From: Halichondria panicea | Taxonomy: Eukaryota; Porifera; Demospongiae; Suberitida; Halichondriidae | DNA: 64,000 bases | Assembly (NCBI RefSeq): GCF_963675165.1 | Contig: NC_087377.1 | Coordinates: 5,766,042-5,830,041, forward strand | Reading direction: 5' to 3' | The notes under the pieces: model-generated | What the model was told of the DNA's origin: nothing | Databases searched by the model: none | The model's input: the letters and a program-made list of their open reading frames with translations, nothing else | Position numbers and translations under genes: made by a program | Part shown: positions 1 through 64,000 of the stretch, piece by piece | How the letters are laid out: the number at the start of each line of letters is the position of its first letter | How positions within the stretch are numbered: the stretch's first letter is position 1

Positions 1-94
1 CTGTACATACATACCGTAAGTTTCGTGGGGTAAAAAATTTGTTCAACTGTGTTCCATTCCACATGTCTGGATTTTAGTGGATTTTAGTGATATA

Positions 95-494
95 TTTTCA
101 GTACATAAGACACAGTCGCTATGCCAACATTTTCGATGGCAAACTCACAGATATACTACATAGCAACAATAGACAAGGAAGCAACAGTGTTCTGTCTATA
201 ACAACACAAGAATATATATTAAACATTACTGATTGCATATACAAAGCAGGGAAGCGAGCGGTCGGATGTATTTTCGGTAAGTATCAAGTTTTGTTGTTGT
301 TTTTTTGTTTTTACTCTTATTTCTGTTTACCGTGAGCGTTAATGAGGTAGTGCAAAGTATTGACTTCGTCTAACAGTAATTGTATTATGTTGATGATTAT
401 TTTCAGTACATAATTATGTACAGACAAAGTGTGTGGAGGCGTGGCTCAGTCGCTATGCCAACATTTTCATCAGATATACTACATAGCAACAATG
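95..494. repeat. Diverged direct duplication
   Basis: A segment at about 95-173 (TTTCAGTACATA, then TCGCTATGCCAACATTTT, then ATATACTACATAGCAACAAT) recurs at about 401-494 with small insertions and deletions. No gene was recognised around it. The short reading frames here carry no recognisable domain. Confidence 0.7.
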
Positions 495-529
495 ACAATG
501 GACGCATGTTCACTAATGTTATTAATTAT

Positions 530-660
530 TAACATGAAAAAGCTAAAACAGATGCTTCAGCTCAAAGAACGTAGTATACAGAGCAGTATACACACACTAC
601 ATGAAAAAGCGATGCTTCAGCTCAAAGAATGTTAAAGAGCAGTAGAGCAGTACACATGTA
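530..660. repeat. Local tandem duplication
   Basis: CATGAAAAAGC and GATGCTTCAGCTCAAAGAA occur twice within about 100 bp (near 533-569 and 600-630), followed by GAGCAGTA-type repeats. A separate exact 16-bp tandem duplication lies at 684-715. I see no coding function. Confidence 0.65.
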
Positions 661-1979
661 CTACAACGTTACCATATAGAAACATTATTTATGTGTACAA
701 TTATTTATGTGTACATGCCTGCAGAATAATTATATCAAAACAGAAGAATTCAGTTGACTGTGACTGTGGCGTGTTTATATGCATAAATAATGAACACTGT
801 CCCCAGACTGTGGTGATTGTCAACATGCACTTGAGATGCAAAGTTATCGTATAACGACCTTTTAATGAAAGATCTTTAAAAAATCTTTTGTTACAATCTC
901 AGTACGATGATGTCATGGTACTTACGAGTTCATGAGATATGGATTTTTAAAGTATTTTAAAGCCGGGGTAAATTAGCTTAGGGGACATTCGAATAGGGCG
1001 GGTCTTAAAGCCTAACCAAAAGGAGAGAAGATGTAAGTGTGGACTTTGCCGTGCTGTGCCGTGCTGTACAAGATCATGTTTACCTCAGAAGAAAACTACT
1101 ACTCTCTCACAGAACTCTCACAGCCATCTTTCACCACATGCTCACCACATGCAAAATCACTGATAATGTAATTCATGACGTAATTCACGTGCGCCATTCT
1201 ATGACATCATTAATGATGTAATCAATAAAATTATAAAGCAAGAGGTTTACTGCATGCGCGATATTATGACAGCGATCTCAAAGAATCAAAGAAGCAAATC
1301 AAAGAGAATCCCAATATCAAAGCTTGTAACTGTCATCAGTCTATTTGGTACTACTTAGATAAATGACAAATCATGGCACCAAGTAGGTAGGAACGTATAC
1401 CTGGTTAACAGCACTAGTTATCTGTGAACTATGCTTTGACTCGTGGATAATGGGGATTCATTCACCAACACGATTCATTCACCAACACTTATTTTACCCA
1501 CCCTGTTTGTAATATCTGGACACAAACGAATAATTTATAGTCGAAAAATAGCTAGCAAGGATCAGTAATCAAGCAATCAACAGCCAAGAGTTGTATTTAG
1601 GTTATAATGTTTATATGAAATATATACTGTAGATGTAGTGGTGTACTGATGATTGCTTGCTATGACTTACATTATGACTTTACTGTATCCATCAGTGATG
1701 TGCCTGCTACAGCAGAGGTTTTGTGTTGATGTTGTGATGTTGTATAAAGATACAAGTCTTGACCCATTAATTGTAGCAGAGTACAGCGAATGTGGAACTC
1801 AACCAGGGAGGATTAGGGCGCAGTAGTTTAGAAGGAAGGTGACTACGGCACTCATACGACAAAACGTTGTAAGGGAATATTACGTATTACCATGGATTAC
1901 GTATTACCATGGATCCTAGGCTATACATAATTTTTCCTAAAGTTGCTGTGGAGACTCTTTAATCGAAAATTCCCTAAAG

Positions 1980-2006
1980 TGTGTGTGTGCGCGCGCACAC
2001 ACACAC
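1980..2006. repeat. GT/GC/AC alternating palindrome
   Basis: A run of GT dinucleotides passes through GCGCGC into AC dinucleotides, giving an almost perfect palindrome of alternating purines and pyrimidines. Such tracts can adopt Z-DNA or cruciform structure. It sits just upstream of a retroelement endonuclease fragment. Confidence 0.8.
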
Positions 2007-2031
2007 ATTATGCGTGCCCCATTAAGTAATG

Positions 2032-2222
2032 TCCATTGTCCTAGGTGACTTTAATGTCGACATTCTCATTCTTACCAACACAAATTCACAATTAGACACG
2101 TTAATGCGTTTTTTCTTCCCACTACAGACAATGGTACTCTTATAGACCATGCAATAGCCCAGAACCAGAGCGTGTTGATACAACTACTCAGACCATGATG
2201 CAGTTCTATTTCCCTTGAATAT
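2032..2222 (+). pseudogene. Endonuclease/phosphatase-domain fragment of a retroelement
   Basis: Conceptual translation gives VLGDFNVD, then TTDNGTLIDHA, then SDHDAV, in that order but in three different frames. GDFN and SDHD are hallmark motifs of the endonuclease/exonuclease/phosphatase fold found in non-LTR retrotransposon AP-like endonucleases and in endonucleases fused to some Helitron-like helicases. At least two frameshifts are needed, one near the T-run at about 2108, so this is a dead fragment. Which class of element it came from cannot be decided. Confidence 0.55.
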
Positions 2223-2749
2223 AGACTTCCCCTTGTTTTATAACTATGGCCTCAGTCTATGTTCTGAGACAATTTTTACAGCTAGATTAATCGGGTTTAT
2301 TAAACATTCATTTGTACAATAATGTGTTTTACGTGTTTCTTCTCTTATTCACTTTTAGCATACCTACGGTATTGGGACACACACGTTTCCCTTGATGAGC
2401 TGTATGCGTTGATCCTTTCCGTGGCTAAGTGTCTGGACTCTCGGTCTGGTTGGTGCAGGCTGATATTTGGCCCAAAACAGCCACATCCAGCTCACTGGGT
2501 GACAAGTCCATCGCCGACATCCTTATCTCCAGCACATGAGTGAGTGAGAACTGTTTGGAGCAGGGTTTACCTCCGTACAGCGTACACCGCGGTGGCACCC
2601 ATACGTGTCTTAACTTTGTTGTCTTCAGAGGTCGCTGGAGGGAGCGTTGTTGGAGGAATCTTTTCTCCACTGTGTCTGATAACCCTAACCCATCGTAGTC
2701 ACTGAAATCTAAACGAAAGGTAAGGGTTTACAGTTAATGTTTTACCACT

Positions 2750-3470
2750 AGCAGCTGAGAGCTAATAATATTAAAGGTAGCAAAACAAAAAAACAACAAA
2801 AAAAACTAAAAAGTGACAACATAAAATTAATTAACAGACACAAAACTGTAAGTAAGGGCAAGCAGACAATAAGGGCAAGCAGACAATTAGTTATAAGTAA
2901 GTAATTGAAACAGTGCTGCACATGACTAAGTAAACTACTTGCAGAGACAGCACTGCTTGGTAGGAGTGGAACCACGAATGATGATTGAGGCAAAGGGAGG
3001 TTGGTCATGATGGTAATGCCGAGGGTTCGGTTTCGGATTGAGTGTGAACCTTGACGAGTGGAGAATTGATTCCCCCCTGATGATCCTGCGGCACAAGGGC
3101 CAAGATAAGTATTAATCTGACCAGTGTTTGGTACAGAGTCACGCTCCAAACTGATTGATGTCACAAGAAGAAGAGGGGTCCCACACTGCTACGGTAATCA
3201 ATGATTATGGATTGATCTGCTTGGTTTGGTTGAAGTACCTGTATAACAAGCCAAGTTTAGATTTTGCATTAGCGCAGGTGTTGGAGATGTTTTTAGGTAT
3301 TTTGTGATGGTGACTCCAAGGTAGGACAAGGGTGTGATTTGACCTGAGTTTGTAGAGAGTATGATGGACGGGGGAGACTGATTGAGAGTGATTGAGAGTG
3401 AGACTGAGACCCGCAATGTTGACCCAGTTGGCGATGGCATCAATATCTCCTTGAAGATCCAAGGTCCCCT
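2750..3470 (-). pseudogene. Non-LTR retrotransposon reverse transcriptase, C-terminal part
   Basis: On the minus strand from about 3465 downwards, the frame reads LQGDIDAIANWVNIAGLSL, then in a shifted frame PLSYLGVTITKYLK, then SNTCANAKSKLGLLYRYFNQ. This order matches the thumb region of CR1/Jockey/L2-type reverse transcriptases (DI..W..N..LN..K, F.YLGV.I, A...LG.LYR.F). A further open stretch (3164 to about 2748) probably continues the 3' end of the same element. An exact 10-bp tandem duplication at 3381-3400 causes one of the frameshifts; ignoring one copy rejoins the conserved frame. The catalytic part is missing, so this is 5'-truncated or rearranged. Confidence 0.7.
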
Positions 3471-3564
3471 CCCCTGTTTATAATAATTATTTATTTCTTA
3501 ATTAATGGTATTTTTATTGTATGACTTTTATTGCTTGTTCATGCTTGTTCATACACATACGTAC

Positions 3565-3616
3565 CTGTGTCGTCAATGTCGCCACTGTCTTGGTCTTCCT
3601 CCCAAGGTCTAACCAT
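3565..3616 (-). other. Possible orphan first exon
   Basis: On the minus strand an ATG at 3616 opens an acidic 17-codon peptide (MVRPWEEDQDSGDIDDT) that runs into a good splice donor, GTACGTATG, at 3564. Short acidic first exons like this occur in transposase genes, but I could not find a matching downstream exon. This is only a candidate. Confidence 0.25.
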
Positions 3617-3941
3617 GTAGAAATAACATCTTCCAGTGGTCTCTGGTCCTGCTGAGGCAGTCTCAGAATGGCGCTGCTAGACTAGGAAGAATCTTGCTGC
3701 ATGCATTTGCACCTGGCTTCGCGCAAGCAAGCCCGCCCATGTTCACAGGGAAAAACGACGTCACGTACACTACAATGTTTCCGTATACGCAAGAAAGAAA
3801 GCACAAAGTATTAGCATTATATAAAGGTATTGTGCAAAAACTAGAGAATTTGGGCTCGATCTGCGCGAATTGGTCTGTTTTCCCAGAGGTTAATTAAGTG
3901 AAAGTAAAAGTACAACAATGTGTTACTGACCAGATCTAGAC

Positions 3942-4981
3942 CCGGTGTCATAAAATTTTAGGCCCCCCCGGGCCTAGAATTTAAACATTCTAGGGCGGCC
4001 CCTTCTTAAAAGTTTAGCCCCCCCCCCCATTAAATTATTAGCGTATTCAAAAGTACAACAACATAAAACTAGAGCTCGCACACATTTCATGCAACTGGTC
4101 ACAGCACCATTCCATGAATCAGGCCTCATGCAGCACGAAGCACATAGCCTGTGTCAGCCAGATTACAAAGTCAAAGGAAAAGGAAAACTGCCTCATAATT
4201 ATATCCCGGATTTTCAAGGTTGCTGCTTCTGAGCAGCTGGGTTACTCCAAAAAGCTTATCAAGCCTGGACTACTAGAATCTTCAAACAATGAGCAAAGAA
4301 ACTAGCCTAACAGCTATGATTCGAGCTGAGCTATAGTGATGCTATACTGGAGCATCTCCACTTCCATGTAGGAAATCAAAACATATGGAAGAAGATATTG
4401 GAAGAAGATATATGAATTGTTGTCTTTGCACTGAAAATCGTGTGCTTTATAATTATAGTGAATTCACAAAATTTCGCCTCCTTCGGTAGCCAGCCGTTTG
4501 CTGGGGGATAACGCTACCATGTTTTGTCCTGCTGGGAAAGTTGGAATGACGAAGTTGCAAATAATTTTTGGCGGTAGCTATGCACAGTCTTACAGGCAGA
4601 TCCAACATTGCAGAGCTGCATCAAAGGTATAAGCTTGAAGGTAAATCTTTGAATTCCATGATAGCTAACATTTTTGCTAGTACTTTTATACAGAGTCTTT
4701 GCATGCATGTCTCTTGTCCTTTGTCAACTGCTTTGTCAACTAATAGAGCTAACCTTACCATAATATTACCTCTTTGACTTTGTTCATCTTTGTTCTATCG
4801 TGCAGAAAAGGAAAGAGGGGGGGCCTAGAATTTTAACAGAATGGACCCCCCCTTTGACCTTTGTTCTATCGTGCAGAAAAGGATAGCAAAAGAGGGGCCA
4901 GTTGGGGGCCTAGAATTTTAACAGAATGGACCGGCCCAAAATATTAAAATTCTAGGGGGGCCCAAAATTTTATGACACCGG
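3942..4981. mobile_element. 1040-bp DNA element with 27-bp terminal inverted repeats
   Basis: The left end (3942-3968, CCGGTGTCATAAAATTTTAG onward) and right end (4955-4981) are inverted copies matching at 26 of 27 positions. Diverged inner copies of the ends (GGCCTAGAATTTTAACAGAATGGACC) lie at about 4824-4855 and 4906-4935, next to a duplicated segment TTTGTTCTATCGTGCAGAAAAGGA. No transposase was recognised inside, so it is non-autonomous or decayed. A target-site duplication is not clear: TAGAC on the left against TGAAC on the right. The ends resemble the 204-bp element at 40467-40670, which also has GGTGTCATA near its tip. Confidence 0.75.
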
Positions 4982-4989
4982 TGAACAAA

Positions 4990-6680
4990 ATGCGAATTGT
5001 CGTTGTGCTCGGCAAGAGCTAGAATGGTGCCAGCTAGAATGGTGCCAGCTATTCGTACTCATAGACGTTCTTGTGTTTAGCTTTAAATTCTCCATACCTT
5101 TACACCCTTGGGTTAAAAAAGACTCATCATACACTGGTACATACATAATGTTGTGTACATGAATGCAGGACATTTATTATTACTAGCACTTTCAGGATAG
5201 GTTGGTCGTACGGCAATATTTCGTTAGAAACAGCTGAAGCTCTTGAGGAGTAAGCTCAGCACTAGCCTCAATTTAGCACTAGCCTCAATTTGTCTTTTTC
5301 AATGAAGTCGTAACTCGTAAGTATTCCCATGAAATTCGTAGAGAAACCCTTCGTGCATCGTCACAGGGTTCATTTACAGTAGTATACAACGTTGATAGTG
5401 TACAACTTTCTTTGTAAACTATGAAGGAAACTATTGAAGATGAGACAAAAATTAATTACAAATTAAATTGAGGAGGATTAATTCAGCCGGTGGTCGACAG
5501 TGACAGTGACGGAGAGACAGTGACGGAGAGGACTGGGCCAGTTTCGCACCGCTCTTCAAGAAGCTCCTGGAGATCAATGTGACCCACCACTTCCAGACCT
5601 GGTTCTTCTAAGAGCCACCAAATGACAAAATCATCTGAAAGTAGTAAAACAGCTCATGTAACAATCTATAAGGTGTATAACTTTAGGGCTATGAGGCTCA
5701 TTACAAGCAGCTGCCACCTTCAAAAGGGGCAACCTTACCTGATAGCCTTTCCTGATTCTCGCTTCTGTAGAAACCAGGAGCACTTACTCTATCAAGCACT
5801 TACTCTATCAACACCTAGACAACCACCACCACGTATATTCGGACGCTTGGCTTCCGACTGGACAACTATTATTTGTAGTGGATATTATAGCACAGCTACG
5901 GACCTCAAAAAGCTAAGCTACTAACTGCAAAGATAGGGTCCAGAATGTTCGAGTGGCCGGTGAATGCTTGTATTTTCTCACCTGTTCAAGTACAGCTGTT
6001 ACGATTCACACTGTTACTTCTAAAGCCACTGTTACTTTTAACTATTCTAGTCCTACGTCATGTTTTTGTCCCCGCCGCCCACAGACTTCTTTTCATTTTT
6101 TCATCCTCCAAGAACCAAAATGCTCACAAGAAACCATGGCAAGTACAAGTAATCTACTAGTGCCTCCTGTGAAGTCATTCGAGGAGGTCATTCGAGGAGC
6201 TATAACAGGAATTTGCAGCACTCTTATGGACAGCCACTTCAAATCACTCTTTACCGTTAAGCAATGGGGGTAATCACTACTGGTTGACGGCTGGTGGTAG
6301 AAGCGGAGCTAATTTTACACAACTTCATACAAAGAGAAGTGACAGATGCATTGGACCATCCTGGGGCAATTTCAGGGAGGGGTGCTCGAAATAGTTTTCA
6401 GTATTCTCATGTGAGTCAATATGAGGTATGTTTGACTTGGACTTGTGTCGGTATTCTCCTGTGAGGTTCTTTCCAGTCTCTTCTTGCGGGCCCGACGAGT
6501 CAGAGGCATTTTCAAGCCTATACAAATCTAAAAAATAAAACATTGAAGTATAAGCATTTATTTACTTTACGTTAAATGGCATGTTTCTGCCAGCCAATGT
6601 TTCTGCCAGCCAATCAAATTCCAAAAGTAAGTATCACCAGTCCATGTCTTAGAAGATATTCAATGCTAATAAAAACTTTT
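4990..6680. other. No recognisable gene; short tandem duplications
   Basis: Several short frames are open but none carries a domain I recognise. The stretch contains exact tandem duplications of 15 bp (5021-5050), 17 bp (5258-5291), 14 bp (5503-5530), 16 bp (5779-5810) and 16 bp (6582-6613). A plus-strand peptide DWASFAPLFKKLLEINVTHH at about 5530-5590 looks protein-like but could not be assigned. Confidence 0.5.
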
Positions 6681-6685
6681 GCATG

Positions 6686-8952
6686 TGTCACAGCAAATAC
6701 AGTCCGGGCCAAAAATGTGTCCGGCCGGACTAGCGGAAATGGTCCAAACTGATTACTTTTTAGCAGAAACTGTCCGTCTATCAATAGTAATAGATCTACA
6801 CTGTCAAAACCACCAACTTCATTTTACAGCAGCAAGGTACAGAGTCAGTGTAAGAGTAAACAGCAATAGAAGGTAAAACAGCAATAGAAGTTTAATGATC
6901 AGCTACAAATTAATCATGAAGATTTAATAGTGATACATGAATACTTTAATAATAATTATAATTATCATCAGTCTAGTCAGGGAGAACAATTATCACAAGC
7001 TCTTGATTTGATGGGAGTAATACTCGAGTAATGGATTTATCTCAACATAATTGTGATACTTCTGCTTTCTTGAAGGCATCAAACTCATCATGCAGCTTGC
7101 CATTTATGATGACAAAATCCCAAGCTTCGAGGTTCTTTGCTCACTGAGCTCACTGAGGCCAGCCAGAGGGACACATCGACATCTTTACTCAAACAATACT
7201 CCCCTTCTCCCCTTCTCCAAGTGAAATTGTATTATTATACACAGTTCCGTAATTTACTTGAGTCATAATAACTTACATCAAAGTCTTCATCTTCTTCTGC
7301 AAGATACAACTCCTGACTAGCTCCAGTTCTCCACAGATGCTCATCAAAGAGAAGCTCCTTCAACACCTGATCACAATCTTGAGATTGATCAGGGAAAGCT
7401 GCAGGGTCAGCAAAATTATCAGGGACAGCAGCATTAAAGCTATCAGTAAAGCTATCAGTAGAACTATCATTGGCAGTGGTTGGATCATCAGGAATGGCAG
7501 GATCAACAGCAGCATTAGAGCCATCAGTAGAACCATCATTGGTAGTGGTTGGGTCATCAGGAATGGCAGGAGGGACAGCAGCATTAGAGCCATCAGAGCC
7601 ATCAGGGTTGGTAGTAGAACGACCGCAGGTGACGGTGGTTTGACCATCAGGAGTAAACATTATAATTCATGTATGATATTTAATACTATATACCTTGTAG
7701 TACAGCTTTAGCCTAGACGAGTAGTCTTCAGCACAGTTCCACTTGCATTCTTCAGCTCCTTTGTCCAGCCTCTCAGCACGGACCCAGTCCAATTTGGATC
7801 AAGTTTTCCTCCTTTCCTAGTTGTTTTTCGAAGATTTCTCAACAACACCTATTTTAAAGGAAGGAAGAACATGCTTGGAATCATAGATCCTCTTCTGCTT
7901 ATTCTAAGCAACTTCAATCTTGGCTGAGCGGATGTCTCTACAAAGTTCTGTGCTTTGCAACAGTGTCATCGAAGGCTTCATTGGAAGAAAATCCTTCCTC
8001 TTCACTTTCACTTTGAGCTGTAGTGGAGGTTGCGACCATACAGAAGCTCGAAGGGAGTGCAAACAGAACAGGCTTGATACACAAATCCCAACCACCTTCT
8101 GCAGTGACCGAATCAATGTCTGGTTAAACCTCTCGTCTAGACCATTCGTTTGAGGGTGGTAAGCAGAAGATATTCGCTGGTCAATATGAAGCTTCTCGCA
8201 CAGGTTCGATATAACCTTGTTGATAAATTCTAATGATTGAGGGGCAACTATGAATAATAACAAGGTCATACAGAAAATCTGCTACACTCCCTGCTTCTTT
8301 CGTCTTGAGTGGAAGAGTGGGAAGAGTGGTAATCAGTGCACGTAATGATGTATTTATTCCCATGGGGTGTTTCTTTTAGTGGGCCAATCAAATCAATGCC
8401 GCTGACAGGCACAGGGTGAAGGGTAGCAGGGTAGCTGGTGTTTTTTTAAGAGTGCTATCACAAGTCTTGACATAGTTGTCAATGTCATTAATCATTCCAT
8501 TCCAGTAGTACCTGTATAATATGCATGTATTTCATTACGAGTTTTTTTATACATACAACTGAGTGTAATAATTACTTATCTTCTCCCTCTCCCAAAATGC
8601 CCAGCTAGCTTGTCTGAATGACAAGCAGCTATGATTCTCTTCCTCATCTTTAATCCACTGCCTCTCTCTGCCACTATGAGTGTAGGCTTTTTTGACTTCC
8701 TCCTAATGTTGACTTCCTCCTAATGCTTCTCTTGGCCCCTTCACTTGCCCCAGCTCCTCCTTGAAGATAGTTAAATACGTCCTCGTACTTTACAAACTCC
8801 ATTGTGCTATAGTCAGTTACAGCGCATAGCATCTAGTCATTGTAACCCTCCAGACAATATACGCGACACCAGACAGGAAATGCGACGCGAACGCTGTCCG
8901 GCACGGACCGTTTCTGCGCGCGCAATTGGTCCGGACCTTATTTTCTGTGACA
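6686..8952 (-). mobile_element. Ginger-type DNA transposon (TIR, 4-bp target duplication)
   Basis: The ends are inverted copies: TGTCACAGCAAATACAGTCC at 6686 and, read on the minus strand from 8952, TGTCACAGAAAATAAGGTCC. Immediately outside both ends is the same 4-bp sequence CATG (6682-6685 and 8953-8956), the expected target-site duplication. Ginger transposons are known for TGTNR ends, 4-bp target duplications and a retrovirus-like integrase. Inside is a minus-strand integrase gene with an H2C2 zinc finger. The element is 2267 bp. It is probably inactive because the integrase carries frameshifts, one of them caused by a 17-bp tandem duplication (8692-8725). Confidence 0.85.
7235..8802 (-). 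pseudogene. Broken Ginger/GIN1-like integrase gene
   Basis: The minus strand starts with ATG at 8802 (MEFVKYEDVFNYLQ), a stand-alone integrase N-terminus rather than a gag-pol polyprotein. It then shows the H2C2 zinc finger (CHSDKLAGHFGRGR, and across a candidate intron of about 70 bp, YYWNGMINDI), an integrase-core stretch (VSGIDLIGPLKETPHG, ISSAYHPQTNGLDERFNQTL), and a C-terminal RKGGKLDPNWTG-like segment near 7830-7790 that lies in shifted frames. A final acidic, serine/threonine-rich tail (7660-7235) may be the last exon. The 17-bp duplication at 8692-8725 breaks the first exon, and leaving out one copy reopens the frame into the zinc finger. A deletion follows the YHPQTNG block. The enzyme would have joined transposon ends to target DNA in the nucleus. 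Confidence 0.8.
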
Positions 8953-9400
8953 CATGCATTTGCATGCATTTACCCAAACAGAAACAGGTCAAATTACATG
9001 AAATCAAGACAAAAACAGCGCCTTACCTTGCACAAGGCGCACTGGCATATGAACAAAACCTCCCTGAATGGTCGCCTCTTCTAGCAGAGTTTTTCGTGCA
9101 GCTGAGTTAAACGCTTTTTCTCTAACTAATTAAAAAGCAGATTGATCAGTCATCAGCCTATCCCTGAACAAATATAGCCTAGACTTACATCAACAGATAG
9201 CGAACAAGAGATTTGCAAGATAGTACAAAGATAGTTGTTGCATGTTAATCGTGATATACAAACTCCGTTCTATGAGCCATGTGTTGTTTCTTGAATCAAA
9301 AATGGAATCCAACTTGAGGTATATTTAGGTACAGAATTTTAGGTACAGATGTATAATTATGTATTGGTTTATGCTTTAATCTAATATCAATTTCCCTGTA

Positions 9401-9615
9401 GGCCATGCAGTTATAATCAGTACGACAAAAGCTGCTTAGAGAAAGCTATATCTGAGCTTGAGAAAGGAACTATTCCTAGTTGTGCAAAGAGCTGCTTTAG
9501 ATCGACTCCCACTTTAAGGAAAAAGTTGCGCCTAATGCAAAGCCTGGACCTGCACCTGCACCATATCTCAGCATTGAGGAAGAGGAAGCATTGAAGTTTA
9601 CTTTAAACATAACAT
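9401..9615 (+). pseudogene. Pogo/Tigger-type transposase DNA-binding fragment (psq HTH)
   Basis: After a good acceptor (TTTCCCTGTAG) the frame reads YDKSCLEKAISELEKGTIPS, STPTLRKK, then in a shifted frame KPGPAPAPYLSIEEEEALK. This is the usual order of the psq/CENP-B-type helix-turn-helix of pogo-like transposases followed by the GP..YLS.EEE linker. A frameshift and a CCTGCA doubling separate the two halves. No DDE domain follows, so it is a remnant. Confidence 0.65.
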
Positions 9616-9949
9616 GTAAACATAACATGCGTGATAAAATTATATGTGATAGTACTTAGGGAAAAGGGTCCTTAAGCTACAAAGTATAAAATTGAGTTTT
9701 ATTGCTTAATTGGATGGAGCAGAGCTTTGGCTTCAAAATGATACCGAATTAATTGAACAGTGAGGGTCACGTTTTGAGAAATCAACGTTTAAAGGTTAAT
9801 TTCTACATTCAAAAGCAGGCAGTTAGAAGAAAGGTTAAGCTTTGCATATCAAAAAAAAAGCCTCACTCTCCACTACAAATTGACCCTTTTCTTACAATCA
9901 ATTATGCTCTTGTTGGCAGGCACTTGTCACACAACTCAGGTCTTAAACT

Positions 9950-10371
9950 GTAAGTTCTTTAATGTACTCTACTGACGTTATAAATGACACATCTTGACAT
10001 ATTGCACGGATTAAGGCTGATGGGAGAACAAAATCAACACCTAACATTAAAAAGGAGGGGTGATTGGATAAATGATTGGATAAAAAATTGTCACGCTCTT
10101 TTGTCAACAATTTTTCCACTCTGACACCCTTGGTGGTAGTAGGGGCTGGTAGTAGGGGCTCTAAGCGCGCAATGTGATCTGGCAATCATACATCACAGCA
10201 GGGACTATCAGCTGAGGCTATGGTGAGATTCTCAACAATTTCCTCCTCCTAAAGTTCTCTGTGTCTATACAAAAATCTTTTACCAAAGAGTCGATTTTCT
10301 TTTGCTTCGGACTGTAGCAGAGATGGGCACGGGCAGGAGATCTGTCACGTCCTGTACGCCCACACAGCTAC
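9950..10371 (-). pseudogene. RecQ-like helicase C-terminal fragment
   Basis: On the minus strand, after an acceptor TTTGTAG, the exon reads CGRTGRDRSPARAHLCYS, then KQKKIDSLVKDFC and a stop. GRTGRDRSPA is RecQ helicase motif VI (Q..GR.GRDG..A). Downstream in another frame is SFLMLGVDFVLPSALIRAIC, plausibly the C-terminal tail seen in multicopy RecQ-like genes of marine invertebrates. A 13-bp duplication (TAGTAGGGGCTGG) and an 11-bp duplication (TGATTGGATAA) sit inside. No ATPase half is present here. Another RecQ N-terminal piece lies at 49698-49868. Confidence 0.6.
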
Positions 10372-11468
10372 AAAGGAATGAACGTACTAACGCTAATTGG
10401 TACATCCACCCTATAACCAGCCTGATATCCATCCCCTACACGTAATAGATAGAGTGTACTGCATAGTGTACTGCATAGTTGCAACAATGCCCTGAAAATC
10501 AGCCTTTCCTTGGTGAAGTGTGTCAGCGATGTTCCAACATAACTATGAGAATGTACTTGCACGCTTCTATCTTTCAAATGTGGAGTGTATCTACCCAAGA
10601 AGAAGCGTGTTTTCGCAGGCTTCTGTAGCTAGGAATGCAAAGCGTCCTAGCAAAGCGTTCTCTTGCTGCTACCCTTGGACAGCAGAGAGGAGCAGGAGCA
10701 GGAGCAGGCAGGTGCTGTTCCTGAGAGACAATCTGATAAATCCAAAGTCTTCCCGAGAAGTTTTTTGATAAGTTTGTAGACGTTACTTCTTGTTCAGGGA
10801 TATTTACTTGGCGCACTTGGCGCTTGTGATAAATTTTGTTCCGTCATGTTACCAGTGCCAATCTTATTGTCGTAGGCTGATCAATTTTCGCCAGGTCCCA
10901 ACAATACATGTTTGCAGTTTTTCAGAACGGGCATGTTGGTTGAACGGGCATGTTGGTTGAATTCAAGTGTGGAAAATGTGGAAAGCGACAGTGGTGGGCT
11001 AGCTCGCGAACACTCGGTGGACGATACCTTGTCAATCAAAAGTGATTAATTCCATACGTTTTCAAGATTATTGTATATATTGCAGGATCGTCCATATTGC
11101 AGGATCGTCCATGCTTTTACTTGTTCTCCCAAGCTGGTCATGCTGGCTTGGGAAAAGTTAGTATAGGCTCAAGGAAAGACGTGGTTTCCAGTGCTCAGAA
11201 ACAAGTATGAAAGTTCACTTGTACTACTTACTGTATGAAGCAGACAATCTAAGAAAGAACATTGAATATCATTATCAGGTGACCGTAGTCTGTACACACC
11301 AATAACATTTATAATCGTGTTCTCAGAACGAGCACTCAGATTGTACGAGCACTCAGATTGTAACGAAGCGTCACCCTGTAAGCGTCCAGACGTCTTGCAA
11401 TCGAGTCATTCACGTCAGCACTAAAAGACACCATTATTTACAAGAATGCCGAATCATAATATTATTCT

Positions 11469-11510
11469 GGTCAGAATGTGCCATTGTTTTTACAATGGCA
11501 CATTCTGACC
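11469..11510. repeat. Perfect 19-bp hairpin with 4-base loop
   Basis: GGTCAGAATGTGCCATTGT (11469-11487) is followed by TTTT and its exact reverse complement (11492-11510). The flanks continue as AT-rich, imperfectly complementary sequence. It could be the core of a tiny inverted-repeat element or a transcribed hairpin; no other copy was seen in the window. Confidence 0.8.
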
Positions 11511-13974
11511 AAGATATTAATACACAGAGTAGAGTATAGTGTCGTTGTTGGCGGCTACAGCATGCACAGTACAGCCTAAAGATAGCTCATTAAGTAGCTT
11601 TTATTCTCTGCATAATTATGCCAATAGTAAATCAGTTTGGAGGTAATAAAGATTAACCGAATACGCCACCCTAACATCCTCACTCCACCGCTGTTTCAAG
11701 GCTCTTGTAAATTAGAACATTCTGCTATTCAATGAAAAATTGAAAAATGGGTGTAGTTTTTGAACAATTGGTTTTTGAACAATTGTATGTCATACTTAAA
11801 CCCATAGCAACTCATTCATTGAAGTCACATGAAAGCTTGTTGACTGTCATATGCACCTTGTCCTCTACTGAATGACGCTGCACAGCCTATCACAATTATG
11901 CAAAATATGTGGTTGGTCGCGTTGTCCGGAGCCTAGAACACACAGAACACACAGGGGGAGTTGGCGTTGCAGATTTGAAAATTCATCTTAAAACCCTAGT
12001 CCCCTCCCAGCTTGACCCATATCTCACTCTCTGGGATCCTGCAGGTCAGTCGGTGCACTCTAAATAGATTAAAAGTGTTACACAGTATCACATGAAATTA
12101 CACCTCCTCCTCCTCCTCTCAGCGTCATCGTTCATATTCTCAACCTATTTGGAGTGTAGCACATAGGAACATTCTTTATTTGTGTCTTCTTTATTTGTGT
12201 CTAACGATGTTTTGTGGTGTACTGGTACTGGCATTGTTTGTTGATGCCTGTTTTGTCGGGATTTGAATCATCTAAACAATGTGTGGACGAAGGTAAGAAG
12301 ACGTGGGCAAATAATTCGGAAGTTCAGGTTCACATGAAACGGAGCTAGATGGACATGGTGTCAGAGCGAAGTGAAAAACCGGGACAATGGTAGTGCTCTG
12401 AAAGATCCAAGTCAAAGGGTCAAGTTGTTTTCGGTTCAAGCTGGTGCATTGGTGATTCGTTATTGGATCGTGATCGTGGCAATAGCCAAAGTATGCCACT
12501 GATGAGCTGGTGTATTTACAGGCACCAAGAATGTTGCAAAGAAGATGACAACATGGAAATGCAAGCTGAGTAAAGGTACTTGTACTACTGTATGAAGAAC
12601 TGCAGAGCCTACTTTCATTTCCTGAGATCCTGCTGCCATCGAAGCATATGAGGCGACATGCGGAGTCATACTGTCGAGTCACCGCTGTTTCACAACAATG
12701 AAAATTCACCACTTAGTTTATCAGGGTGTAGTACATGATTATGACATGATAATACATTCCAAAAACCACAAGCCAGTGGAAATGGGTCTGGTCTTAGGAG
12801 TATCCCCATGGAAAGGGGAGTTCCTAAGTATGTGTAAAAAAATGTGACTATGCAGGAAGTACACTATGTACAGACTCATCAAAATCACGCGAACACAGTA
12901 CATGTTGTGGCCAACATGAATGGTGTCTGCAGCAAACTTTTGTCCACAAACGCGTTTTCCAAGACTAGCAGTACACTATAAGTATTGATACTGTGTTGTA
13001 ATGGACTAACATTTTTTAAGCAAGTCGTTTGAAAGTGACACTTTGTGACATGTACATTGCAACACTTTTCGGTTGATGCATTCAATTTTACAGATCTGGC
13101 TCCTGATAAGGTACTTCTACGTCACCTAAGTTTCAGTGATAGATTCTTCTCGTTGCTGTGCTGTCGACCGGAAATTTGGTGTGGTGGAGAGTTGTCGGAG
13201 TTGTCGTCAGGTTGGTGGAACTGATCGGCGGTGTTCCAGTTGAGGAGGTCATCTTCGTATAGAGATTATAGGATAGATCCAGAAGAGAAGTTTTCTAATT
13301 CGTTTGTTCTGCTTCCTTTGCTTTTTTTTCTTTATCTCCACTTGTCATCGAAAAAATTACTTTGGCAATGTTGTTTTTGGGATTTTTGGAAGAGCTAAGT
13401 TGGAAGAGCTAAGACTTTAAAAAACATGATATAAAAGTTGAGCCACTAATTCGTCTACACAGTTCAATGGTGCCGCTTGTAAACTATGTTTAGTGTACAT
13501 CATAGTTTACAATGTTGTAGTGATAAGTGCTGTTTGGGACCATGATGTTTCTTACAAGCTGTCAAATGATGTCAGGATTAAAATGATGTCAGGAGGACTC
13601 TTAATGGTATTCGGCTAGGTGGCAGTATGGGCACGATGGGCACGACAACGACTTGGACTGCGCATGACGCACAGACGTAGGCACAGAAATTCTGGCTGTT
13701 TCTAGGTTAGCTATTGGCATTGGTGCTTGATACGAGATCGTTGGCCCATTCTCACTAGATTTTTTGGCCACCTTTTTTGCTAAAATATATTGCATTTTTG
13801 CAGAATTGTGTGGGATGCCTTTGTGGCTCATCCAGTCAACGGAGAAGATTTCGTCTAAATCTGCCTGGTATTTGGGCAGCTGTATCTTCTGGTAGATTTT
13901 TTTCTGGTAGATTTTCCTTTACCTAACTGCCCCCTACATATATAGTGTGTATATAGTGTGTTGCATGGAAAATC

Positions 13975-14003
13975 ACAAATTAAATTGAGGAGGATTAATT
14001 TGT
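13975..14003. repeat. 29-bp palindromic motif, second copy at 5458
   Basis: ACAAATTAAATTGAGGAGGA plus TTAATTTGT is flanked by complementary ends (ACAAATTAA / TTAATTTGT). The core AAATTAAATTGAGGAGGATT recurs at about 5459-5482. This suggests ends or remnants of a dispersed short element. Confidence 0.6.
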
Positions 14004-15274
14004 AACTCATGCAGTGCTTGCTTGCTCAGGACGTCCCATCACTGTACACCAACCATCACTATACACCATCACTGTACACCAAGTACTTGCCGTAGAGGAT
14101 AATTAGAGTAGATCACAAATCGCCAAATTTTGAATAAACACACCACGACGTACAATAACAACAACAACAACATAAAATTGCATGTACTTAACACAATTTT
14201 TTTTATTAAGATTGTTGATTATTGAAAGATTCATCCAACAAGATTGTGTGCATGTGAGCAGCATGTTTCTTGTTGCTAAGCAACTGTGCTATATAGTCCA
14301 GTGGGATATGGATTCAAGCTGATTCAGAACTAGATTCGGACACTCCCCTCTGAGACTATACATGATGTGGTACCTACCGACATTGAATGACAAATAATAC
14401 CCACTGCCGTAGTATTAATGAAGTAGACGACATAGGTTTTTAATGCAAAAGTATTTGCAGTATTTGCAGTAAGTTCGTAGTCTATAATTGTTGTATTGAC
14501 CTGTCTTCATTACTAATTTCATATGTTCCAATGTTGTGGAGCGCTCGAGTGGATTTCATTGCAAGTAACTGAGATATGGAATTATATTTTGGGTTTACCT
14601 TTTTGGCATTGTCAAAAGGATACAGTGGAATTCCCGCATGACCGGTCGGTGCAGTGCCTCGTTGTTCCACCTGATGGTTCAATATCTGATAGACAACCGT
14701 GTTTTTTGTTACAAAGCTTTCCATTAAATGTTCTTGTTGATGTTCTTGTTGATGTTCTTTTGTCCAAAGAACGTGTGTTTCTACGAGTTATTCTTTGTAC
14801 AGCACGTCTTCCAAACACAGATGCCAAACACAGATACTAATTTATTTCTCACTTGGCAACAATTTTCGACAAAAATAGTTAGTTCCTCTTTGGTGGTGTC
14901 AATTTTTTTGCTTAAATCAGATAGTATTGATTCAACCTCGTCAATGGATGTAGAGTTGCCAACTCACTACCTCAATGAAAAGGGTGTTATCCATTTACGT
15001 AGATAGCTTGAATGTGTGATCCATCCGTAAACACTTGTTTATGGACAGTTTTGACATTTCTGAATTATAAAATCATTCTCTTCAAATGTAGCATTTGGTA
15101 ATAATGGTGACAAATAAGCTGAACAGATTTTGATGTCACAATAGTCTCTAATCTGCTTGCTGCTTAGTGTTGTTGACAGTGTTGTGTTGACAGTGTTGTA
15201 AGCAGTTAGCAGTTGTTGGATAACATCCGAAACATGATAGTTTGTCTTGCTATGGATTCCATTGACAAACCTTC

Positions 15275-15498
15275 TGTGGAATGTGAACTAATTGTATCAT
15301 GTATTTAGTAGAGTATTCTAGAATGTTCTAGTAGATTGTTTGTACTATGCTAGTTGTTATTAGATACATCTAGAACCTTCTAGGAACTGTTTTGGTGTTT
15401 TTGGTGTTTTGTATAAATACTTAAATACTCCGGTGTTGTTACAATGATCAGTCTTTATGTCTAAAAGTCAAATGACAACAAATCTACACGATACTACA
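15275..15498 (+). mobile_element. Putative 5' LTR of a Gypsy-type retrotransposon
   Basis: The segment starts TGTGGAATGTG and ends CTACA, satisfying the TG...CA rule, has a TATA-like GTATAAATAC at about 15411, and is followed directly by TGGTGGCAGCGG (15499), which looks like a tRNA primer-binding site. The gag start follows at 15518. No matching 3' LTR was found, so the boundaries are inferred. Confidence 0.5.
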
Positions 15499-15517
15499 TG
15501 GTGGCAGCGGTGGAACT

Positions 15518-16400
15518 ATGGCCCACTTACGTCTACAACCTCTTGAGCCGTTTAACTTTCGCAACCCCAATGACTGGCCTCGATGGAAACGCCGGTTTGA
15601 GCAGTTCAGAGAAGCGTCCTCTCTGACAGACGACAGTGCCAGAAAGCAAGTTAATACTCTTCTGTACTGAAGAAGCAGATGCGGTGTTATCATCTACGAA
15701 TGTAACCGCAGAGGAGCGTGCTGTCTATGAGACTGTTCTCGAGAAATTCGACGCTTTTTTCCAAGTGAGAAGAAATGTGATTTTTGAACGGGCACGATTC
15801 AACCAACTCAGTGGGGAACAGTACATAATGGAACTGTACAAGTTAGCCGAAAGCTGTAACTACGAAGGACGAGATGATGCAACTGGATGCGCAGCGCTCA
15901 CTCTGGACAAAGCCAAAAAGACGGTACGTCGGCAGTGGGAGAACAAGCAACAACTGCTCAAAGGAACAGTGAAGGACGAATCAAGCTTAGACCAGCGAAA
16001 AGGATTCCGTAAACAATGGAAGGCAAACCCTCGAGTACCAACCAAGTCTAATTGCCAACGCTGTGGGAGAGGCCAACACACTCGTGAGAAATGCCCTCAC
16101 ACGTGTCAGAAGATCACACGTGTCAGAAGAATGTTTTTCCAAAGTGGTAATGAGATGGATGCTGGACACAGTTTCGAACAGCCGTCTGGCTGACACAGGT
16201 TCACCTTGTTTAAGATGGACACAGGAGCGGAGGTCACAGCGATATCGATGGATACTTACCGACACTTAAAACTTACCGACACTTAAAGAAGCCACAGCTG
16301 ACGACAGCTAGCAAAGCTCTATATGGGACCTTCAAGAATCAAGTTGAAAGTAAAGGGAATGTTCATGGCATACTACAAAAATCTCAAGAGTCTCCGCTAA
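15518..16400 (+). pseudogene. Gypsy-type gag-protease remnant
   Basis: From ATG 15518 the frame gives LQPLEPFNFRNPNDWPRWKR and RFEQFREASSLTDDSARKQV, the conserved start of Gypsy-group gag. After a frameshift near 15635 it continues with YETVLEKFDAFFQVRRNVIF and ERARFNQLSGEQY. An internal deletion joins this to a nucleic-acid-binding tail with a zinc-knuckle half (CQRCGRGQHTREKC). A retropepsin start (MDTGAEVTAIS) follows at about 16213. Two 17-bp tandem duplications fall in it, at 16097-16130 and at 16254-16287. The second shifts the protease frame, and ignoring one copy restores it. No reverse transcriptase follows. Confidence 0.75.
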
Positions 16401-16619
16401 CGCCTATAGAAAAGGAGTGTCTCCCCTATTAGTGAAAACAGGAGGAGGACAGGTAATCCTATTAATTTACAGAATTTATGTAAATTACAGCCAATCATAA
16501 ATTACAGCCAATCACTTTGCTCGTATTCCGAGTGGGAAGGACCAGCAGCGATGGGAAGGCAGCAGCGATGGGAAGGACCAGCAGCTTCATTCTCACCAGT
16601 TGCTGCTGACGTCAGCTAG

Positions 16620-16858
16620 CTAGTGAAATTCGGTACACTGGTAAGCTGGACTCACTGCGATAAAGCTCCATAAGCTTCTCTGAAAGCCTTTTCTAAGCGA
16701 GTGATAAACTCACACACCTCTTCCTTGGTCTGTTGAGACATGTGCTTGAACTCCAATGCTCCAAGCATCCTGCTTCTAGGGTCCAATCTATTTCTAAGGG
16801 CCTCTGTAGCATACATATCACAGTACGTATTATTGCTAACTATAAGTAATGGGTCCAT
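16620..16858 (-). pseudogene. Gag N-terminal fragment (inverted)
   Basis: The minus-strand frame from ATG 16858 reads SNNTYCDMYATEALRNRL, GALEFKHMSQQTKEEVCEFI and TRLEKAFREAYG. This is retrotransposon gag/capsid-like. It ends at EAYG, and the sequence expected next (SKETRDALLF) is found about 1.7 kb away on the plus strand at about 18590. The two pieces together make one gag, implying inversion or complex insertion. A piggyBac remnant lies between them. Confidence 0.6.
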
Positions 16859-17389
16859 CAGTTACAGTCACTGTTACACATGTTATGGTTTCTTGGAATA
16901 AAGTTCCACACGTAGCACTGGACATCTGGAATATTATCATGCGTTGCCACGCCCCGTAATTTACTATTGTATTCACATGTGTACCGAATTACCATTGTAT
17001 GCAGATACACGCATTGTCACTAAACTATCGTACTAAAAGTGCTCTTAGGAACACATAGATGTAATGCCACCCAGGAGGTACACCACAGAGCTCGTTTTTT
17101 TATAGTGGTTTCGCAATCACCCCTAGTGACCTAACTTGAGTATAGTACAAACTGAAAATAACCAGAACGTTCTTTTTTTTTTATAGTGGTGTCGGCAGTC
17201 GGCAGTCGTGCTCTCCACTCAGTCGTGCTCTCCACTTTCAACCACTTTCAAACAAACTGAAAATCAAACTGAAAAACAAACACCGGAGCGTTAGTCCCTA
17301 GTGAGCAGTCGTGCTCTCCACTTACAAACAAACTGAAAAAAGAAAACGAAACGAAAAAAACTGAGAGCTTTACCACACCTAAGAGGCTC

Positions 17390-18230
17390 ATGATGGTATA
17401 TCTTCCAGCAGTTGCGCTGTCTGCTCTGATACGCATCTTGTGTCTATACTGTGCCCTCTTTTTACACCTGACAGTCTGTTGTGCCTTGTCATTGTGCTTG
17501 GGAGTGTGATCAAGGGTCCTTCGTTTACCTCTGTTGGCTCTCTTGCGGTAGTTACCTATGAGCTGCTCTGCAAGCTCCAATTTGAATGTAATGTAACTCC
17601 AATGCTTTTGTGCAAATTTCCATAGGTGGTAAGCATTGAGGATGCTGGTCTCTAGCAGGTACGAAAACACACGCTTCCACCAATTCTTGAAACGCCTACC
17701 CAAATTGTAGCACGCAATTAGTTGGTCTCCTCTGGTAGTCGGGCGTACGCTTCACTTGGGCTACAGTCGGGCTGACAGCTAAATGAATAGTAAATAAATG
17801 GGACGACACCAACAACTAGCTAGGAGAGGCCCAGAGGAACGATAGTCATAGTGCCCCCTTGCCCTTGTTCTTAGGGACCACTAAGTCACGGGGGAAATTA
17901 TTTCGTGTATAATGAGCAGCACCAGCACCCTTGTTATACAGTGTCAGATAGTAATTGTCAACGTAGAGTGTAGGATTGTAAGGCTGTACACCACTCTAGC
18001 TGTCGTGGCATGCGCACCAGTATATACCACGCAAAACGCAAAACAAAAATTATTCTTGAGATACTGCTTGAACCCCAGTCTACCTTTGAACTTTATCATT
18101 GCTTCATCTATTGTAAGCTCGCTGTGGGTGTTGTACTGGGATTCAAATTGGGCAGAAATTAGATCAAAGCCCCGGCGGTACCAAATACTCTCTGAGAGAG
18201 AGTGGGTGGATTGGGAGGGTTCTTAAGACA
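17390..18230 (-). pseudogene. PiggyBac-type transposase remnant
   Basis: Minus-strand motifs occur in order: ELTIDEAMIKFKGRLGFKQY (first catalytic Asp region, about 18115-18055), HVDNYYLTLYNKG (second Asp, about 17965-17925), GDQLIACYNLGRRFKNWWKR (third Asp region, about 17730-17675), then VFSYLLETSILNAYHLWK and LELAEQLIGNYRKRANRGKR. These are the DDE_Tnp_1_7 (piggyBac) blocks with all three Asp positions recognisable, but frameshifts and gaps lie between blocks. The C-terminal cysteine-rich finger is degraded. TTAA-flanked ends could not be placed. A 17-bp duplication lies just downstream at 17203-17236. Confidence 0.75.
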
Positions 18231-18584
18231 GTCGTCTTGGTTCCTACAAAAAGGTCTTATGATACAACATAAATGTGTTTACCTGAAGCTCCTGATAGGT
18301 ATATAGCACAAGAACACATAGTCGCCACTGAGAAACACTCTGACTGCCTTACCCCTAAATGGTAACGAAACTCCACGTTTTGTGTTTCATCCCGTTGATC
18401 TGCTGTCCCAGAGCTACACTCAAGTTTGCGGGGCTGTCCGGGGCCTCGTATACTTCGAAGATTGTCACCGCTGATGTACTCCTTGGCTTCACCCAGTTCC
18501 TTGTACCACCCATATACAGGTATGTGTAATGTTAACTTGGTCTCAGTGTCCGTATTTTAAGCCCACGGTATCTGGAGGTCTGCC

Positions 18585-19430
18585 AAACTCTATGTCGAAG
18601 GAGACTAGAGATGCTCTCCTCTTTGCAAGATGGGCTTAGATTTGAGCTGTATCTGGTGCTGTGTCGTATGAGCAGCTTTGTATAGCTGCCAAGGGGGAAG
18701 CAAGACGTATTGTAGCTCTGAAGAAGCGACGAGAGCTAGGAGGCACCAACACCCAGGAGGCACCCCCAAGCTTTAGACCCAGATCAATAATGACGCACCA
18801 CCAAGTGAAAATAAGCATCCAAGAGATGTTAGAGATCGTTCTGGTAAGAGAGTATGCTATGTATGCCAGAAGCCTGGACACTTTGGCCACGAGTGTCGAC
18901 AGAGAAAATCAGAGAGCAACGGTGCCTACCTCCAAAGGAGTAGCGGCGGGCGACCCCAGAACAGGTCCTATGGTCCAGCCGCAAAACAAGTAAGGAGTGA
19001 ACCAATAGACTATGATTCGGAGCCTGGTTTAAATGGTTTAAATGATCCTAGAGACTACCTCGAATCCGAGGAGGAGGACGGTGAACCTGACATGGTACAG
19101 TCAAGCTCGGTATGCTAATGTAGATCTGCAAGGTGTGCCAGCGAGAGGTGTCATTGATAGTGGAGCGGACATCACTATTATAGGAGGTGATCTTTTCAAG
19201 CAAGTGGCCACGGTAGCCAAGCTGCGAAAGAAGGACTTCCGATCGGCGGACAAGACACCTCGCACATACGATCAACGACCGTTTGTGTTGCACGGCTGTA
19301 TGGACCTCGACATTACATTTGGAGGTAAAACTATGTCCACTCCAATCTATGTTAAGATGGAATGTTAAGATGGATTCGTCTACCCCCTTGCTTCTGTCCA
19401 TAGATAGTAGAGGAGAGGGATTGGAAACGC
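18585..19430 (+). pseudogene. Retrotransposon gag C-terminus and aspartic protease remnant
   Basis: The segment SKETRDALLFA (about 18594) continues in shifted frames as LQDGLRFEL and YEQLCIAAKGEARRIVALKK. A CCHC zinc knuckle CYVCQKPGHFGHEC lies at about 18858-18899. A second frame encodes VDLQGVPARGVIDSGADITI (about 19120-19180), the DSG active site of a retropepsin, followed by RTYDQRPFVLHGCMDLD. At 19349-19374 a 13-bp tandem duplication introduces a stop, and ignoring one copy extends the frame into DSSTPLLLS. No polymerase region follows. Confidence 0.75.
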
Positions 19431-19649
19431 ATGTATAGGAGTGCGGCCCATGCATGTCACGGTCACGTGCATTCGGAGGCAACAAAGATAAAGCATAAAG
19501 GCAACAAAGATAAAGCTTATAATTATAAGAAGTATTATAATTATCAAGAGGATCAAGGACAGCTACTCGCACTCGAATCGGCTTGCCTTCCTCCGAGTTA
19601 TAACAGATAAAGAAATAATTATGTGTAAGTGCGTTTGAGGAGTTTTCCA

Positions 19650-20256
19650 CCAACTTAATGCACTCTTTGGAAAGATGCCTTCTTGACTGTATCACTAGGG
19701 AAGCAAATTTTCGATCATTTAATGTAATGCGAGAAAATATTTGGTCTTGTTTCCATAAGTTGAGGCTCAGTAAAATGTGGAAGGACTTTTGCAAGTCCAA
19801 TGGTGTAACGCTAAGCCCACTTGTTTATCAACACATTAACCAAAAGTTAAAGTTAAGAAACCAAGCGAGAGTACTGTCGATATACCTGAGCTCACTACAG
19901 ATGAAAAAAATGTCATTAGGTACATTGCTGGATATGTACCCTTCAAATTGCTAAAACGTTACGAACAAAGTGTTTGTGAGGAGAGCGAAGAATGCTTAAC
20001 TTTAGGCGAAGAAGACCGAAGACAAACGAAAACAAGGGCTGTTGCAGGTGATGAAGATGTACAGTTTTATTGGACATTGTTGTCAGTAGATATAACGGAC
20101 GAAATAAAAGCCACTATATTGCTGAGCGAAATGATTGGTCTTTGGGTCACTATTCGTGGATTTTCAATTGCAAAGGCATGGCTTGAAAAGTACTTGCCTA
20201 AGAAAATTGGCAAGACAAAAGGACTTAGAAAAGACCTGAAAAAAACATTTGGTTGA
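19650..20256 (+). pseudogene. Transposon-derived protein, C-terminal region
   Basis: The plus strand reads FNVMRENIWSCFHKLRLSK, then after a frameshift at a doubled AAAGTT (about 19850) VIRYIAGYVPFKLLKRYEQS, ending with IGLWVTIRGFSIAKAWLEKY and TKGLRK and a stop at 20256. YIAGYVPFKL and W(V/I)T(I/V)RGFS near a basic C-terminus recur in multicopy transposase-like proteins of cnidarians and sponges. The exact superfamily was not determined; a relation to P-element or THAP-associated transposases is possible. It converges with the P-element-like gene on the other strand. Confidence 0.5.
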
Positions 20257-20364
20257 ATTTTGTATTGTGCCACATCAATTAATTATATAATTACAACAAT
20301 ATTTATTGTGACGAGGTATTTATTGTGACGAGGGTGTATACACAATGAACTAAAAATTCGGTTG

Positions 20365-22350
20365 TTAGTTTCTTGGCCTTTTAGGTAAAGGTTCACTCAA
20401 GCAGTCAGTGTCTGTAGTGCATAGCCTCTTTCCACAGTTACCTCGAACAGGTTCTAGTGCTGCTGATCCTTGTACACGAAGTGAGATCGTATTTGAGCAG
20501 AACTGCTGCACATTCGGATTTTCATTCCTCCCCCCAGCAGCCCTCTGTTTACCAAAGAACGATTCGAGAGGGTCTTGGCATAGTTTCTCAGACAGAACAC
20601 ATTTTACTCCAGGTATGGACAGTAGAACAGGCACCATTTCCACAAAGGATGTCACTAGGAAAATATACAGGGGTATGTACATGTAAGATAAGCACCACTG
20701 TTAATGATACAATAAAAAATTAATCTGCATTATTTACCTGTTATTTTAAGCCCTTCTATTGTCTGGATAGAGAGAAGCAACCACTTCTGCATTTGACAGA
20801 GTACTGCCAATCTTGCAGATACTTGAGAAAAGTATCTTTCAACCACTGTAAAGTAAGAATTGAAATTGAAATAGAGCACACTATGCATCCTCCTATAAAC
20901 TCACGGACAGTCTATTGTCGGAGGGGTCTCGGTGTGGTCTTAAATCTGGTTTTCTTTTTACAACACTCTCCTTGAAACTTCGCACATTGAAAAAGTCAAA
21001 AAGACAATCAAATAAACGGACGAAGTTTGTTGTTTCTCCCATCTCGCTATCACTATAATAGTCGAAGGCATTGGCAACTGATGCGCTTAGAACCTACAAG
21101 GAATACAACTTGTGAAATTTCAATAGTTGTATGTATTGAAATGGTACTAATGAGTGACAGCTTGAATTCTTCTTACCTGAGCTGCCAGGTTCACTTTCAT
21201 CCTTGAATATGAAGTAAGGTGAATATGATCTTTTTTCAACTTTGGTAGCAAACTGAGTCCCGACTGAGTCTTAGTACGCTCATACAAGTATTTGAGGTGG
21301 CCCCAGCTGATGTGCTTGCCATTAATCTGAAATAATTAAGGACATGCATGTGTTTTCGCCTAAAATAATGTTTTAATAACTTACCCAAAGGGCTCTAGAA
21401 TTCTTGTTCGCAAAAGAATTGGATTCCTTGTGGTTTTTATCAGATGGGGTACATCACTTATAAAATATATCTCTTGTTCACAACACCATTCCCTCTATCG
21501 TGCATCTTATAAAATTTTCTGTTAGGAGAGGCACCATCAGAGCAGAAAGCTATAACATTTAATCCACAGCACTCCAAATGTCTAACTGCTTCCCAAACCA
21601 ATGAAAACAGTGCATCTGCGGTGATTCCTCTTGTAGCAAAGTGGGCATAGGGAAACTCGAGGTTTGAGAACATTCCTCATTCCTCTTATCATGAAAAGCA
21701 GCACGTGTGATGCAATGTCTTTATGACTACTATTTGAGTTTAAATCTTCACTAGCTTTGTCCAGTTATATTCAAAAACCCCATCAACTCGCAACTATGCT
21801 TATTAAAAACTAAATCTTGACATATCTTCATTTCATCCCATACAAGAACTACCACGTGCTTCTTCCTATCCCAGGACGTATCCAATTGGTATAATCTCGC
21901 AATGTCCTTTCTGAGGGCAAAGATATCAGACCAGAGCCACGTAGGGCATGGTAACAAGCAGATGAAATGATGTAAACACCATTTTATAAACCGCAGGGTG
22001 CCATCGAACTTGTCTTGAATCCGTTACTCTAGCTGACTTTAATTGTTGGTCCCAAAAGACTCGTTTAAAAGAGCCTTCTGGGCATTCTTGATGGACACTT
22101 TTTGTCATTCCGTCCATTAACTGAACAATATCCGAGCTCAAACTTGAATCTAGTACAACGTGGTTCTTTTTAGTCATTTGTACAATTTTTTCTCTGAGGC
22201 GCTCAACTCCTTTTGACTGTGCATGGTACCGACCTCTCAAATCTGAATATCTTGCAAACTTTTCAGGTGTACTCAAGTAGCGAATATTTACTCTACTTTT
22301 TGACAACTTGCGGATCGGAGACTTTAATTTTCGTTTGGACCAGCAATGAA
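20365..22350 (-). pseudogene. P-element/THAP9-like transposase gene, damaged
   Basis: Minus-strand blocks occur in family order: SRVNIRYLSTPEKFARYSDL, SFKRVFWDQQ and RWHPA (22306 to about 22000); HVVVLVWDEMKICQDLVF (about 21840); ITADALFSLVWEAVRHLECC and SDGASPNRKFYKMH (about 21630-21490); INGKHISWGHLKYLYERTKT and SRMKVNLAAQ ending at a donor GTAAGAAG (about 21331-21177); VLSASVANAFDYYSDSEMGE and NVRSF (about 21095-20900); WLLLSIQTIEGLKIT (about 20760); and finally LCQDPLESFFGKQRAAGGRN and VQGSAALEPVRGNC to a stop at 20365. This matches P-element transposase, with a spliced structure. A frameshift follows RWHPA. The N-terminal THAP finger and the terminal repeats were not found. Confidence 0.8.
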
Positions 22351-22699
22351 ATATTCCTCTTAAGGAATCCCTATATGAGCATTTCCGTGTGCTTTAGCGG
22401 AATGTAGTCAGAGCCAATGAAATGCATATCCTCCCAATGAAATGCGAGTATTGCCTCTGTGGAATTTGGATTACAGCCAATGGAATTTAGATACAGATGA
22501 AATGAGAGTATTTCTACATTTACTCCTTCTTTATAACCTCCAATATCACATTCCAAGAGCACACGGAAGTGCTGCAAGAGTCTCCAGACTCTCTTCCCCC
22601 TCCCCCTCCCCTCTCTGAGAAAAAGGTCTGGCCCCCAGACTAACAGAGAAGAGGTCACCCTATTCTCGCTATTATTTTTTAGAACATTTAGAACTGCCC

Positions 22700-23100
22700 A
22701 CAAAAACGCCCACGTGTAACCTTTGACAAATCAAAGTGTATCTGCAGGTACTAGGTAGCTAGCTAGCTCGATTGCAGCATAGTAAAACTAGTTCTCAGCA
22801 GCAAACAGTTTCAACTCCACAGGGGTTGTCTTGGACCTGGCTGGAGGACCTGGCTGGACTAGGACTGGTCATGCTTCTCTAAAATAATACTATGTAGTTT
22901 AAAATGAAAATACAATAAGAATTGGCATAGAGCAAAGTGTAAACCTCGATTTGAGGCCGCGGGTGGGCGTATATTCGAATGAAAACTCGCCGTTCGCGAT
23001 TAAACGCCCAGTCCCCTAATAAGCCTAGACTTCTTGCAGAAAAGGGTGGGCGTATTTTCGCGAGGGTACGGCATAAGTTAAGTCCCTTTTGTTGAGTCTT
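22700..23100. other. No recognisable gene
   Basis: A 13-bp duplication (GGACCTGGCTGGA, 22832-22858) is present. No upstream exons of the GPCR-like gene that begins at 23105 could be identified here, so its N-terminus is missing or unrecognised. Confidence 0.4.
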
Positions 23101-23317
23101 GCAGGAAGTTATGAACGTTCTCAACAATGTTCTGGATGAGAGGAATACAGAAGGATGGGAAAGATTGCAAAATGGTAAATGATGGACGATAATGCAATAG
23201 TTATTACACGGGTACGTGGTGGCTATGAGTGTCACAAGCAGTTTATTGGCCTGCATGGTAGTATATTGTGCATGGTCAATAATCTAAAAAGTGCCTACTT
23301 TGTTGTCTTAAGGCCAT

Positions 23318-23632
23318 GCAAAGTCAATTTGTAGTTTCTCAGGCCCTCGCGCTTGGAAATTGGCAGCTTTACAAAAAAGTTAAATATCACGTGACCTCAA
23401 ATTAAAGGCACTAAAAGAAAAGGATAAATTTGTATGGTTTTTTGGTCATGAATATAATTATGACTAAAATTAATAAGTAAAAATTATGCACTTCCGCTTA
23501 TTGAGGAAGTTAGGGGTGTGTTTTCAATTAAATTTCTATGAATATAATTATCATTAATATTTATCAAATGCCTCAATCCGCTCGCTATTTTAGGAATTAA
23601 TAATAGCCTGAGAAACTACAAATTGACTTTGC
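23318..23632. mobile_element. 315-bp MITE with near-perfect 26-27-bp TIRs
   Basis: GCAAAGTCAATTTGTAGTTT (23318 onward, continuing CTCAGG) reappears inverted at 23606-23632. The similarity continues less perfectly outwards (AAGGCCAT against TAGGCTAA). It lies in the first intron of the GPCR-like gene. No coding content. Confidence 0.8.
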
Positions 23633-25379
23633 TTAGCCTAATTGCAGCAACCAAATAAACTCTTTGTACCACTCCTAAAACCACAAATGTGTTAGAGAGT
23701 GTGTCCCTATAAAAGCAATGATTTGATCGAAGTAGTGGGTGGACGGTGGGCTCAGGTCTCAAAGGTCACTTTCCCTAATGCAGTATGCCATATAATACTG
23801 GCACTGCATTTCATTTGATCTCAAAAGTCAAAAAGCAAAAGATAATTAACTGATAATCTTGCAAATATACTTCAGGATTCTTCTGCTGAGAGTCAGCAAT
23901 TGCTGTTGAGTGCAGAGTTATATGGTCAGTATGTGTCATTAGCGCTAAGGAGTGAAGCTGTGGATATAGGCAACATGACGGAGATCACACTTGAGAGACA
24001 AAACATTGGTATGCGTACTTCTTCACCTTATTGCTAGATGAAGCTAGTATATGCATTTACCCTCCAGTGCTAGCTGCAATTGAAGTTGACACCACTAGCT
24101 AGTTTAGATCACATTACCTTTCCTAAAGTTGTCGAAGTCAGTGAAGAAACAGGCTCAGCCCAAACTGTGATACCAGCTGCTCTTCTTATGGAGAGAGGGG
24201 CTTTAGGTATTCCATAAACTTTGGTGGTAACCAAAATCTGTTTATCCATGTCTGTCTCATGCAATTTTCAGAGGGGAATGTTACAGCAGTCAACATTCTA
24301 TTTTCCAACTTGGAGGATTTTCTTCCAAAAACCAATCTTGAAATGTATTATCGACAGTACTAAGTCATGTTCTGCTCAGTACGTCTCATAATTATGTTTA
24401 TACAGGAACATAACCAGACCTGTATCACAGGTTATTTCTAGTCCAGTGTAAAGTTAACTAACTCTGAGGCACAGGCAACCTTCAGATTGACCACCCAAAA
24501 GGTAGTTGGACTTACAAGCGACACTAACTCATGCTTGTGCATGTGTGCAGTTCTCTGAGGATGAAGTAGCCGAAAATGCAAAATGTGTATTTGGAGTGTT
24601 TCTAGGTGAGCTGCATGTCCTTTTAATGTTTATTCTTGTCAAAGATTTATTTTGTCAGTGATGCGGCCAACAGCTAGCAGGTGGTCCACGGAAGGTGTGA
24701 TTACAGTCAGTGTGGATGAAGACAAGCAAATGAGATTGTATGATATTGTCTGTTAGAGCAGTCATTTCACAGCATTTGCTGTTCTAATGGATGTCACTGG
24801 AGCACTGAATGTGAGCCTTATGCAGCGAATACTAATTTTACTTGAATTAGTTCTTTGATCTTTTGTAGGACACAACTCCAGAGATCAGGTTTGCTCTATC
24901 CGTGGTGACTTATGTTGGTTGTTCCATATCCATCTTCTTTCTTCTGTTGTCTATCCTCTATTTCTTGACATTGAGGTAATTATTGAAGCTCTGCATACAT
25001 GTATAAAACCTTGCTGTGCTGTTGATGTTTAGAAAAGAGCTGTTGACCAAGGTTCATAACTTCATTCATCTCAACCTGTCTATTTCTTTGCTCCTTGGCT
25101 ACGTGGTGTTCTTGTCAGGAGTAGAAACAGCTGTGGCCAACGACGACGAGGTGAGGTGTATATAACTTGAGTCGTGTATCTATACATAATAATTATGCAA
25201 TAATATTATACTATACTATTGTATATAGCTGGCACGGTTTACCTTAAAACTTTAATGCATGCCGAAATTCATGTTTATGAGCATGCAAGCCTTGTATTTG
25301 AAAAAATGTGCATACATGCATGCATGTCTCGAACCCATGCATGCATGCATTGGCTCATTTCATCTAGTTTGGGACTGTT

Positions 25380-25562
25380 AGTATAATTATATATACGGAA
25401 TAGTGAGGTGGCCGCATTTCAGGGCAAGTCTTGTGCAGTATTGATTTAACTATAAAATAATTATTATAGCAATCCGTGCATGCCTAACAAATTAACGGCC
25501 GGTATAACGAGGTGACCATAATTCAGAGAGTCGGATTAGCGAGAGTCTATACTGTATTTGTA
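25380..25562. repeat. Fragment of the CAGTARAC/GGAATAGCGAGGTGGCCG repeat
   Basis: GGAATAGTGAGGTGGCCGCA at about 25396 and TCGGATTAGCGAGAGTCTAT, then ACTGTA, at the right end match the inner part and right end of the complete element at 44581-44933. It lies in the last intron of the GPCR-like gene. Confidence 0.6.
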
Positions 25563-25699
25563 TTGATCCTTGTTCCATTATGCACTTGCATACAGGGAGC
25601 GTGTGTGTTTGTGGCTGCTCTCCTTCACTACCTGTTCACTAATGTGTTCTTTTGGATGCTGTGTGAGGGAATTATGCTCTATCTGATGTAATTGGTGAT

Positions 25700-27750
25700 T
25701 GTCTTCAACTGAATATCCAAGAAATGGTAGATATTCTTTATTATTGGATGGGGTAATTAAAGATATCTTGTTTCTGTTAGCACGATCGATGCATATAATT
25801 ATTATACTATGTACATGAATGCATAATTATAAAGAGTAATAATGTGCATGAGCTAGCAACCACTTTCACTTGGCATAATTATAATTATATAATTATACTC
25901 ACATGCATGTCATACCGTAGCTGCATGAGCCTCGTTCCCAGGTCAATTTTTTTTTAATAGAGCGAATTTCTATATTTGGCTACCAAGTAGAGACAACTTG
26001 GTTGGGAAAGAGGCTAACTGCAGCTAAGCTTGTCCTTTCTTGCGCATGCACTGTCAGCCCTTGAGCATAAAAGAAGACAATTAACCTCTATAATTATCTT
26101 ATAACATAATGTGTTTGAATTACTTAAACCTCTCGAAGTATAGGGTACGTGGAGGGTTCATCAATAATATTAATTTTATGCATGCATGCATGCATGCATG
26201 TGCGGTGATGACTATAATTATTATAATTACAGCATTCCATTGATTTCATAGGGTATTTTTTGCAGTTGTTCCAGTGATATACCAGTGGCTATATCTGCTG
26301 CATGGACTTATTCATGACCAGTAATATTAATATACATGCATATATAATTATACCGAGCGTTGTTAATTATACCGAGTGTCCTAATTATGGACAAGAACCA
26401 AATCAACATGCAAAGCTCCTACTAATTTCGATCGTATACGGCTGCAGCCTTGTCCCCATGCATAGGATACCCGCTATACAGTTGTATGTATACCCATACA
26501 GCCATTCATTGACGTCATGCACAATGAAAGACGAATCATCTCAAACCACATATTAACCACTAACAAGCAATAAAAACACAAATCATAAAAGTGGAGAAAT
26601 AATGAAGTGTATATACATGTAATAGAAGATGGCATGCACGGATCAAGTAGTGAGTGTGTGTGCATAACTGAGACGAAGAGCTAAATTATAATAGGCTAGT
26701 CTGATTTAGAGTCTGACAGAAGAGATGGAGCATTGACAGTCGTTCCTGTATTGGGCGTTTCTGTGTTGGGAAAGAGAGTGTTTATCTACATGTACGTGTA
26801 GCACTATTAATGAGATAAGGACAATCATTACGATTATTATGCACCTCCATGCGTTGAGTACAAGTAATAAAATACAAATCAACTTTTCACAAAACGTTAT
26901 TGAGGACTTGTGAATAATTGAAAGAATTATTTTGCAAATCCACAAATTAAAATCCAAGAAAACATGACTAGAAGCCTATAAAATTATAGAAACTTGTACT
27001 TGCACTTCATTGATCCTTAAGCAGCTGTAGCAGTCTACACACACAAACACACTACCGTATACCTCGCTTGCGCATGTGCACCGGGGCATAATTATAAGAC
27101 TAATAATTATAATTATTATTACACAATGATAATTATAATTATGCCACAATAAATAAAAGCACATGTACCTTTTTTTGTTATGTCATCTTTCAATGGCTGT
27201 TTTTTACACTTTCGTGGACCTACACAGAACAAAAGAGTGTGGATCATGATGACAATGTACCGTCGGCATGTATGTGTAAAGGAATTCATAGCACCTTAGA
27301 TAACTGTTCCACGAATTGTTTGGCATACACTGTACCACGGGTAATTTGGCGAAGCAAGCATTGAACTATTGTTGGCAAAGTATCATTTGACGCTCATGCT
27401 GCATACCAATGTCAATATCACATGCGATAGCAAATAATTATTAATAATGATTATGGCGAGGTTGAATAATAATAATAAAAGCCTGTTCTGCTACGTACAT
27501 GTACAATCATGTATGTGTGTGGCTAAACAAGTACAGTGTATGTGGATTGGTCATAAGACAGTCACAGTGTTATGTGCAATTGTCAAGGGCTTATAAAGAG
27601 AAGAGGCATGCAACTCAGGCTACTCTCAGAATCAGCAAACTTCAACTGTTACTATTTTTAGACATTTCACGTGGGCGGAATGCTCTACTTTTGCACACTA
27701 CTGGAATCTATTTATACTATGCCTCATATACGCCCCTTGATATAATGACG
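25700..27750. other. Intergenic, repeat-rich
   Basis: No gene was recognised. Contents include a decayed element with TIRs related to TAGCCTCGTTCCCAGG (about 25927-26015), (TGCA)n at about 26178-26200, many ATAATTAT motifs, and an inverted fragment (about 27005-27098) of the family whose complete copies are at 35566 and 53904. Confidence 0.5.
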
Positions 27751-27752
27751 AG

Positions 27753-30700
27753 TCACTCACCAGGCATTTTCAGAGTAAATGGTTTTATTCCGGTGTCTAT
27801 CACTTGATCAGGGCAAGGGTCATTAGCACTCACTGCTGAGTCGGCACTTTTAGACGCCGAGATGTTTGGTTTAGTGAACGAGTCGTTCTTTGAAAAAGTT
27901 CCTCGCCTCTTAATCTCAGCTGAGAGGTATTCCTTTGTAGCAGAAGTATTAGTAAACTTAGAGAGAGTACAGTACGTTAGACACCAAAAAATTAATGTTG
28001 TTGAAGCTTTTATAATTATTTTGCACACTAGCAAACTACTGTAAATTTCTTCCATGTACTATGCATTAATGTGATATTAAGCAAACAACATTGACTTTCT
28101 TGCTCATGCAAATTCACACGCTACCCACAAGTTCATCCGATGCTCAATGTAAATACTTAAAATAGATAACAACACAGCAATGTAATGCGTTCAAATCAGG
28201 CTCTAATTACTTGGTCTGATGTCGGTAGAAAATTCTCGATGTCTAGGTAGTCATCGCTGGATTGGTTCTCTTTGAGCTGTTTCTCAAAGGCTACGAGTTG
28301 ACCCATGAAGTTTAGGTTGGGAGAGATAGCTGGTCGCTTGTCCTTCACAAACTGATAGGCCTCCTGTGAAGAAAATGCTTATTTGACTAACGAGAATCTC
28401 AGTGAGATCACACACTCGCATAATTATTGTGACACAGCCATGTACATGTACTAACCCAAAAAACACCTGTGGGAATAATTAAATAGCATGAGCTTTGATT
28501 TCTAGGATCGTACTGTAAGTAATTGTACATGTCATGTACTTCATGGACTTACATGTACATGTATAAGCTAGGCACAACCTTTCTATCGGCTCATTGCTTT
28601 TTCACCTCCCACCAATTAAAGGACAGCCCTTTATAAATAAATTGGCTATTATAATTATACTTCTAAACTGAAGAGTTCTATTTTATTTATGATCTAGAGG
28701 TTGGCTAACACAAACCTGCATGCTCATTCCAAAGTTCTGCATGAGATAAGCAATTGTGACAGTCACAGAGCGAGAGATGCCAGCCATACAATGGATTAAG
28801 ATTGTGCACTTTGACATTCGCGCTTTCTCTGTGTAAAGTGAAACGGACATACATGTAACGAAAGAGTTTTTGAACTTCTGTTCGAGCAAAATAGAACCAT
28901 GCTCTGTTTCTACGTACCGTAAACGGTGACATTTTCGACAGGTGTTTAATTTCGTTTTTTTCGTCCTTGGACTCAACACACGAAATTAAATAAATTAGCC
29001 ACACCTACGTTAATATAACGGACGAAAATTTATGCGCACGAAATTTAAGAATTGTGGGCCTAGTGCAGAAAGTGCGAAATTTTGATGCGTTGAAAATTTC
29101 AACGTTTACGGTATGTCTTCAATGAAATACTTGTGTAGTATCATTATACGTGTATACATGTAAGTATAAAATATTACATCGTATAGGAGTATGAAAATTG
29201 GTACCGGGTGTACCTATTCTAATACATACATACAGTATCATACCAATATAAGCAAATGCTTCAGAGAAATGTGTAATCAGTTTTTGACTGCCAGTGTCAG
29301 TCACACTGATTCTCAGATACTCGACAGAATCCTCTTTGAAATAGTTTGGGCAGTTGGGGGTCACATTCAACACATAACGTACTGAGAACTCCTTCATCAC
29401 CTGCACAAATAAAGAGTTATACAGTCAAATACGCTACATATGTATAGCTTTCTCTAAGGCAGACCAATAGAGCAGCTGTAATAATTATATAGGGTGACGT
29501 GGCTAGCTAACACAGGTTCAAACACACGCTCCTTGTACATGTAATAGGCTGGCCCCAAAAGGTGACAAAGTTATTATTTCACTGCATATACTCACATACA
29601 CACAAAATTGTAGGGTAAGTGGTAAAGGTCCTCAAATGAAAAAGACAAACAACTGCATAACAATTTAGAATTGGTAAAGATCATCAATTAAGATTAATGG
29701 GCTACATCCACTCACGTCTTTGCTCTGAGCGTCTTTTTCACTGCCCAGTACCAGGAAAGAGAGTACATGTACGGGAGGAGCCGTCTTCCAGTCTAGTGGT
29801 TGGTCACGCATACCTACATGTACAGAACACACAAACAAGACAACATTAATAATGGTAATGTATAATTCTCATGGCGTACATTGTAAACGAAACATCATGC
29901 ATATACATGTAACAATATTTTTCAGATCACACGAAGCTGTGAAAATTCATTGAGCAATGATAATGTATATAGACTTTGAAAACTAATATGTGTTAGCTAC
30001 CAAATCTATCATCAGCAATGATTTAATGCAAATGCCTAAAAATTGTCAAACACCAGTACGTCTATACAGACTATATACTCGATAGCAGTTGCTTATCCGA
30101 GAGGTGGAGATCAAGATGTGGTCCAGTAAACTATCTCCTGTGAATCTGAGAGCAATAGGCACTGTGTAGCGTCCCAGCACAGCACATAGTGCAATGCTCA
30201 GCTACTAACACAATCATAAAATAGTCTACAAACCATTTATGTAATACACAGTGCAGTCCCCAATTGTGTACAAAGACATACACATAACTATCTTACAGTA
30301 CACGGTATCGGCGGGACATTCAACCAAATCCTAAATCACTAGCAGTGGGACCCCAAATGTGTGAATCATAATGTGTACAACTGAATAAGGACACTCAACA
30401 AAGTCCCAAATCCATGAAATTAGAAAACCCTCAATACACTGTAAAATGAATGTACATATAATTACACATAGTTGCGAAAAGCGTTCACGTTTAGGAGATT
30501 CCAGTGTAATATACATGTACATGTACAAGTGATCACATGTACATATATAACGTTTCAGGTACAGAGTACATTGTACATCAGAATCTGTATGCTTAATTAG
30601 ACGGGATGGTCCAGCCAGTTAAGCTCACACATACACTGTATCATAGATTCGCTCAAATACCGACAGACAACGAACAGATCAGTTCTGAAAGCTCTAACCC

Positions 30701-31399
30701 ACTGTCTCTCCTCGAGGCTGTACTATGTGTGCAAAGTGTAGCATGGTCACGCAGCATCCTAGCAGTAAAAAACTGCTCCGCTACATAAAAGCTTCCCAGC
30801 AAATCACAAAGAAACTTGCTCCACTTATAACAAACACACAATCAATCAAGCTATTCACTACTTGTAAGAATGCACAATGTACATAATTATAATTCATGGC
30901 TATAGGATTAGTGCTTTATACATGTACGGTACTTTAAATTACAATACTGCACAATTTAGTTTGACCCAGTGCTATAACACGAAAGCTCAAACATAAGCGT
31001 AAGAGCCAGTGCTTGCATTGTACCTGGAGTGGTGGCCCTCTGCTGCGGAGTATTGCCCAAGCCCTTCTTGATCTTGGGAAGGTTGATCTCACATAGACTA
31101 GGGTGGAGTACATTGAATTCAGTAAGCCCACCTGTGTACATGATAAGAATGTGAGACATCATTCCTGTACGTACTGCATGTGTTATGAACCAATGATGCT
31201 ATAGATACAGATGCGTATAAAAATAATATTATGCTTAACCTGGCTACAATAATCATGGGTCCAATTTTGAACCTGCTCGCCTGGCTGCCATAGCACAACG
31301 TTTAGAGCATGGATAGCCTCAATCCACACAACAAGTTATTAGTTATGCCTCGAGGCGTAGCCGCACGAGGGATACGGTAAAGCTGACTGTGTGTGTGTG

Positions 31400-31434
<35 letters not shown>

Positions 31435-34400
31435 GTGTGTGTGTATTCCAGCTATAACTGCTCAACGGTTACAATGCGACGAAAACTAACAGCTTCTATA
31501 GGCTTCTAGCCACGTTCTCTTGGATTTTGATTCGTGGATTAGCAAACTAAAGCTTCTTTCTCGAGTTATGGCTAGTTTGACTCACATTGAAGGCTGTTGC
31601 AGTCTCTTCAGAATCTTTCATAGCATCATCTGTTCGCACAAACTTTCTATTCAACTTATGAGTTAGCCTTGCACTTAAGCACTAGCTTTTTGTTGGCTAC
31701 AAGAGTTAGAAAGAGCTGCTAAAGAAGCTAGCTATTTTAGTAGCCATTATTGATTGAACTGCAGACACACCCCTATTCCTGGATGTAGATCTAATGCGCA
31801 TGCGCGCTCAATACCACGTGTAAGAGAATCCATTTTGCAGAGAATCAGCTTTGTTGAGGTCCAGGTAAGCCACAAACCAACCTTTTCTGATAATTACTCA
31901 ATTTATATTATTCGTTACTGTGTTTAATCAATTGCTAACACCTATTCTGTCAATTTGAAATCATAATTATTGCAAATTATTAACCTTTCTAATACTTGTG
32001 AGCGAAAGCAAAAACATGGCGAGAGGCATTAGCACAGCGCCACCTTGAACACTAGTTTTAATAGTGGCAGAATTTGATGTTAAACAATTGTAATAATATG
32101 CATGTATTATGTTGGCTGCTGCGTGCCGAGGCATAATTATGACAGTAAACAACATCACAACCGTAAGAAGCAACATTCCAAATTGGTGTTTTAAAAAATA
32201 GGATCACTACAGTTTTGTAAAGGCCAGATGACATATGATATACAATGCTATACACAGTAGTTAAATTAATGTAGAAATTTGAAATGAGTTAAACAACTAA
32301 TTATACATGACACTCCCTACCTTGTAACAAGTAGGGACATCGTCCCATCTTTTCTAGGGCACTGAGCACCAACCACACACTGTGCGACGAGGAGAGATTT
32401 GTCATGTCAGCAGTTGAGTCGTCATACACCACCATTGGGAATTCACAGCTCCAGCACGACTGCAGATGAGATTATTATTGCTCAATTAAACCCTAGAGGC
32501 CACAGTTGGATTGATAACGTACCGTAACAATGTACAGTTATGTCCATACACTAGACGTGTTACATTGCAAGTAAGTTACATGTACATGTGTGTATGGCAA
32601 AAAAAATCACTGCCAGGAGATAATAATGGGTTGTATGTACATGTTCATGTATACATGAACATGTACATACAACCATTATTATGATTATGTGACTGTGTGC
32701 AAATTGAGACCAATAAAGTAAAGTACCCTTTCCTTCTTCACCGCGGAGCATGGAAAGACGAACAGTGGCTCTATTGAAAAGATTAGCAGGTCTAATGAAG
32801 CTCATTCAAAGGAGACTTAGGGTTCATGATCGAGTTACCTCAATAGACAAGTTTCCTTATACAACATGCTATTATCCTGACTGTATACTGTAGGATGACC
32901 ACATACGGACCAGTTTCACTACTACTGTACATGGAATTATATCGTATGGGTGCACACACACACACACGACATGAACACATTCTAAGAGGAAACATCAGTG
33001 AATGGACACCAACCAGGAAAAAGGACTTGCTTACAGTAAATCGCTTACTCGGAAATTCATACAGTAGCCTTGAAGCACCAATATTTTGAAGACAAGGAAA
33101 AGCAATCTGAGTGCAGTGGTTTTGTATACTACGTGTGGAAATTTACAATGTACTAGTCCACACTGTACATGTACGATGTAATAGGTACATAGAGTCAGCT
33201 TTGCAAAATCAGCAAACTTCAGAGCTGTGTGTTTGATGCTCATTAATGGCAGGTACGTAGTACGTACATGTACATGGATGTGTATTAAAAATGATATAAT
33301 TATAATGATACTCTAACATAGTACGGTACATGTATTTACTTGTACCACCACACTGTGCACTGCTGGTATTCTGGGGACTATGCAATCTCCTCATCAATAA
33401 CAACAATTAACAGCTGTATGGTATGAGCATGCAAAACAACGAAATTACTGCTAATACGGAATGAATCACATGACACGTACGTATAAACAGAAACTTTCCA
33501 ACACAACAAACAGTAAATACAGTTTCCCTTCTGAAAGTGTTATCTTACTTGAAACTTTTCTTTTCCTTCATCGCTTGTAACCAGGTCAGCAAGGCCTATC
33601 TTTCCCGCAACAAATCGCTTTTTGAGCAGTCCCACAATATTCACATTAACTGCACCTGTGTGTGGTGTGTGTTGGGGGGGGGGGAGGAGGGTCAAAGAGT
33701 GAGCTGTGCACATATTTATACACAACAAAGAATCAGTTGTAGTGGTTTTAAAGCCAACTAAAATTGTTAAATTGTATATCAGTCATAGTACAAGTACACT
33801 TACAGTACGGATCGAGGTTTAGCTTTGATCATAATTATGGAACTGCTGCCATAACATACATGTACACGCAAATCCCCCCCCCCCCCCCCTACTAATATCC
33901 TTGTTCAGTTAGTTCCAATAGTTTCAGTATCCATACACACACTTTCACAACAGCACTTTTAACAATACACATGATTAGACCTAACAGCTACTATAATACG
34001 ACTGCATAGTTCACATACATGTACTAAATTCACTTCCCACGTATTCTCACTTCCCATGCATTCTTAACACAGGATACCAACACAGTCATATAGCATCACT
34101 CATTATAATTTATTTCATTAGGTGCTTTCCCTCTATTAAACTTCCTGTCAGCCTACCGCGGAAAGTATCACCTAAGATGTTTAATCAACATGACACCAAC
34201 AAACGTAAACATGAAACATATTTCGAGTCCCTCAACTGTACAACCTACTTCCTCGAGCAGACACGTTTATTTCCATGGAGATCATGTTGAAATAGGTGTC
34301 AGGTTTGTATGCATGTCCAGAAATTGAAACCACACAAACGTACATGTATATTTGTATGTACCATACCAAATTAGAACAATAAGTGTATAAACAAATAAGA

Positions 34401-37347
34401 TCACAGGAATACACATCATTCATGTAACTCATACTATCACATACTGTACATGTACAGCAACTACACAGTACACTAACTTTATCCTTAGAATAGGAAATTT
34501 ATATGTATCTCAAAATAGAAATTATGTCAACGTTATATGGTGGGCCGTTTGTTTCAAAATTCATCTATGGTGGTACGTGCAAAAATCAAAAGCACAAAAT
34601 TATTCACGGTATTGCCGACTTCCTGAGTTTTGAGCATTATTTTAATCAACTCTTAAATGTTGTGTTTTAAGGACTGTATGCATATCTTGAATGAATTAAT
34701 GTTGTGCATCAGCGCTCTTTATGAATGCATCAAAATCTTGAATGAATACTAAATCTTGAATGAAAATTGCACATCTTGAATGGAATACTGTATGCATCTT
34801 GAATGCATGTATTGTAATCTGAATGAAATTTAACATTTGAATTTTAAAACAAACGGCCCACCATAACGTTACATTTCAATCGCTGCAGGTGATACCTTGA
34901 TTTTCTATATGCAATGTAGACATATTTTGACTTCCTCGGGCAGCTATACTGTAGGTACATGTACCAGAGAAGGTACACATACACATATACAACAAAATCA
35001 ATTGAGCTATTCTACCTACATGTAAGCTCTGTACTAGAACGCTAGCTTTTGGTAGATGCAACACTGTACTGCACAGATGCAACCAGCACAGCTAGCAGCC
35101 ATTAATGTTAGACTTTGGATTTTTGGCATTATTTTTATTAACAATCATAGTCGATCGTTTCCCACTCTTTTGAGTTTCTCTGTGATTATATGCCTTTGAT
35201 TATATCTGCATAGCATCTCATGATAATTATCATGTGTGTATTAGCAATTACAATGACTAGTAGCTATAATTATGTATGTTGTGTACATTGTAGCTTTGAC
35301 ACATCCACCGAGGCATCAGCACTCGCGGTGCATTCATTGCCATTAAATCACTGCTTTCCACGTCAGGGAAGGACGTTTGGAGTTGCACTTCTTTTGATGG
35401 CCAAATTGAACTCTGACTAGGAAATAATAAAGAATGTGGTGCATGATTGTGCATCCAACACTTCCTGCGCGGATATCATACCTCCTCTGATCCAAAGGGT
35501 ATTTTTCCAGAGAAGTGTGTCAACAGAAGAAAACTAATGTGATTCCTACAGTACAGTCACGTATTTTTATGCCTCGGTGCGCATGCGCAAGCGAGGTATA
35601 CGGTAGTGTGTTTGTGTGTCTGTGTAGACTGCTACGGCTGCTCAAGGGTGAATCAAGTGCAAGTAAGAGTTTCTATAGGCTTCTAGTCATGTTTACTTGG
35701 ATTTTAATTCATGGATTTGCAAAATAATGCTTCGTTCTCGAGTTATGCCTAGTTTTGCTTACTTGGAATGCCATTGCAGCCTTTTCAGAAGAGCATGTAG
35801 CCAAACTTGTTTACCGAGTGTTACTACTCTACTTAGCTCTGCACTAGAACGCTAGCTATTGTAGCTGCAAGAGTGAGGAAGAGAGCTGCAAGGCTCTGCT
35901 GATGGCAGCCATTAATTTTAGACTTGAACTTTTGGCATCGATCGTTTTTAACAACAATCATGGCCGATTATTACCCACTCTTTGAGTTTGCATGCTAATT
36001 ATTGCAAAAATTTGCATCAGTATAAAAGCTATTAGTAGCTTTATGTTATGTAGCTTTGGCATCTCCACCGAGGCATCAGCACCTGCGGTGCTTTCATTAA
36101 ACAGGCAATCTTTTTTCTGGGTAGTGTGAACGTTTGACCACAAATATCGCACAACCACCACTGAAGTAAAATCTGAACATGTATTTCGATTTACAACATG
36201 TACATAACATTAAAATCGTATGAACCTTATGGATCCGACAAAAAGACTTTAAGGTACAAAATGGCAATAGAGGCTACAATGTACATGCATCGTACATGCT
36301 TGATCAGAGGCCGCTCTCAAATAGTAGCCTCCTTTGCTAACATTTAGTAGCCGCTCTCAAATAGTAGCCTCAGTGAACTTTGACTCGAGCATTTCTGCAT
36401 GCATGTGGAAGCCATATTAATACTAACAGCAGCTTGTCAGTGCAGTGCTTCACAAAGACTCTCTCATGGCAAAGTTCGAATTTGTGAAAAGAAATTTTGC
36501 TGACAAACTAAAGGTTGTTGAAGGGCTACCCTTGAATAATGGCCCTCTCAAATGGTAGCCTCCTCTGCCAGCAAAGTGAAACATTTAGTAGCCGCAGCCT
36601 CTGATCAAGCATAATTATACGATTTAAAATTCGCGAAATAGCAGCCTTTTTGCGGCATGTATGCAATTATATTAAATTCATGGGTATAAATGTTCGCATA
36701 TAATTATACTTATAATCAGTCAAAACCACAAAAATGTATACCCTTAAAATATACCCGCTATACAGTATACATGCATGTAGTCACTATAATTTTGTACAAT
36801 CATGTAAAATTCAAGCAGGGTGTACCTACCGTAGACTAGTAAATCATAGGAATGTAACCATGCATGCAGATCGACACAGTAGTGGCTCACCAGCAATGTG
36901 ACACGAGTCATACGCCAGTACTGGTCGACAGTCCAACATAAAGTAGGTCTCCATGGTGTGGAGGTCACGGGCCAGGTCATGAGGGTGGATGGTATGAACC
37001 TGCAAAAAAGTTAAAACAATTATACACTTGTACAGTGTACATGTACAAACAAACAGAAGTTCACTAACTCCAGGAGAAGGATATCACACCGCGATTTATG
37101 TAAGTATTTAATTGGGTTTCTATAATTAAAGGAGATAGCTTTCCAATAACAGGAAGCAGCTACACAACACTATTACCAGCACCTTTATATGCTCCTGCTA
37201 TTACAATACCCAAACATAATAATTATGGGAAAGGTTTCGTACTTTGACTTCTGGTAGTTTCAGACTGGTCATCTTTATTGGAGGCAACTTCCTCTCAACA
37301 TCATTCGAGGCATTTGATTGGTTAGAATCCTGCGTTGTATCCGCCAT
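27753..37347 (-). CDS. DUSP6/7-like: MAP-kinase phosphatase, DUSP6/7-like (10 exons, complete)
   Basis: Minus-strand exons, all in phase: 37347-37243, 36999-36891, 33655-33549, 32459-32321, 31131-31024, 29813-29716, 29400-29244, 28828-28716, 28363-28211 and 27956-27753, giving 430 aa. Residues about 36-190 form the rhodanese/MKP docking domain ([18 protein letters not shown], then [16 protein letters not shown], whose KKR at about 83-85 fits the kinase-interaction motif, ending [15 protein letters not shown]). Residues about 205-350 form the dual-specificity phosphatase domain: [24 protein letters not shown], general acid D257 in [11 protein letters not shown], and the signature HCMAGISR with nucleophile C288 and R294. 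The tail is polar and ends at TGA 27755. The family removes both phosphates from ERK/MAPK activation loops. The one soft call is the last exon's acceptor (CTCTCTAAG; ACAAAG eight codons on is an alternative). Introns carry several MITEs. The promoter should lie just above 37347. Confidence 0.92.
28915..29113. mobile_element. 199-bp MITE, ends TACCGTAAACG
   Basis: TACCGTAAACGGTGACATTT at 28915 faces its inverted counterpart ending CGTTTACGGTA at 29113. The 25-bp ends differ at three positions. It lies in the seventh intron of the phosphatase gene. Confidence 0.7.
31345..31830 (+). repeat. Diverged copy of the ATGCCTCGG family, with (TCTG)n tract
   Basis: It starts ATGCCTCGAGGCGTAGCCGC and contains a TG/TCTG microsatellite at about 31390-31444, then TTTCTATAGGCTTCTAG-type and TCTCGAGTTATGG blocks shared with the copies at 35566 and 53904. 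The right end is unclear. Located in an intron of the phosphatase gene. Confidence 0.65.
32620..32682. repeat. 63-bp near-perfect palindrome
   Basis: Arms of about 31 bp (GGTTGTATGTACATGTTCAT on the left) meet at 32651/32652 without a loop; one extra G at 32628 is the only bulge. It could extrude a cruciform or be a minimal inverted-repeat element. It is intronic in the phosphatase gene. Confidence 0.8.
35025..35343 (+). repeat. Partial copy (right half) of the ATGCCTCGG family
   Basis: It shares ACTAGAACGCTAGCT, GCCATTAATGTTAGACTT and the right end CCACCGAGGCATCAGCACTC followed by GCGGTGC with the full copy at 35566-36098, from which it is separated by about 220 bp. Intron of the phosphatase gene. 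Confidence 0.65.
35566..36098 (+). mobile_element. Full copy of an unclassified interspersed element (about 530 bp)
   Basis: Left end TATGCCTCGGTGCGCATGCG, right end CACCGAGGCATCAGCACCTG then CGGTGCTTTCATTAA. ATGCCTCGGTG and CACCGAGGCAT are inverted copies. The right end also holds a small hairpin AGCACC-TGC-GGTGCT. No protein is encoded. Another full copy is at 53904-54397 and diverged or partial ones are at 27005, 31345 and 35025. It sits in the second intron of the phosphatase gene. Confidence 0.75.
36295..36612. mobile_element. MITE with TGATCAGAGGC ends
   Basis: TGATCAGAGGC near 36301 is matched inverted by GCCTCTGATCAAGCAT ending at 36612. CTCTCAAATAGTAGCCTC occurs twice near the left end, and a variant with CTCTCAAATGGTAGCCTC occurs near the right. 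Non-coding; second intron of the phosphatase gene. Confidence 0.7.
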
Positions 37348-37360
37348 TTCAGGACTTCAG

Positions 37361-37433
37361 GGCTGTGTGTGTGTGAGGGGTGGAGTGGGTTGTGTGTGTG
37401 TGAGGGGTGGAGTGGGTTGTGTGTGCGTGTACA
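37361..37433. repeat. GTGTGAGGGGTGGAGTGGGTT minisatellite
   Basis: A unit of about 27 bp (TGTGTGTGAGGGGTGGAGTG onward) is repeated twice, directly upstream of the phosphatase start codon at 37347. It may lie in the 5' untranslated region or promoter. Confidence 0.75.
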
Positions 37434-39228
37434 TGTATTGTGTATCAATTACGTTTCAGTGTCTCTGACATACACTAATTACTAGGACAAAACCGTAAAA
37501 CTGCAACCTGAACTACAAACACACTGTATGCAGGTACAGTACAAGCTCAGTCATTACTAGGTATACGCACACGCATGAACAGCCTCGTGCAGAGTTACAA
37601 TTTTAGGAGAAAGAAGGAGAATAGATGTGCTAGAGAGTATAGAGAATGAGATTTGGATGTAATTATGGATGCGTATATAGATCTACACGTAAAATAGTAA
37701 TTACATTATTGGTTAGAATAAATCTCTCTAGAACTCTGCTTTCTCTTTCAAATAGTAGTGTCATTGTTGGCTTTATTCATGTGAGACTCTTAATATAGAG
37801 CTCTACAGAATAGATACAGGATCGATGGCTATAGCCTTAGCCCTATACATGTAGCTAGCTCTTTCAGCTATAATTCTCATGCACATGTATCTAATGCATA
37901 ATTATGCCAATAGTAGATCCGTTTGGATGTAATTAAACGAATGTAGCCACACCCAATTCCGCATTCTTGAAGCGTGAATTTTCTGAGCATGCATGCATAC
38001 AATGGTTTTCATACGATGAGGTATTAGTTGCGCTAAGGCGCTCAGCAACAAACATAACTATACATGTAAAAAATAATCATGAATGCATACATAAAATTAA
38101 TAATTGTATCGATTAATGATGTCTTACAACATGTACATAGTGCAACAACTGCCAGTGTTGAGTATGTTTGTTTAATTGTGCATACCCCCTACGCAATACA
38201 CACAGCTTTTACTACGACCCAAACTGAATGCTTCACGTGACTGGTGCTGACCGAGCACATGCACAGCTTTTACTAGAAAATAGGAGCCCAAACTGAAGGC
38301 TTCATGTGAGTGGTGCTGACCGAGCACACCAGGTGTTGCGCGAACACAACAACATGGGACCGGACTATTTGGTGACTTGATGACCATCTGTGTATAGCTA
38401 GGAATGCAAACTTCACAAAACTCCCAATCTAGGACAACTTCTACAGTTGATTATACACGCACGTACACACACACACACAGTGGAAACAGCACGTCTATTA
38501 ATGATGTCACACAAACAACTTGCAGTCAGTCCCCTAACCTTTAAAGGATGTAGTGAGCTACACTATACCCTAGAATACCACGAAGAATGCATTGCCTGAT
38601 GGAGATATAGAATGTATTTCACAATACATGCAGTGAGGGCAACACCTGCATACGGTGCATACAAACAAAGTTGGTCCCTCCATGAAAACATCCTTTGGGA
38701 GTCAATGAACACGCAAGCAAGGGTACACTGAGGTCATTTCACGAACAGTACTGGGGAAACATACCTGCTACCTGTACCCTGTATTGAAACTAACAGTACA
38801 CTTTAACAGATGTCCTTAACAATTCAATCATCATCTCCTGTAGGCTGTACATACATCTCAATTTACAGGAATCAAACTCCTACGGAAAGGATTTCCTGGT
38901 ACCAGTCATGTTGACCTGGAAGTAAGAAACTACACGTGCAAAGCATTGGTCTATGGTCTGTAAGTGGTCCATGGTCTGTAAGTTGGCCCCTTGACCCCAT
39001 GAAAAGGTCATGCAACTACTTTTTGCTGACTAAAAGCAGGGAAGTACAAAACATGTAACCACTATGAATAGCACTGAATAGCACAATCAATCTCTGGAAT
39101 GACTGTGTTTGCTCCTTGTGGTTAGAGGACACCTAATGAGGCAAATTGTGGACTGTGAACCGTCTATACTCTATAAATCACGTATAATATTATACATACA
39201 GTACAGTGAGTTACATGTAGGGACACCT
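37434..39228. other. Spacer upstream of the phosphatase gene
   Basis: No gene was recognised. A tandem duplication of about 65 bp lies at about 38205-38335 (CACAGCTTTTACTA...CTGGTGCTGACCGAGCACA twice, diverged). An 18-bp imperfect tandem pair (GGTCYATGGTCTGTAAGT) is at about 38950-38985, with a short doubling AATAGCACTG at about 39066. Confidence 0.45.
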
Positions 39229-39671
39229 CTATACCAGAGGAGGAATGCCAGGGTCAAAAGGTCACTAATTAAAACGTCACGTGGCCCTATGTTTTACATG
39301 TAAAACTGAGTTTATCCTCGCGCCCCTGAGTTTATACATCACCACTAGCTTCATCCTCTTTAATGAGTTGAGCTATCGCGCCCCAGAGGAATCAGCTTGA
39401 GAGAAGATATCCAGGATTTAATTGCAACCTTTGACCTTTTATTGCATTCTTCAAATTGGAAAATTATCATTCCGTGGCTAGGATATAAATTTTTATGTAC
39501 TGGCTTGCTGCACTGGATAGATCAAGGTATAGTAAGCTTCCCAAACAAGCAAATAAAGAACAGAAGCGCTAAGCTGTTATATGCAGCAAAGGTCAAGAAC
39601 CCAGAACAAGAATGTTTAATCTTTCATTAAACGTGACCTTATTGACCCTGGCGTTCCTCCTCTGCCTCTAT
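39229..39671. mobile_element. 443-bp TIR element
   Basis: The left end TATACCAGAGGAGGAATGCC (then AGGGTCAAAAGGTCAC) is matched inverted by GTGACCTTATTGACCCTGGC (then GTTCCTCCTCTGCCTCTAT) at 39633-39671, over about 38 bp with a few differences. An open frame inside (39397-39630, 77 codons) has no recognisable domain. Confidence 0.7.
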
Positions 39672-40466
39672 GTAAAGGTCATGTACATTGAATCTAAATG
39701 AGCAGTTTTGGCAGATGTTCATAACACATTACTACTGATATTTATGAGTTAACATAACCACAACATTTTCACCTGCAAAATAAACACAATTAATAGCACT
39801 AACATGAGAGATGGCCGGGTTTTAGAAATATAAAAAAATGTGTCTGCAAACCACATTATTGTACTAATTGCTCATGAATAATTCATACACGTAAGATATT
39901 CATTTCTCATTACAACATTGCTTTTTTAAGAGAAACAAAAGCTCAGCAGAAATTGCATGTCTTTGTAGTCCAATGAGGTCAGCTGGAAAAAACTGAAGAC
40001 TATCGGCGCCAAGTTTTGTTGTTTGCATGCATGGCTTCAAGATTGTTTTTCTGACCAGTATTCGACGCCTAAAATATATAGAAGCTAGACAACTCAAAAG
40101 ATATTCTGTTTATGGAGATCTTACAGGAGGAACTTTAGTCCCCCATCACTACTGTACAGTCACCATATTAGCCTACAAAAGACAACTACATGTTCAAGTG
40201 GCAGTATCCTTGTTGCAACTTACTCTCAGGGGGGGGGACATTTTCGAGCAGGCCTGACCCTTTATGCCTATATTAAGAGCAGACTATATGGTGAGGGGGA
40301 ATTTCCTTAGGCTAGGAAATGACGCCAAGTGACCATCGCCATCGCCATCACATCACCATAATTATGAGCTATATATATCTACTACATGCATGTAGCTACA
40401 GCTGAATGGCACAGAAGATCCACAGGGTATAGGGTCGTAAGATTCACAAATATTAATATCTATGTA

Positions 40467-40670
40467 CAGGGTGTCATACAGGATTTTGAAGCAGAGGGGG
40501 GAAATAAGAAAAGTAACCAGAAAATGTTGCTAAAAAAAAGGTCAACTGTTATTTCAATACCCTTATAGTATGTAAAATTGCCAGCTATGGACCCTCAGTC
40601 AGCAAAAAAGGGGGGGGAAAATTGGAGATAGGGGGGGGATATCCCCCCTTTCCCCCTGTATGACACCCTG
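40467..40670. mobile_element. 204-bp MITE with 5-bp target duplication
   Basis: The ends CAGGGTGTCATACAGG and CCTGTATGACACCCTG are perfect 16-bp inverted repeats. ATGTA flanks both sides (40462-40466 and 40671-40675). CAGGG tips and a 5-bp duplication fit hAT-type mobilisation in lineages recorded with 5-bp duplications. A broken right end of the same family lies at about 53287-53323. Confidence 0.85.
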
Positions 40671-40699
40671 ATGTATATACACTGCACACACCTGGCCCA

Positions 40700-42440
40700 C
40701 AGTACAACAGCTAGCCTACACATCACGGAACACTCACTACCATGGACTAGAGCTACATGTACAGTGATGTATAATAATAGGGATTAGCAGAGAAAGGCAA
40801 AGAGGTCCAGTTGGTGTCAGGGGATGACTAGAGCAGAGAAACTATATACAAGAACTAAGTTACACGGTGTTAGTACAGTCATTGTTATGAGCAAGTTAGC
40901 ACATAATTATTGTGCTGCAAGCAAATGCAAAAATTAATGTTTGACTGGTTAGGAAATCAGTTCCAAGATTATGTTGCAAGCCAGATCGATTTGTTAGTAA
41001 CCAACACACAATCACTTTCAGCATTGATGCCTCTATATACTAGTACTGATTCTGTATACACTACTGCAACCCAATACAGCAGTTTGCTTCGAATAATAGC
41101 TGCGGCTACAAGTCAATGGTAGAGTGTTGCTATAATTATACCCTACAGTTGTATATATTCGATTTAAGGCGACCCTCCAAATATGTGACAGCGACACCCT
41201 CGATTTTAGGCAACACTCTGACCTCTAAAAGTAGCGACTGCTGCATTGGCAATTTTTTTGTGCAGCGCCCTAAATGGAGGTCAAATGTACCCACTACAGT
41301 GTATGTACATGTATGTCTTGCTTCATGAAACAACGTATTGTTAAGCAGCCTGAAATCGAGGCTAGCAGAAAAACCTCGACCAAATGCGACCATCTACATA
41401 TGCAACACAAGAACTTCAACTTTTAAACGTACAAAAAAGCGACCTCTGGCTTCGAAATTATTTAAGTCAAGTGTCACCCTATATCCAATTAAATGCATTA
41501 AAAATAGTTATAGCATACTCTGTACTGTACTGTAATGTGTATTGTAGTTCACACAGAAATCTTTAATATACAGAACAGCAACAAAAATAATTAATATTGT
41601 GTGAGGTTTTACTTTTACTTCGACTGCAACAAAAGGCATTTTTAAATACATGTTAGGGTTGCATCCAGGGGATATATCATCTGTTATATCGAGACAAATA
41701 ATTATGTACCTGGTTGCACAATCAACAAACAAAACCATAATTATTAAGCCAAAAATAATTATGTCGGACAATAAGCAATACGCGATCGACAAGAATTAAG
41801 GGGTAAACCAAATTATTGGGAGCTTGGACACTTTAATATTGTTAAGACAACGGCCATTTACAGACGCCCGACAACACACGAAGCTATAGCAACAGTGTTA
41901 TAATTATTTTAAACATGTTTATATGGACTAGGAAACAGTGCATGTGGGGAAATAAAAATATTAAAGGTGGTCACCATCAACACTGGTACTGCCCCACATA
42001 TACCACAAACCAGCAATGCAGTATGCCTTTAAAACACTTACTTGCTTGCTCAAGAGAATCAAGGACCATGTACCACCGGCCGGCCACGCGTTAACTTCCA
42101 GCTAGCAGCTAGCTCAGCAATAATTTTTCTGTTTACAAATTTTAGCTGATGTACATAATTATTTTAGGAACAAATAATGTGACATCATTAATTTTTGTCA
42201 CTAATTATAGAGCGAGCATGCGCAAAAGTGATTCCCGGGAAAATCAACTTTAATTCCACAACAGCATGAACATACGATGTAATAATTCTTCGCTTCACAA
42301 AGAAAAAACTAATAAGTGATCTATGCAGCAGAGCATTAAATAATAAATCATGATTCTAATAAGCACCTGAATGACTGTGAGCATATTAAATTTCTAAAAC
42401 CTGTGCTACTTATAATTATGAGTGTTTTGATCACCATGCA
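40700..42440. other. No recognisable gene; possible degenerate repeat
   Basis: Between about 41160 and 41500 GCGAC/AGCGAC motifs recur at both sides of a segment in a loosely inverted layout, suggesting a decayed TIR element. Nothing else was recognised, and short open frames lack domains. Confidence 0.35.
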
Positions 42441-42446
42441 CATTGG

Positions 42447-43177
42447 CTATTCAACACTTCCACTACCACTCAAGTCTTGAACATTGTCGAGAATATCATC
42501 AATGTTGACTGTAACAAGGTCGAACTCCAGCTCTTGTCTGAACCACGGATTGCCAGATTCCGTAACCTGTACATAATTATGAAAGAAACTGAAATGCACG
42601 TTTATGACACACAGATATACAAATTCTGTATAATTATACATCCAATATTATTGTACCGTGCACTACAACCAGAGAATACTCATGCAGGAGAACTATACAG
42701 TGCCACAAATAAATTGACTCACATTTCGAACATAGTCTTGACACACTAGCTCGAAAGCAAAATCCTTGGCTGCATTTACTCGTAGGTAGTGACGAGTATT
42801 GTTTTCATCTGCAATGTAAAGCTTAACACCGACAGAAAACTGAGTCTCAGTGTATACTTCACTTCCAGTGGAATTCAGTGTGAAATTTTGACGGCAACCA
42901 GATGAAGGAACGTGGAGAAGCTTTAAATCACTGTCGTTGAAAACTTGGAGGTTGCGATGTGGTCCATCGTCATAGAGATGAAAGTTACCTAACAAGAATA
43001 AAATTGTGATTTTACAATAAATTTATTATTTTAATTGTACCAAACACTTAATTATTACGCAAAGGGAGAGGACTTACTTGGAAAGTTCTTGAAGTTATCA
43101 AATGATATGATTCCCAAAGAGTATGTCAAATAGAGATGAGTAAGAACGTTGCGAAGTAGAATGATGGTGGCTGCCAT
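42447..43177 (-). CDS. Probable secreted 161-aa protein of unknown family (3 exons)
   Basis: Minus-strand exons 43177-43078, 42988-42723 and 42566-42447 join in phase (1 then 0) to give 161 aa. The N-terminus MAATIILLRNVLTHLYLTYS is a plausible signal peptide or single membrane anchor. The rest is soluble-looking, with two cysteines (SSGCRQNFTL and FELVCQDYV) that could pair, several N-x-S/T sites (for example NDSD, NFTL, NSTG, NNTR), and an acidic C-terminal tail (NIDDILDNVQDLSGSGSVE). An upstream in-frame ATG at 43264 would add 29 residues. I recognise no domain. Splice sites are good (GTAAGTC, GTGAGTC; TTGTTAG, TGTACAG), which supports a real gene. Confidence 0.65.
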
Positions 43178-43631
43178 TATTTTTATTGAGTTAAGCGATG
43201 CTTGAACTGTTCGATTTAATTGAGTCAATGTCTTGATTTGGTAATTTTGCCTAAAGCAAGCCATTTATATATTCCAGCATCGCAAGTTAATTGTGCAATC
43301 GCACTATTATAATTGTGCCGAACTCTGTATCCTCAAAGCAGCCATCTAACTTGTATCCTTCAAGCAAGCCACCTAACTAAGGTAATACAGAATAATACAT
43401 ATCCCCTATAGTTTATAGTTCCTATCCTGCATACCAGTATCTGTATGGTTGCCCAGGCATGCATACATCCACATTCATTTTTGATGTTTTTATACAATAC
43501 GTCAGATCATGCAGAAACATGTTGAAAGAGACTTTGTGCTATGCAGTTTGTAGAATTATTGTGACAATCAAAGCACTAGCTAGTGTGCGGATACATAATT
43601 ATTTAACAATCAAAAGCATGAACTATATAAT

Positions 43632-43768
43632 AGTTAGACACTGTTTTGGAGGTGTCTATGGGATTTAGAAGCCCAAAGGCACTGATTTAGTATCCCGAGC
43701 GTAGCAAGGGTACTAAAGTGGCTGAGGGCTTCTAAATCACATGGACACCGACAAAACAGTGTCTAACT
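43632..43768. mobile_element. 137-bp palindromic MITE
   Basis: AGTTAGACACTGTTTTGG (43632) reappears inverted at the right end (43768), and the inner parts (GGTGTC...GATTTAGAAGCCC) continue the pairing for about 40 bp per arm around a short centre. No clear target duplication was seen. Confidence 0.75.
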
Positions 43769-43999
43769 CATTTAGATACTAGTGCGCATGCGCAAACTGC
43801 TTGACTACAATACAATTACTTGACAACGGAATACTAGGTATACTAAGTAAATTTGCAGGTATACTAAGTCCCATAGCTCTGAGGCACTTTTCCCATGTAC
43901 TTCCCATGTAGATCTTATCAACTAGTGTCTAAAGTATCATAATGCCATATCACAGATTGCATGTATGCTTCATGTACGCGTGGTCTTCCCCCCTTCAGC

Positions 44000-44056
44000 T
44001 AGCCTCGACCAGGCCGATTAAAATACGTATTTTTAATCGGTGTGGTCTCGAGGCTA
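44000..44056. mobile_element. 57-bp palindromic element with perfect 9-bp target duplication
   Basis: It begins TAGCCTCGACCAGGCCGATT and ends with the inverted version, CGAGGCTA. CCCTTCAGC flanks it on both sides (43991-43999 and 44057-44065). The tip matches the terminal repeat of the 510-bp element at 49551-50060 (TAGCCTCGTTCCCAGGCC), which also has a 9-bp duplication. It contains little besides the two ends. Confidence 0.82.
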
Positions 44057-44334
44057 CCCTTCAGCATGACATGATTATAAAACTTAGCTATTGCAATAAA
44101 AACGAGCACAAAGATACATAATTGCCGCTGAGTCAATTTGTCATTGGGCTATAATTATAGACAAGCTAGTGCATGGCTTGAGATAAATGTCGTTCATTAA
44201 TACAATAGTTTGCACACACTCTGAGATAAATGTCGTTCAGTCACAAATAATTAGGTTTGCACACACTCTGAGCACTGGAATCAAGTCTCTCATTGCATCG
44301 GCGTGTGTACATCTGCATGGGTTAAAGAAATCTT

Positions 44335-44562
44335 TTATGTACTGTATAGCGAGTAATTTTCGCGGGGTAAAATTTCCGTTATTTTTCGTGGGCAAGCTCA
44401 CCTCCGCGAAAACGTAGGCGTACGTGGTACCGGTGTTGTACTGGAACGCATGCAATGCAGCTAGTACAGGCAATGAAGTCAAACAACATTTTGACTCACT
44501 GAAAATCCCCGTATTCGAGTTGAATTTTTTACCCCACGAAAATGACCCGTGGGTACAGTATA
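44335..44562. mobile_element. MITE with TTTTCGYGGGGTAAAA ends
   Basis: The left end ACTGTATAGCGAGTAATTTT (then CGCGGGGTAAAA) faces an inverted right end (TTTTTTACCCCACGAAAATG then ACCCGTGGGTACAGTA). A second, more decayed copy is at 44955-45175, and a left-end fragment starts the window (about 11-40, TACCGTAAGTTTCGTGGGGT). Confidence 0.65.
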
Positions 44563-44580
44563 ATTATTATATAATAGATG

Positions 44581-44933
44581 TACAGTAGACTTTCGTTAAT
44601 CCAGTCACCCTTGGGACAGTGCAGCTTGGCCAGAATAGCGAGGTGGCTGTATTTCAGGAAATAGCCGCGGCTTGAACGACCTTACCTCGAATAATAAAGG
44701 ACAAGAATTATTCTGCTGCCAAACCACACCCAAAATGTCATATCCGGGCGTAATAAACGTATAAAATTACATTGAAAACATAGTTTGGGGCAGCCAGCAC
44801 TGGCCAGTATACGGAATAGCGAGTGGCCGTACTTCAGGGTGAGTTTTGTGCAGTAAACATCTAGCTAGCAACCCGCCACACCATATCAAGGTGGCCGCAC
44901 TTCAGAGAGCCGGAATAACGAGAGTTTACTGTA
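44581..44933. mobile_element. 353-bp Tc1/mariner-type MITE (CAGTARAC ends, TA flanks)
   Basis: TACAGTAGACTTTCGTTAAT at 44581 is matched inverted by ATAACGAGAGTTTACTGTA ending at 44933. TA lies at both tips as for Tc1/mariner insertions. The interior repeats GAATAGCGAGGTGGC, and related fragments occur at 25380-25562. Confidence 0.7.
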
Positions 44934-44954
44934 CAACCAATTAAAAAAAGCTGG

Positions 44955-45172
44955 TTACCGTATAAGCGGTAATTTTCGTGGGGTAAAAAAATTTTATTTT
45001 CGTGGGCAAGCTGACCTCTACGAAATTTTACCACGAAAAATATAGGGCTGGTTTACCAGAACGCATGCAATGTAGTGCACGTAATGAAGTAAACTTTTTT
45101 ACTCATGAAAATCTCCGCTGTTCAACTTCAATGAATTTTTTACCACACAAACAATTACTTGCTATAGTATAC
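44955..45172. mobile_element. Decayed second copy of the TTTTCGTGGGGTAAAA MITE
   Basis: It starts GGTTACCGTATAAGCGGTAA with TTTTCGTGGGGTAAAAAA and ends near 45172 with ACAATTACTTGCTATAGTAT. Sequence and layout match the copy at 44335-44562. It abuts the stop codon of the Death-domain gene at 45174. Confidence 0.6.
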
Positions 45173-45173
45173 A

Positions 45174-48100
45174 CTACTGAATAAGCTCACCAATACTGTT
45201 GGACTTTTCATTTTTCCTTGATATAGTCAGGTTCAACTTGTTTGCTATCTGTTTTTCATCAACTGAACGGGATTTCAGTGCAACCACCAATGCAGTTATG
45301 GATGGAGTGGGGTTGGTAGTATGGTATAGCCAGCACACCAACATTGTTAGGAAGCAAAAGTCTACCAACTTATGATCCGTCTCAATCACCTAGATATAAA
45401 GTTAATGCTCAATAACGTATTATGCATGCTAATAGCTATAACCTTCAGAGTAGGGTCGTTGATGCCCAACTGCATTCCAAGATTCCTCCAATTATTGCGA
45501 GCATCCCATAAGATACACACTAGCTCATAAAAACTGAGTGGAGGATTCCCGCCTGTGAAAAGTAAGAAGTAAATGCTACAGTAAATAATTATACCAACTT
45601 ACCTGGTCTCTTTAGGCTGAGTTGCTCATACTCTGGTTGTTCGGACATTTTAAAGCTATTAGGTAGAGATTGGTGTCGATGAACTGTTGAGTGTCTTACT
45701 GGAAATTGAAAAAATGCACTCGGCCTTCTGTATTCCTCAATTGGTGATGGTGGATATACTTGGTCATCATCAGCTAGATCATCTTCTGAAATAGTAGAAG
45801 GTGGCAATGAAGTGAATGCTTCTCGACGACCTGAACCAATACTGGACACAGCAATTGAATCTTGATTTGGCGATGGAGATATCAAAGGTTGTGGGATGAA
45901 TGGAAGTAAAATTGTTTTCTCTAAAAATTGTTTAAACTCTTCAGGTGACATCTTTGAAGGATCGCGGCCGTAGCCTGAGGGTGTTGATATGTCTGAATAA
46001 GTGGAATTAGAGGCTGACCGGGAGAAAGGTAAGAAATTTGGAGCTTGTGGTCCAAGTGATTGGGTTTCTTCGTGAGGGAGCTGATTTTTATCAAATGGTT
46101 TGAAAGGGACTTTAGCCAATTCCTGCACGAAATGTAGAATACAAATAACGGTGAAAATAGACTCGTCCACAAGTACCTAACAATCTAAAGCATAGCAGTG
46201 CGGATACACAGCCACTAGTAATCATGGTTTAAATGAAGTACACTATTAATACGCAATTATCACACCAAGCTGAATAGATATACATGCATGCAGATGACTG
46301 ACTAACCAATAAATTCTTTCCTGAAAAAACACTGATCTCATCAAGAATTGACCGGATAGATTCGTAGGTACCATTGTGTTTAGCTCGCCACTTTCTTAGA
46401 GCAAAATAAAGCGCATCACTTGTGACTATTATCCGAGTGTCTTGAATAAAGGCGGCCTTAATTTGATTCAAGACTTCAGGTTGGCGAGCCCACTTAGAAC
46501 TAAGAGCATACAAAAACTCATCGCATACACCTTGTTCGAGCGATGCAGAGTCAGCTTCATTAAAAAGAGCTTGGAGTAGACACTCACCAAGATCAGCATA
46601 CACCTCCACCTGAAGTAGCCTATTCAATCGTAGCGTGCTAGTCCCATTCACTACAACACAAGGTTCGCAACGTACAATGGACTCCGCTATGGATTGAAAA
46701 TCAATCAACTTCAATTCTGAATAAGATTTCATTGGATACTCGACTTCTAATGGATTTACAAGTGACTCAATAGTGCTTACCATGGGGCAAAGCTCTTTGA
46801 CAGCTTTACTGATATTGTTAATCAATTTCGATCGAAGGTGGTTGAATTCGAGAGTTACACCTTGCGTATGCATTTGTACGTTAATGGATTTTGAGTTATC
46901 TCCGAGATGAACAAGCACGGAAATGTCATTGCTAGTACACCACTGGATTCCTGTTTTCCATACTGCGCAAAAGTGCTGTATAGAGGGAACGGAGTCATCT
47001 ATTCTAAGAGCGAGCTTTTGAGACAAAGCTAGACGCAAGAGCAGCACTTGAAAGAGACGAATATCAAAAAATTTGTCGGACCTGCGGCAATAAATTATCC
47101 AGCCAAAATGGTGGGTGTATTGCTGTGTCTGCAAAGACTCGGGTGGAGCTTCTAATCTAATCAAACCGGGACAGAACAGGTAGACCTCCGTTTCTTGTCC
47201 ATTTTCAACTGTCTGTCGTTTTATCAGTTGAATAACTTCCTTATCTTCTATCGGAACTGCAAGCTCATGATGTGACAAAAAGCCAACAATCATATCAATG
47301 CTATACCCAGAAAAATGACGAACTAGCCTTGATTTTGGCACAATACCAGTACTTGAAGCAAGTTTACAATGTTCCTTGAAGTTTGGTGGAGCGAATATGC
47401 TACCATTGACATCTGCCGTTATTTTTGTTGGATCGATAATAATGAAACTTTTGCCAGGAGATTGTTTATTTTCAATGAAGAGTATGTGCCCTTTGTCACT
47501 TAATTGCAAGCAAATTTCAACGAGTCGAGGGAATTCAGTTGGTATGAAAGGAAGAATATTATTTTTTCCCTTCCTCTGATGAGGCTCTTGGTCCAGCGCA
47601 GCCTTAATGGATAAATGAAAGTGCTCCAAAGTGATCCAGATTTCGTTGCCAAGCTTATCTAAAAGATATACTAGAAACATATGCGAATTTAGGCTTACAG
47701 ATAGTTTGGATCGAATGTGGCTGCAAGCAATCCCAACAATCTTTCTCAACGATTTCATTTCTGTAGTATTTGGGTATCGACAATCCATAGCTACAAATCC
47801 AATGAAATCAAATTGCAGATATCTGTTCACTGCACGTTCAATTATTCTTTGTTTTCGATCTTTCGTTTCAGCTGGCACCTCATCGAGATGGCTAGCTATG
47901 ACAATTAATGGAGCTTTTCCTTCCATCCGTATGCACTGATTGGCAACAATACTAAGCCAATACTCCACCGAGTATAAAGTCTCTTTATCATCTTGCCTAT
48001 GGAGACCAACAACTAAAATGAAGACAGGGGGACAAGCAACAACAGACGACTTAATAACAGCAGCATGACTGCTATGATAAGCCTCCTGACCAGCAAAATC

Positions 48101-51100
48101 AAAGAACTGCACATACCCGTATATATCACTCTCAAAGACTTTGGGAACTATTCCTGCCGTTTGTTGACTAACTCCAGTCACTTCACCGGCTTTACGAAGC
48201 TTTTCAATTTGCATGGCGGCTATTAAAGTACTCTTTCCCTCACCACCATGACCAATAATGAACATCTTTACTGGATTCTCCAGAGGATTCTTGTTGGATA
48301 TCAGACCCATTGAGCGAGAATACTGATCATACACATCCGAGACATGGGCCCCGTGTTGCAAAAGTAATTGGATGACTTCCTTGTTTTTAGCTTTTGTTAG
48401 TGGAGTTTGTCCATATATGTTTGGTGCATTCGGATCGCAGGTTAGGTCAGTAAGCAAATAACAGACAATCTCGTAATGATTATTTTCACAGGCTGATACG
48501 AGGTCATCTGTGAAAAGTGTTTTAATTAACTTATGGTTATAATAATAGCACCTAGCTGACTGCATCATATAGTACACTAAATCACTTTTATACCTGGTCT
48601 CGGTACACAATTGTACTTTGTCACCATTTCTTTTGCCAGGTTAAGTTCTCCTTCTTCACAGCATAGACCAAACACATGGTCTTTGGATTCTGCATGTAGT
48701 TAAACGGTACGTGAATTAGAATTACCATGCACCAGTGGCGGATACAGAGGATCCCAGGTGCCATATGGAACCCTCCTTTTAGTCTAGCTATTATTAATAT
48801 GGCTTTACTACGTACGCTATATTTATCAATTTTGCAATGATTAAACTGCAAAGATGTTCAAAATCAATGGTTCGCCTAGGCTAGCTAGTCGACTACCGTG
48901 GATTATTTGCGCATGCGCTCTTGGGGTCAATAGCAGAGCTCTATACGCTTATATTTGAGAATGCGCCTATAATGCAGAGCCCGGATGTCTCTGTGATGAG
49001 AGCTGACTCGCAACTGGCTAGACAGTGAGCAAGCAAGGCAAGCAGGCAACCCTAACTGGATCTATTATGTTACTGTTCATTTTACAGTTCATTTACTTTA
49101 TATTATAATATTGACCAGGAACTTGGAATAAAAGGACCTCATCTATATGTCTCACATATCTCAGCAAGATCAGACAAGGTAACAACATGCCTAGAGAATC
49201 CTTCCAGATGGATACCAGCTATATAGCTACCATGCACTGTACAAGCTAACTAGCTCATACATAAACAATGGATCAATTCTAAAATTTCACTAACAACCTT
49301 TGCATAATTGGAAAAGCGCTTTAATTCGAGTATGTCTAAGTAGTAAAAGCCTGCAGTTGAGCATGCGCTTAAACGTTTATAGTCGAGTAAGCGCTAATAA
49401 TCCAGTATTCGTAGCAGCTCTATGCAAGTCTAAGATGGGACTTCCCCTGGCTGAGAACGGGATTTTCCCTAGTCTTACTGCACACCATGTGACCGGAACT
49501 CACCAAAATTTCACTACCTGCTCTGCACGCTCGTTCGTTTGTAACACCCCTAGCCTCGTTCCCAGGCCAATCCGTCTCCAATTGAACGCTAGGTCGACTC
49601 CTAGGCCTGGTATTGATTGTATCTGGGTGTGGTTGGAATTCGCTCAAACGAGCGAATTCCTAAGCGATTAAGGATTTCGATGGAGCAATAGCTTTAATAT
49701 GCCCTGTCTTGTACGAAGCAAGAAGGCCTTACTCTCTTGAAGGAACAGGCCCAGGCCCTCAAGCTCCTGTCTGAGGGAAGGGATGTGTTTGTGTGGTTCC
49801 CAACAGGGTATGGCAAGTCTCTCTGCTATCAGTTGCTACCAGTTTTGATGGACTACAAGTGTGCATGGTAGGACCAGCGCTCCCCTTGTCTATCGAAATC
49901 CAGAACTGAAGTATCCATAGTCGAGTCACAGGTAGCTACCTAGCTAGCTTGCTAACATAAACACTTTAGCTTTTTAGGAATTCACTCGTTTGAGTGAATT
50001 CCAACCACGCCCAGATACCTAGCGTTCAATTGGAGACGGATCGGCCTGGGAACGAGGCTATAACACCCCTTTCTTTTTTCTGGATCTACCACTGACCACT
50101 CACTGACCACTCTAGGATATTATTTAAGATCATTATCCAATACAAAAGCGGAGCCATAGTTATAGAGAGCACATTGCAACGTTGTTAATATTAAATGTAA
50201 AGACCAGTTTACTACTGCATGATATCAGGTGACTCAACAAAACCACAACAATTTATTAGAGACATTATAATGCATTTCATGAACTTACTGCTTGGGACAC
50301 AATGATACTCATCCATTAATTGTTTCACAAAACCAATCTCTCCTTTGGAGCAACACAGGTTAAGAATATCGTCACAGTCTTTTTCTGCAGATGTCATGTG
50401 TGCATGTGAATAATTATTTCTAAGCTAGCTGTTCTTATCACACTGATTAGGTTACATATTCATTGACAGGTGTTCCTGTTGTTTGTTCTGCAAATCACAC
50501 CATTTTGGTCAGTTACAATTTTAATCATGTAGTATATACCACACTACAATTACAGTATGCAAGACACATTTTTTTTATACTTGTGACATCAGGTCAGAAA
50601 ACTAAACTAATGAAGACAATAATTATTAACTGACAACACATAAAACCTCTCCGGAAGTTCAGTCACTCATGCACACATAATACAAGTTGTTTATGACTTC
50701 CCTGTAACTCTATACCTTTGGGATCAGTAACACAACCTCTTTGGAAGTCACCAATAATGCGTTCACCAGCATAACCATTCCACCGTAATCATTCCATCAT
50801 TCACAGAGTACACATGCAGTCATGATATTTACATTTCCCTGAATATGCAATATATATATGTACTACTGTAACTTTTGGGGTAGTAATAACACAACCTTTA
50901 CATGTATAGAACATATCTTTATAGAAGCCACCACCAATGCAGAAACCACCAGTCTGTCCCTTAATAAGACATGTACAGAGGTTTCAGGTAGGCTGAGGGA
51001 ATGCTTCAGAGTGCAAAGTTACTCATGCATAAGTATACATACAGCACAGTACAGCAGTAATTTAATTACTGCATGAGTAACTTCATACTCTACATGTACC

Positions 51101-52477
51101 TGAAACCCTCTGTATACAGTGCTACATACACATACATGTATACATTTCTGTACATTATAGTTTACCTTTGGGGTCAGTTTGGAATTCAGAGATAAGATAC
51201 TTCATGATAACGTCCAACTGTTCCTTCTCCAGTGCAACTTGAATCAGAGTGACTTCAAAGCTGAATCCTGCATAATGAGAGTAGATCAGTAGCTATATAC
51301 CGTATTACTAGTACTAGAATATTTTGTGGGTGAAAAACCTTCGCTGCGAATGAGCCAAGTCAGCAGAAAATTTGACCCTTTGCGATCTAACTATTGCGTT
51401 CTGGCAAGGATCGTGTGTAATAATTTAGGTTTTGCGGATTTTATTGTTGCGAATTAATCAACCATCGCAAAGTTCGCAAATGTTTGATGCTCGCAAAACA
51501 TTCTAGGCAAAAACTTTAAGCATACATAGTTCTAAATCTGCATTAACCGTATACCGTATTACTAGAATGTTTGCGATGTACATTTTGCAATAATTATTCG
51601 CAACAATAAATCGCAAAACCTGAAATACACACGATCCTCGCCAGAACGTAATAGTTAGATCGCAAAAGGTCAAATTTTTCTGCCGATTTGGCTCATTCGC
51701 AAATGTTTTTCACCTGCAAAATATTCTAGTAATACGGTATAGCCAATACAAACTATGGTTGTCGAGAGAGTACTGCGCTCCGCCAACAAGTCGACGTGGC
51801 CGCCTTGCAACTGTAACGGTTGTTGCGAGGCAGGTATGCAATGCGTGCAGTAGCCAAAAACGAGCTCTCTCACTGTCTTGTTGATGAAGAAAAAGAAAAA
51901 GAGCATGTATAGCAGTTACTGCGATTTGCATGCCCTTCTATGAGCGAGTTATTTAGTGGGTGTTTTTTCCAGCTAAACATTTTGCAGGGCGCAAGCTCCC
52001 GGTCTGCCTCCTTCCTGTAAAATTTCTAGTTTACGCCTCCTGCCTATCTGTCACCATATAAATACACTGAGCTCACATGCACTTACCATGAAAAGCGTCC
52101 ATACTTGACTTGAATGCTTCAATACAATCAGTGTAACCATAAAGGCATGCATAGTGAAAAGGAGTGTATTTTTTCCGATCGAGAGCCAAAACATTGGTCT
52201 TCTTGTCTGCAAGAAGCGCTGCCACAACTTTAGGGCGATCGTTGGCACATGCAACATGCAACGAATTCCACAATCCGTAGTCACTTGATGCTGGTATATA
52301 GTTAGGATCAGCACCATCCTCAAGGAGAGCACTCACAGCAGCCAGATCACCATCAGCAGAAGCAAGATATAGATTCTCACTGGTACTGAAAGTCGAACAT
52401 AATTATAAATGTCAGCAAGGCATGGATTGATAGCAGACCAACCTGTTTATAGTTTTTGATGCAACATTGGAATCCAT
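45174..52477 (-). CDS. Ankyrin-Roc-COR-Death domain protein (9 exons, complete)
   Basis: Minus-strand exons 52477-52443, 52385-52087, 51267-51166, 50384-50289, 48689-48594, 48507-46307, 46122-45603, 45552-45443 and 45389-45174 all join in phase, giving 1224 aa. Ankyrin-type repeats fill residues about 1-280 (ADGDLAAVSALLEDGADPNY, YTPFHYACLYGYTDCIEAF, IYGQTPLTKAKNKEVIQLLL). A Roc GTPase domain follows, with P-loop GHGGEGKST (about 295-303), DFAGQE (about 347-351) and ASHLDE (about 414-419), then a COR-like region to about 900. Exon 7 encodes a proline/serine-rich linker. Residues about 1120-1205 form a Death domain (LSFYELVCILWDARNNWRNL, LGINDP, LVDFCFLTMLVCWLYH, ALKSRSVDEKQIANKLN). The layout resembles DAPK1 without its kinase, suggesting a GTP-switched adaptor for Death-domain partners. 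The G-motifs look intact. Introns host the elements at 49551 and 51298. Confidence 0.88.
49551..50060. mobile_element. 510-bp long-TIR element with 9-bp target duplication
   Basis: The left arm (49551 to about 49663) starts TAGCCTCGTTCCCAGGCCAA. The right arm (about 49974 to 50060) is its inverted copy, lacking about 27 bp present in the left. TAACACCCC flanks both sides (49542-49550 and 50061-50069). A 9-bp duplication and long TIRs fit Mutator-like elements, though no Mutator transposase is present. Each arm ends inside in a small palindrome (GGAATTCGCTCAAACGAGCG / GGAATTCACTCGTTTGAGTG). The centre holds a RecQ-like helicase fragment. Located in the fourth intron of the Death-domain gene. 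Confidence 0.85.
49698..49868 (+). pseudogene. RecQ-like helicase N-terminal fragment inside the TIR element
   Basis: The plus-strand frame bounded by stops encodes about 56 residues: LLKEQAQALKLLSEGRDVFV, WFPTGYGKSLCYQLLPVLMD, YKCAW, stop. The Q motif-like start and Walker A (PTGYGKS) are typical of RecQ helicases. The remaining helicase motifs are missing, so no enzyme is made. It is either captured cargo or the relic of a larger element with a helicase gene. Confidence 0.75.
51298..51739. mobile_element. 442-bp palindromic MITE, ends TACCGTATTACTAG
   Basis: The arms are about 170 bp each and inverted: the left one reads TACCGTATTACTAG, TTTTGTGGGTGAAAAACCTT and GCGAATGAGCC, and the right one repeats this on the other strand. 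A further TACCGTATTACTAGAATGTT at about 51552 suggests one element nested in another. In the second intron of the Death-domain gene. Confidence 0.75.
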
Positions 52478-52792
52478 GGCTCATATCCTTGCACCAAACG
52501 CCCAGCTTTAGCAGTACAGCACATGAAATGGTCAAACATTCTTTCACTTTCTGGGCCCAGGGGGGCCGGGGGGGGGGGGCGGGCCGGGGCAGTGTGTCCT
52601 CTATCAGTGCATACTGCCACATTTTCAAGAAAAGGGAGGGGCTGCTCCTCAGTCCGACCAGCACGTGTGCTGGGACTCACACGTGGCAATGAGCTCTTGA
52701 GACTGCGTACTGCACTGGTCGCTCTATCTCTGGTTGGTCGTACGTACATTAGCTCCAGTCTACATAGTCATACCTCGCCAGAGTCTGCAAAG
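52478..52792. promoter_or_regulatory. Shared divergent promoter region, with G-rich tract
   Basis: Only 315 bp separate the proposed start codons of the Ank-Roc-COR-Death gene (minus, 52477) and the TAF1A-like gene (plus, 52793). The interval is far more GC-rich than its surroundings and holds a run of G tracts at about 52559-52590 on the plus strand, capable in principle of forming a quadruplex. No TATA box is evident. Regulation from a common core is an inference from the geometry. Confidence 0.55.
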
Positions 52793-53952
52793 ATGATGAA
52801 TGAATACATTGGTCTTCATGATCCAGGTAAAAATGTTCAGTGTATAAATCTATCATATTAAATTATTCAGGTTTTCCAATGGTATTATGCAGACTCGTTA
52901 AAAAAGTACAGACACTTTGGTCCTGTGTCAGGGACTATTTCTCTCCTGTTAAGAGTGTTGAAGGAGCAACTCCTGAATCATCACTATGCAGATGCCCTGA
53001 AGAGCTTGGAGGGGTTGTTAGTTCGCTGTGACAACGTACCCGACATGGCGAGAAGGGTAAGTGCTGTATAGCATTTTGAAGTTTATAGCTCAGCTACTTA
53101 TTATGCAAGAGCTTGACAAGCACGACCAGGGTGTCTTGCAGGACAGGGCTGCATCGAGGGGGGTAATTCGCCCCTAGGATCTGTCGGATTCATTTGTACT
53201 GCTATAATTCTGATGACTTTGCCTCTACTACATTTTTAATTTGCAACACTCAGCATACACCATACAACTAGTACATGAATGCAAATTTTAGGGGGGATAT
53301 CCCCCTCCCCTGTATGACACCCTGACGACCTCAGCTAGGGGATTTAACTATACTAAAAAAGCACTAGCAGAGTTCCGGGAAAACCACCCTTTTTTGTCTT
53401 TGGTCCAGTAGTGCGTTTTGTAATGTGTATTATTTTACAGACTCTAGTGCAATCAATAGTCATTGTTTACATCATAACTGTGTGATTTATTGTACGTTTT
53501 ATTATTATTTTTATCCAGCTCTGTTTGGAGGTGGTGCTACATGATGCTGGTTTGTATGGAGATACTCTCGTGCTATTCAAGCGCTTCTTTTTAAAACGAC
53601 TGAAATACGTAAGTGAGCATGTATCGATTCTAAATCACCATACAATAATTATACTTAAACTAGCGTGCTGATTATAAAAGGGCGTGCACATACATGTACG
53701 TGTACTTTCCATTGGCGGAGTATTGTTTTGTACTATAATAATTATTATAAGTACCCGTATTATTGATGTCACAGAGAGAAGAAACACTGCTGGACTTGTG
53801 TATCTACATTGCACAATCTGGCAATGTGCAGGAGGCATACGAAACACTGCAAAGGTACGTGCAATTATTCTACTCCGACTTTAATTACACGCTCAATAAT
53901 TATTATGCCTCGGTGCGCATGCGCAAGCAAGGTATACGGTAGTATGGTTATG

Positions 53953-53991
<39 letters not shown>

Positions 53992-56090
53992 GTAGACTGC
54001 TACAGCTGCTCAAGGATCAATAAAGAGTTTCTATAGGCTTCTAGTCATGTTTTCTTGGATTTAAATTCGTGGATTTGCGAAATAATGCTTTGTTCTCGAG
54101 TTATGCCTAGTTTTGCTTATTTGGAATGCCTTTTCGGAAGAGCACGTAGCCAAACTTGTTTACCGAGTGTTGCTACTCTACTTAGTACTTAGCTCTGCAC
54201 TAGAATGCTAGCTATTGGTAGCTGCAAGAGTGAGAAGAGAGCTGCAAGGCTCTGCTGATGGAAACCATTAATTTTAGACTTGAACTTTTGGCATCGATAG
54301 TTTTTAACAACAATCATGGTCGATCATTACCCACCCTTTTTTATGTTATGTAGCTTTAGCATCTCCACCGAGGCATCAGCACCTGCGGTGCTTTCATTAA
54401 TAACAGTATTCCCATACTCTTGTTAATTGCTTGACCGATGTTGTGTTCACTGTGTACAACAGAACAGTGTAGAGTGGGGGACGTAATAATATTATTATAT
54501 AGTCTTTCCTAGGGGTAGCTTAAGTACTAAAAGAGAATATTTGTGTATGAAATATTTAAAGTCCTTCTATTTGACCACACTATGAAGCAGCTGCATGGTT
54601 TAAAGACGGTAGCTGATCAAAGTTTTTGTTTTTGTTGATTAACACTAATTCGTGCGTATCTAACACACAGTCAGATATCGGCTGAGCCGTACAATTCCAA
54701 CCCCCTCCTAAGAGGCTACTCTGGAGTGTTCCAGTACCTACTGTGGGAGAAAGAGGTGGCATCTGAGAAACAATTGAGAAGCAAGAAGGAAGGTACGTTT
54801 TTCAGTTCACATTTACCTTATACGTATACATGATGCTAACAATAAGTTTCACTCGCTGATTTGGCATATTATGTCCCAAAAGTAGATTTCTTTCTCAAAA
54901 TCTACTGCATTTACACACAGTGCAAGCTGCATATAATCCCAGTGCATTATGCCATATATGGTACATGTAGTGATGCAACATGCCATCCATATACAGAGCA
55001 CTGGATTGCTTTGATCTGCCCACTCACTGGGCAACAAGTAAATACAGTAACGACGACAGACGTCCACTAACAGTTTCAGGGCTCCCACCACTTAGTCCCT
55101 TACATTCATAATTATTTACACCCTTATTTACAATCTCCATTGTGCTGGCTATTGGTGCATGTCTGCAATTGATGTGTGCCACACATCACATTTCTGTAAT
55201 GTAATATTGCTACCTAAAAACAAAATTATTCCCTGTGGGGCACCTCTGCAACAACAATTTTTGGCCTAAAAATTATTGTAGTGCCTGCATGTTATTCTGC
55301 GTGCAGAAGCTGCCAGCTCTGAATGTTCCGGTAGCAGTGATGAAGAGAGTACACCGCCAAGTGAAAGTTTACTGATCCGAGCATTCTCCAGGCAAGCATT
55401 AGCACATTTTGACACACTTTGGAGCATGAGCTTCTCCCAGCAAGACAACATGGACTACTTTATAGAGGTGCATCACAAGGTTCGTGAGTGCTATCAAGTG
55501 TGTGCATATAATTATTATTTACATATTATAATATTGTACATGTATGTATATACCGTTATAAACACCAGAGCGTTATAAACACCAGAGCGTTTATTTCGTA
55601 GCTGAGATTCCGGGGCTCGGAGTTTAAGCGAGACCAAAGTTTCATCTGTGTTTAGTTGAGACCACTGTGATTGCATGCAGACATTCATCTACTGAGGGAG
55701 AAATTGTTATACCGTATAATTATCGGGTTTCGAATGCGATGTTGCTTCGATTGTAAATTGTCACATACAGTAGCCCTCATATAAAAGTTTCCGTTCCGTA
55801 CCGTTCAATTTGCGTACAACGGTTCGCGTAGAAACGGAATGAAAACGTAGTCTAGCTCATTAAAATTTAATACGGTACGGAAATACCCGTTTTAATTCTG
55901 AAATGACGTTCGCACGTGTAGCTGTATGATTCGCTCCGTAGCTAGCTAGCTGGCTAGTGTTCCAAGAAATCAAGCTGGTGAACTGTTCTACTAAACAAAG
56001 AATCCTCATCCTTCACACACAGCTACGGAGCAAGTACAGAATCCCTAAGAAGCAAGGTCAGGCCGAGCTAGATCTAGTTAGAATAATTAC
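52793..56090 (+). CDS. TAF1A: TAF1A-like RNA polymerase I initiation factor subunit (3' end uncertain)
   Basis: Plus-strand exons 52793-52826, 52893-53056, 53519-53608, 53775-53854, 54671-54792, 55307-55483 and from 55958 onward join in phase. The protein starts MMNEYIGLHDP and continues ISLLLRVLKEQLLNHHYADA, MARRLCLEVVLHDAGLYGDT, LDLCIYIAQSGNVQEAYETL, YSGVFQYLLWEKEVA, and a serine-rich insert. Helical repeats with L..A......A.E.L spacing and the GY.G..QYL.W segment fit TAF1A, a subunit of the SL1/TIF-IB complex that brings RNA polymerase I to rDNA. Identity rests on recalled family pattern, and a TPR-like protein of other function is the alternative. The seventh exon stays open to 56313, but similarity to coding sequence fades after about 56085; further exons may be lost or unrecognised before the hAT element at 56399. 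Confidence 0.6.
53904..54397 (+). mobile_element. Second full copy of the ATGCCTCGG interspersed element
   Basis: It begins TATGCCTCGGTGCGCATGCG, contains a (CTGT)n run at about 53957-53990, and ends CACCGAGGCATCAGCACCTG then CGGTGCTTTCATTAA. It is closely similar to 35566-36098 throughout, implying fairly recent dispersal. In the fourth intron of the TAF1A-like gene. Confidence 0.75.
55555..55588. repeat. Exact 17-bp tandem duplication
   Basis: GTTATAAACACCAGAGC occurs twice head to tail in the sixth intron of the TAF1A-like gene. The identity runs a few bases beyond each end. Confidence 0.95.
55603..55735. repeat. Dispersed repeat of about 130 bp, second copy at 63190
   Basis: TTCCGGGGCTCGGAGTTTAA, GCGAGACCAAAGTTT, GAGACCACTGTGATTGCATG and TACTGAGGGAGAAATTGTTA then TACCGTATAATTATCGGGT recur at 63198-63327 with small indels. 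No known family was recognised; it could be part of an LTR or a SINE-like element. Confidence 0.75.
55767..55930. repeat. Left end of a TACAGTAGCCCTCATATAAAAG element
   Basis: TACAGTAGCCCTCATATAAA then AGTTTCCGTTCCGTACCGTT marks one end of a Tc1/mariner-like MITE (TA plus CAGT tip). Its inverted counterpart is at about 59100-59237. The two may be ends of one interrupted element or two separate copies. Confidence 0.55.
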
Positions 56091-56398
56091 TGACATTCAC
56101 TGTATAATTTATAATAGTATTATCCTATATAATAATAATTATATGTCAGTCTATAATAGTACCTGGGAACGCATAACATGCAAGCTCATGCTGAAGAAAT
56201 ATAGTTATGTATTTACACAAGCACACATTCACAGCAATTGTTTGGGGGGGGGGAGGGGTGATGCGCGGAATCGAGGTTTCCCTAAATGTCACTGTTACAT
56301 TTGGTGGGGGTGAGGGGTAGCGATTGTTTGGGTAAGGGGGAGGTGGATAGTATGTTATTTTTTTGTCAGGATCGAAGGTTCCCCTGGGGGGGCAATAT

Positions 56399-58248
56399 CA
56401 GGGATGAAAATAAGTATTTTATCACAGGCTGAAAAATGTCAAGTCATTTTCAATGTTGACCTGCCATCAGCAAATGATGACCTAGCTGACACTCACAGTC
56501 AGACGCCACATGTTCCATAAAGTTATTTTTGTTTTATTTTTGTACTTTTATAATTATTATAATAAATTATCATAAAAATTGAAAAAGTACTTATGAGCTA
56601 AACCAGTCATCCCATACGTCTAAATCAAGTTCATTGTCTGACTCAGAGTCATCTGTTATACTAACAGCTACTTGGCTTGCGTTTTTTGTATACTTTTCGA
56701 GGGTTCTGATTGACTCTTCGACCGGACGAGCAATCACCCCACCACAGGTCATCAGCAGAAAAGTGTCCACCGTGGGGCCTTCAGTGTTAACTTCAAGCAA
56801 ATCATTGAGGGTGGAACAACTGAGATTAGTTCTTTTCTCATTCTTGATGACTTTCAGGGTCGAAAAAAGGCACTCAACTTTAGCAGTAGAAAAAGGCAAG
56901 CTAAGCAGTAGTTCACATACCAATAAAATGTTAGGCCACTTTGTTGAATCAGGAGCAGAGTACAATTGATACCAAATTTTGTTGTATTTCTCACATCCGA
57001 TCCTTAGATAATTCCTAGCATATTCAACAATATCTTCAATTTCATCAATAATAGACGTAAGGTCAGTGCCTTTGGCTTCAAGTGGAGCACGAAAATGCTC
57101 AGTAATAGTGATAAGAGCAGACTTGATTTCACTTAAATGATCTTCACTATCCGATTCTTGCCAGCTCTGTGTGTCGATTAAAATGAGGATCGATCTCAGT
57201 AGTTCTAAATCAGACCACTCAATACCCATCCTTTTTAGGGCTGTACTCAAGCATTCCACAAGCCCATCTGAATCAGCTTTTGATGGTTCCATCACACAAA
57301 AAAACCGGGAACAAGTCTGGATCTCTTGTAGTGTATCGTTCTTACGGCAAAAAGTAGAACAAAAAGCTTGACCTTTATCAGTGGAGCCATCCATTAAGAC
57401 ACTGTAAAAGTGACAGGCTCCCAGATTCGTTTGTAATTGCCTTCTTTGACACTCAGCTATGTAGTGCGTGAAATTTTGGGCAGAATCTCGATTTTTGTAG
57501 GCAGCCCCAAGATCAACTCCATGCCTCTCTTCCAATTGGTGGATTGCGGGATATTTTGTGAATGGAATGTGTTCCTTTGCAAGAACAAAGCTGATATCAA
57601 ATTTTTTCTTAACTCACGGCAGGATTCATAGAATTCGATAGGAGACTTCGCGCAATCGGACTGTAGCTAGTTATCGGTTCATTTCTTGCTTTGGCTTGTT
57701 CCTTACGCAGTAGAATCATGGCCGCTTTGTGTGAATCACTGTTGGCATGGTCAGAAACATTGCTGGTTTTATGGTTGCTTGATCCATCAATCCACGCCCT
57801 AGAGAAGTTCTTGAGGCTACTAATTCCATTCTCATATTGTCTACATATTGAGCACCATAGTGTAGACACCAGAGATGTGTCTTGCTGGTCAGTATCACAG
57901 TTGAGCCAAGTCATAGCCTGGTGATCTTTCTCATAGGTACGCTGCCACTTTCTAATGTTTCTTTAGACATTTGCCTCTTAGGTTTCTTGATTGAGCATGA
58001 GCTGCCTGTATGAAGTCGTTTAGCCATAGCTAGACAGCGTCTATCTTTTAATAATAAACAGCTAGCTCTATCAAAATAATTGCTGATTCAGCTTTCTTAC
58101 ACGTGGCAGATTATTTTCTGAGCATGCGCAATAGATGTATAGGTAATTACATTGTTCGGCCAGAAGGCAGTTCATGCAAGAGAATAGACGGCCAACCAAG
58201 CAATATGCTCGGGTTTTGGCCGGTTGCCGGCTGTTATTTTCATCCCTG
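56399..58248 (-). mobile_element. 1850-bp hAT transposon with 5-bp target duplication
   Basis: The ends are CAGGGATGAAAATAAGTATT (56399) and, from 58248 on the minus strand, CAGGGATGAAAATAACAGCC: 15 identical terminal bases. AATAT flanks both sides (56394-56398 and 58249-58253). A minus-strand hAT-family transposase pseudogene fills the middle. hAT elements usually duplicate 8 bp, but lineages with 5 bp are catalogued, and the small element at 40467 also shows CAGGG tips with 5 bp. Confidence 0.85.
56591..58026 (-). pseudogene. hAT transposase, ZNF862-like, damaged
   Basis: On the minus strand an ATG at 58026 opens a basic N-terminus. A frameshift near 57945 leads into a TTF/BED-type finger (LVSTLWCSICRQYENGISSL, NFSRAWIDGSSNHKTSNVSD, HANSDSHKAAMILLRKEQAK, YSPIARSL). 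A further frame break near 57615 leads to FDISFVLAKEHIPFTKYPAI, LGACHFYSVLMDGSTDKGQA, and the C-terminal dimerisation block (LLVCELLLSLPFSTAKVECL, FSTLKVIKNEKRTNLS). These are the domains of ZNF862/KRAB-A-like hAT proteins, but the middle (second DDE half) is deleted between ALKRMGIEW and SDLELLRSIL. The last open segment is 314 codons, ending at 56591. Confidence 0.8.
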
Positions 58249-58249
58249 A

Positions 58250-59420
58250 ATATGGCCGCCTCATGACTGGGGTACAGAGAGGGCTGTGGTGGCATGGGGG
58301 AACGGGTCTGCAGTAAAAAGAAGCTATAGTCTGAACCCGGCTATATAGAATGGGGGAACCTAGCTACATGGTCACTAGCCAAAGCTTTACCTTCCAAGTG
58401 GTAGATCGTCACCCGCTGGGTTACTATACGGAGGAGGTAGAGAGCTATTAGTAAGGGGAAGAGAGGATGTTTAGTTTATGCATACTAACATTTTTCTTCA
58501 TTAAGCAATTCTACATCTGTAATATGCCTTACCTTGACAACTTGAGCAGTATGAGCTGATTAGTCAAATAATACAAAAAGTCAAACAAGTACTACAAAAC
58601 CATTAAATACATTTTCTTGATCATATGCTTCACTGGCACATTAAGTAAACTAATTTGTGTACTACAAAGGTGCATCTGCTTGTCTATTTGTAGTACACAA
58701 AGGTGCATCTACTTGTCTATTTGTAGTACACAAGGGTGCATCTGCTTGTCTATCCCTCGCACAAAGGAAGCACTGTACATGAATTTGTTATTCTTCAACA
58801 TGATGTTTGAATGATACAGGACATTGTATACGATAGTGTATAATTTATAATGAAATGTTCAACAAAAGTAATAGTACAATCAGATCATAATATAATGTAG
58901 CTGTATCTAAGATTCCAGAGATCCGGTTGACTTGCTACTACCAACTTTCTTATCTTCCAGCCTTGCATGTAAGTTCTGCAGTATTCCCAGTGCTATTTGT
59001 ATGCCCCTGGATTACACTAGAGAAGTTAGTACATTTGTAGCTTGCTTAGTACGTACAGAATAAATAAAAAAAATTATTATTGCTAACTAGCAAATTCCAC
59101 CCGTTTTTTTCTCCGTAGAACGGTGCGTAATTACGGTGAATAATACGCTACCGTTTAGTTAGCGTTTTCTGACTCCGTAAAAACGGAACGTTACGTGCAA
59201 CTGAAACGCAACGGGAACTTTTATATGAGGGCTACTGTAATTCGCGATCGAAAGGAACTCGATGAGCATGAGCATGCAATTTGCAATACTGTATACAGTA
59301 TATATTATGCTTGCTTGCCGCGGCTACTAAATGTTTCATTTTACTGGCAGAGATGGCTACAATTTGAGAGAGGCGTTTTATTAGTAACCATACGTACACT
59401 AATAGTTTGTAACTAATCAT
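58250..59420. other. No recognisable gene; minisatellite and MITE end
   Basis: It contains a 33-bp unit repeated three times at 58666-58762 (AAAGGTGCATCTGCTTGTCT onward, variants in each copy) and the inverted TACAGTAGCCCTCATATAAA end at 59100-59237. No coding domain was seen. Confidence 0.5.
58666..58762. repeat. 33-bp minisatellite, three copies
   Basis: Units start at 58666, 58699 and 58732; the third diverges after TGTCTAT. Neighbouring ACTACAAA/GTACACAA steps create a short repetitive frame that is not a gene. Confidence 0.8.
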
Positions 59421-59421
59421 C

Positions 59422-59455
59422 CCTAAGTGGTGAAGTCTCCTAAGTGGTGAAGTCT
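59422..59455. repeat. Exact 17-bp tandem duplication
   Basis: CCTAAGTGGTGAAGTCT occurs twice head to tail across the 3' end of the gag-like frame on the minus strand. Confidence 0.95.
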
Positions 59456-60305
59456 CTACCCGCCCCCCCGTGGCCGTCCTGGGGAGGGGGGTCCTTCATG
59501 GTTGCACCCCGACACTGATGCTCCCGATGGTGGCCCCCACACTTTGCACACACCTGCTTAAAGCAACAGTAGGGAAGATCACATTTCCCCTCATTACAGT
59601 TAAAACAAGCTCCCCGTATCTTCGTTCTATCCCGTACCCTTGCCCCTGGCCTGTCTTGCCGACGATAATAGCCGCCAAGGCACAAGTATGCGAGGCGTGG
59701 TCTGTCTCCATGCAGTGCTGGCATGCCCTCCCACGTTGGTTCTGCATTCCCAGGAACGATGTGGAGTACAAAGAACTCTTCAACACCGACCAGTTCACTT
59801 TGGGATTGTTGGCTGCCTGTTGACAAAACATCGAGTCGTACACCTGCCAACCTTTTCCTCCGCACCGACGGGCCTCATAAACCACTAATGTATGATTATG
59901 CCCACAACTCTCGTACCCTATGGGGGTGCTTTTGGGCTACCACACTGGCGTACGTTCCGAAGCACGCGATCCAACTCAGTATGTCCAGAACCTCCCTGCA
60001 AGATGGCCGAGCTCCACCTCCTACTCCAGGCTCTGGCTCTTTCAAAGAAGCTCTGCCATATCCACGTAGTCTCCTTTCTGAATCTTCTTTACTAACTTGG
60101 GTGGAACAGGGGGCATGCCCTCACTCAGTATAAGTGAGGGGCCCGAGATTACACTGGCCTCCTTCGCTCCTCCTCCTGGAGTAAGAGTACTGACGTCAGT
60201 CACCTTGGACCTGGTGTCTTCGTCTTTATCGTCTCTGCCTCCGAACACAGGCACCCTCAGCTTCTCCACTCCCCCCTCCAGTGGGATTGCTCCCAGTGGT
60301 GTGCC
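59440..60305 (-). pseudogene. Gag-like protein of a DIRS-type (tyrosine-recombinase) retroelement
   Basis: Minus-strand segments in order are EKLRVPVFGGRDDKDEDTRS, PPVPPKLVKKIQKGDYVDMA, then after shifts YDSMFCQQAANNPKVNWSVL and YSTSFLGMQNQRGRACQHCM with CQHC...DH...CAL. A last block (GACFNCNEGKCDLPYC, QVCAKCGGHHREHQC) ends at 59440. The Cys/His patterns and the KL..KI..G.YVDM start match uncharacterised multicopy invertebrate proteins that accompany tyrosine-recombinase retroelements. Several frameshifts make it non-functional. A 17-bp duplication (59422-59455) overlaps the stop region. The assignment to DIRS is inference, supported by a recombinase fragment at 63.7-63.9 kb. Confidence 0.55.
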
Positions 60306-61340
60306 GGAGGACAGTTAGCACAATTGCTGCGTGACCTACACCCCCAATTGCCATGCTCGGAGGAGCTTTGGTACACCATGCCGTACGTTATCCCATCCCA
60401 GCGCAGAGGATCCCACCTCAGACGAATCCCCCCCGGCTCAGAGGAGCAGAGAAGCCTCACAGGGGCCATGCCCTACACTTTCATTCCCCCCCCGCCCCTG
60501 CTCAGAGGAGCGTCTAAGGGGAACTGCGCCAGAGCTACTGCCGGCCCAGACAGACAATGTACGTACATTATGCTTGGATATTCTACTCTACTAAACGAAA
60601 AATGGCCGCTTGATTCTCTGGGCTTCTCCTTCCCCCCTTTCGTGCTCCCTTTCTCGCTCTCCTCCCGAATCACCTCCGGTCTTTAGCATATCCCGGGTAA
60701 AAGTAGGTGCTGGTGGAAGGAGTCTTGTCAGAGCCGTCTTCCATAGTCCAATGATGGGGAGACAATTGGTATATACAGGATTCAAAATGAGTGAAACAGC
60801 TACTCCATTCTCGGTACGATATTAGACAGGTGGTCGCACGAGGCTGGTCATCCTAATACGCATGCGCTGCCGCAGCTGCACCCCAGGTAAGCCGTTAACT
60901 ACGTTTAAACTACATTTACCACCTGGCGTATTCATTGTCCATCAGATTAGCAGGCTTGCATGTTAACCACACAATGTACAAGAATTGATCAGTGTAATGG
61001 TAAGCAAAAAATATATAAAAATGGGGGCATGCATGCTAATAAATAATAAATGCATATAGCCTTAGGGTAAACGCGTGACTGCACATGGTCTACTCACTAT
61101 AGCTGTTTCTAATAAGGAGTCTGGCTACATTTTAGAGCACAAAAGTTGTACTTACCACTGGGAACATAGGTTTCTGTCGTGGATAGAATCAATGGGCCAC
61201 CTCTGTTGTTAAAGCCACCTCTTAGTTGTTATAGGGCCACTGAGTTGCAGTCAGTTGTTGCCCCCATACAGACAGTGGAGATAACTTGGAGCCAGGTTCA
61301 CTCCAGTTTTCACCACTTGGTACCAGTGAGTTCATACCAC
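60306..61340. other. GC-richer spacer without recognisable gene
   Basis: 60100-60700 is clearly richer in C and G than most of the window and is open in several frames at once, which is what unbiased GC-rich sequence does. I see no domain. It may be the 5' region of the gag-like element. Confidence 0.4.
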
Positions 61341-61344
61341 TTGG

Positions 61345-61672
61345 AGAGATACCATAGGCTGGAGCCTTGTTCAGCGCAGAGCACCATAGGCCGGAGCCTT
61401 TTCAGCACAGAACACCATAGGCCGGAGCCTTGTTCAGCACAGAACACCATAGGCCGGAGCCTTGTTCAGCACAGAGAACACTATAGGCCGGAGCCTAGTT
61501 CAACACAGAACACCATAGGCCGGAGCCTTGTTCAGCACAGAGAATACTATAGTCCGGAGCCTTGTTCAGCACAGAGAACACTATAGGCCGGAGCCTTGTT
61601 CAGCACAGAACACCATAGGCCGGAGCCTTGTTCAGCACAGAACACCATAGGCCGGAGCCTTGTTCAGCTGCC
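61345..61672. repeat. 32-34-bp minisatellite, about ten copies
   Basis: The unit ACCATAGGCCGGAGCCTTGT, then TCAGCACAGAAC, repeats in tandem. Two forms alternate: a 32-bp form with AACACCATAGG and a 34-bp form with GAGAACACTATAGG. It keeps one frame open by accident (61179-61586). Confidence 0.9.
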
Positions 61673-61919
61673 TGGGGGTGAACACCCGCAGTCGAACAGA
61701 GAGCACTATCCACTTGGGACCAGTTTCGAATGTTGAGAGGATTAGACACACGTACATGTAGGACCATTGGACAAAGGCCAATTAACAGATCATTGTGGTA
61801 CGTACTCTAAATGGGAGTAGATTTCACCAAACCACTTACTGACCATGCAGAGACAGAACTTAGCACTTGAGAGTTGTGAGAGTGTGGCCTCGGGAGAGAA
61901 AGGATCATTTCCGGCAGAT

Positions 61920-62800
61920 ATATGTCAGCGTCCAATGATGATGGTACGGTGGTTCAATCAATCAATATACAGGCAACTGAACCTCAACGACGGAGGCATA
62001 GCCATTTCAATAATGGTAGAGCTATGCCTGCAACAATTGCCTGGGCAATGCAGTGTTTAATTCACTATAAATCTCCCGGGTGGTATTTACCTATAACAAT
62101 TGCCTGGGCAATGCAGTTTAATTCAACTAGAGGATTGACTGAGGCATAAATCTGCCACTTAATTGTGGAAATGCCATGTTTATACACCTATAGAGCAACC
62201 TTGACAGAGGTATACTGAATACGGTACCAAGACCATAAGTTGGCAAGAATTGCCTAGATAGGAAAATGACAGTGTTCGCAATGGTGGTATCAACCAATCA
62301 ACATACAGGCAACCTCACAACGGAGGCATAGCCATTTCAATAATGGTAGAGCTAGGTGGTATTTGCCTGCAACAATTGCCTTAGTGTTTAATTCAGCTAG
62401 AGGCTTGACTGAGGCATCAATCATCATAACACTATAAATCTGCCACCTAATTGGGGAAATGTCGTGTTTATACACCTATAGAGCAACCTAGGCGGAGGAT
62501 ATTTGCCTGAAACAATTGCCCAGTGCAGCTAGAGGCTTGACTGAGGCATTAATTATAAATATGCCAGGGAATAAATTCCGTGTTTATACACATAATTATA
62601 GAGCAAACTTGGCGGAGGCATACTAAATACGGTACCAAGACCGTAAGTTGGCAAAAATTGAAATGACAGTGTTTATAAAGGCACCTTGACGGAGACATCT
62701 TACAATAATGGTACCAAGACTGTACTTTATACGCTTGCAAGAATTGCCAGCAATGCAATGTTTATACAGTTTACACTTCTTTGATGGAGGAATCATCGAC
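61920..62800. repeat. Degenerate tandem/segmental repeats, units of about 200-330 bp
   Basis: Blocks such as CATAGCCATTTCAATAATGG (about 61997 and 62327), AGAGGCTTGACTGAGGCAT, GTTTATACACCTATAGAGCA and ATACGGTACCAAGACC recur two to four times in changing order, mixed with CAACAATTGCCTGGGCAATG repeats. No gene. Confidence 0.7.
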
Positions 62801-62869
62801 TGGAAGACGATACTTACAACATGTGGGCAAAGCAAAAATCATGAAATGGTGCTTTAAGTTTCATGACAA

Positions 62870-62947
62870 GCATCTGGTATGCATATGGCCACTAGTCTGT
62901 ACCAACTAGCATCTGGTATGCATATGGCCACTAGTCTGTACCAACTA
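62870..62947. repeat. Exact 39-bp tandem duplication
   Basis: The unit begins GCATCTGGTATGCATATGGC and ends ACCAACTA. The two copies are identical, so the event is recent or an assembly product. Confidence 0.9.
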
Positions 62948-63197
62948 GCCACGCCTGCAGCTTCTACAGTCCACATTTGAGGCCAGTCCAGTCCCCCGAC
63001 ACCGACACACCAGCACACTCCCCAGCTTCACCTAGCAACCCATGGCAAACGTATGGCAACAATTATAATTAAAAACCTATAATTACGCTATATAGGTATA
63101 TCTTATTATGCTTAGCCTAGGGCTTGTTGGGAAAAAGTTGTTTGGGGGAAAATAATGATAACACTGTTTTGGGTCATTTGTTGGGTCATGGGCAGCT

Positions 63198-63327
63198 GAG
63201 GTTCCGGGGCTCGGAGTTTAAGCGAGACCAAAGTTTTATCTGCGTTGAGACCACTGTGATTGCATGCAGACATTCATTAATGTATCTACTGAGGGAGAAA
63301 TTGTTATACCGTATAATTATCGGGTAA
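63198..63327. repeat. Second copy of the 130-bp dispersed repeat
   Basis: It matches 55603-55735 apart from small indels, including the terminal TATACCGTATAATTATCGGG. Confidence 0.75.
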
Positions 63328-63701
63328 ATTGTTGCATAATTCGCGCCGTGTTGTCTGCGATTTTCATTTGTGGTTCGCTTGTTTGGGTTTGTGTTGAAGA
63401 GTGGACTGGTGTTGAGGCTGGGGGTGGGGGTGTTGACAGCAGATCAGAAATCTCTTTGGGTTTGAGTTTCTTCTGCTTCCCAGCTGCAATAATACCTGTC
63501 CAGTACTTGTCTTCTGGTACTCCCAGTATACCTTTACCCACTGGCCGAGTTTCTTGAGCTGCTGGTTCTATAGATCAACAATTGTGTCCTTTGTCTGTCT
63601 GTCAATTAAATGTGGACCTTCCATTCTTGAGCCAAGTGACCCACACATAGTCTGACTCAGAAGAATTTTCCTCACTGTTTCTCGCTAGGCTACATCTAGT
63701 T

Positions 63702-63902
63702 CTAGGAGTAGCTCGCTAGTTTGTCCTTTGGTGTTTGAATGTATAATTGGTAAGCTGAGCTTTTCCACATGCCTAGCATCTGTATGACCGAGTCTTGAAT
63801 CCCCTGGGCGGCTGCCGTGGTGGCAGCCCCAATTCGAAAGACCGCGGAGTCTATGCCAAGGTGGGACAAGGAGGATTGGTTAATAAAATAATGACAATAC
63901 AA
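63702..63902 (-). pseudogene. Tyrosine recombinase C-terminal fragment
   Basis: The minus-strand frame reads VFRIGAATTAAAQGIQDSVI, QMLGMWKSSAYQLYIQ and TPKDKLA. The FRIGAATTAA block carries the second catalytic Arg region, and W.SSAYQ.YI holds the nucleophilic Tyr of tyrosine recombinases, as in DIRS/Ngaro-type retroelements. Only the last 60 or so residues are here; the upstream part continues beyond recognisable similarity. A proline-rich frame at 63541-63317 on the same strand could not be assigned. Confidence 0.65.
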
Positions 63903-64000
63903 ACAGTTGGTTCAGTCACCGCTGGTGGATAGTTTGGGGGTTCAAGGGTGATTCGTTGACCCCTGAATATGAGTTCAGAGACGACATAATTATATGCCTA

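Follow-up and report, generated by a model that had tools for sequence, protein, structure and literature searches.

Small tandem duplications (TDs) are common genomic insertions, and the breaks behind natural ones are poorly known. In rice, patch-mediated break repair was reportedly proposed for tandem insertions by Vaughn and Bennetzen in 2014. The likeness of the rice case to the locus of the sponge Halichondria panicea described here lies in natural short TDs that are ascribed to nearby opposite nicks; to our knowledge, the rice insertions show neither a sharp single length nor a hot domain. A further related process is repeat-induced point mutation in fungi, a mutational decay focused on repeats. 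The sponge locus shares with it the decay in repeats, the targeting of repeats being putative in the sponge, and differs in that the fungal process produces point mutations, whereas gaps and duplications are found in the sponge.

In embryonic stem cells, breaks with 5′ overhangs are reported to give rise to deletions or TDs via cNHEJ (PMC5730883), and 3′ overhangs are reported to yield TDs through CST-Pol alpha fill-in (PMC8355091). The portions of both reports drawn on here model small TDs as originating from paired nicks (PMC5730883; PMC8355091). TDs bounded by the overhang, deletions alongside them and blunt or near-blunt joins are common to these end-joining systems, as far as those portions describe them, and to the sponge locus. 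The overhangs in these assays (43 and 46 nt) were generated by Cas9 nickase, whereas the sponge TDs are natural, dense and local, with a limit of 17 bp.

A fixed and unusually long stagger of 17 nt is reported for the P element/THAP9 transposase, with cleavage sitting at the element ends and target duplications of 8 bp (PMC7776569). The 17-bp ceiling of the sponge TDs would suit such a stagger, and relatives of the transposase are present in the genome and at the edge of the domain; in contrast to cleavage at element ends, the duplicated 17-mers are unrelated. Among the papers listed in the literature searches, none treats duplications of 17 bp as a process or describes a comparable domain in a sponge.

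Tandem Duplications in the Window and in the Hot Domain

The window, i.e., the whole stretch of 64,000 nucleotides that was analyzed, was scanned for exact tandem pairs with periods of 5–80 bp. All 16 exact TDs of 17 bp claimed in the preliminary description were found again, 14 of them at 1455–20333 and the other two at 55554–55591 and 59422–59456; the start given as 55555 was one base late (55554). In all 16 TDs the two copies are identical. Periods of 10–16 bp are represented by 3–6 exact pairs each, and only four pairs have a period above 17 bp (27, 32 twice, and 39), which look like minisatellites. The earlier impression that periods of 10–16 bp are common, 17 the commonest and almost nothing lies just above is thus in agreement with the scan. 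Minisatellites are also present nearby. Likewise, the claimed rarity by chance was borne out by a third-order Markov model of positions 1–22900 (30 runs), in which the mean per period of at least 10 bp was 0.0 (to two decimals), compared to 14 pairs observed at period 17.

The cluster of TDs extends leftwards beyond the start of the window and belongs to a domain of ~84 kb (C1:5,706,042-5,790,041) that is rich in dispersed repeats. This domain contains 110 exact two-copy TDs of 9–17 bp (86 of 9–16 bp and 24 of 17 bp), compared to 37 (33 and 4, respectively) in 258 kb outside of it, drawn from 14 sampled pieces of 10 kb each and from the flanks (118 kb), with 2 kb at the right border excluded. 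With a minisatellite set aside, the hot slice has 108 TDs, of which 23 have a length of 17 bp and six of 16 bp; none of 18 bp was found. A mismatch-tolerant scan of the 84 kb for units containing all four bases resulted in 22 exact pairs of period 17 and in 5, 3, and 2 pairs with one, two, and three mismatches, respectively; for periods 18–30, all nine pairs obtained have two or three mismatches, none fewer. Several of the substitutions in the mismatched period-17 pairs are located at the unit ends and could stem from the repair itself, and three pairs have an internal substitution.

Among the matches listed, sequences elsewhere in the genome cover 51% of 1-10500, 91% of 10600-11500, 82% of 14500-20400 and 76% of 18900-23400, in a search which left out 11501-14499. 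Furthermore, an LTR retrotransposon of 4.45 kb was identified in the domain, with LTRs identical at 238/238 bases and a 5-bp target duplication, which already bears a 9-bp and a 13-bp TD. Repeat status as the sole cause of the TDs was rejected: the segment of the window at 31.3–32.1 kb has relatives of up to 96–99% and contains no exact tandem pair of at least 7 bp.

The features are compiled in Table 1, which takes in TDs of 13–17 bp; TDs of 9–12 bp were also scanned and are omitted from its rows.

Table 1. Tandem duplications and related features in the window.
Feature	Position	Strand	Basis or remark
Right part of the hot domain	1..24000		TD density and repeat matches
Exact 17-bp TD	1455..1488		tandem scan
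Exact 17-bp TD, 2 additional matching bases	1879..1914		tandem scan
Exact 17-bp TD	2853..2887		tandem scan
Exact 17-bp TD	5258..5291		tandem scan
Exact 17-bp TD	8692..8725		paralog L038: exact unit once
Exact 17-bp TD	10925..10961		undoubled in paralog L031, best unit match 14/17
Exact 17-bp TD	11077..11112		undoubled in paralog L031, unit match 16/17
Exact 17-bp TD	11328..11362		paralog L034: exact unit once
Exact 17-bp TD within open frame 15636-16193	16097..16130		paralog L036: exact unit once
Exact 17-bp TD	16254..16287		undoubled in paralog L036, unit match 13/17
Exact 17-bp TD, also doubled in L036 (C1:6.036 Mb)	16481..16514		paralog alignment
Exact 17-bp TD in a 36-base extra piece relative to L036	16543..16576		best L036 unit match 11/17
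Exact 17-bp TD	17203..17236		tandem scan
Exact 17-bp TD	20300..20333		L037 has the unit once, as a clean site aligned with 381 matches and 4 mismatches
Exact 17-bp TD, outside the domain	55554..55591		tandem scan
Exact 17-bp TD, outside the domain	59422..59456		tandem scan
Exact 16-bp TD	684..715		tandem scan
Exact 16-bp TD	5779..5811		tandem scan
Exact 16-bp TD	6581..6614		tandem scan
Exact 15-bp TD	5017..5051		tandem scan
Exact 15-bp TD	11756..11785		tandem scan
Exact 15-bp TD	12172..12202		tandem scan
Exact 14-bp TD	5502..5530		tandem scan
Exact 14-bp TD	13386..13413		tandem scan
Exact 14-bp TD	15171..15199		tandem scan
Exact 13-bp TD	4386..4411		tandem scan
Exact 13-bp TD	6174..6199		tandem scan
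Exact 13-bp TD	9604..9629		tandem scan
Exact 13-bp TD	10134..10160		tandem scan
Exact 13-bp TD	19349..19374		tandem scan
Exact 13-bp TD, rightmost of the domain in the window	22833..22858		tandem scan
L038-aligned stretch: 42 mismatches, 40 gaps of at least 4 bp (29 being bases missing in the window)	7001..8932		alignment
L031-aligned stretch: 18 mismatches, 16 gaps of at least 4 bp (13 missing in the window)	10632..11160		alignment
L036-aligned stretch: 12 mismatches, 25 gaps of at least 4 bp, in both copies	15306..16657		alignment
P/THAP9-like element homology, ends undefined, right edge of the domain	19445..22378	-	sequence matches
TNP-like RNase H pieces of the P/THAP9-like stretch	20368-20700 and 21461-21676	-	sequence matches

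Boundaries of the Duplications

No boundary motif was found over 24 positions in the 51 unambiguous TDs (lowest p 0.09, uncorrected), and neither a nuclease nor a cut motif was found for the TDs. Bases shared beyond the two copies number 0 in 52, 1 in 25, 2 in 18, 3 in 10, and more than 3 in five of all 110 TDs, which lean slightly to short homology. For the 59 TDs of 13–17 bp the corresponding counts are 32, 14, 6, 4, and 3; here, end homology is near the one-in-four chance, with no lean. In 204 kb, there are 39 TDs of 11, 13, or 15 bp and 19 of 12, 14, or 16 bp. The apparent preference for odd lengths is not significant, with 31 odd versus 19 even lengths among the TDs of 11–16 bp in the 108 of the hot slice (p=0.12).

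Comparison With Paralogous Copies

In the aligned paralogs, 17 of the 18 tested window TDs of 8–17 bp are undoubled, 11 of these showing the exact unit once, and therefore the second copy is new. The remaining one, the 17-bp TD at 16481..16514, is doubled at both loci, which are 254 kb apart; it is therefore inherited and not an assembly slip. This TD predates the copying of its segment between the window and L036. Further TDs, with lengths of 11, 12 and 17 bp, are peculiar to L036. Some TDs also occur in copies outside the domain, one of 14 bp in L034 and one of 8 bp in L035. L034, which has this single 14-bp TD, is as closely alike as the copies L030–L032.

The nine alignments touching the domain contain 128 gaps of at least 4 bp per 161 mismatches, compared to 111 per 754 mismatches in 28 control alignments (odds ratio 5.4). 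Eight distinct gaps in the domain set, three of them in L036, are TDs of at least 9 bp, versus none in the controls. At non-tandem gaps, microhomology amounts to at most one base in 87 of 115 cases in the domain set and in 56 of 103 in the controls. Microhomology is accordingly lower at the domain gaps in a rank test (114 versus 103 gaps, p=0.0004), the p-values for gaps being indicative only, because the alignment pairs were hand-picked and some stretches were reused in both sets.

Apart from 10632-11160, a single paralog decides to which of the two sequences a gap is assigned; at 10632-11160, four other copies retain bases absent from the window, so that the gaps there are deletions in the window. 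Gap lengths show a mode at 7–9 and a broad bump at 15–18 (23 of 115 non-tandem gaps versus 6 of 103 in the controls), without a sharp peak at 17 in the 115 non-tandem gaps of the domain alignments. Cytosine deamination was rejected as well: four pairs of window and paralog have mismatches whose transitions run both ways (C>T 16, G>A 15, T>C 15, and A>G 9).

Origin of the Duplications

On balance, the TDs and the small deletions are probably heritable scars of staggered double-strand breaks which were filled in and rejoined. Both strands would be cut 17 bp apart, without detectable sequence preference, in the repeat-rich domain of ~84 kb and more thinly elsewhere, each break leaving two complementary 17-nt overhangs. 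Full fill-in of both overhangs and subsequent blunt joining would result in an exact 17-bp TD. Partial trimming followed by fill-in would produce the shorter exact TDs (9–16 bp), and trimming past the overhang a blunt deletion. The pile-up and the ceiling at 17 suggest a fixed stagger of 17 nt. We infer that breaks are the cause, that nonhomologous end joining (NHEJ) is the repair and that, at most of the gaps, bases were lost from the domain; the TDs, the excess of gaps and the low microhomology together match the published signature of end-joined staggered breaks. Two Ku-domain matches were found in the genome, one containing an internal stop. Of the three readings offered in the preliminary description, the fill-in of staggered breaks with overhangs of up to 17 nt is therefore favored, and neither the assembly artefact nor the excising element is. 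The deletions alongside the TDs, the domain rich in repeats and the paralogs had gone unnoticed in that description.

Clustered unspecific nicks on opposite strands, arising by damage or base-excision repair in heterochromatin, would be an unlikely source of the same breaks. Nick pairs closer than ~17 bp would fall apart into breaks, their short duplex being unstable, and wider pairs would be ligated; the ceiling would then be thermal, not enzymatic, and would need no special enzyme. By our reasoning, a thermal duplex limit should be soft, and the step from six TDs of 16 bp to 23 of 17 bp and none of 18 bp argues against it. TD boundaries without a motif are in line with such nicks, as is the paired-nick origin of small TDs in the portions of the published work drawn on (PMC5730883; PMC8355091).

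Within the preferred reading, that of filled-in staggered breaks, the cuts could be made by a P/THAP9-type transposase with relaxed specificity, whose 17-nt stagger would set the TD length; this is quite improbable. The ceiling and the pile-up of TDs at 17 fit such a stagger, and the gap lengths have no peak there. The genome contains five P-element-domain matches and 46 TNP-like RNase H matches. Eight of the latter score equally (92.4 bits) and five of these eight have 570-aa open frames, which points to a probably recent family. In addition, the P-like relic at 19445-22378 lies at the right edge of the domain; around it, the search for inverted terminal repeats yielded nothing beyond one 11-mer. 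However, a cut at element ends would double terminal element bases, not unrelated 17-mers, and the unrelated units and the lack of a boundary motif on 51 TDs speak against cutting at terminal repeats. Moreover, 17-nt overhangs from P excision appear to be refractory to NHEJ, according to the portion of the source considered (PMC7826270). A P-like fragment on C15 lies 5.8 kb away from L038, which has no TD of at least 8 bp, whereas L036 and L033 have TDs with no P-like match within 200 kb among the matches listed.

A DNA transposon with a 17-bp target duplication, leaving head-to-tail copies upon precise and shorter TDs upon imprecise excision, would predict the same 17-bp TD and ceiling, and the domain is rich in repeats, but this origin is very unlikely. 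In 344 kb of 131 Mb, 17-bp direct repeats with unlike flanks are not in excess (17 of length 17, 30 of 16, and 21 of 18, at distances of 40–9000 bp), and the papers listed in a literature search name, in their titles and abstract openings, no transposon family defined by a 17-bp target site or overhang. With no candidate element and no excess of length 17 in this sample, the excision scars proposed earlier were not retained.

The other proposal given up is an untrimmed joining of contigs or graph nodes whose ends shared up to 17 bases, together with a closing of gaps to zero, which would have created false TDs and deletions. The exactness of all 16 window TDs of 17 bp, the compatibility of this length with a k-mer graph, and the missing bases, which closed gaps would explain, speak for this artefact, which is nevertheless highly improbable. 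It is opposed by the TD doubled at loci 254 kb apart, by the period-17 pairs with 1–3 substitutions, three of them with an internal one, and by the gap excess in the domain-touching alignments. Furthermore, in three paralog pairs with otherwise 96–99% agreement, the mean spacing of gaps is 29, 47 and 44 matched bases, which is too short for contigs; L030, L031 and L032 (~98% alike) were assembled without any TD of at least 8 bp. The open frame across the TD at 16097 is intact on a contig of 1,414,771 bp, not the one of 18.1 Mb, possibly built from the same reads. Finally, replication slippage or ordinary mini- and microsatellite growth is extremely unlikely, as the nearby minisatellites and the slight lean of the 110 TDs to short shared bases stand against unrelated units in only two copies each, end homology near the one-in-four chance in the 59 TDs of 13–17 bp, and a sharp length ceiling.

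Significance

With one standout length and one scar-dense domain, the overhang length becomes readable from the sequence and the responsible nuclease testable. Transposon islands in the germline might be shredded repeatedly, and their elements thereby disabled, by a nuclease whose stagger is fixed at 17 nt, perhaps a P/THAP9-type transposase working away from the ends of its element; this is a doubtful proposition at present. If it is true, end-joining scars that disable inserted elements would parallel repeat-induced point mutation, with indels taking the place of base changes. Should the scars prove to be transposon-directed, elements in this sponge would be disabled through broken and rejoined DNA.

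Tandem Duplications Are Concentrated in One Domain of Contig C1

The window occupies bases 5,766,042-5,830,041 of contig C1, which belongs to a genome of 131.46 Mb in 39 contigs. The 16 exact tandem pairs with a period of 17 bp, on which the preliminary description was based, were all present on a rescan of the window, and simulations yielded none. A further 140 kb adjoining the window were also scanned. Exact tandem duplications (TDs; two copies head to tail, named by their start) grow frequent from near 5.706 Mb and end near 5.789 Mb on C1 (5-kb bins), with the highest density in the bins at 5.736 Mb and 5.766–5.786 Mb. The resulting hot domain (C1:5,706,042-5,790,041, 84 kb) comprises 110 exact two-copy TDs of 9–17 bp, including 24 of 17 bp, and none of 18–38 bp. 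The other 258 kb of examined sequence contain 37 TDs of 9–17 bp, including four of 17 bp. Since exact pairs at period 17 number four there and those at period 16 none, the length of 17 is visible, thinly, outside the domain too. Two of the 17-bp TDs in the window, at 55554 and 59422, are outliers, and a hAT-type transposase remnant lies between them.

The Duplications Are the New State

Paralogs of several window stretches were identified by genome searches and nine of them (L030–L038) were fetched. Blocks almost identical between window and paralog are interrupted by clean gaps. Of the 18 window TDs (8–17 bp) inside paralog alignments, 17 lack a second copy in the paralog, which contains the exact unit once in 11 cases and only an inexact unit in six; for the TD at 15390, a 7/9 match lies beside the unit. 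L037 shows the site of the TD at 20300 in its clean state, without the duplication. The duplication is therefore the new state and not the product of a loss. L036 (C1:6,035,097-6,036,471) and C1:6,036,489-6,038,212 look like a rearranged copy of the window stretch at 15.3–18.6 kb with the second part inverted, and the damage in the first part is partly independent of the window copy.

Paralog alignments and further features (window coordinates)
Feature	Position	Paralog or unit	Matches	Mismatches	Gaps ≥4 bp
Alignment	15306-16657	L036	1163	12	25
Alignment	7001-8932	L038	1743	42	40
Alignment	10632-11160	L031	461	18	16
Alignment	19998-20400	L037	381	4	2
Decayed P-like stretch	19445-22378				
Dispersed repeat	22887-23076	~190 bp			
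Ankyrin-Roc open frame, 793 aa	46229-48610 (-)				
hAT-type remnant (Dimer_Tnp_hAT)	56591-57535 (-)				
Minisatellite	61351-61668	32 bp			
Minisatellite	62869-62949	39 bp			

An assembly slip, proposed earlier as the joining of untrimmed overlaps, is disfavored by several observations. The TD at 16481 is doubled at two loci, the window and L036 (C1:6.036 Mb), and paralogs have TDs of their own: 11, 12, and 17 bp in L036, three of 9 bp in L033 on C15 and one of 14 bp in L034. None of at least 8 bp was found in L030, L031, L032, L037, and L038. Besides 22 exact period-17 pairs, the domain contains five, three and two pairs with one, two and three mismatches, respectively. Two of these ten lie inside a minisatellite, several have the mismatch at the unit end, which might date from the repair itself, and three (C1:5,739,696, 5,766,012, and 5,780,076) have an internal mismatch. 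Finally, the frame 15636-16190, which crosses the TD at 16097, is intact on a contig of 1,414,771 bp that may share the same reads.

Gaps Accompany the Duplications

Non-satellite alignments were hand-picked from a blast of all examined sequence and the fetched paralogs. The nine domain-touching alignments show 128 gaps ≥4 bp per 161 mismatches versus 111 per 754 in 28 control alignments outside the domain (odds ratio 5.4), a comparison whose p-value is indicative only, since some stretches occur in more than one pair in both sets. Eight distinct gaps of the domain set (three in L036) are tandem copies of at least 9 bp, compared to none in the controls. The non-tandem gap lengths of the domain set have a mode at 7–9 bp and a broad bump at 15–18 bp, which takes in 23 of 115 gaps compared to 6 of 103 in the controls; a sharp peak at 17 is absent. 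Microhomology is lower in this set, with no more than one base in 87 of 115 non-tandem gaps versus 56 of 103 in the controls. At 10632-11160 four other copies retain the bases missing from the window, so the gaps there arose by deletion on the window side; elsewhere, the side of gap origin rests on a single paralog.

Repeat Content and Age

In the four window stretches searched for this purpose, listed matches elsewhere in the genome cover at least 51% of 1-10500, 91% of 10600-11500, 82% of 14500-20400, and 76% of 18900-23400. Repeat status alone is insufficient for TDs, because the window stretch at 31.3–32.1 kb is free of TDs despite its many close relatives. The dispersed repeat just right of the domain has at least about three dozen copies (90–98% identity) and no TD inside it. 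The ankyrin-Roc frame has 992 protein matches, and several of the best 120 are annotated in Halichondria panicea.

In the domain part left of the window, a very young Ty3/gypsy-type retrotransposon (C1:5,759,733-5,764,182) was identified, with LTRs identical in 238 of 238 bases, a 5-bp target duplication and two open frames, one with reverse transcriptase and the other with integrase. Two TDs, of 9 and 13 bp, are already present in it where the two frames overlap; a frame shift is possible only from the 13-bp one. The TD-forming process is therefore recent.

Proposed Mechanism

In embryonic stem cells, 5′-overhang breaks from paired nicks are described to result, by classical end joining, in deletions where trimming exceeds synthesis and in TDs where synthesis exceeds trimming (PMC5730883). 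Fill-in of 3′ overhangs is ascribed to CST-Pol alpha-primase (PMC8355091). If all breaks had the same overhang length L, TDs would be expected to accumulate at L, with shorter ones beside them but none longer. The TD lengths match this expectation for L = 17, from which we infer a stagger fixed at 17 nt. Of the three readings offered earlier, which also included an excising element with a 17-bp target duplication, fill-in repair of staggered breaks fares best, given the ceiling and pile-up at 17 and the accompanying gaps.

It is unlikely that the cutting is done by a P/THAP9-type transposase with relaxed specificity, whose stagger would set the TD length. This group is reported to cut with a 17-nt stagger (PMC7776569). 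The genome contains 46 matches to the P/THAP9 RNase H domain, eight of them of identical score, and five to the P-element domain, and the decayed P-like stretch lies where the domain ends abruptly on the right. We know of no other 17-nt cutter. However, P transposase cleaves at the ends of its own element, the duplicated 17-mers are unrelated to each other and show no boundary motif, and P-like fragments do not mark which other loci are hot and which are clean. Moreover, the 17-nt overhangs left by P excision are described as apparently refractory to NHEJ (PMC7826270). The P/THAP9-like transposon family with eight genome places of equal score looks recently amplified.

For staggered breaks with fill-in, the kind of mutation itself is already known; what is unusual is that one limiting length, a dense domain and accompanying gaps occur together. 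As a rather improbable extension, a nuclease with a 17-nt stagger, possibly of the P/THAP9 type acting off its ends, would shred germline transposon islands and disable their elements by end-joining scars.
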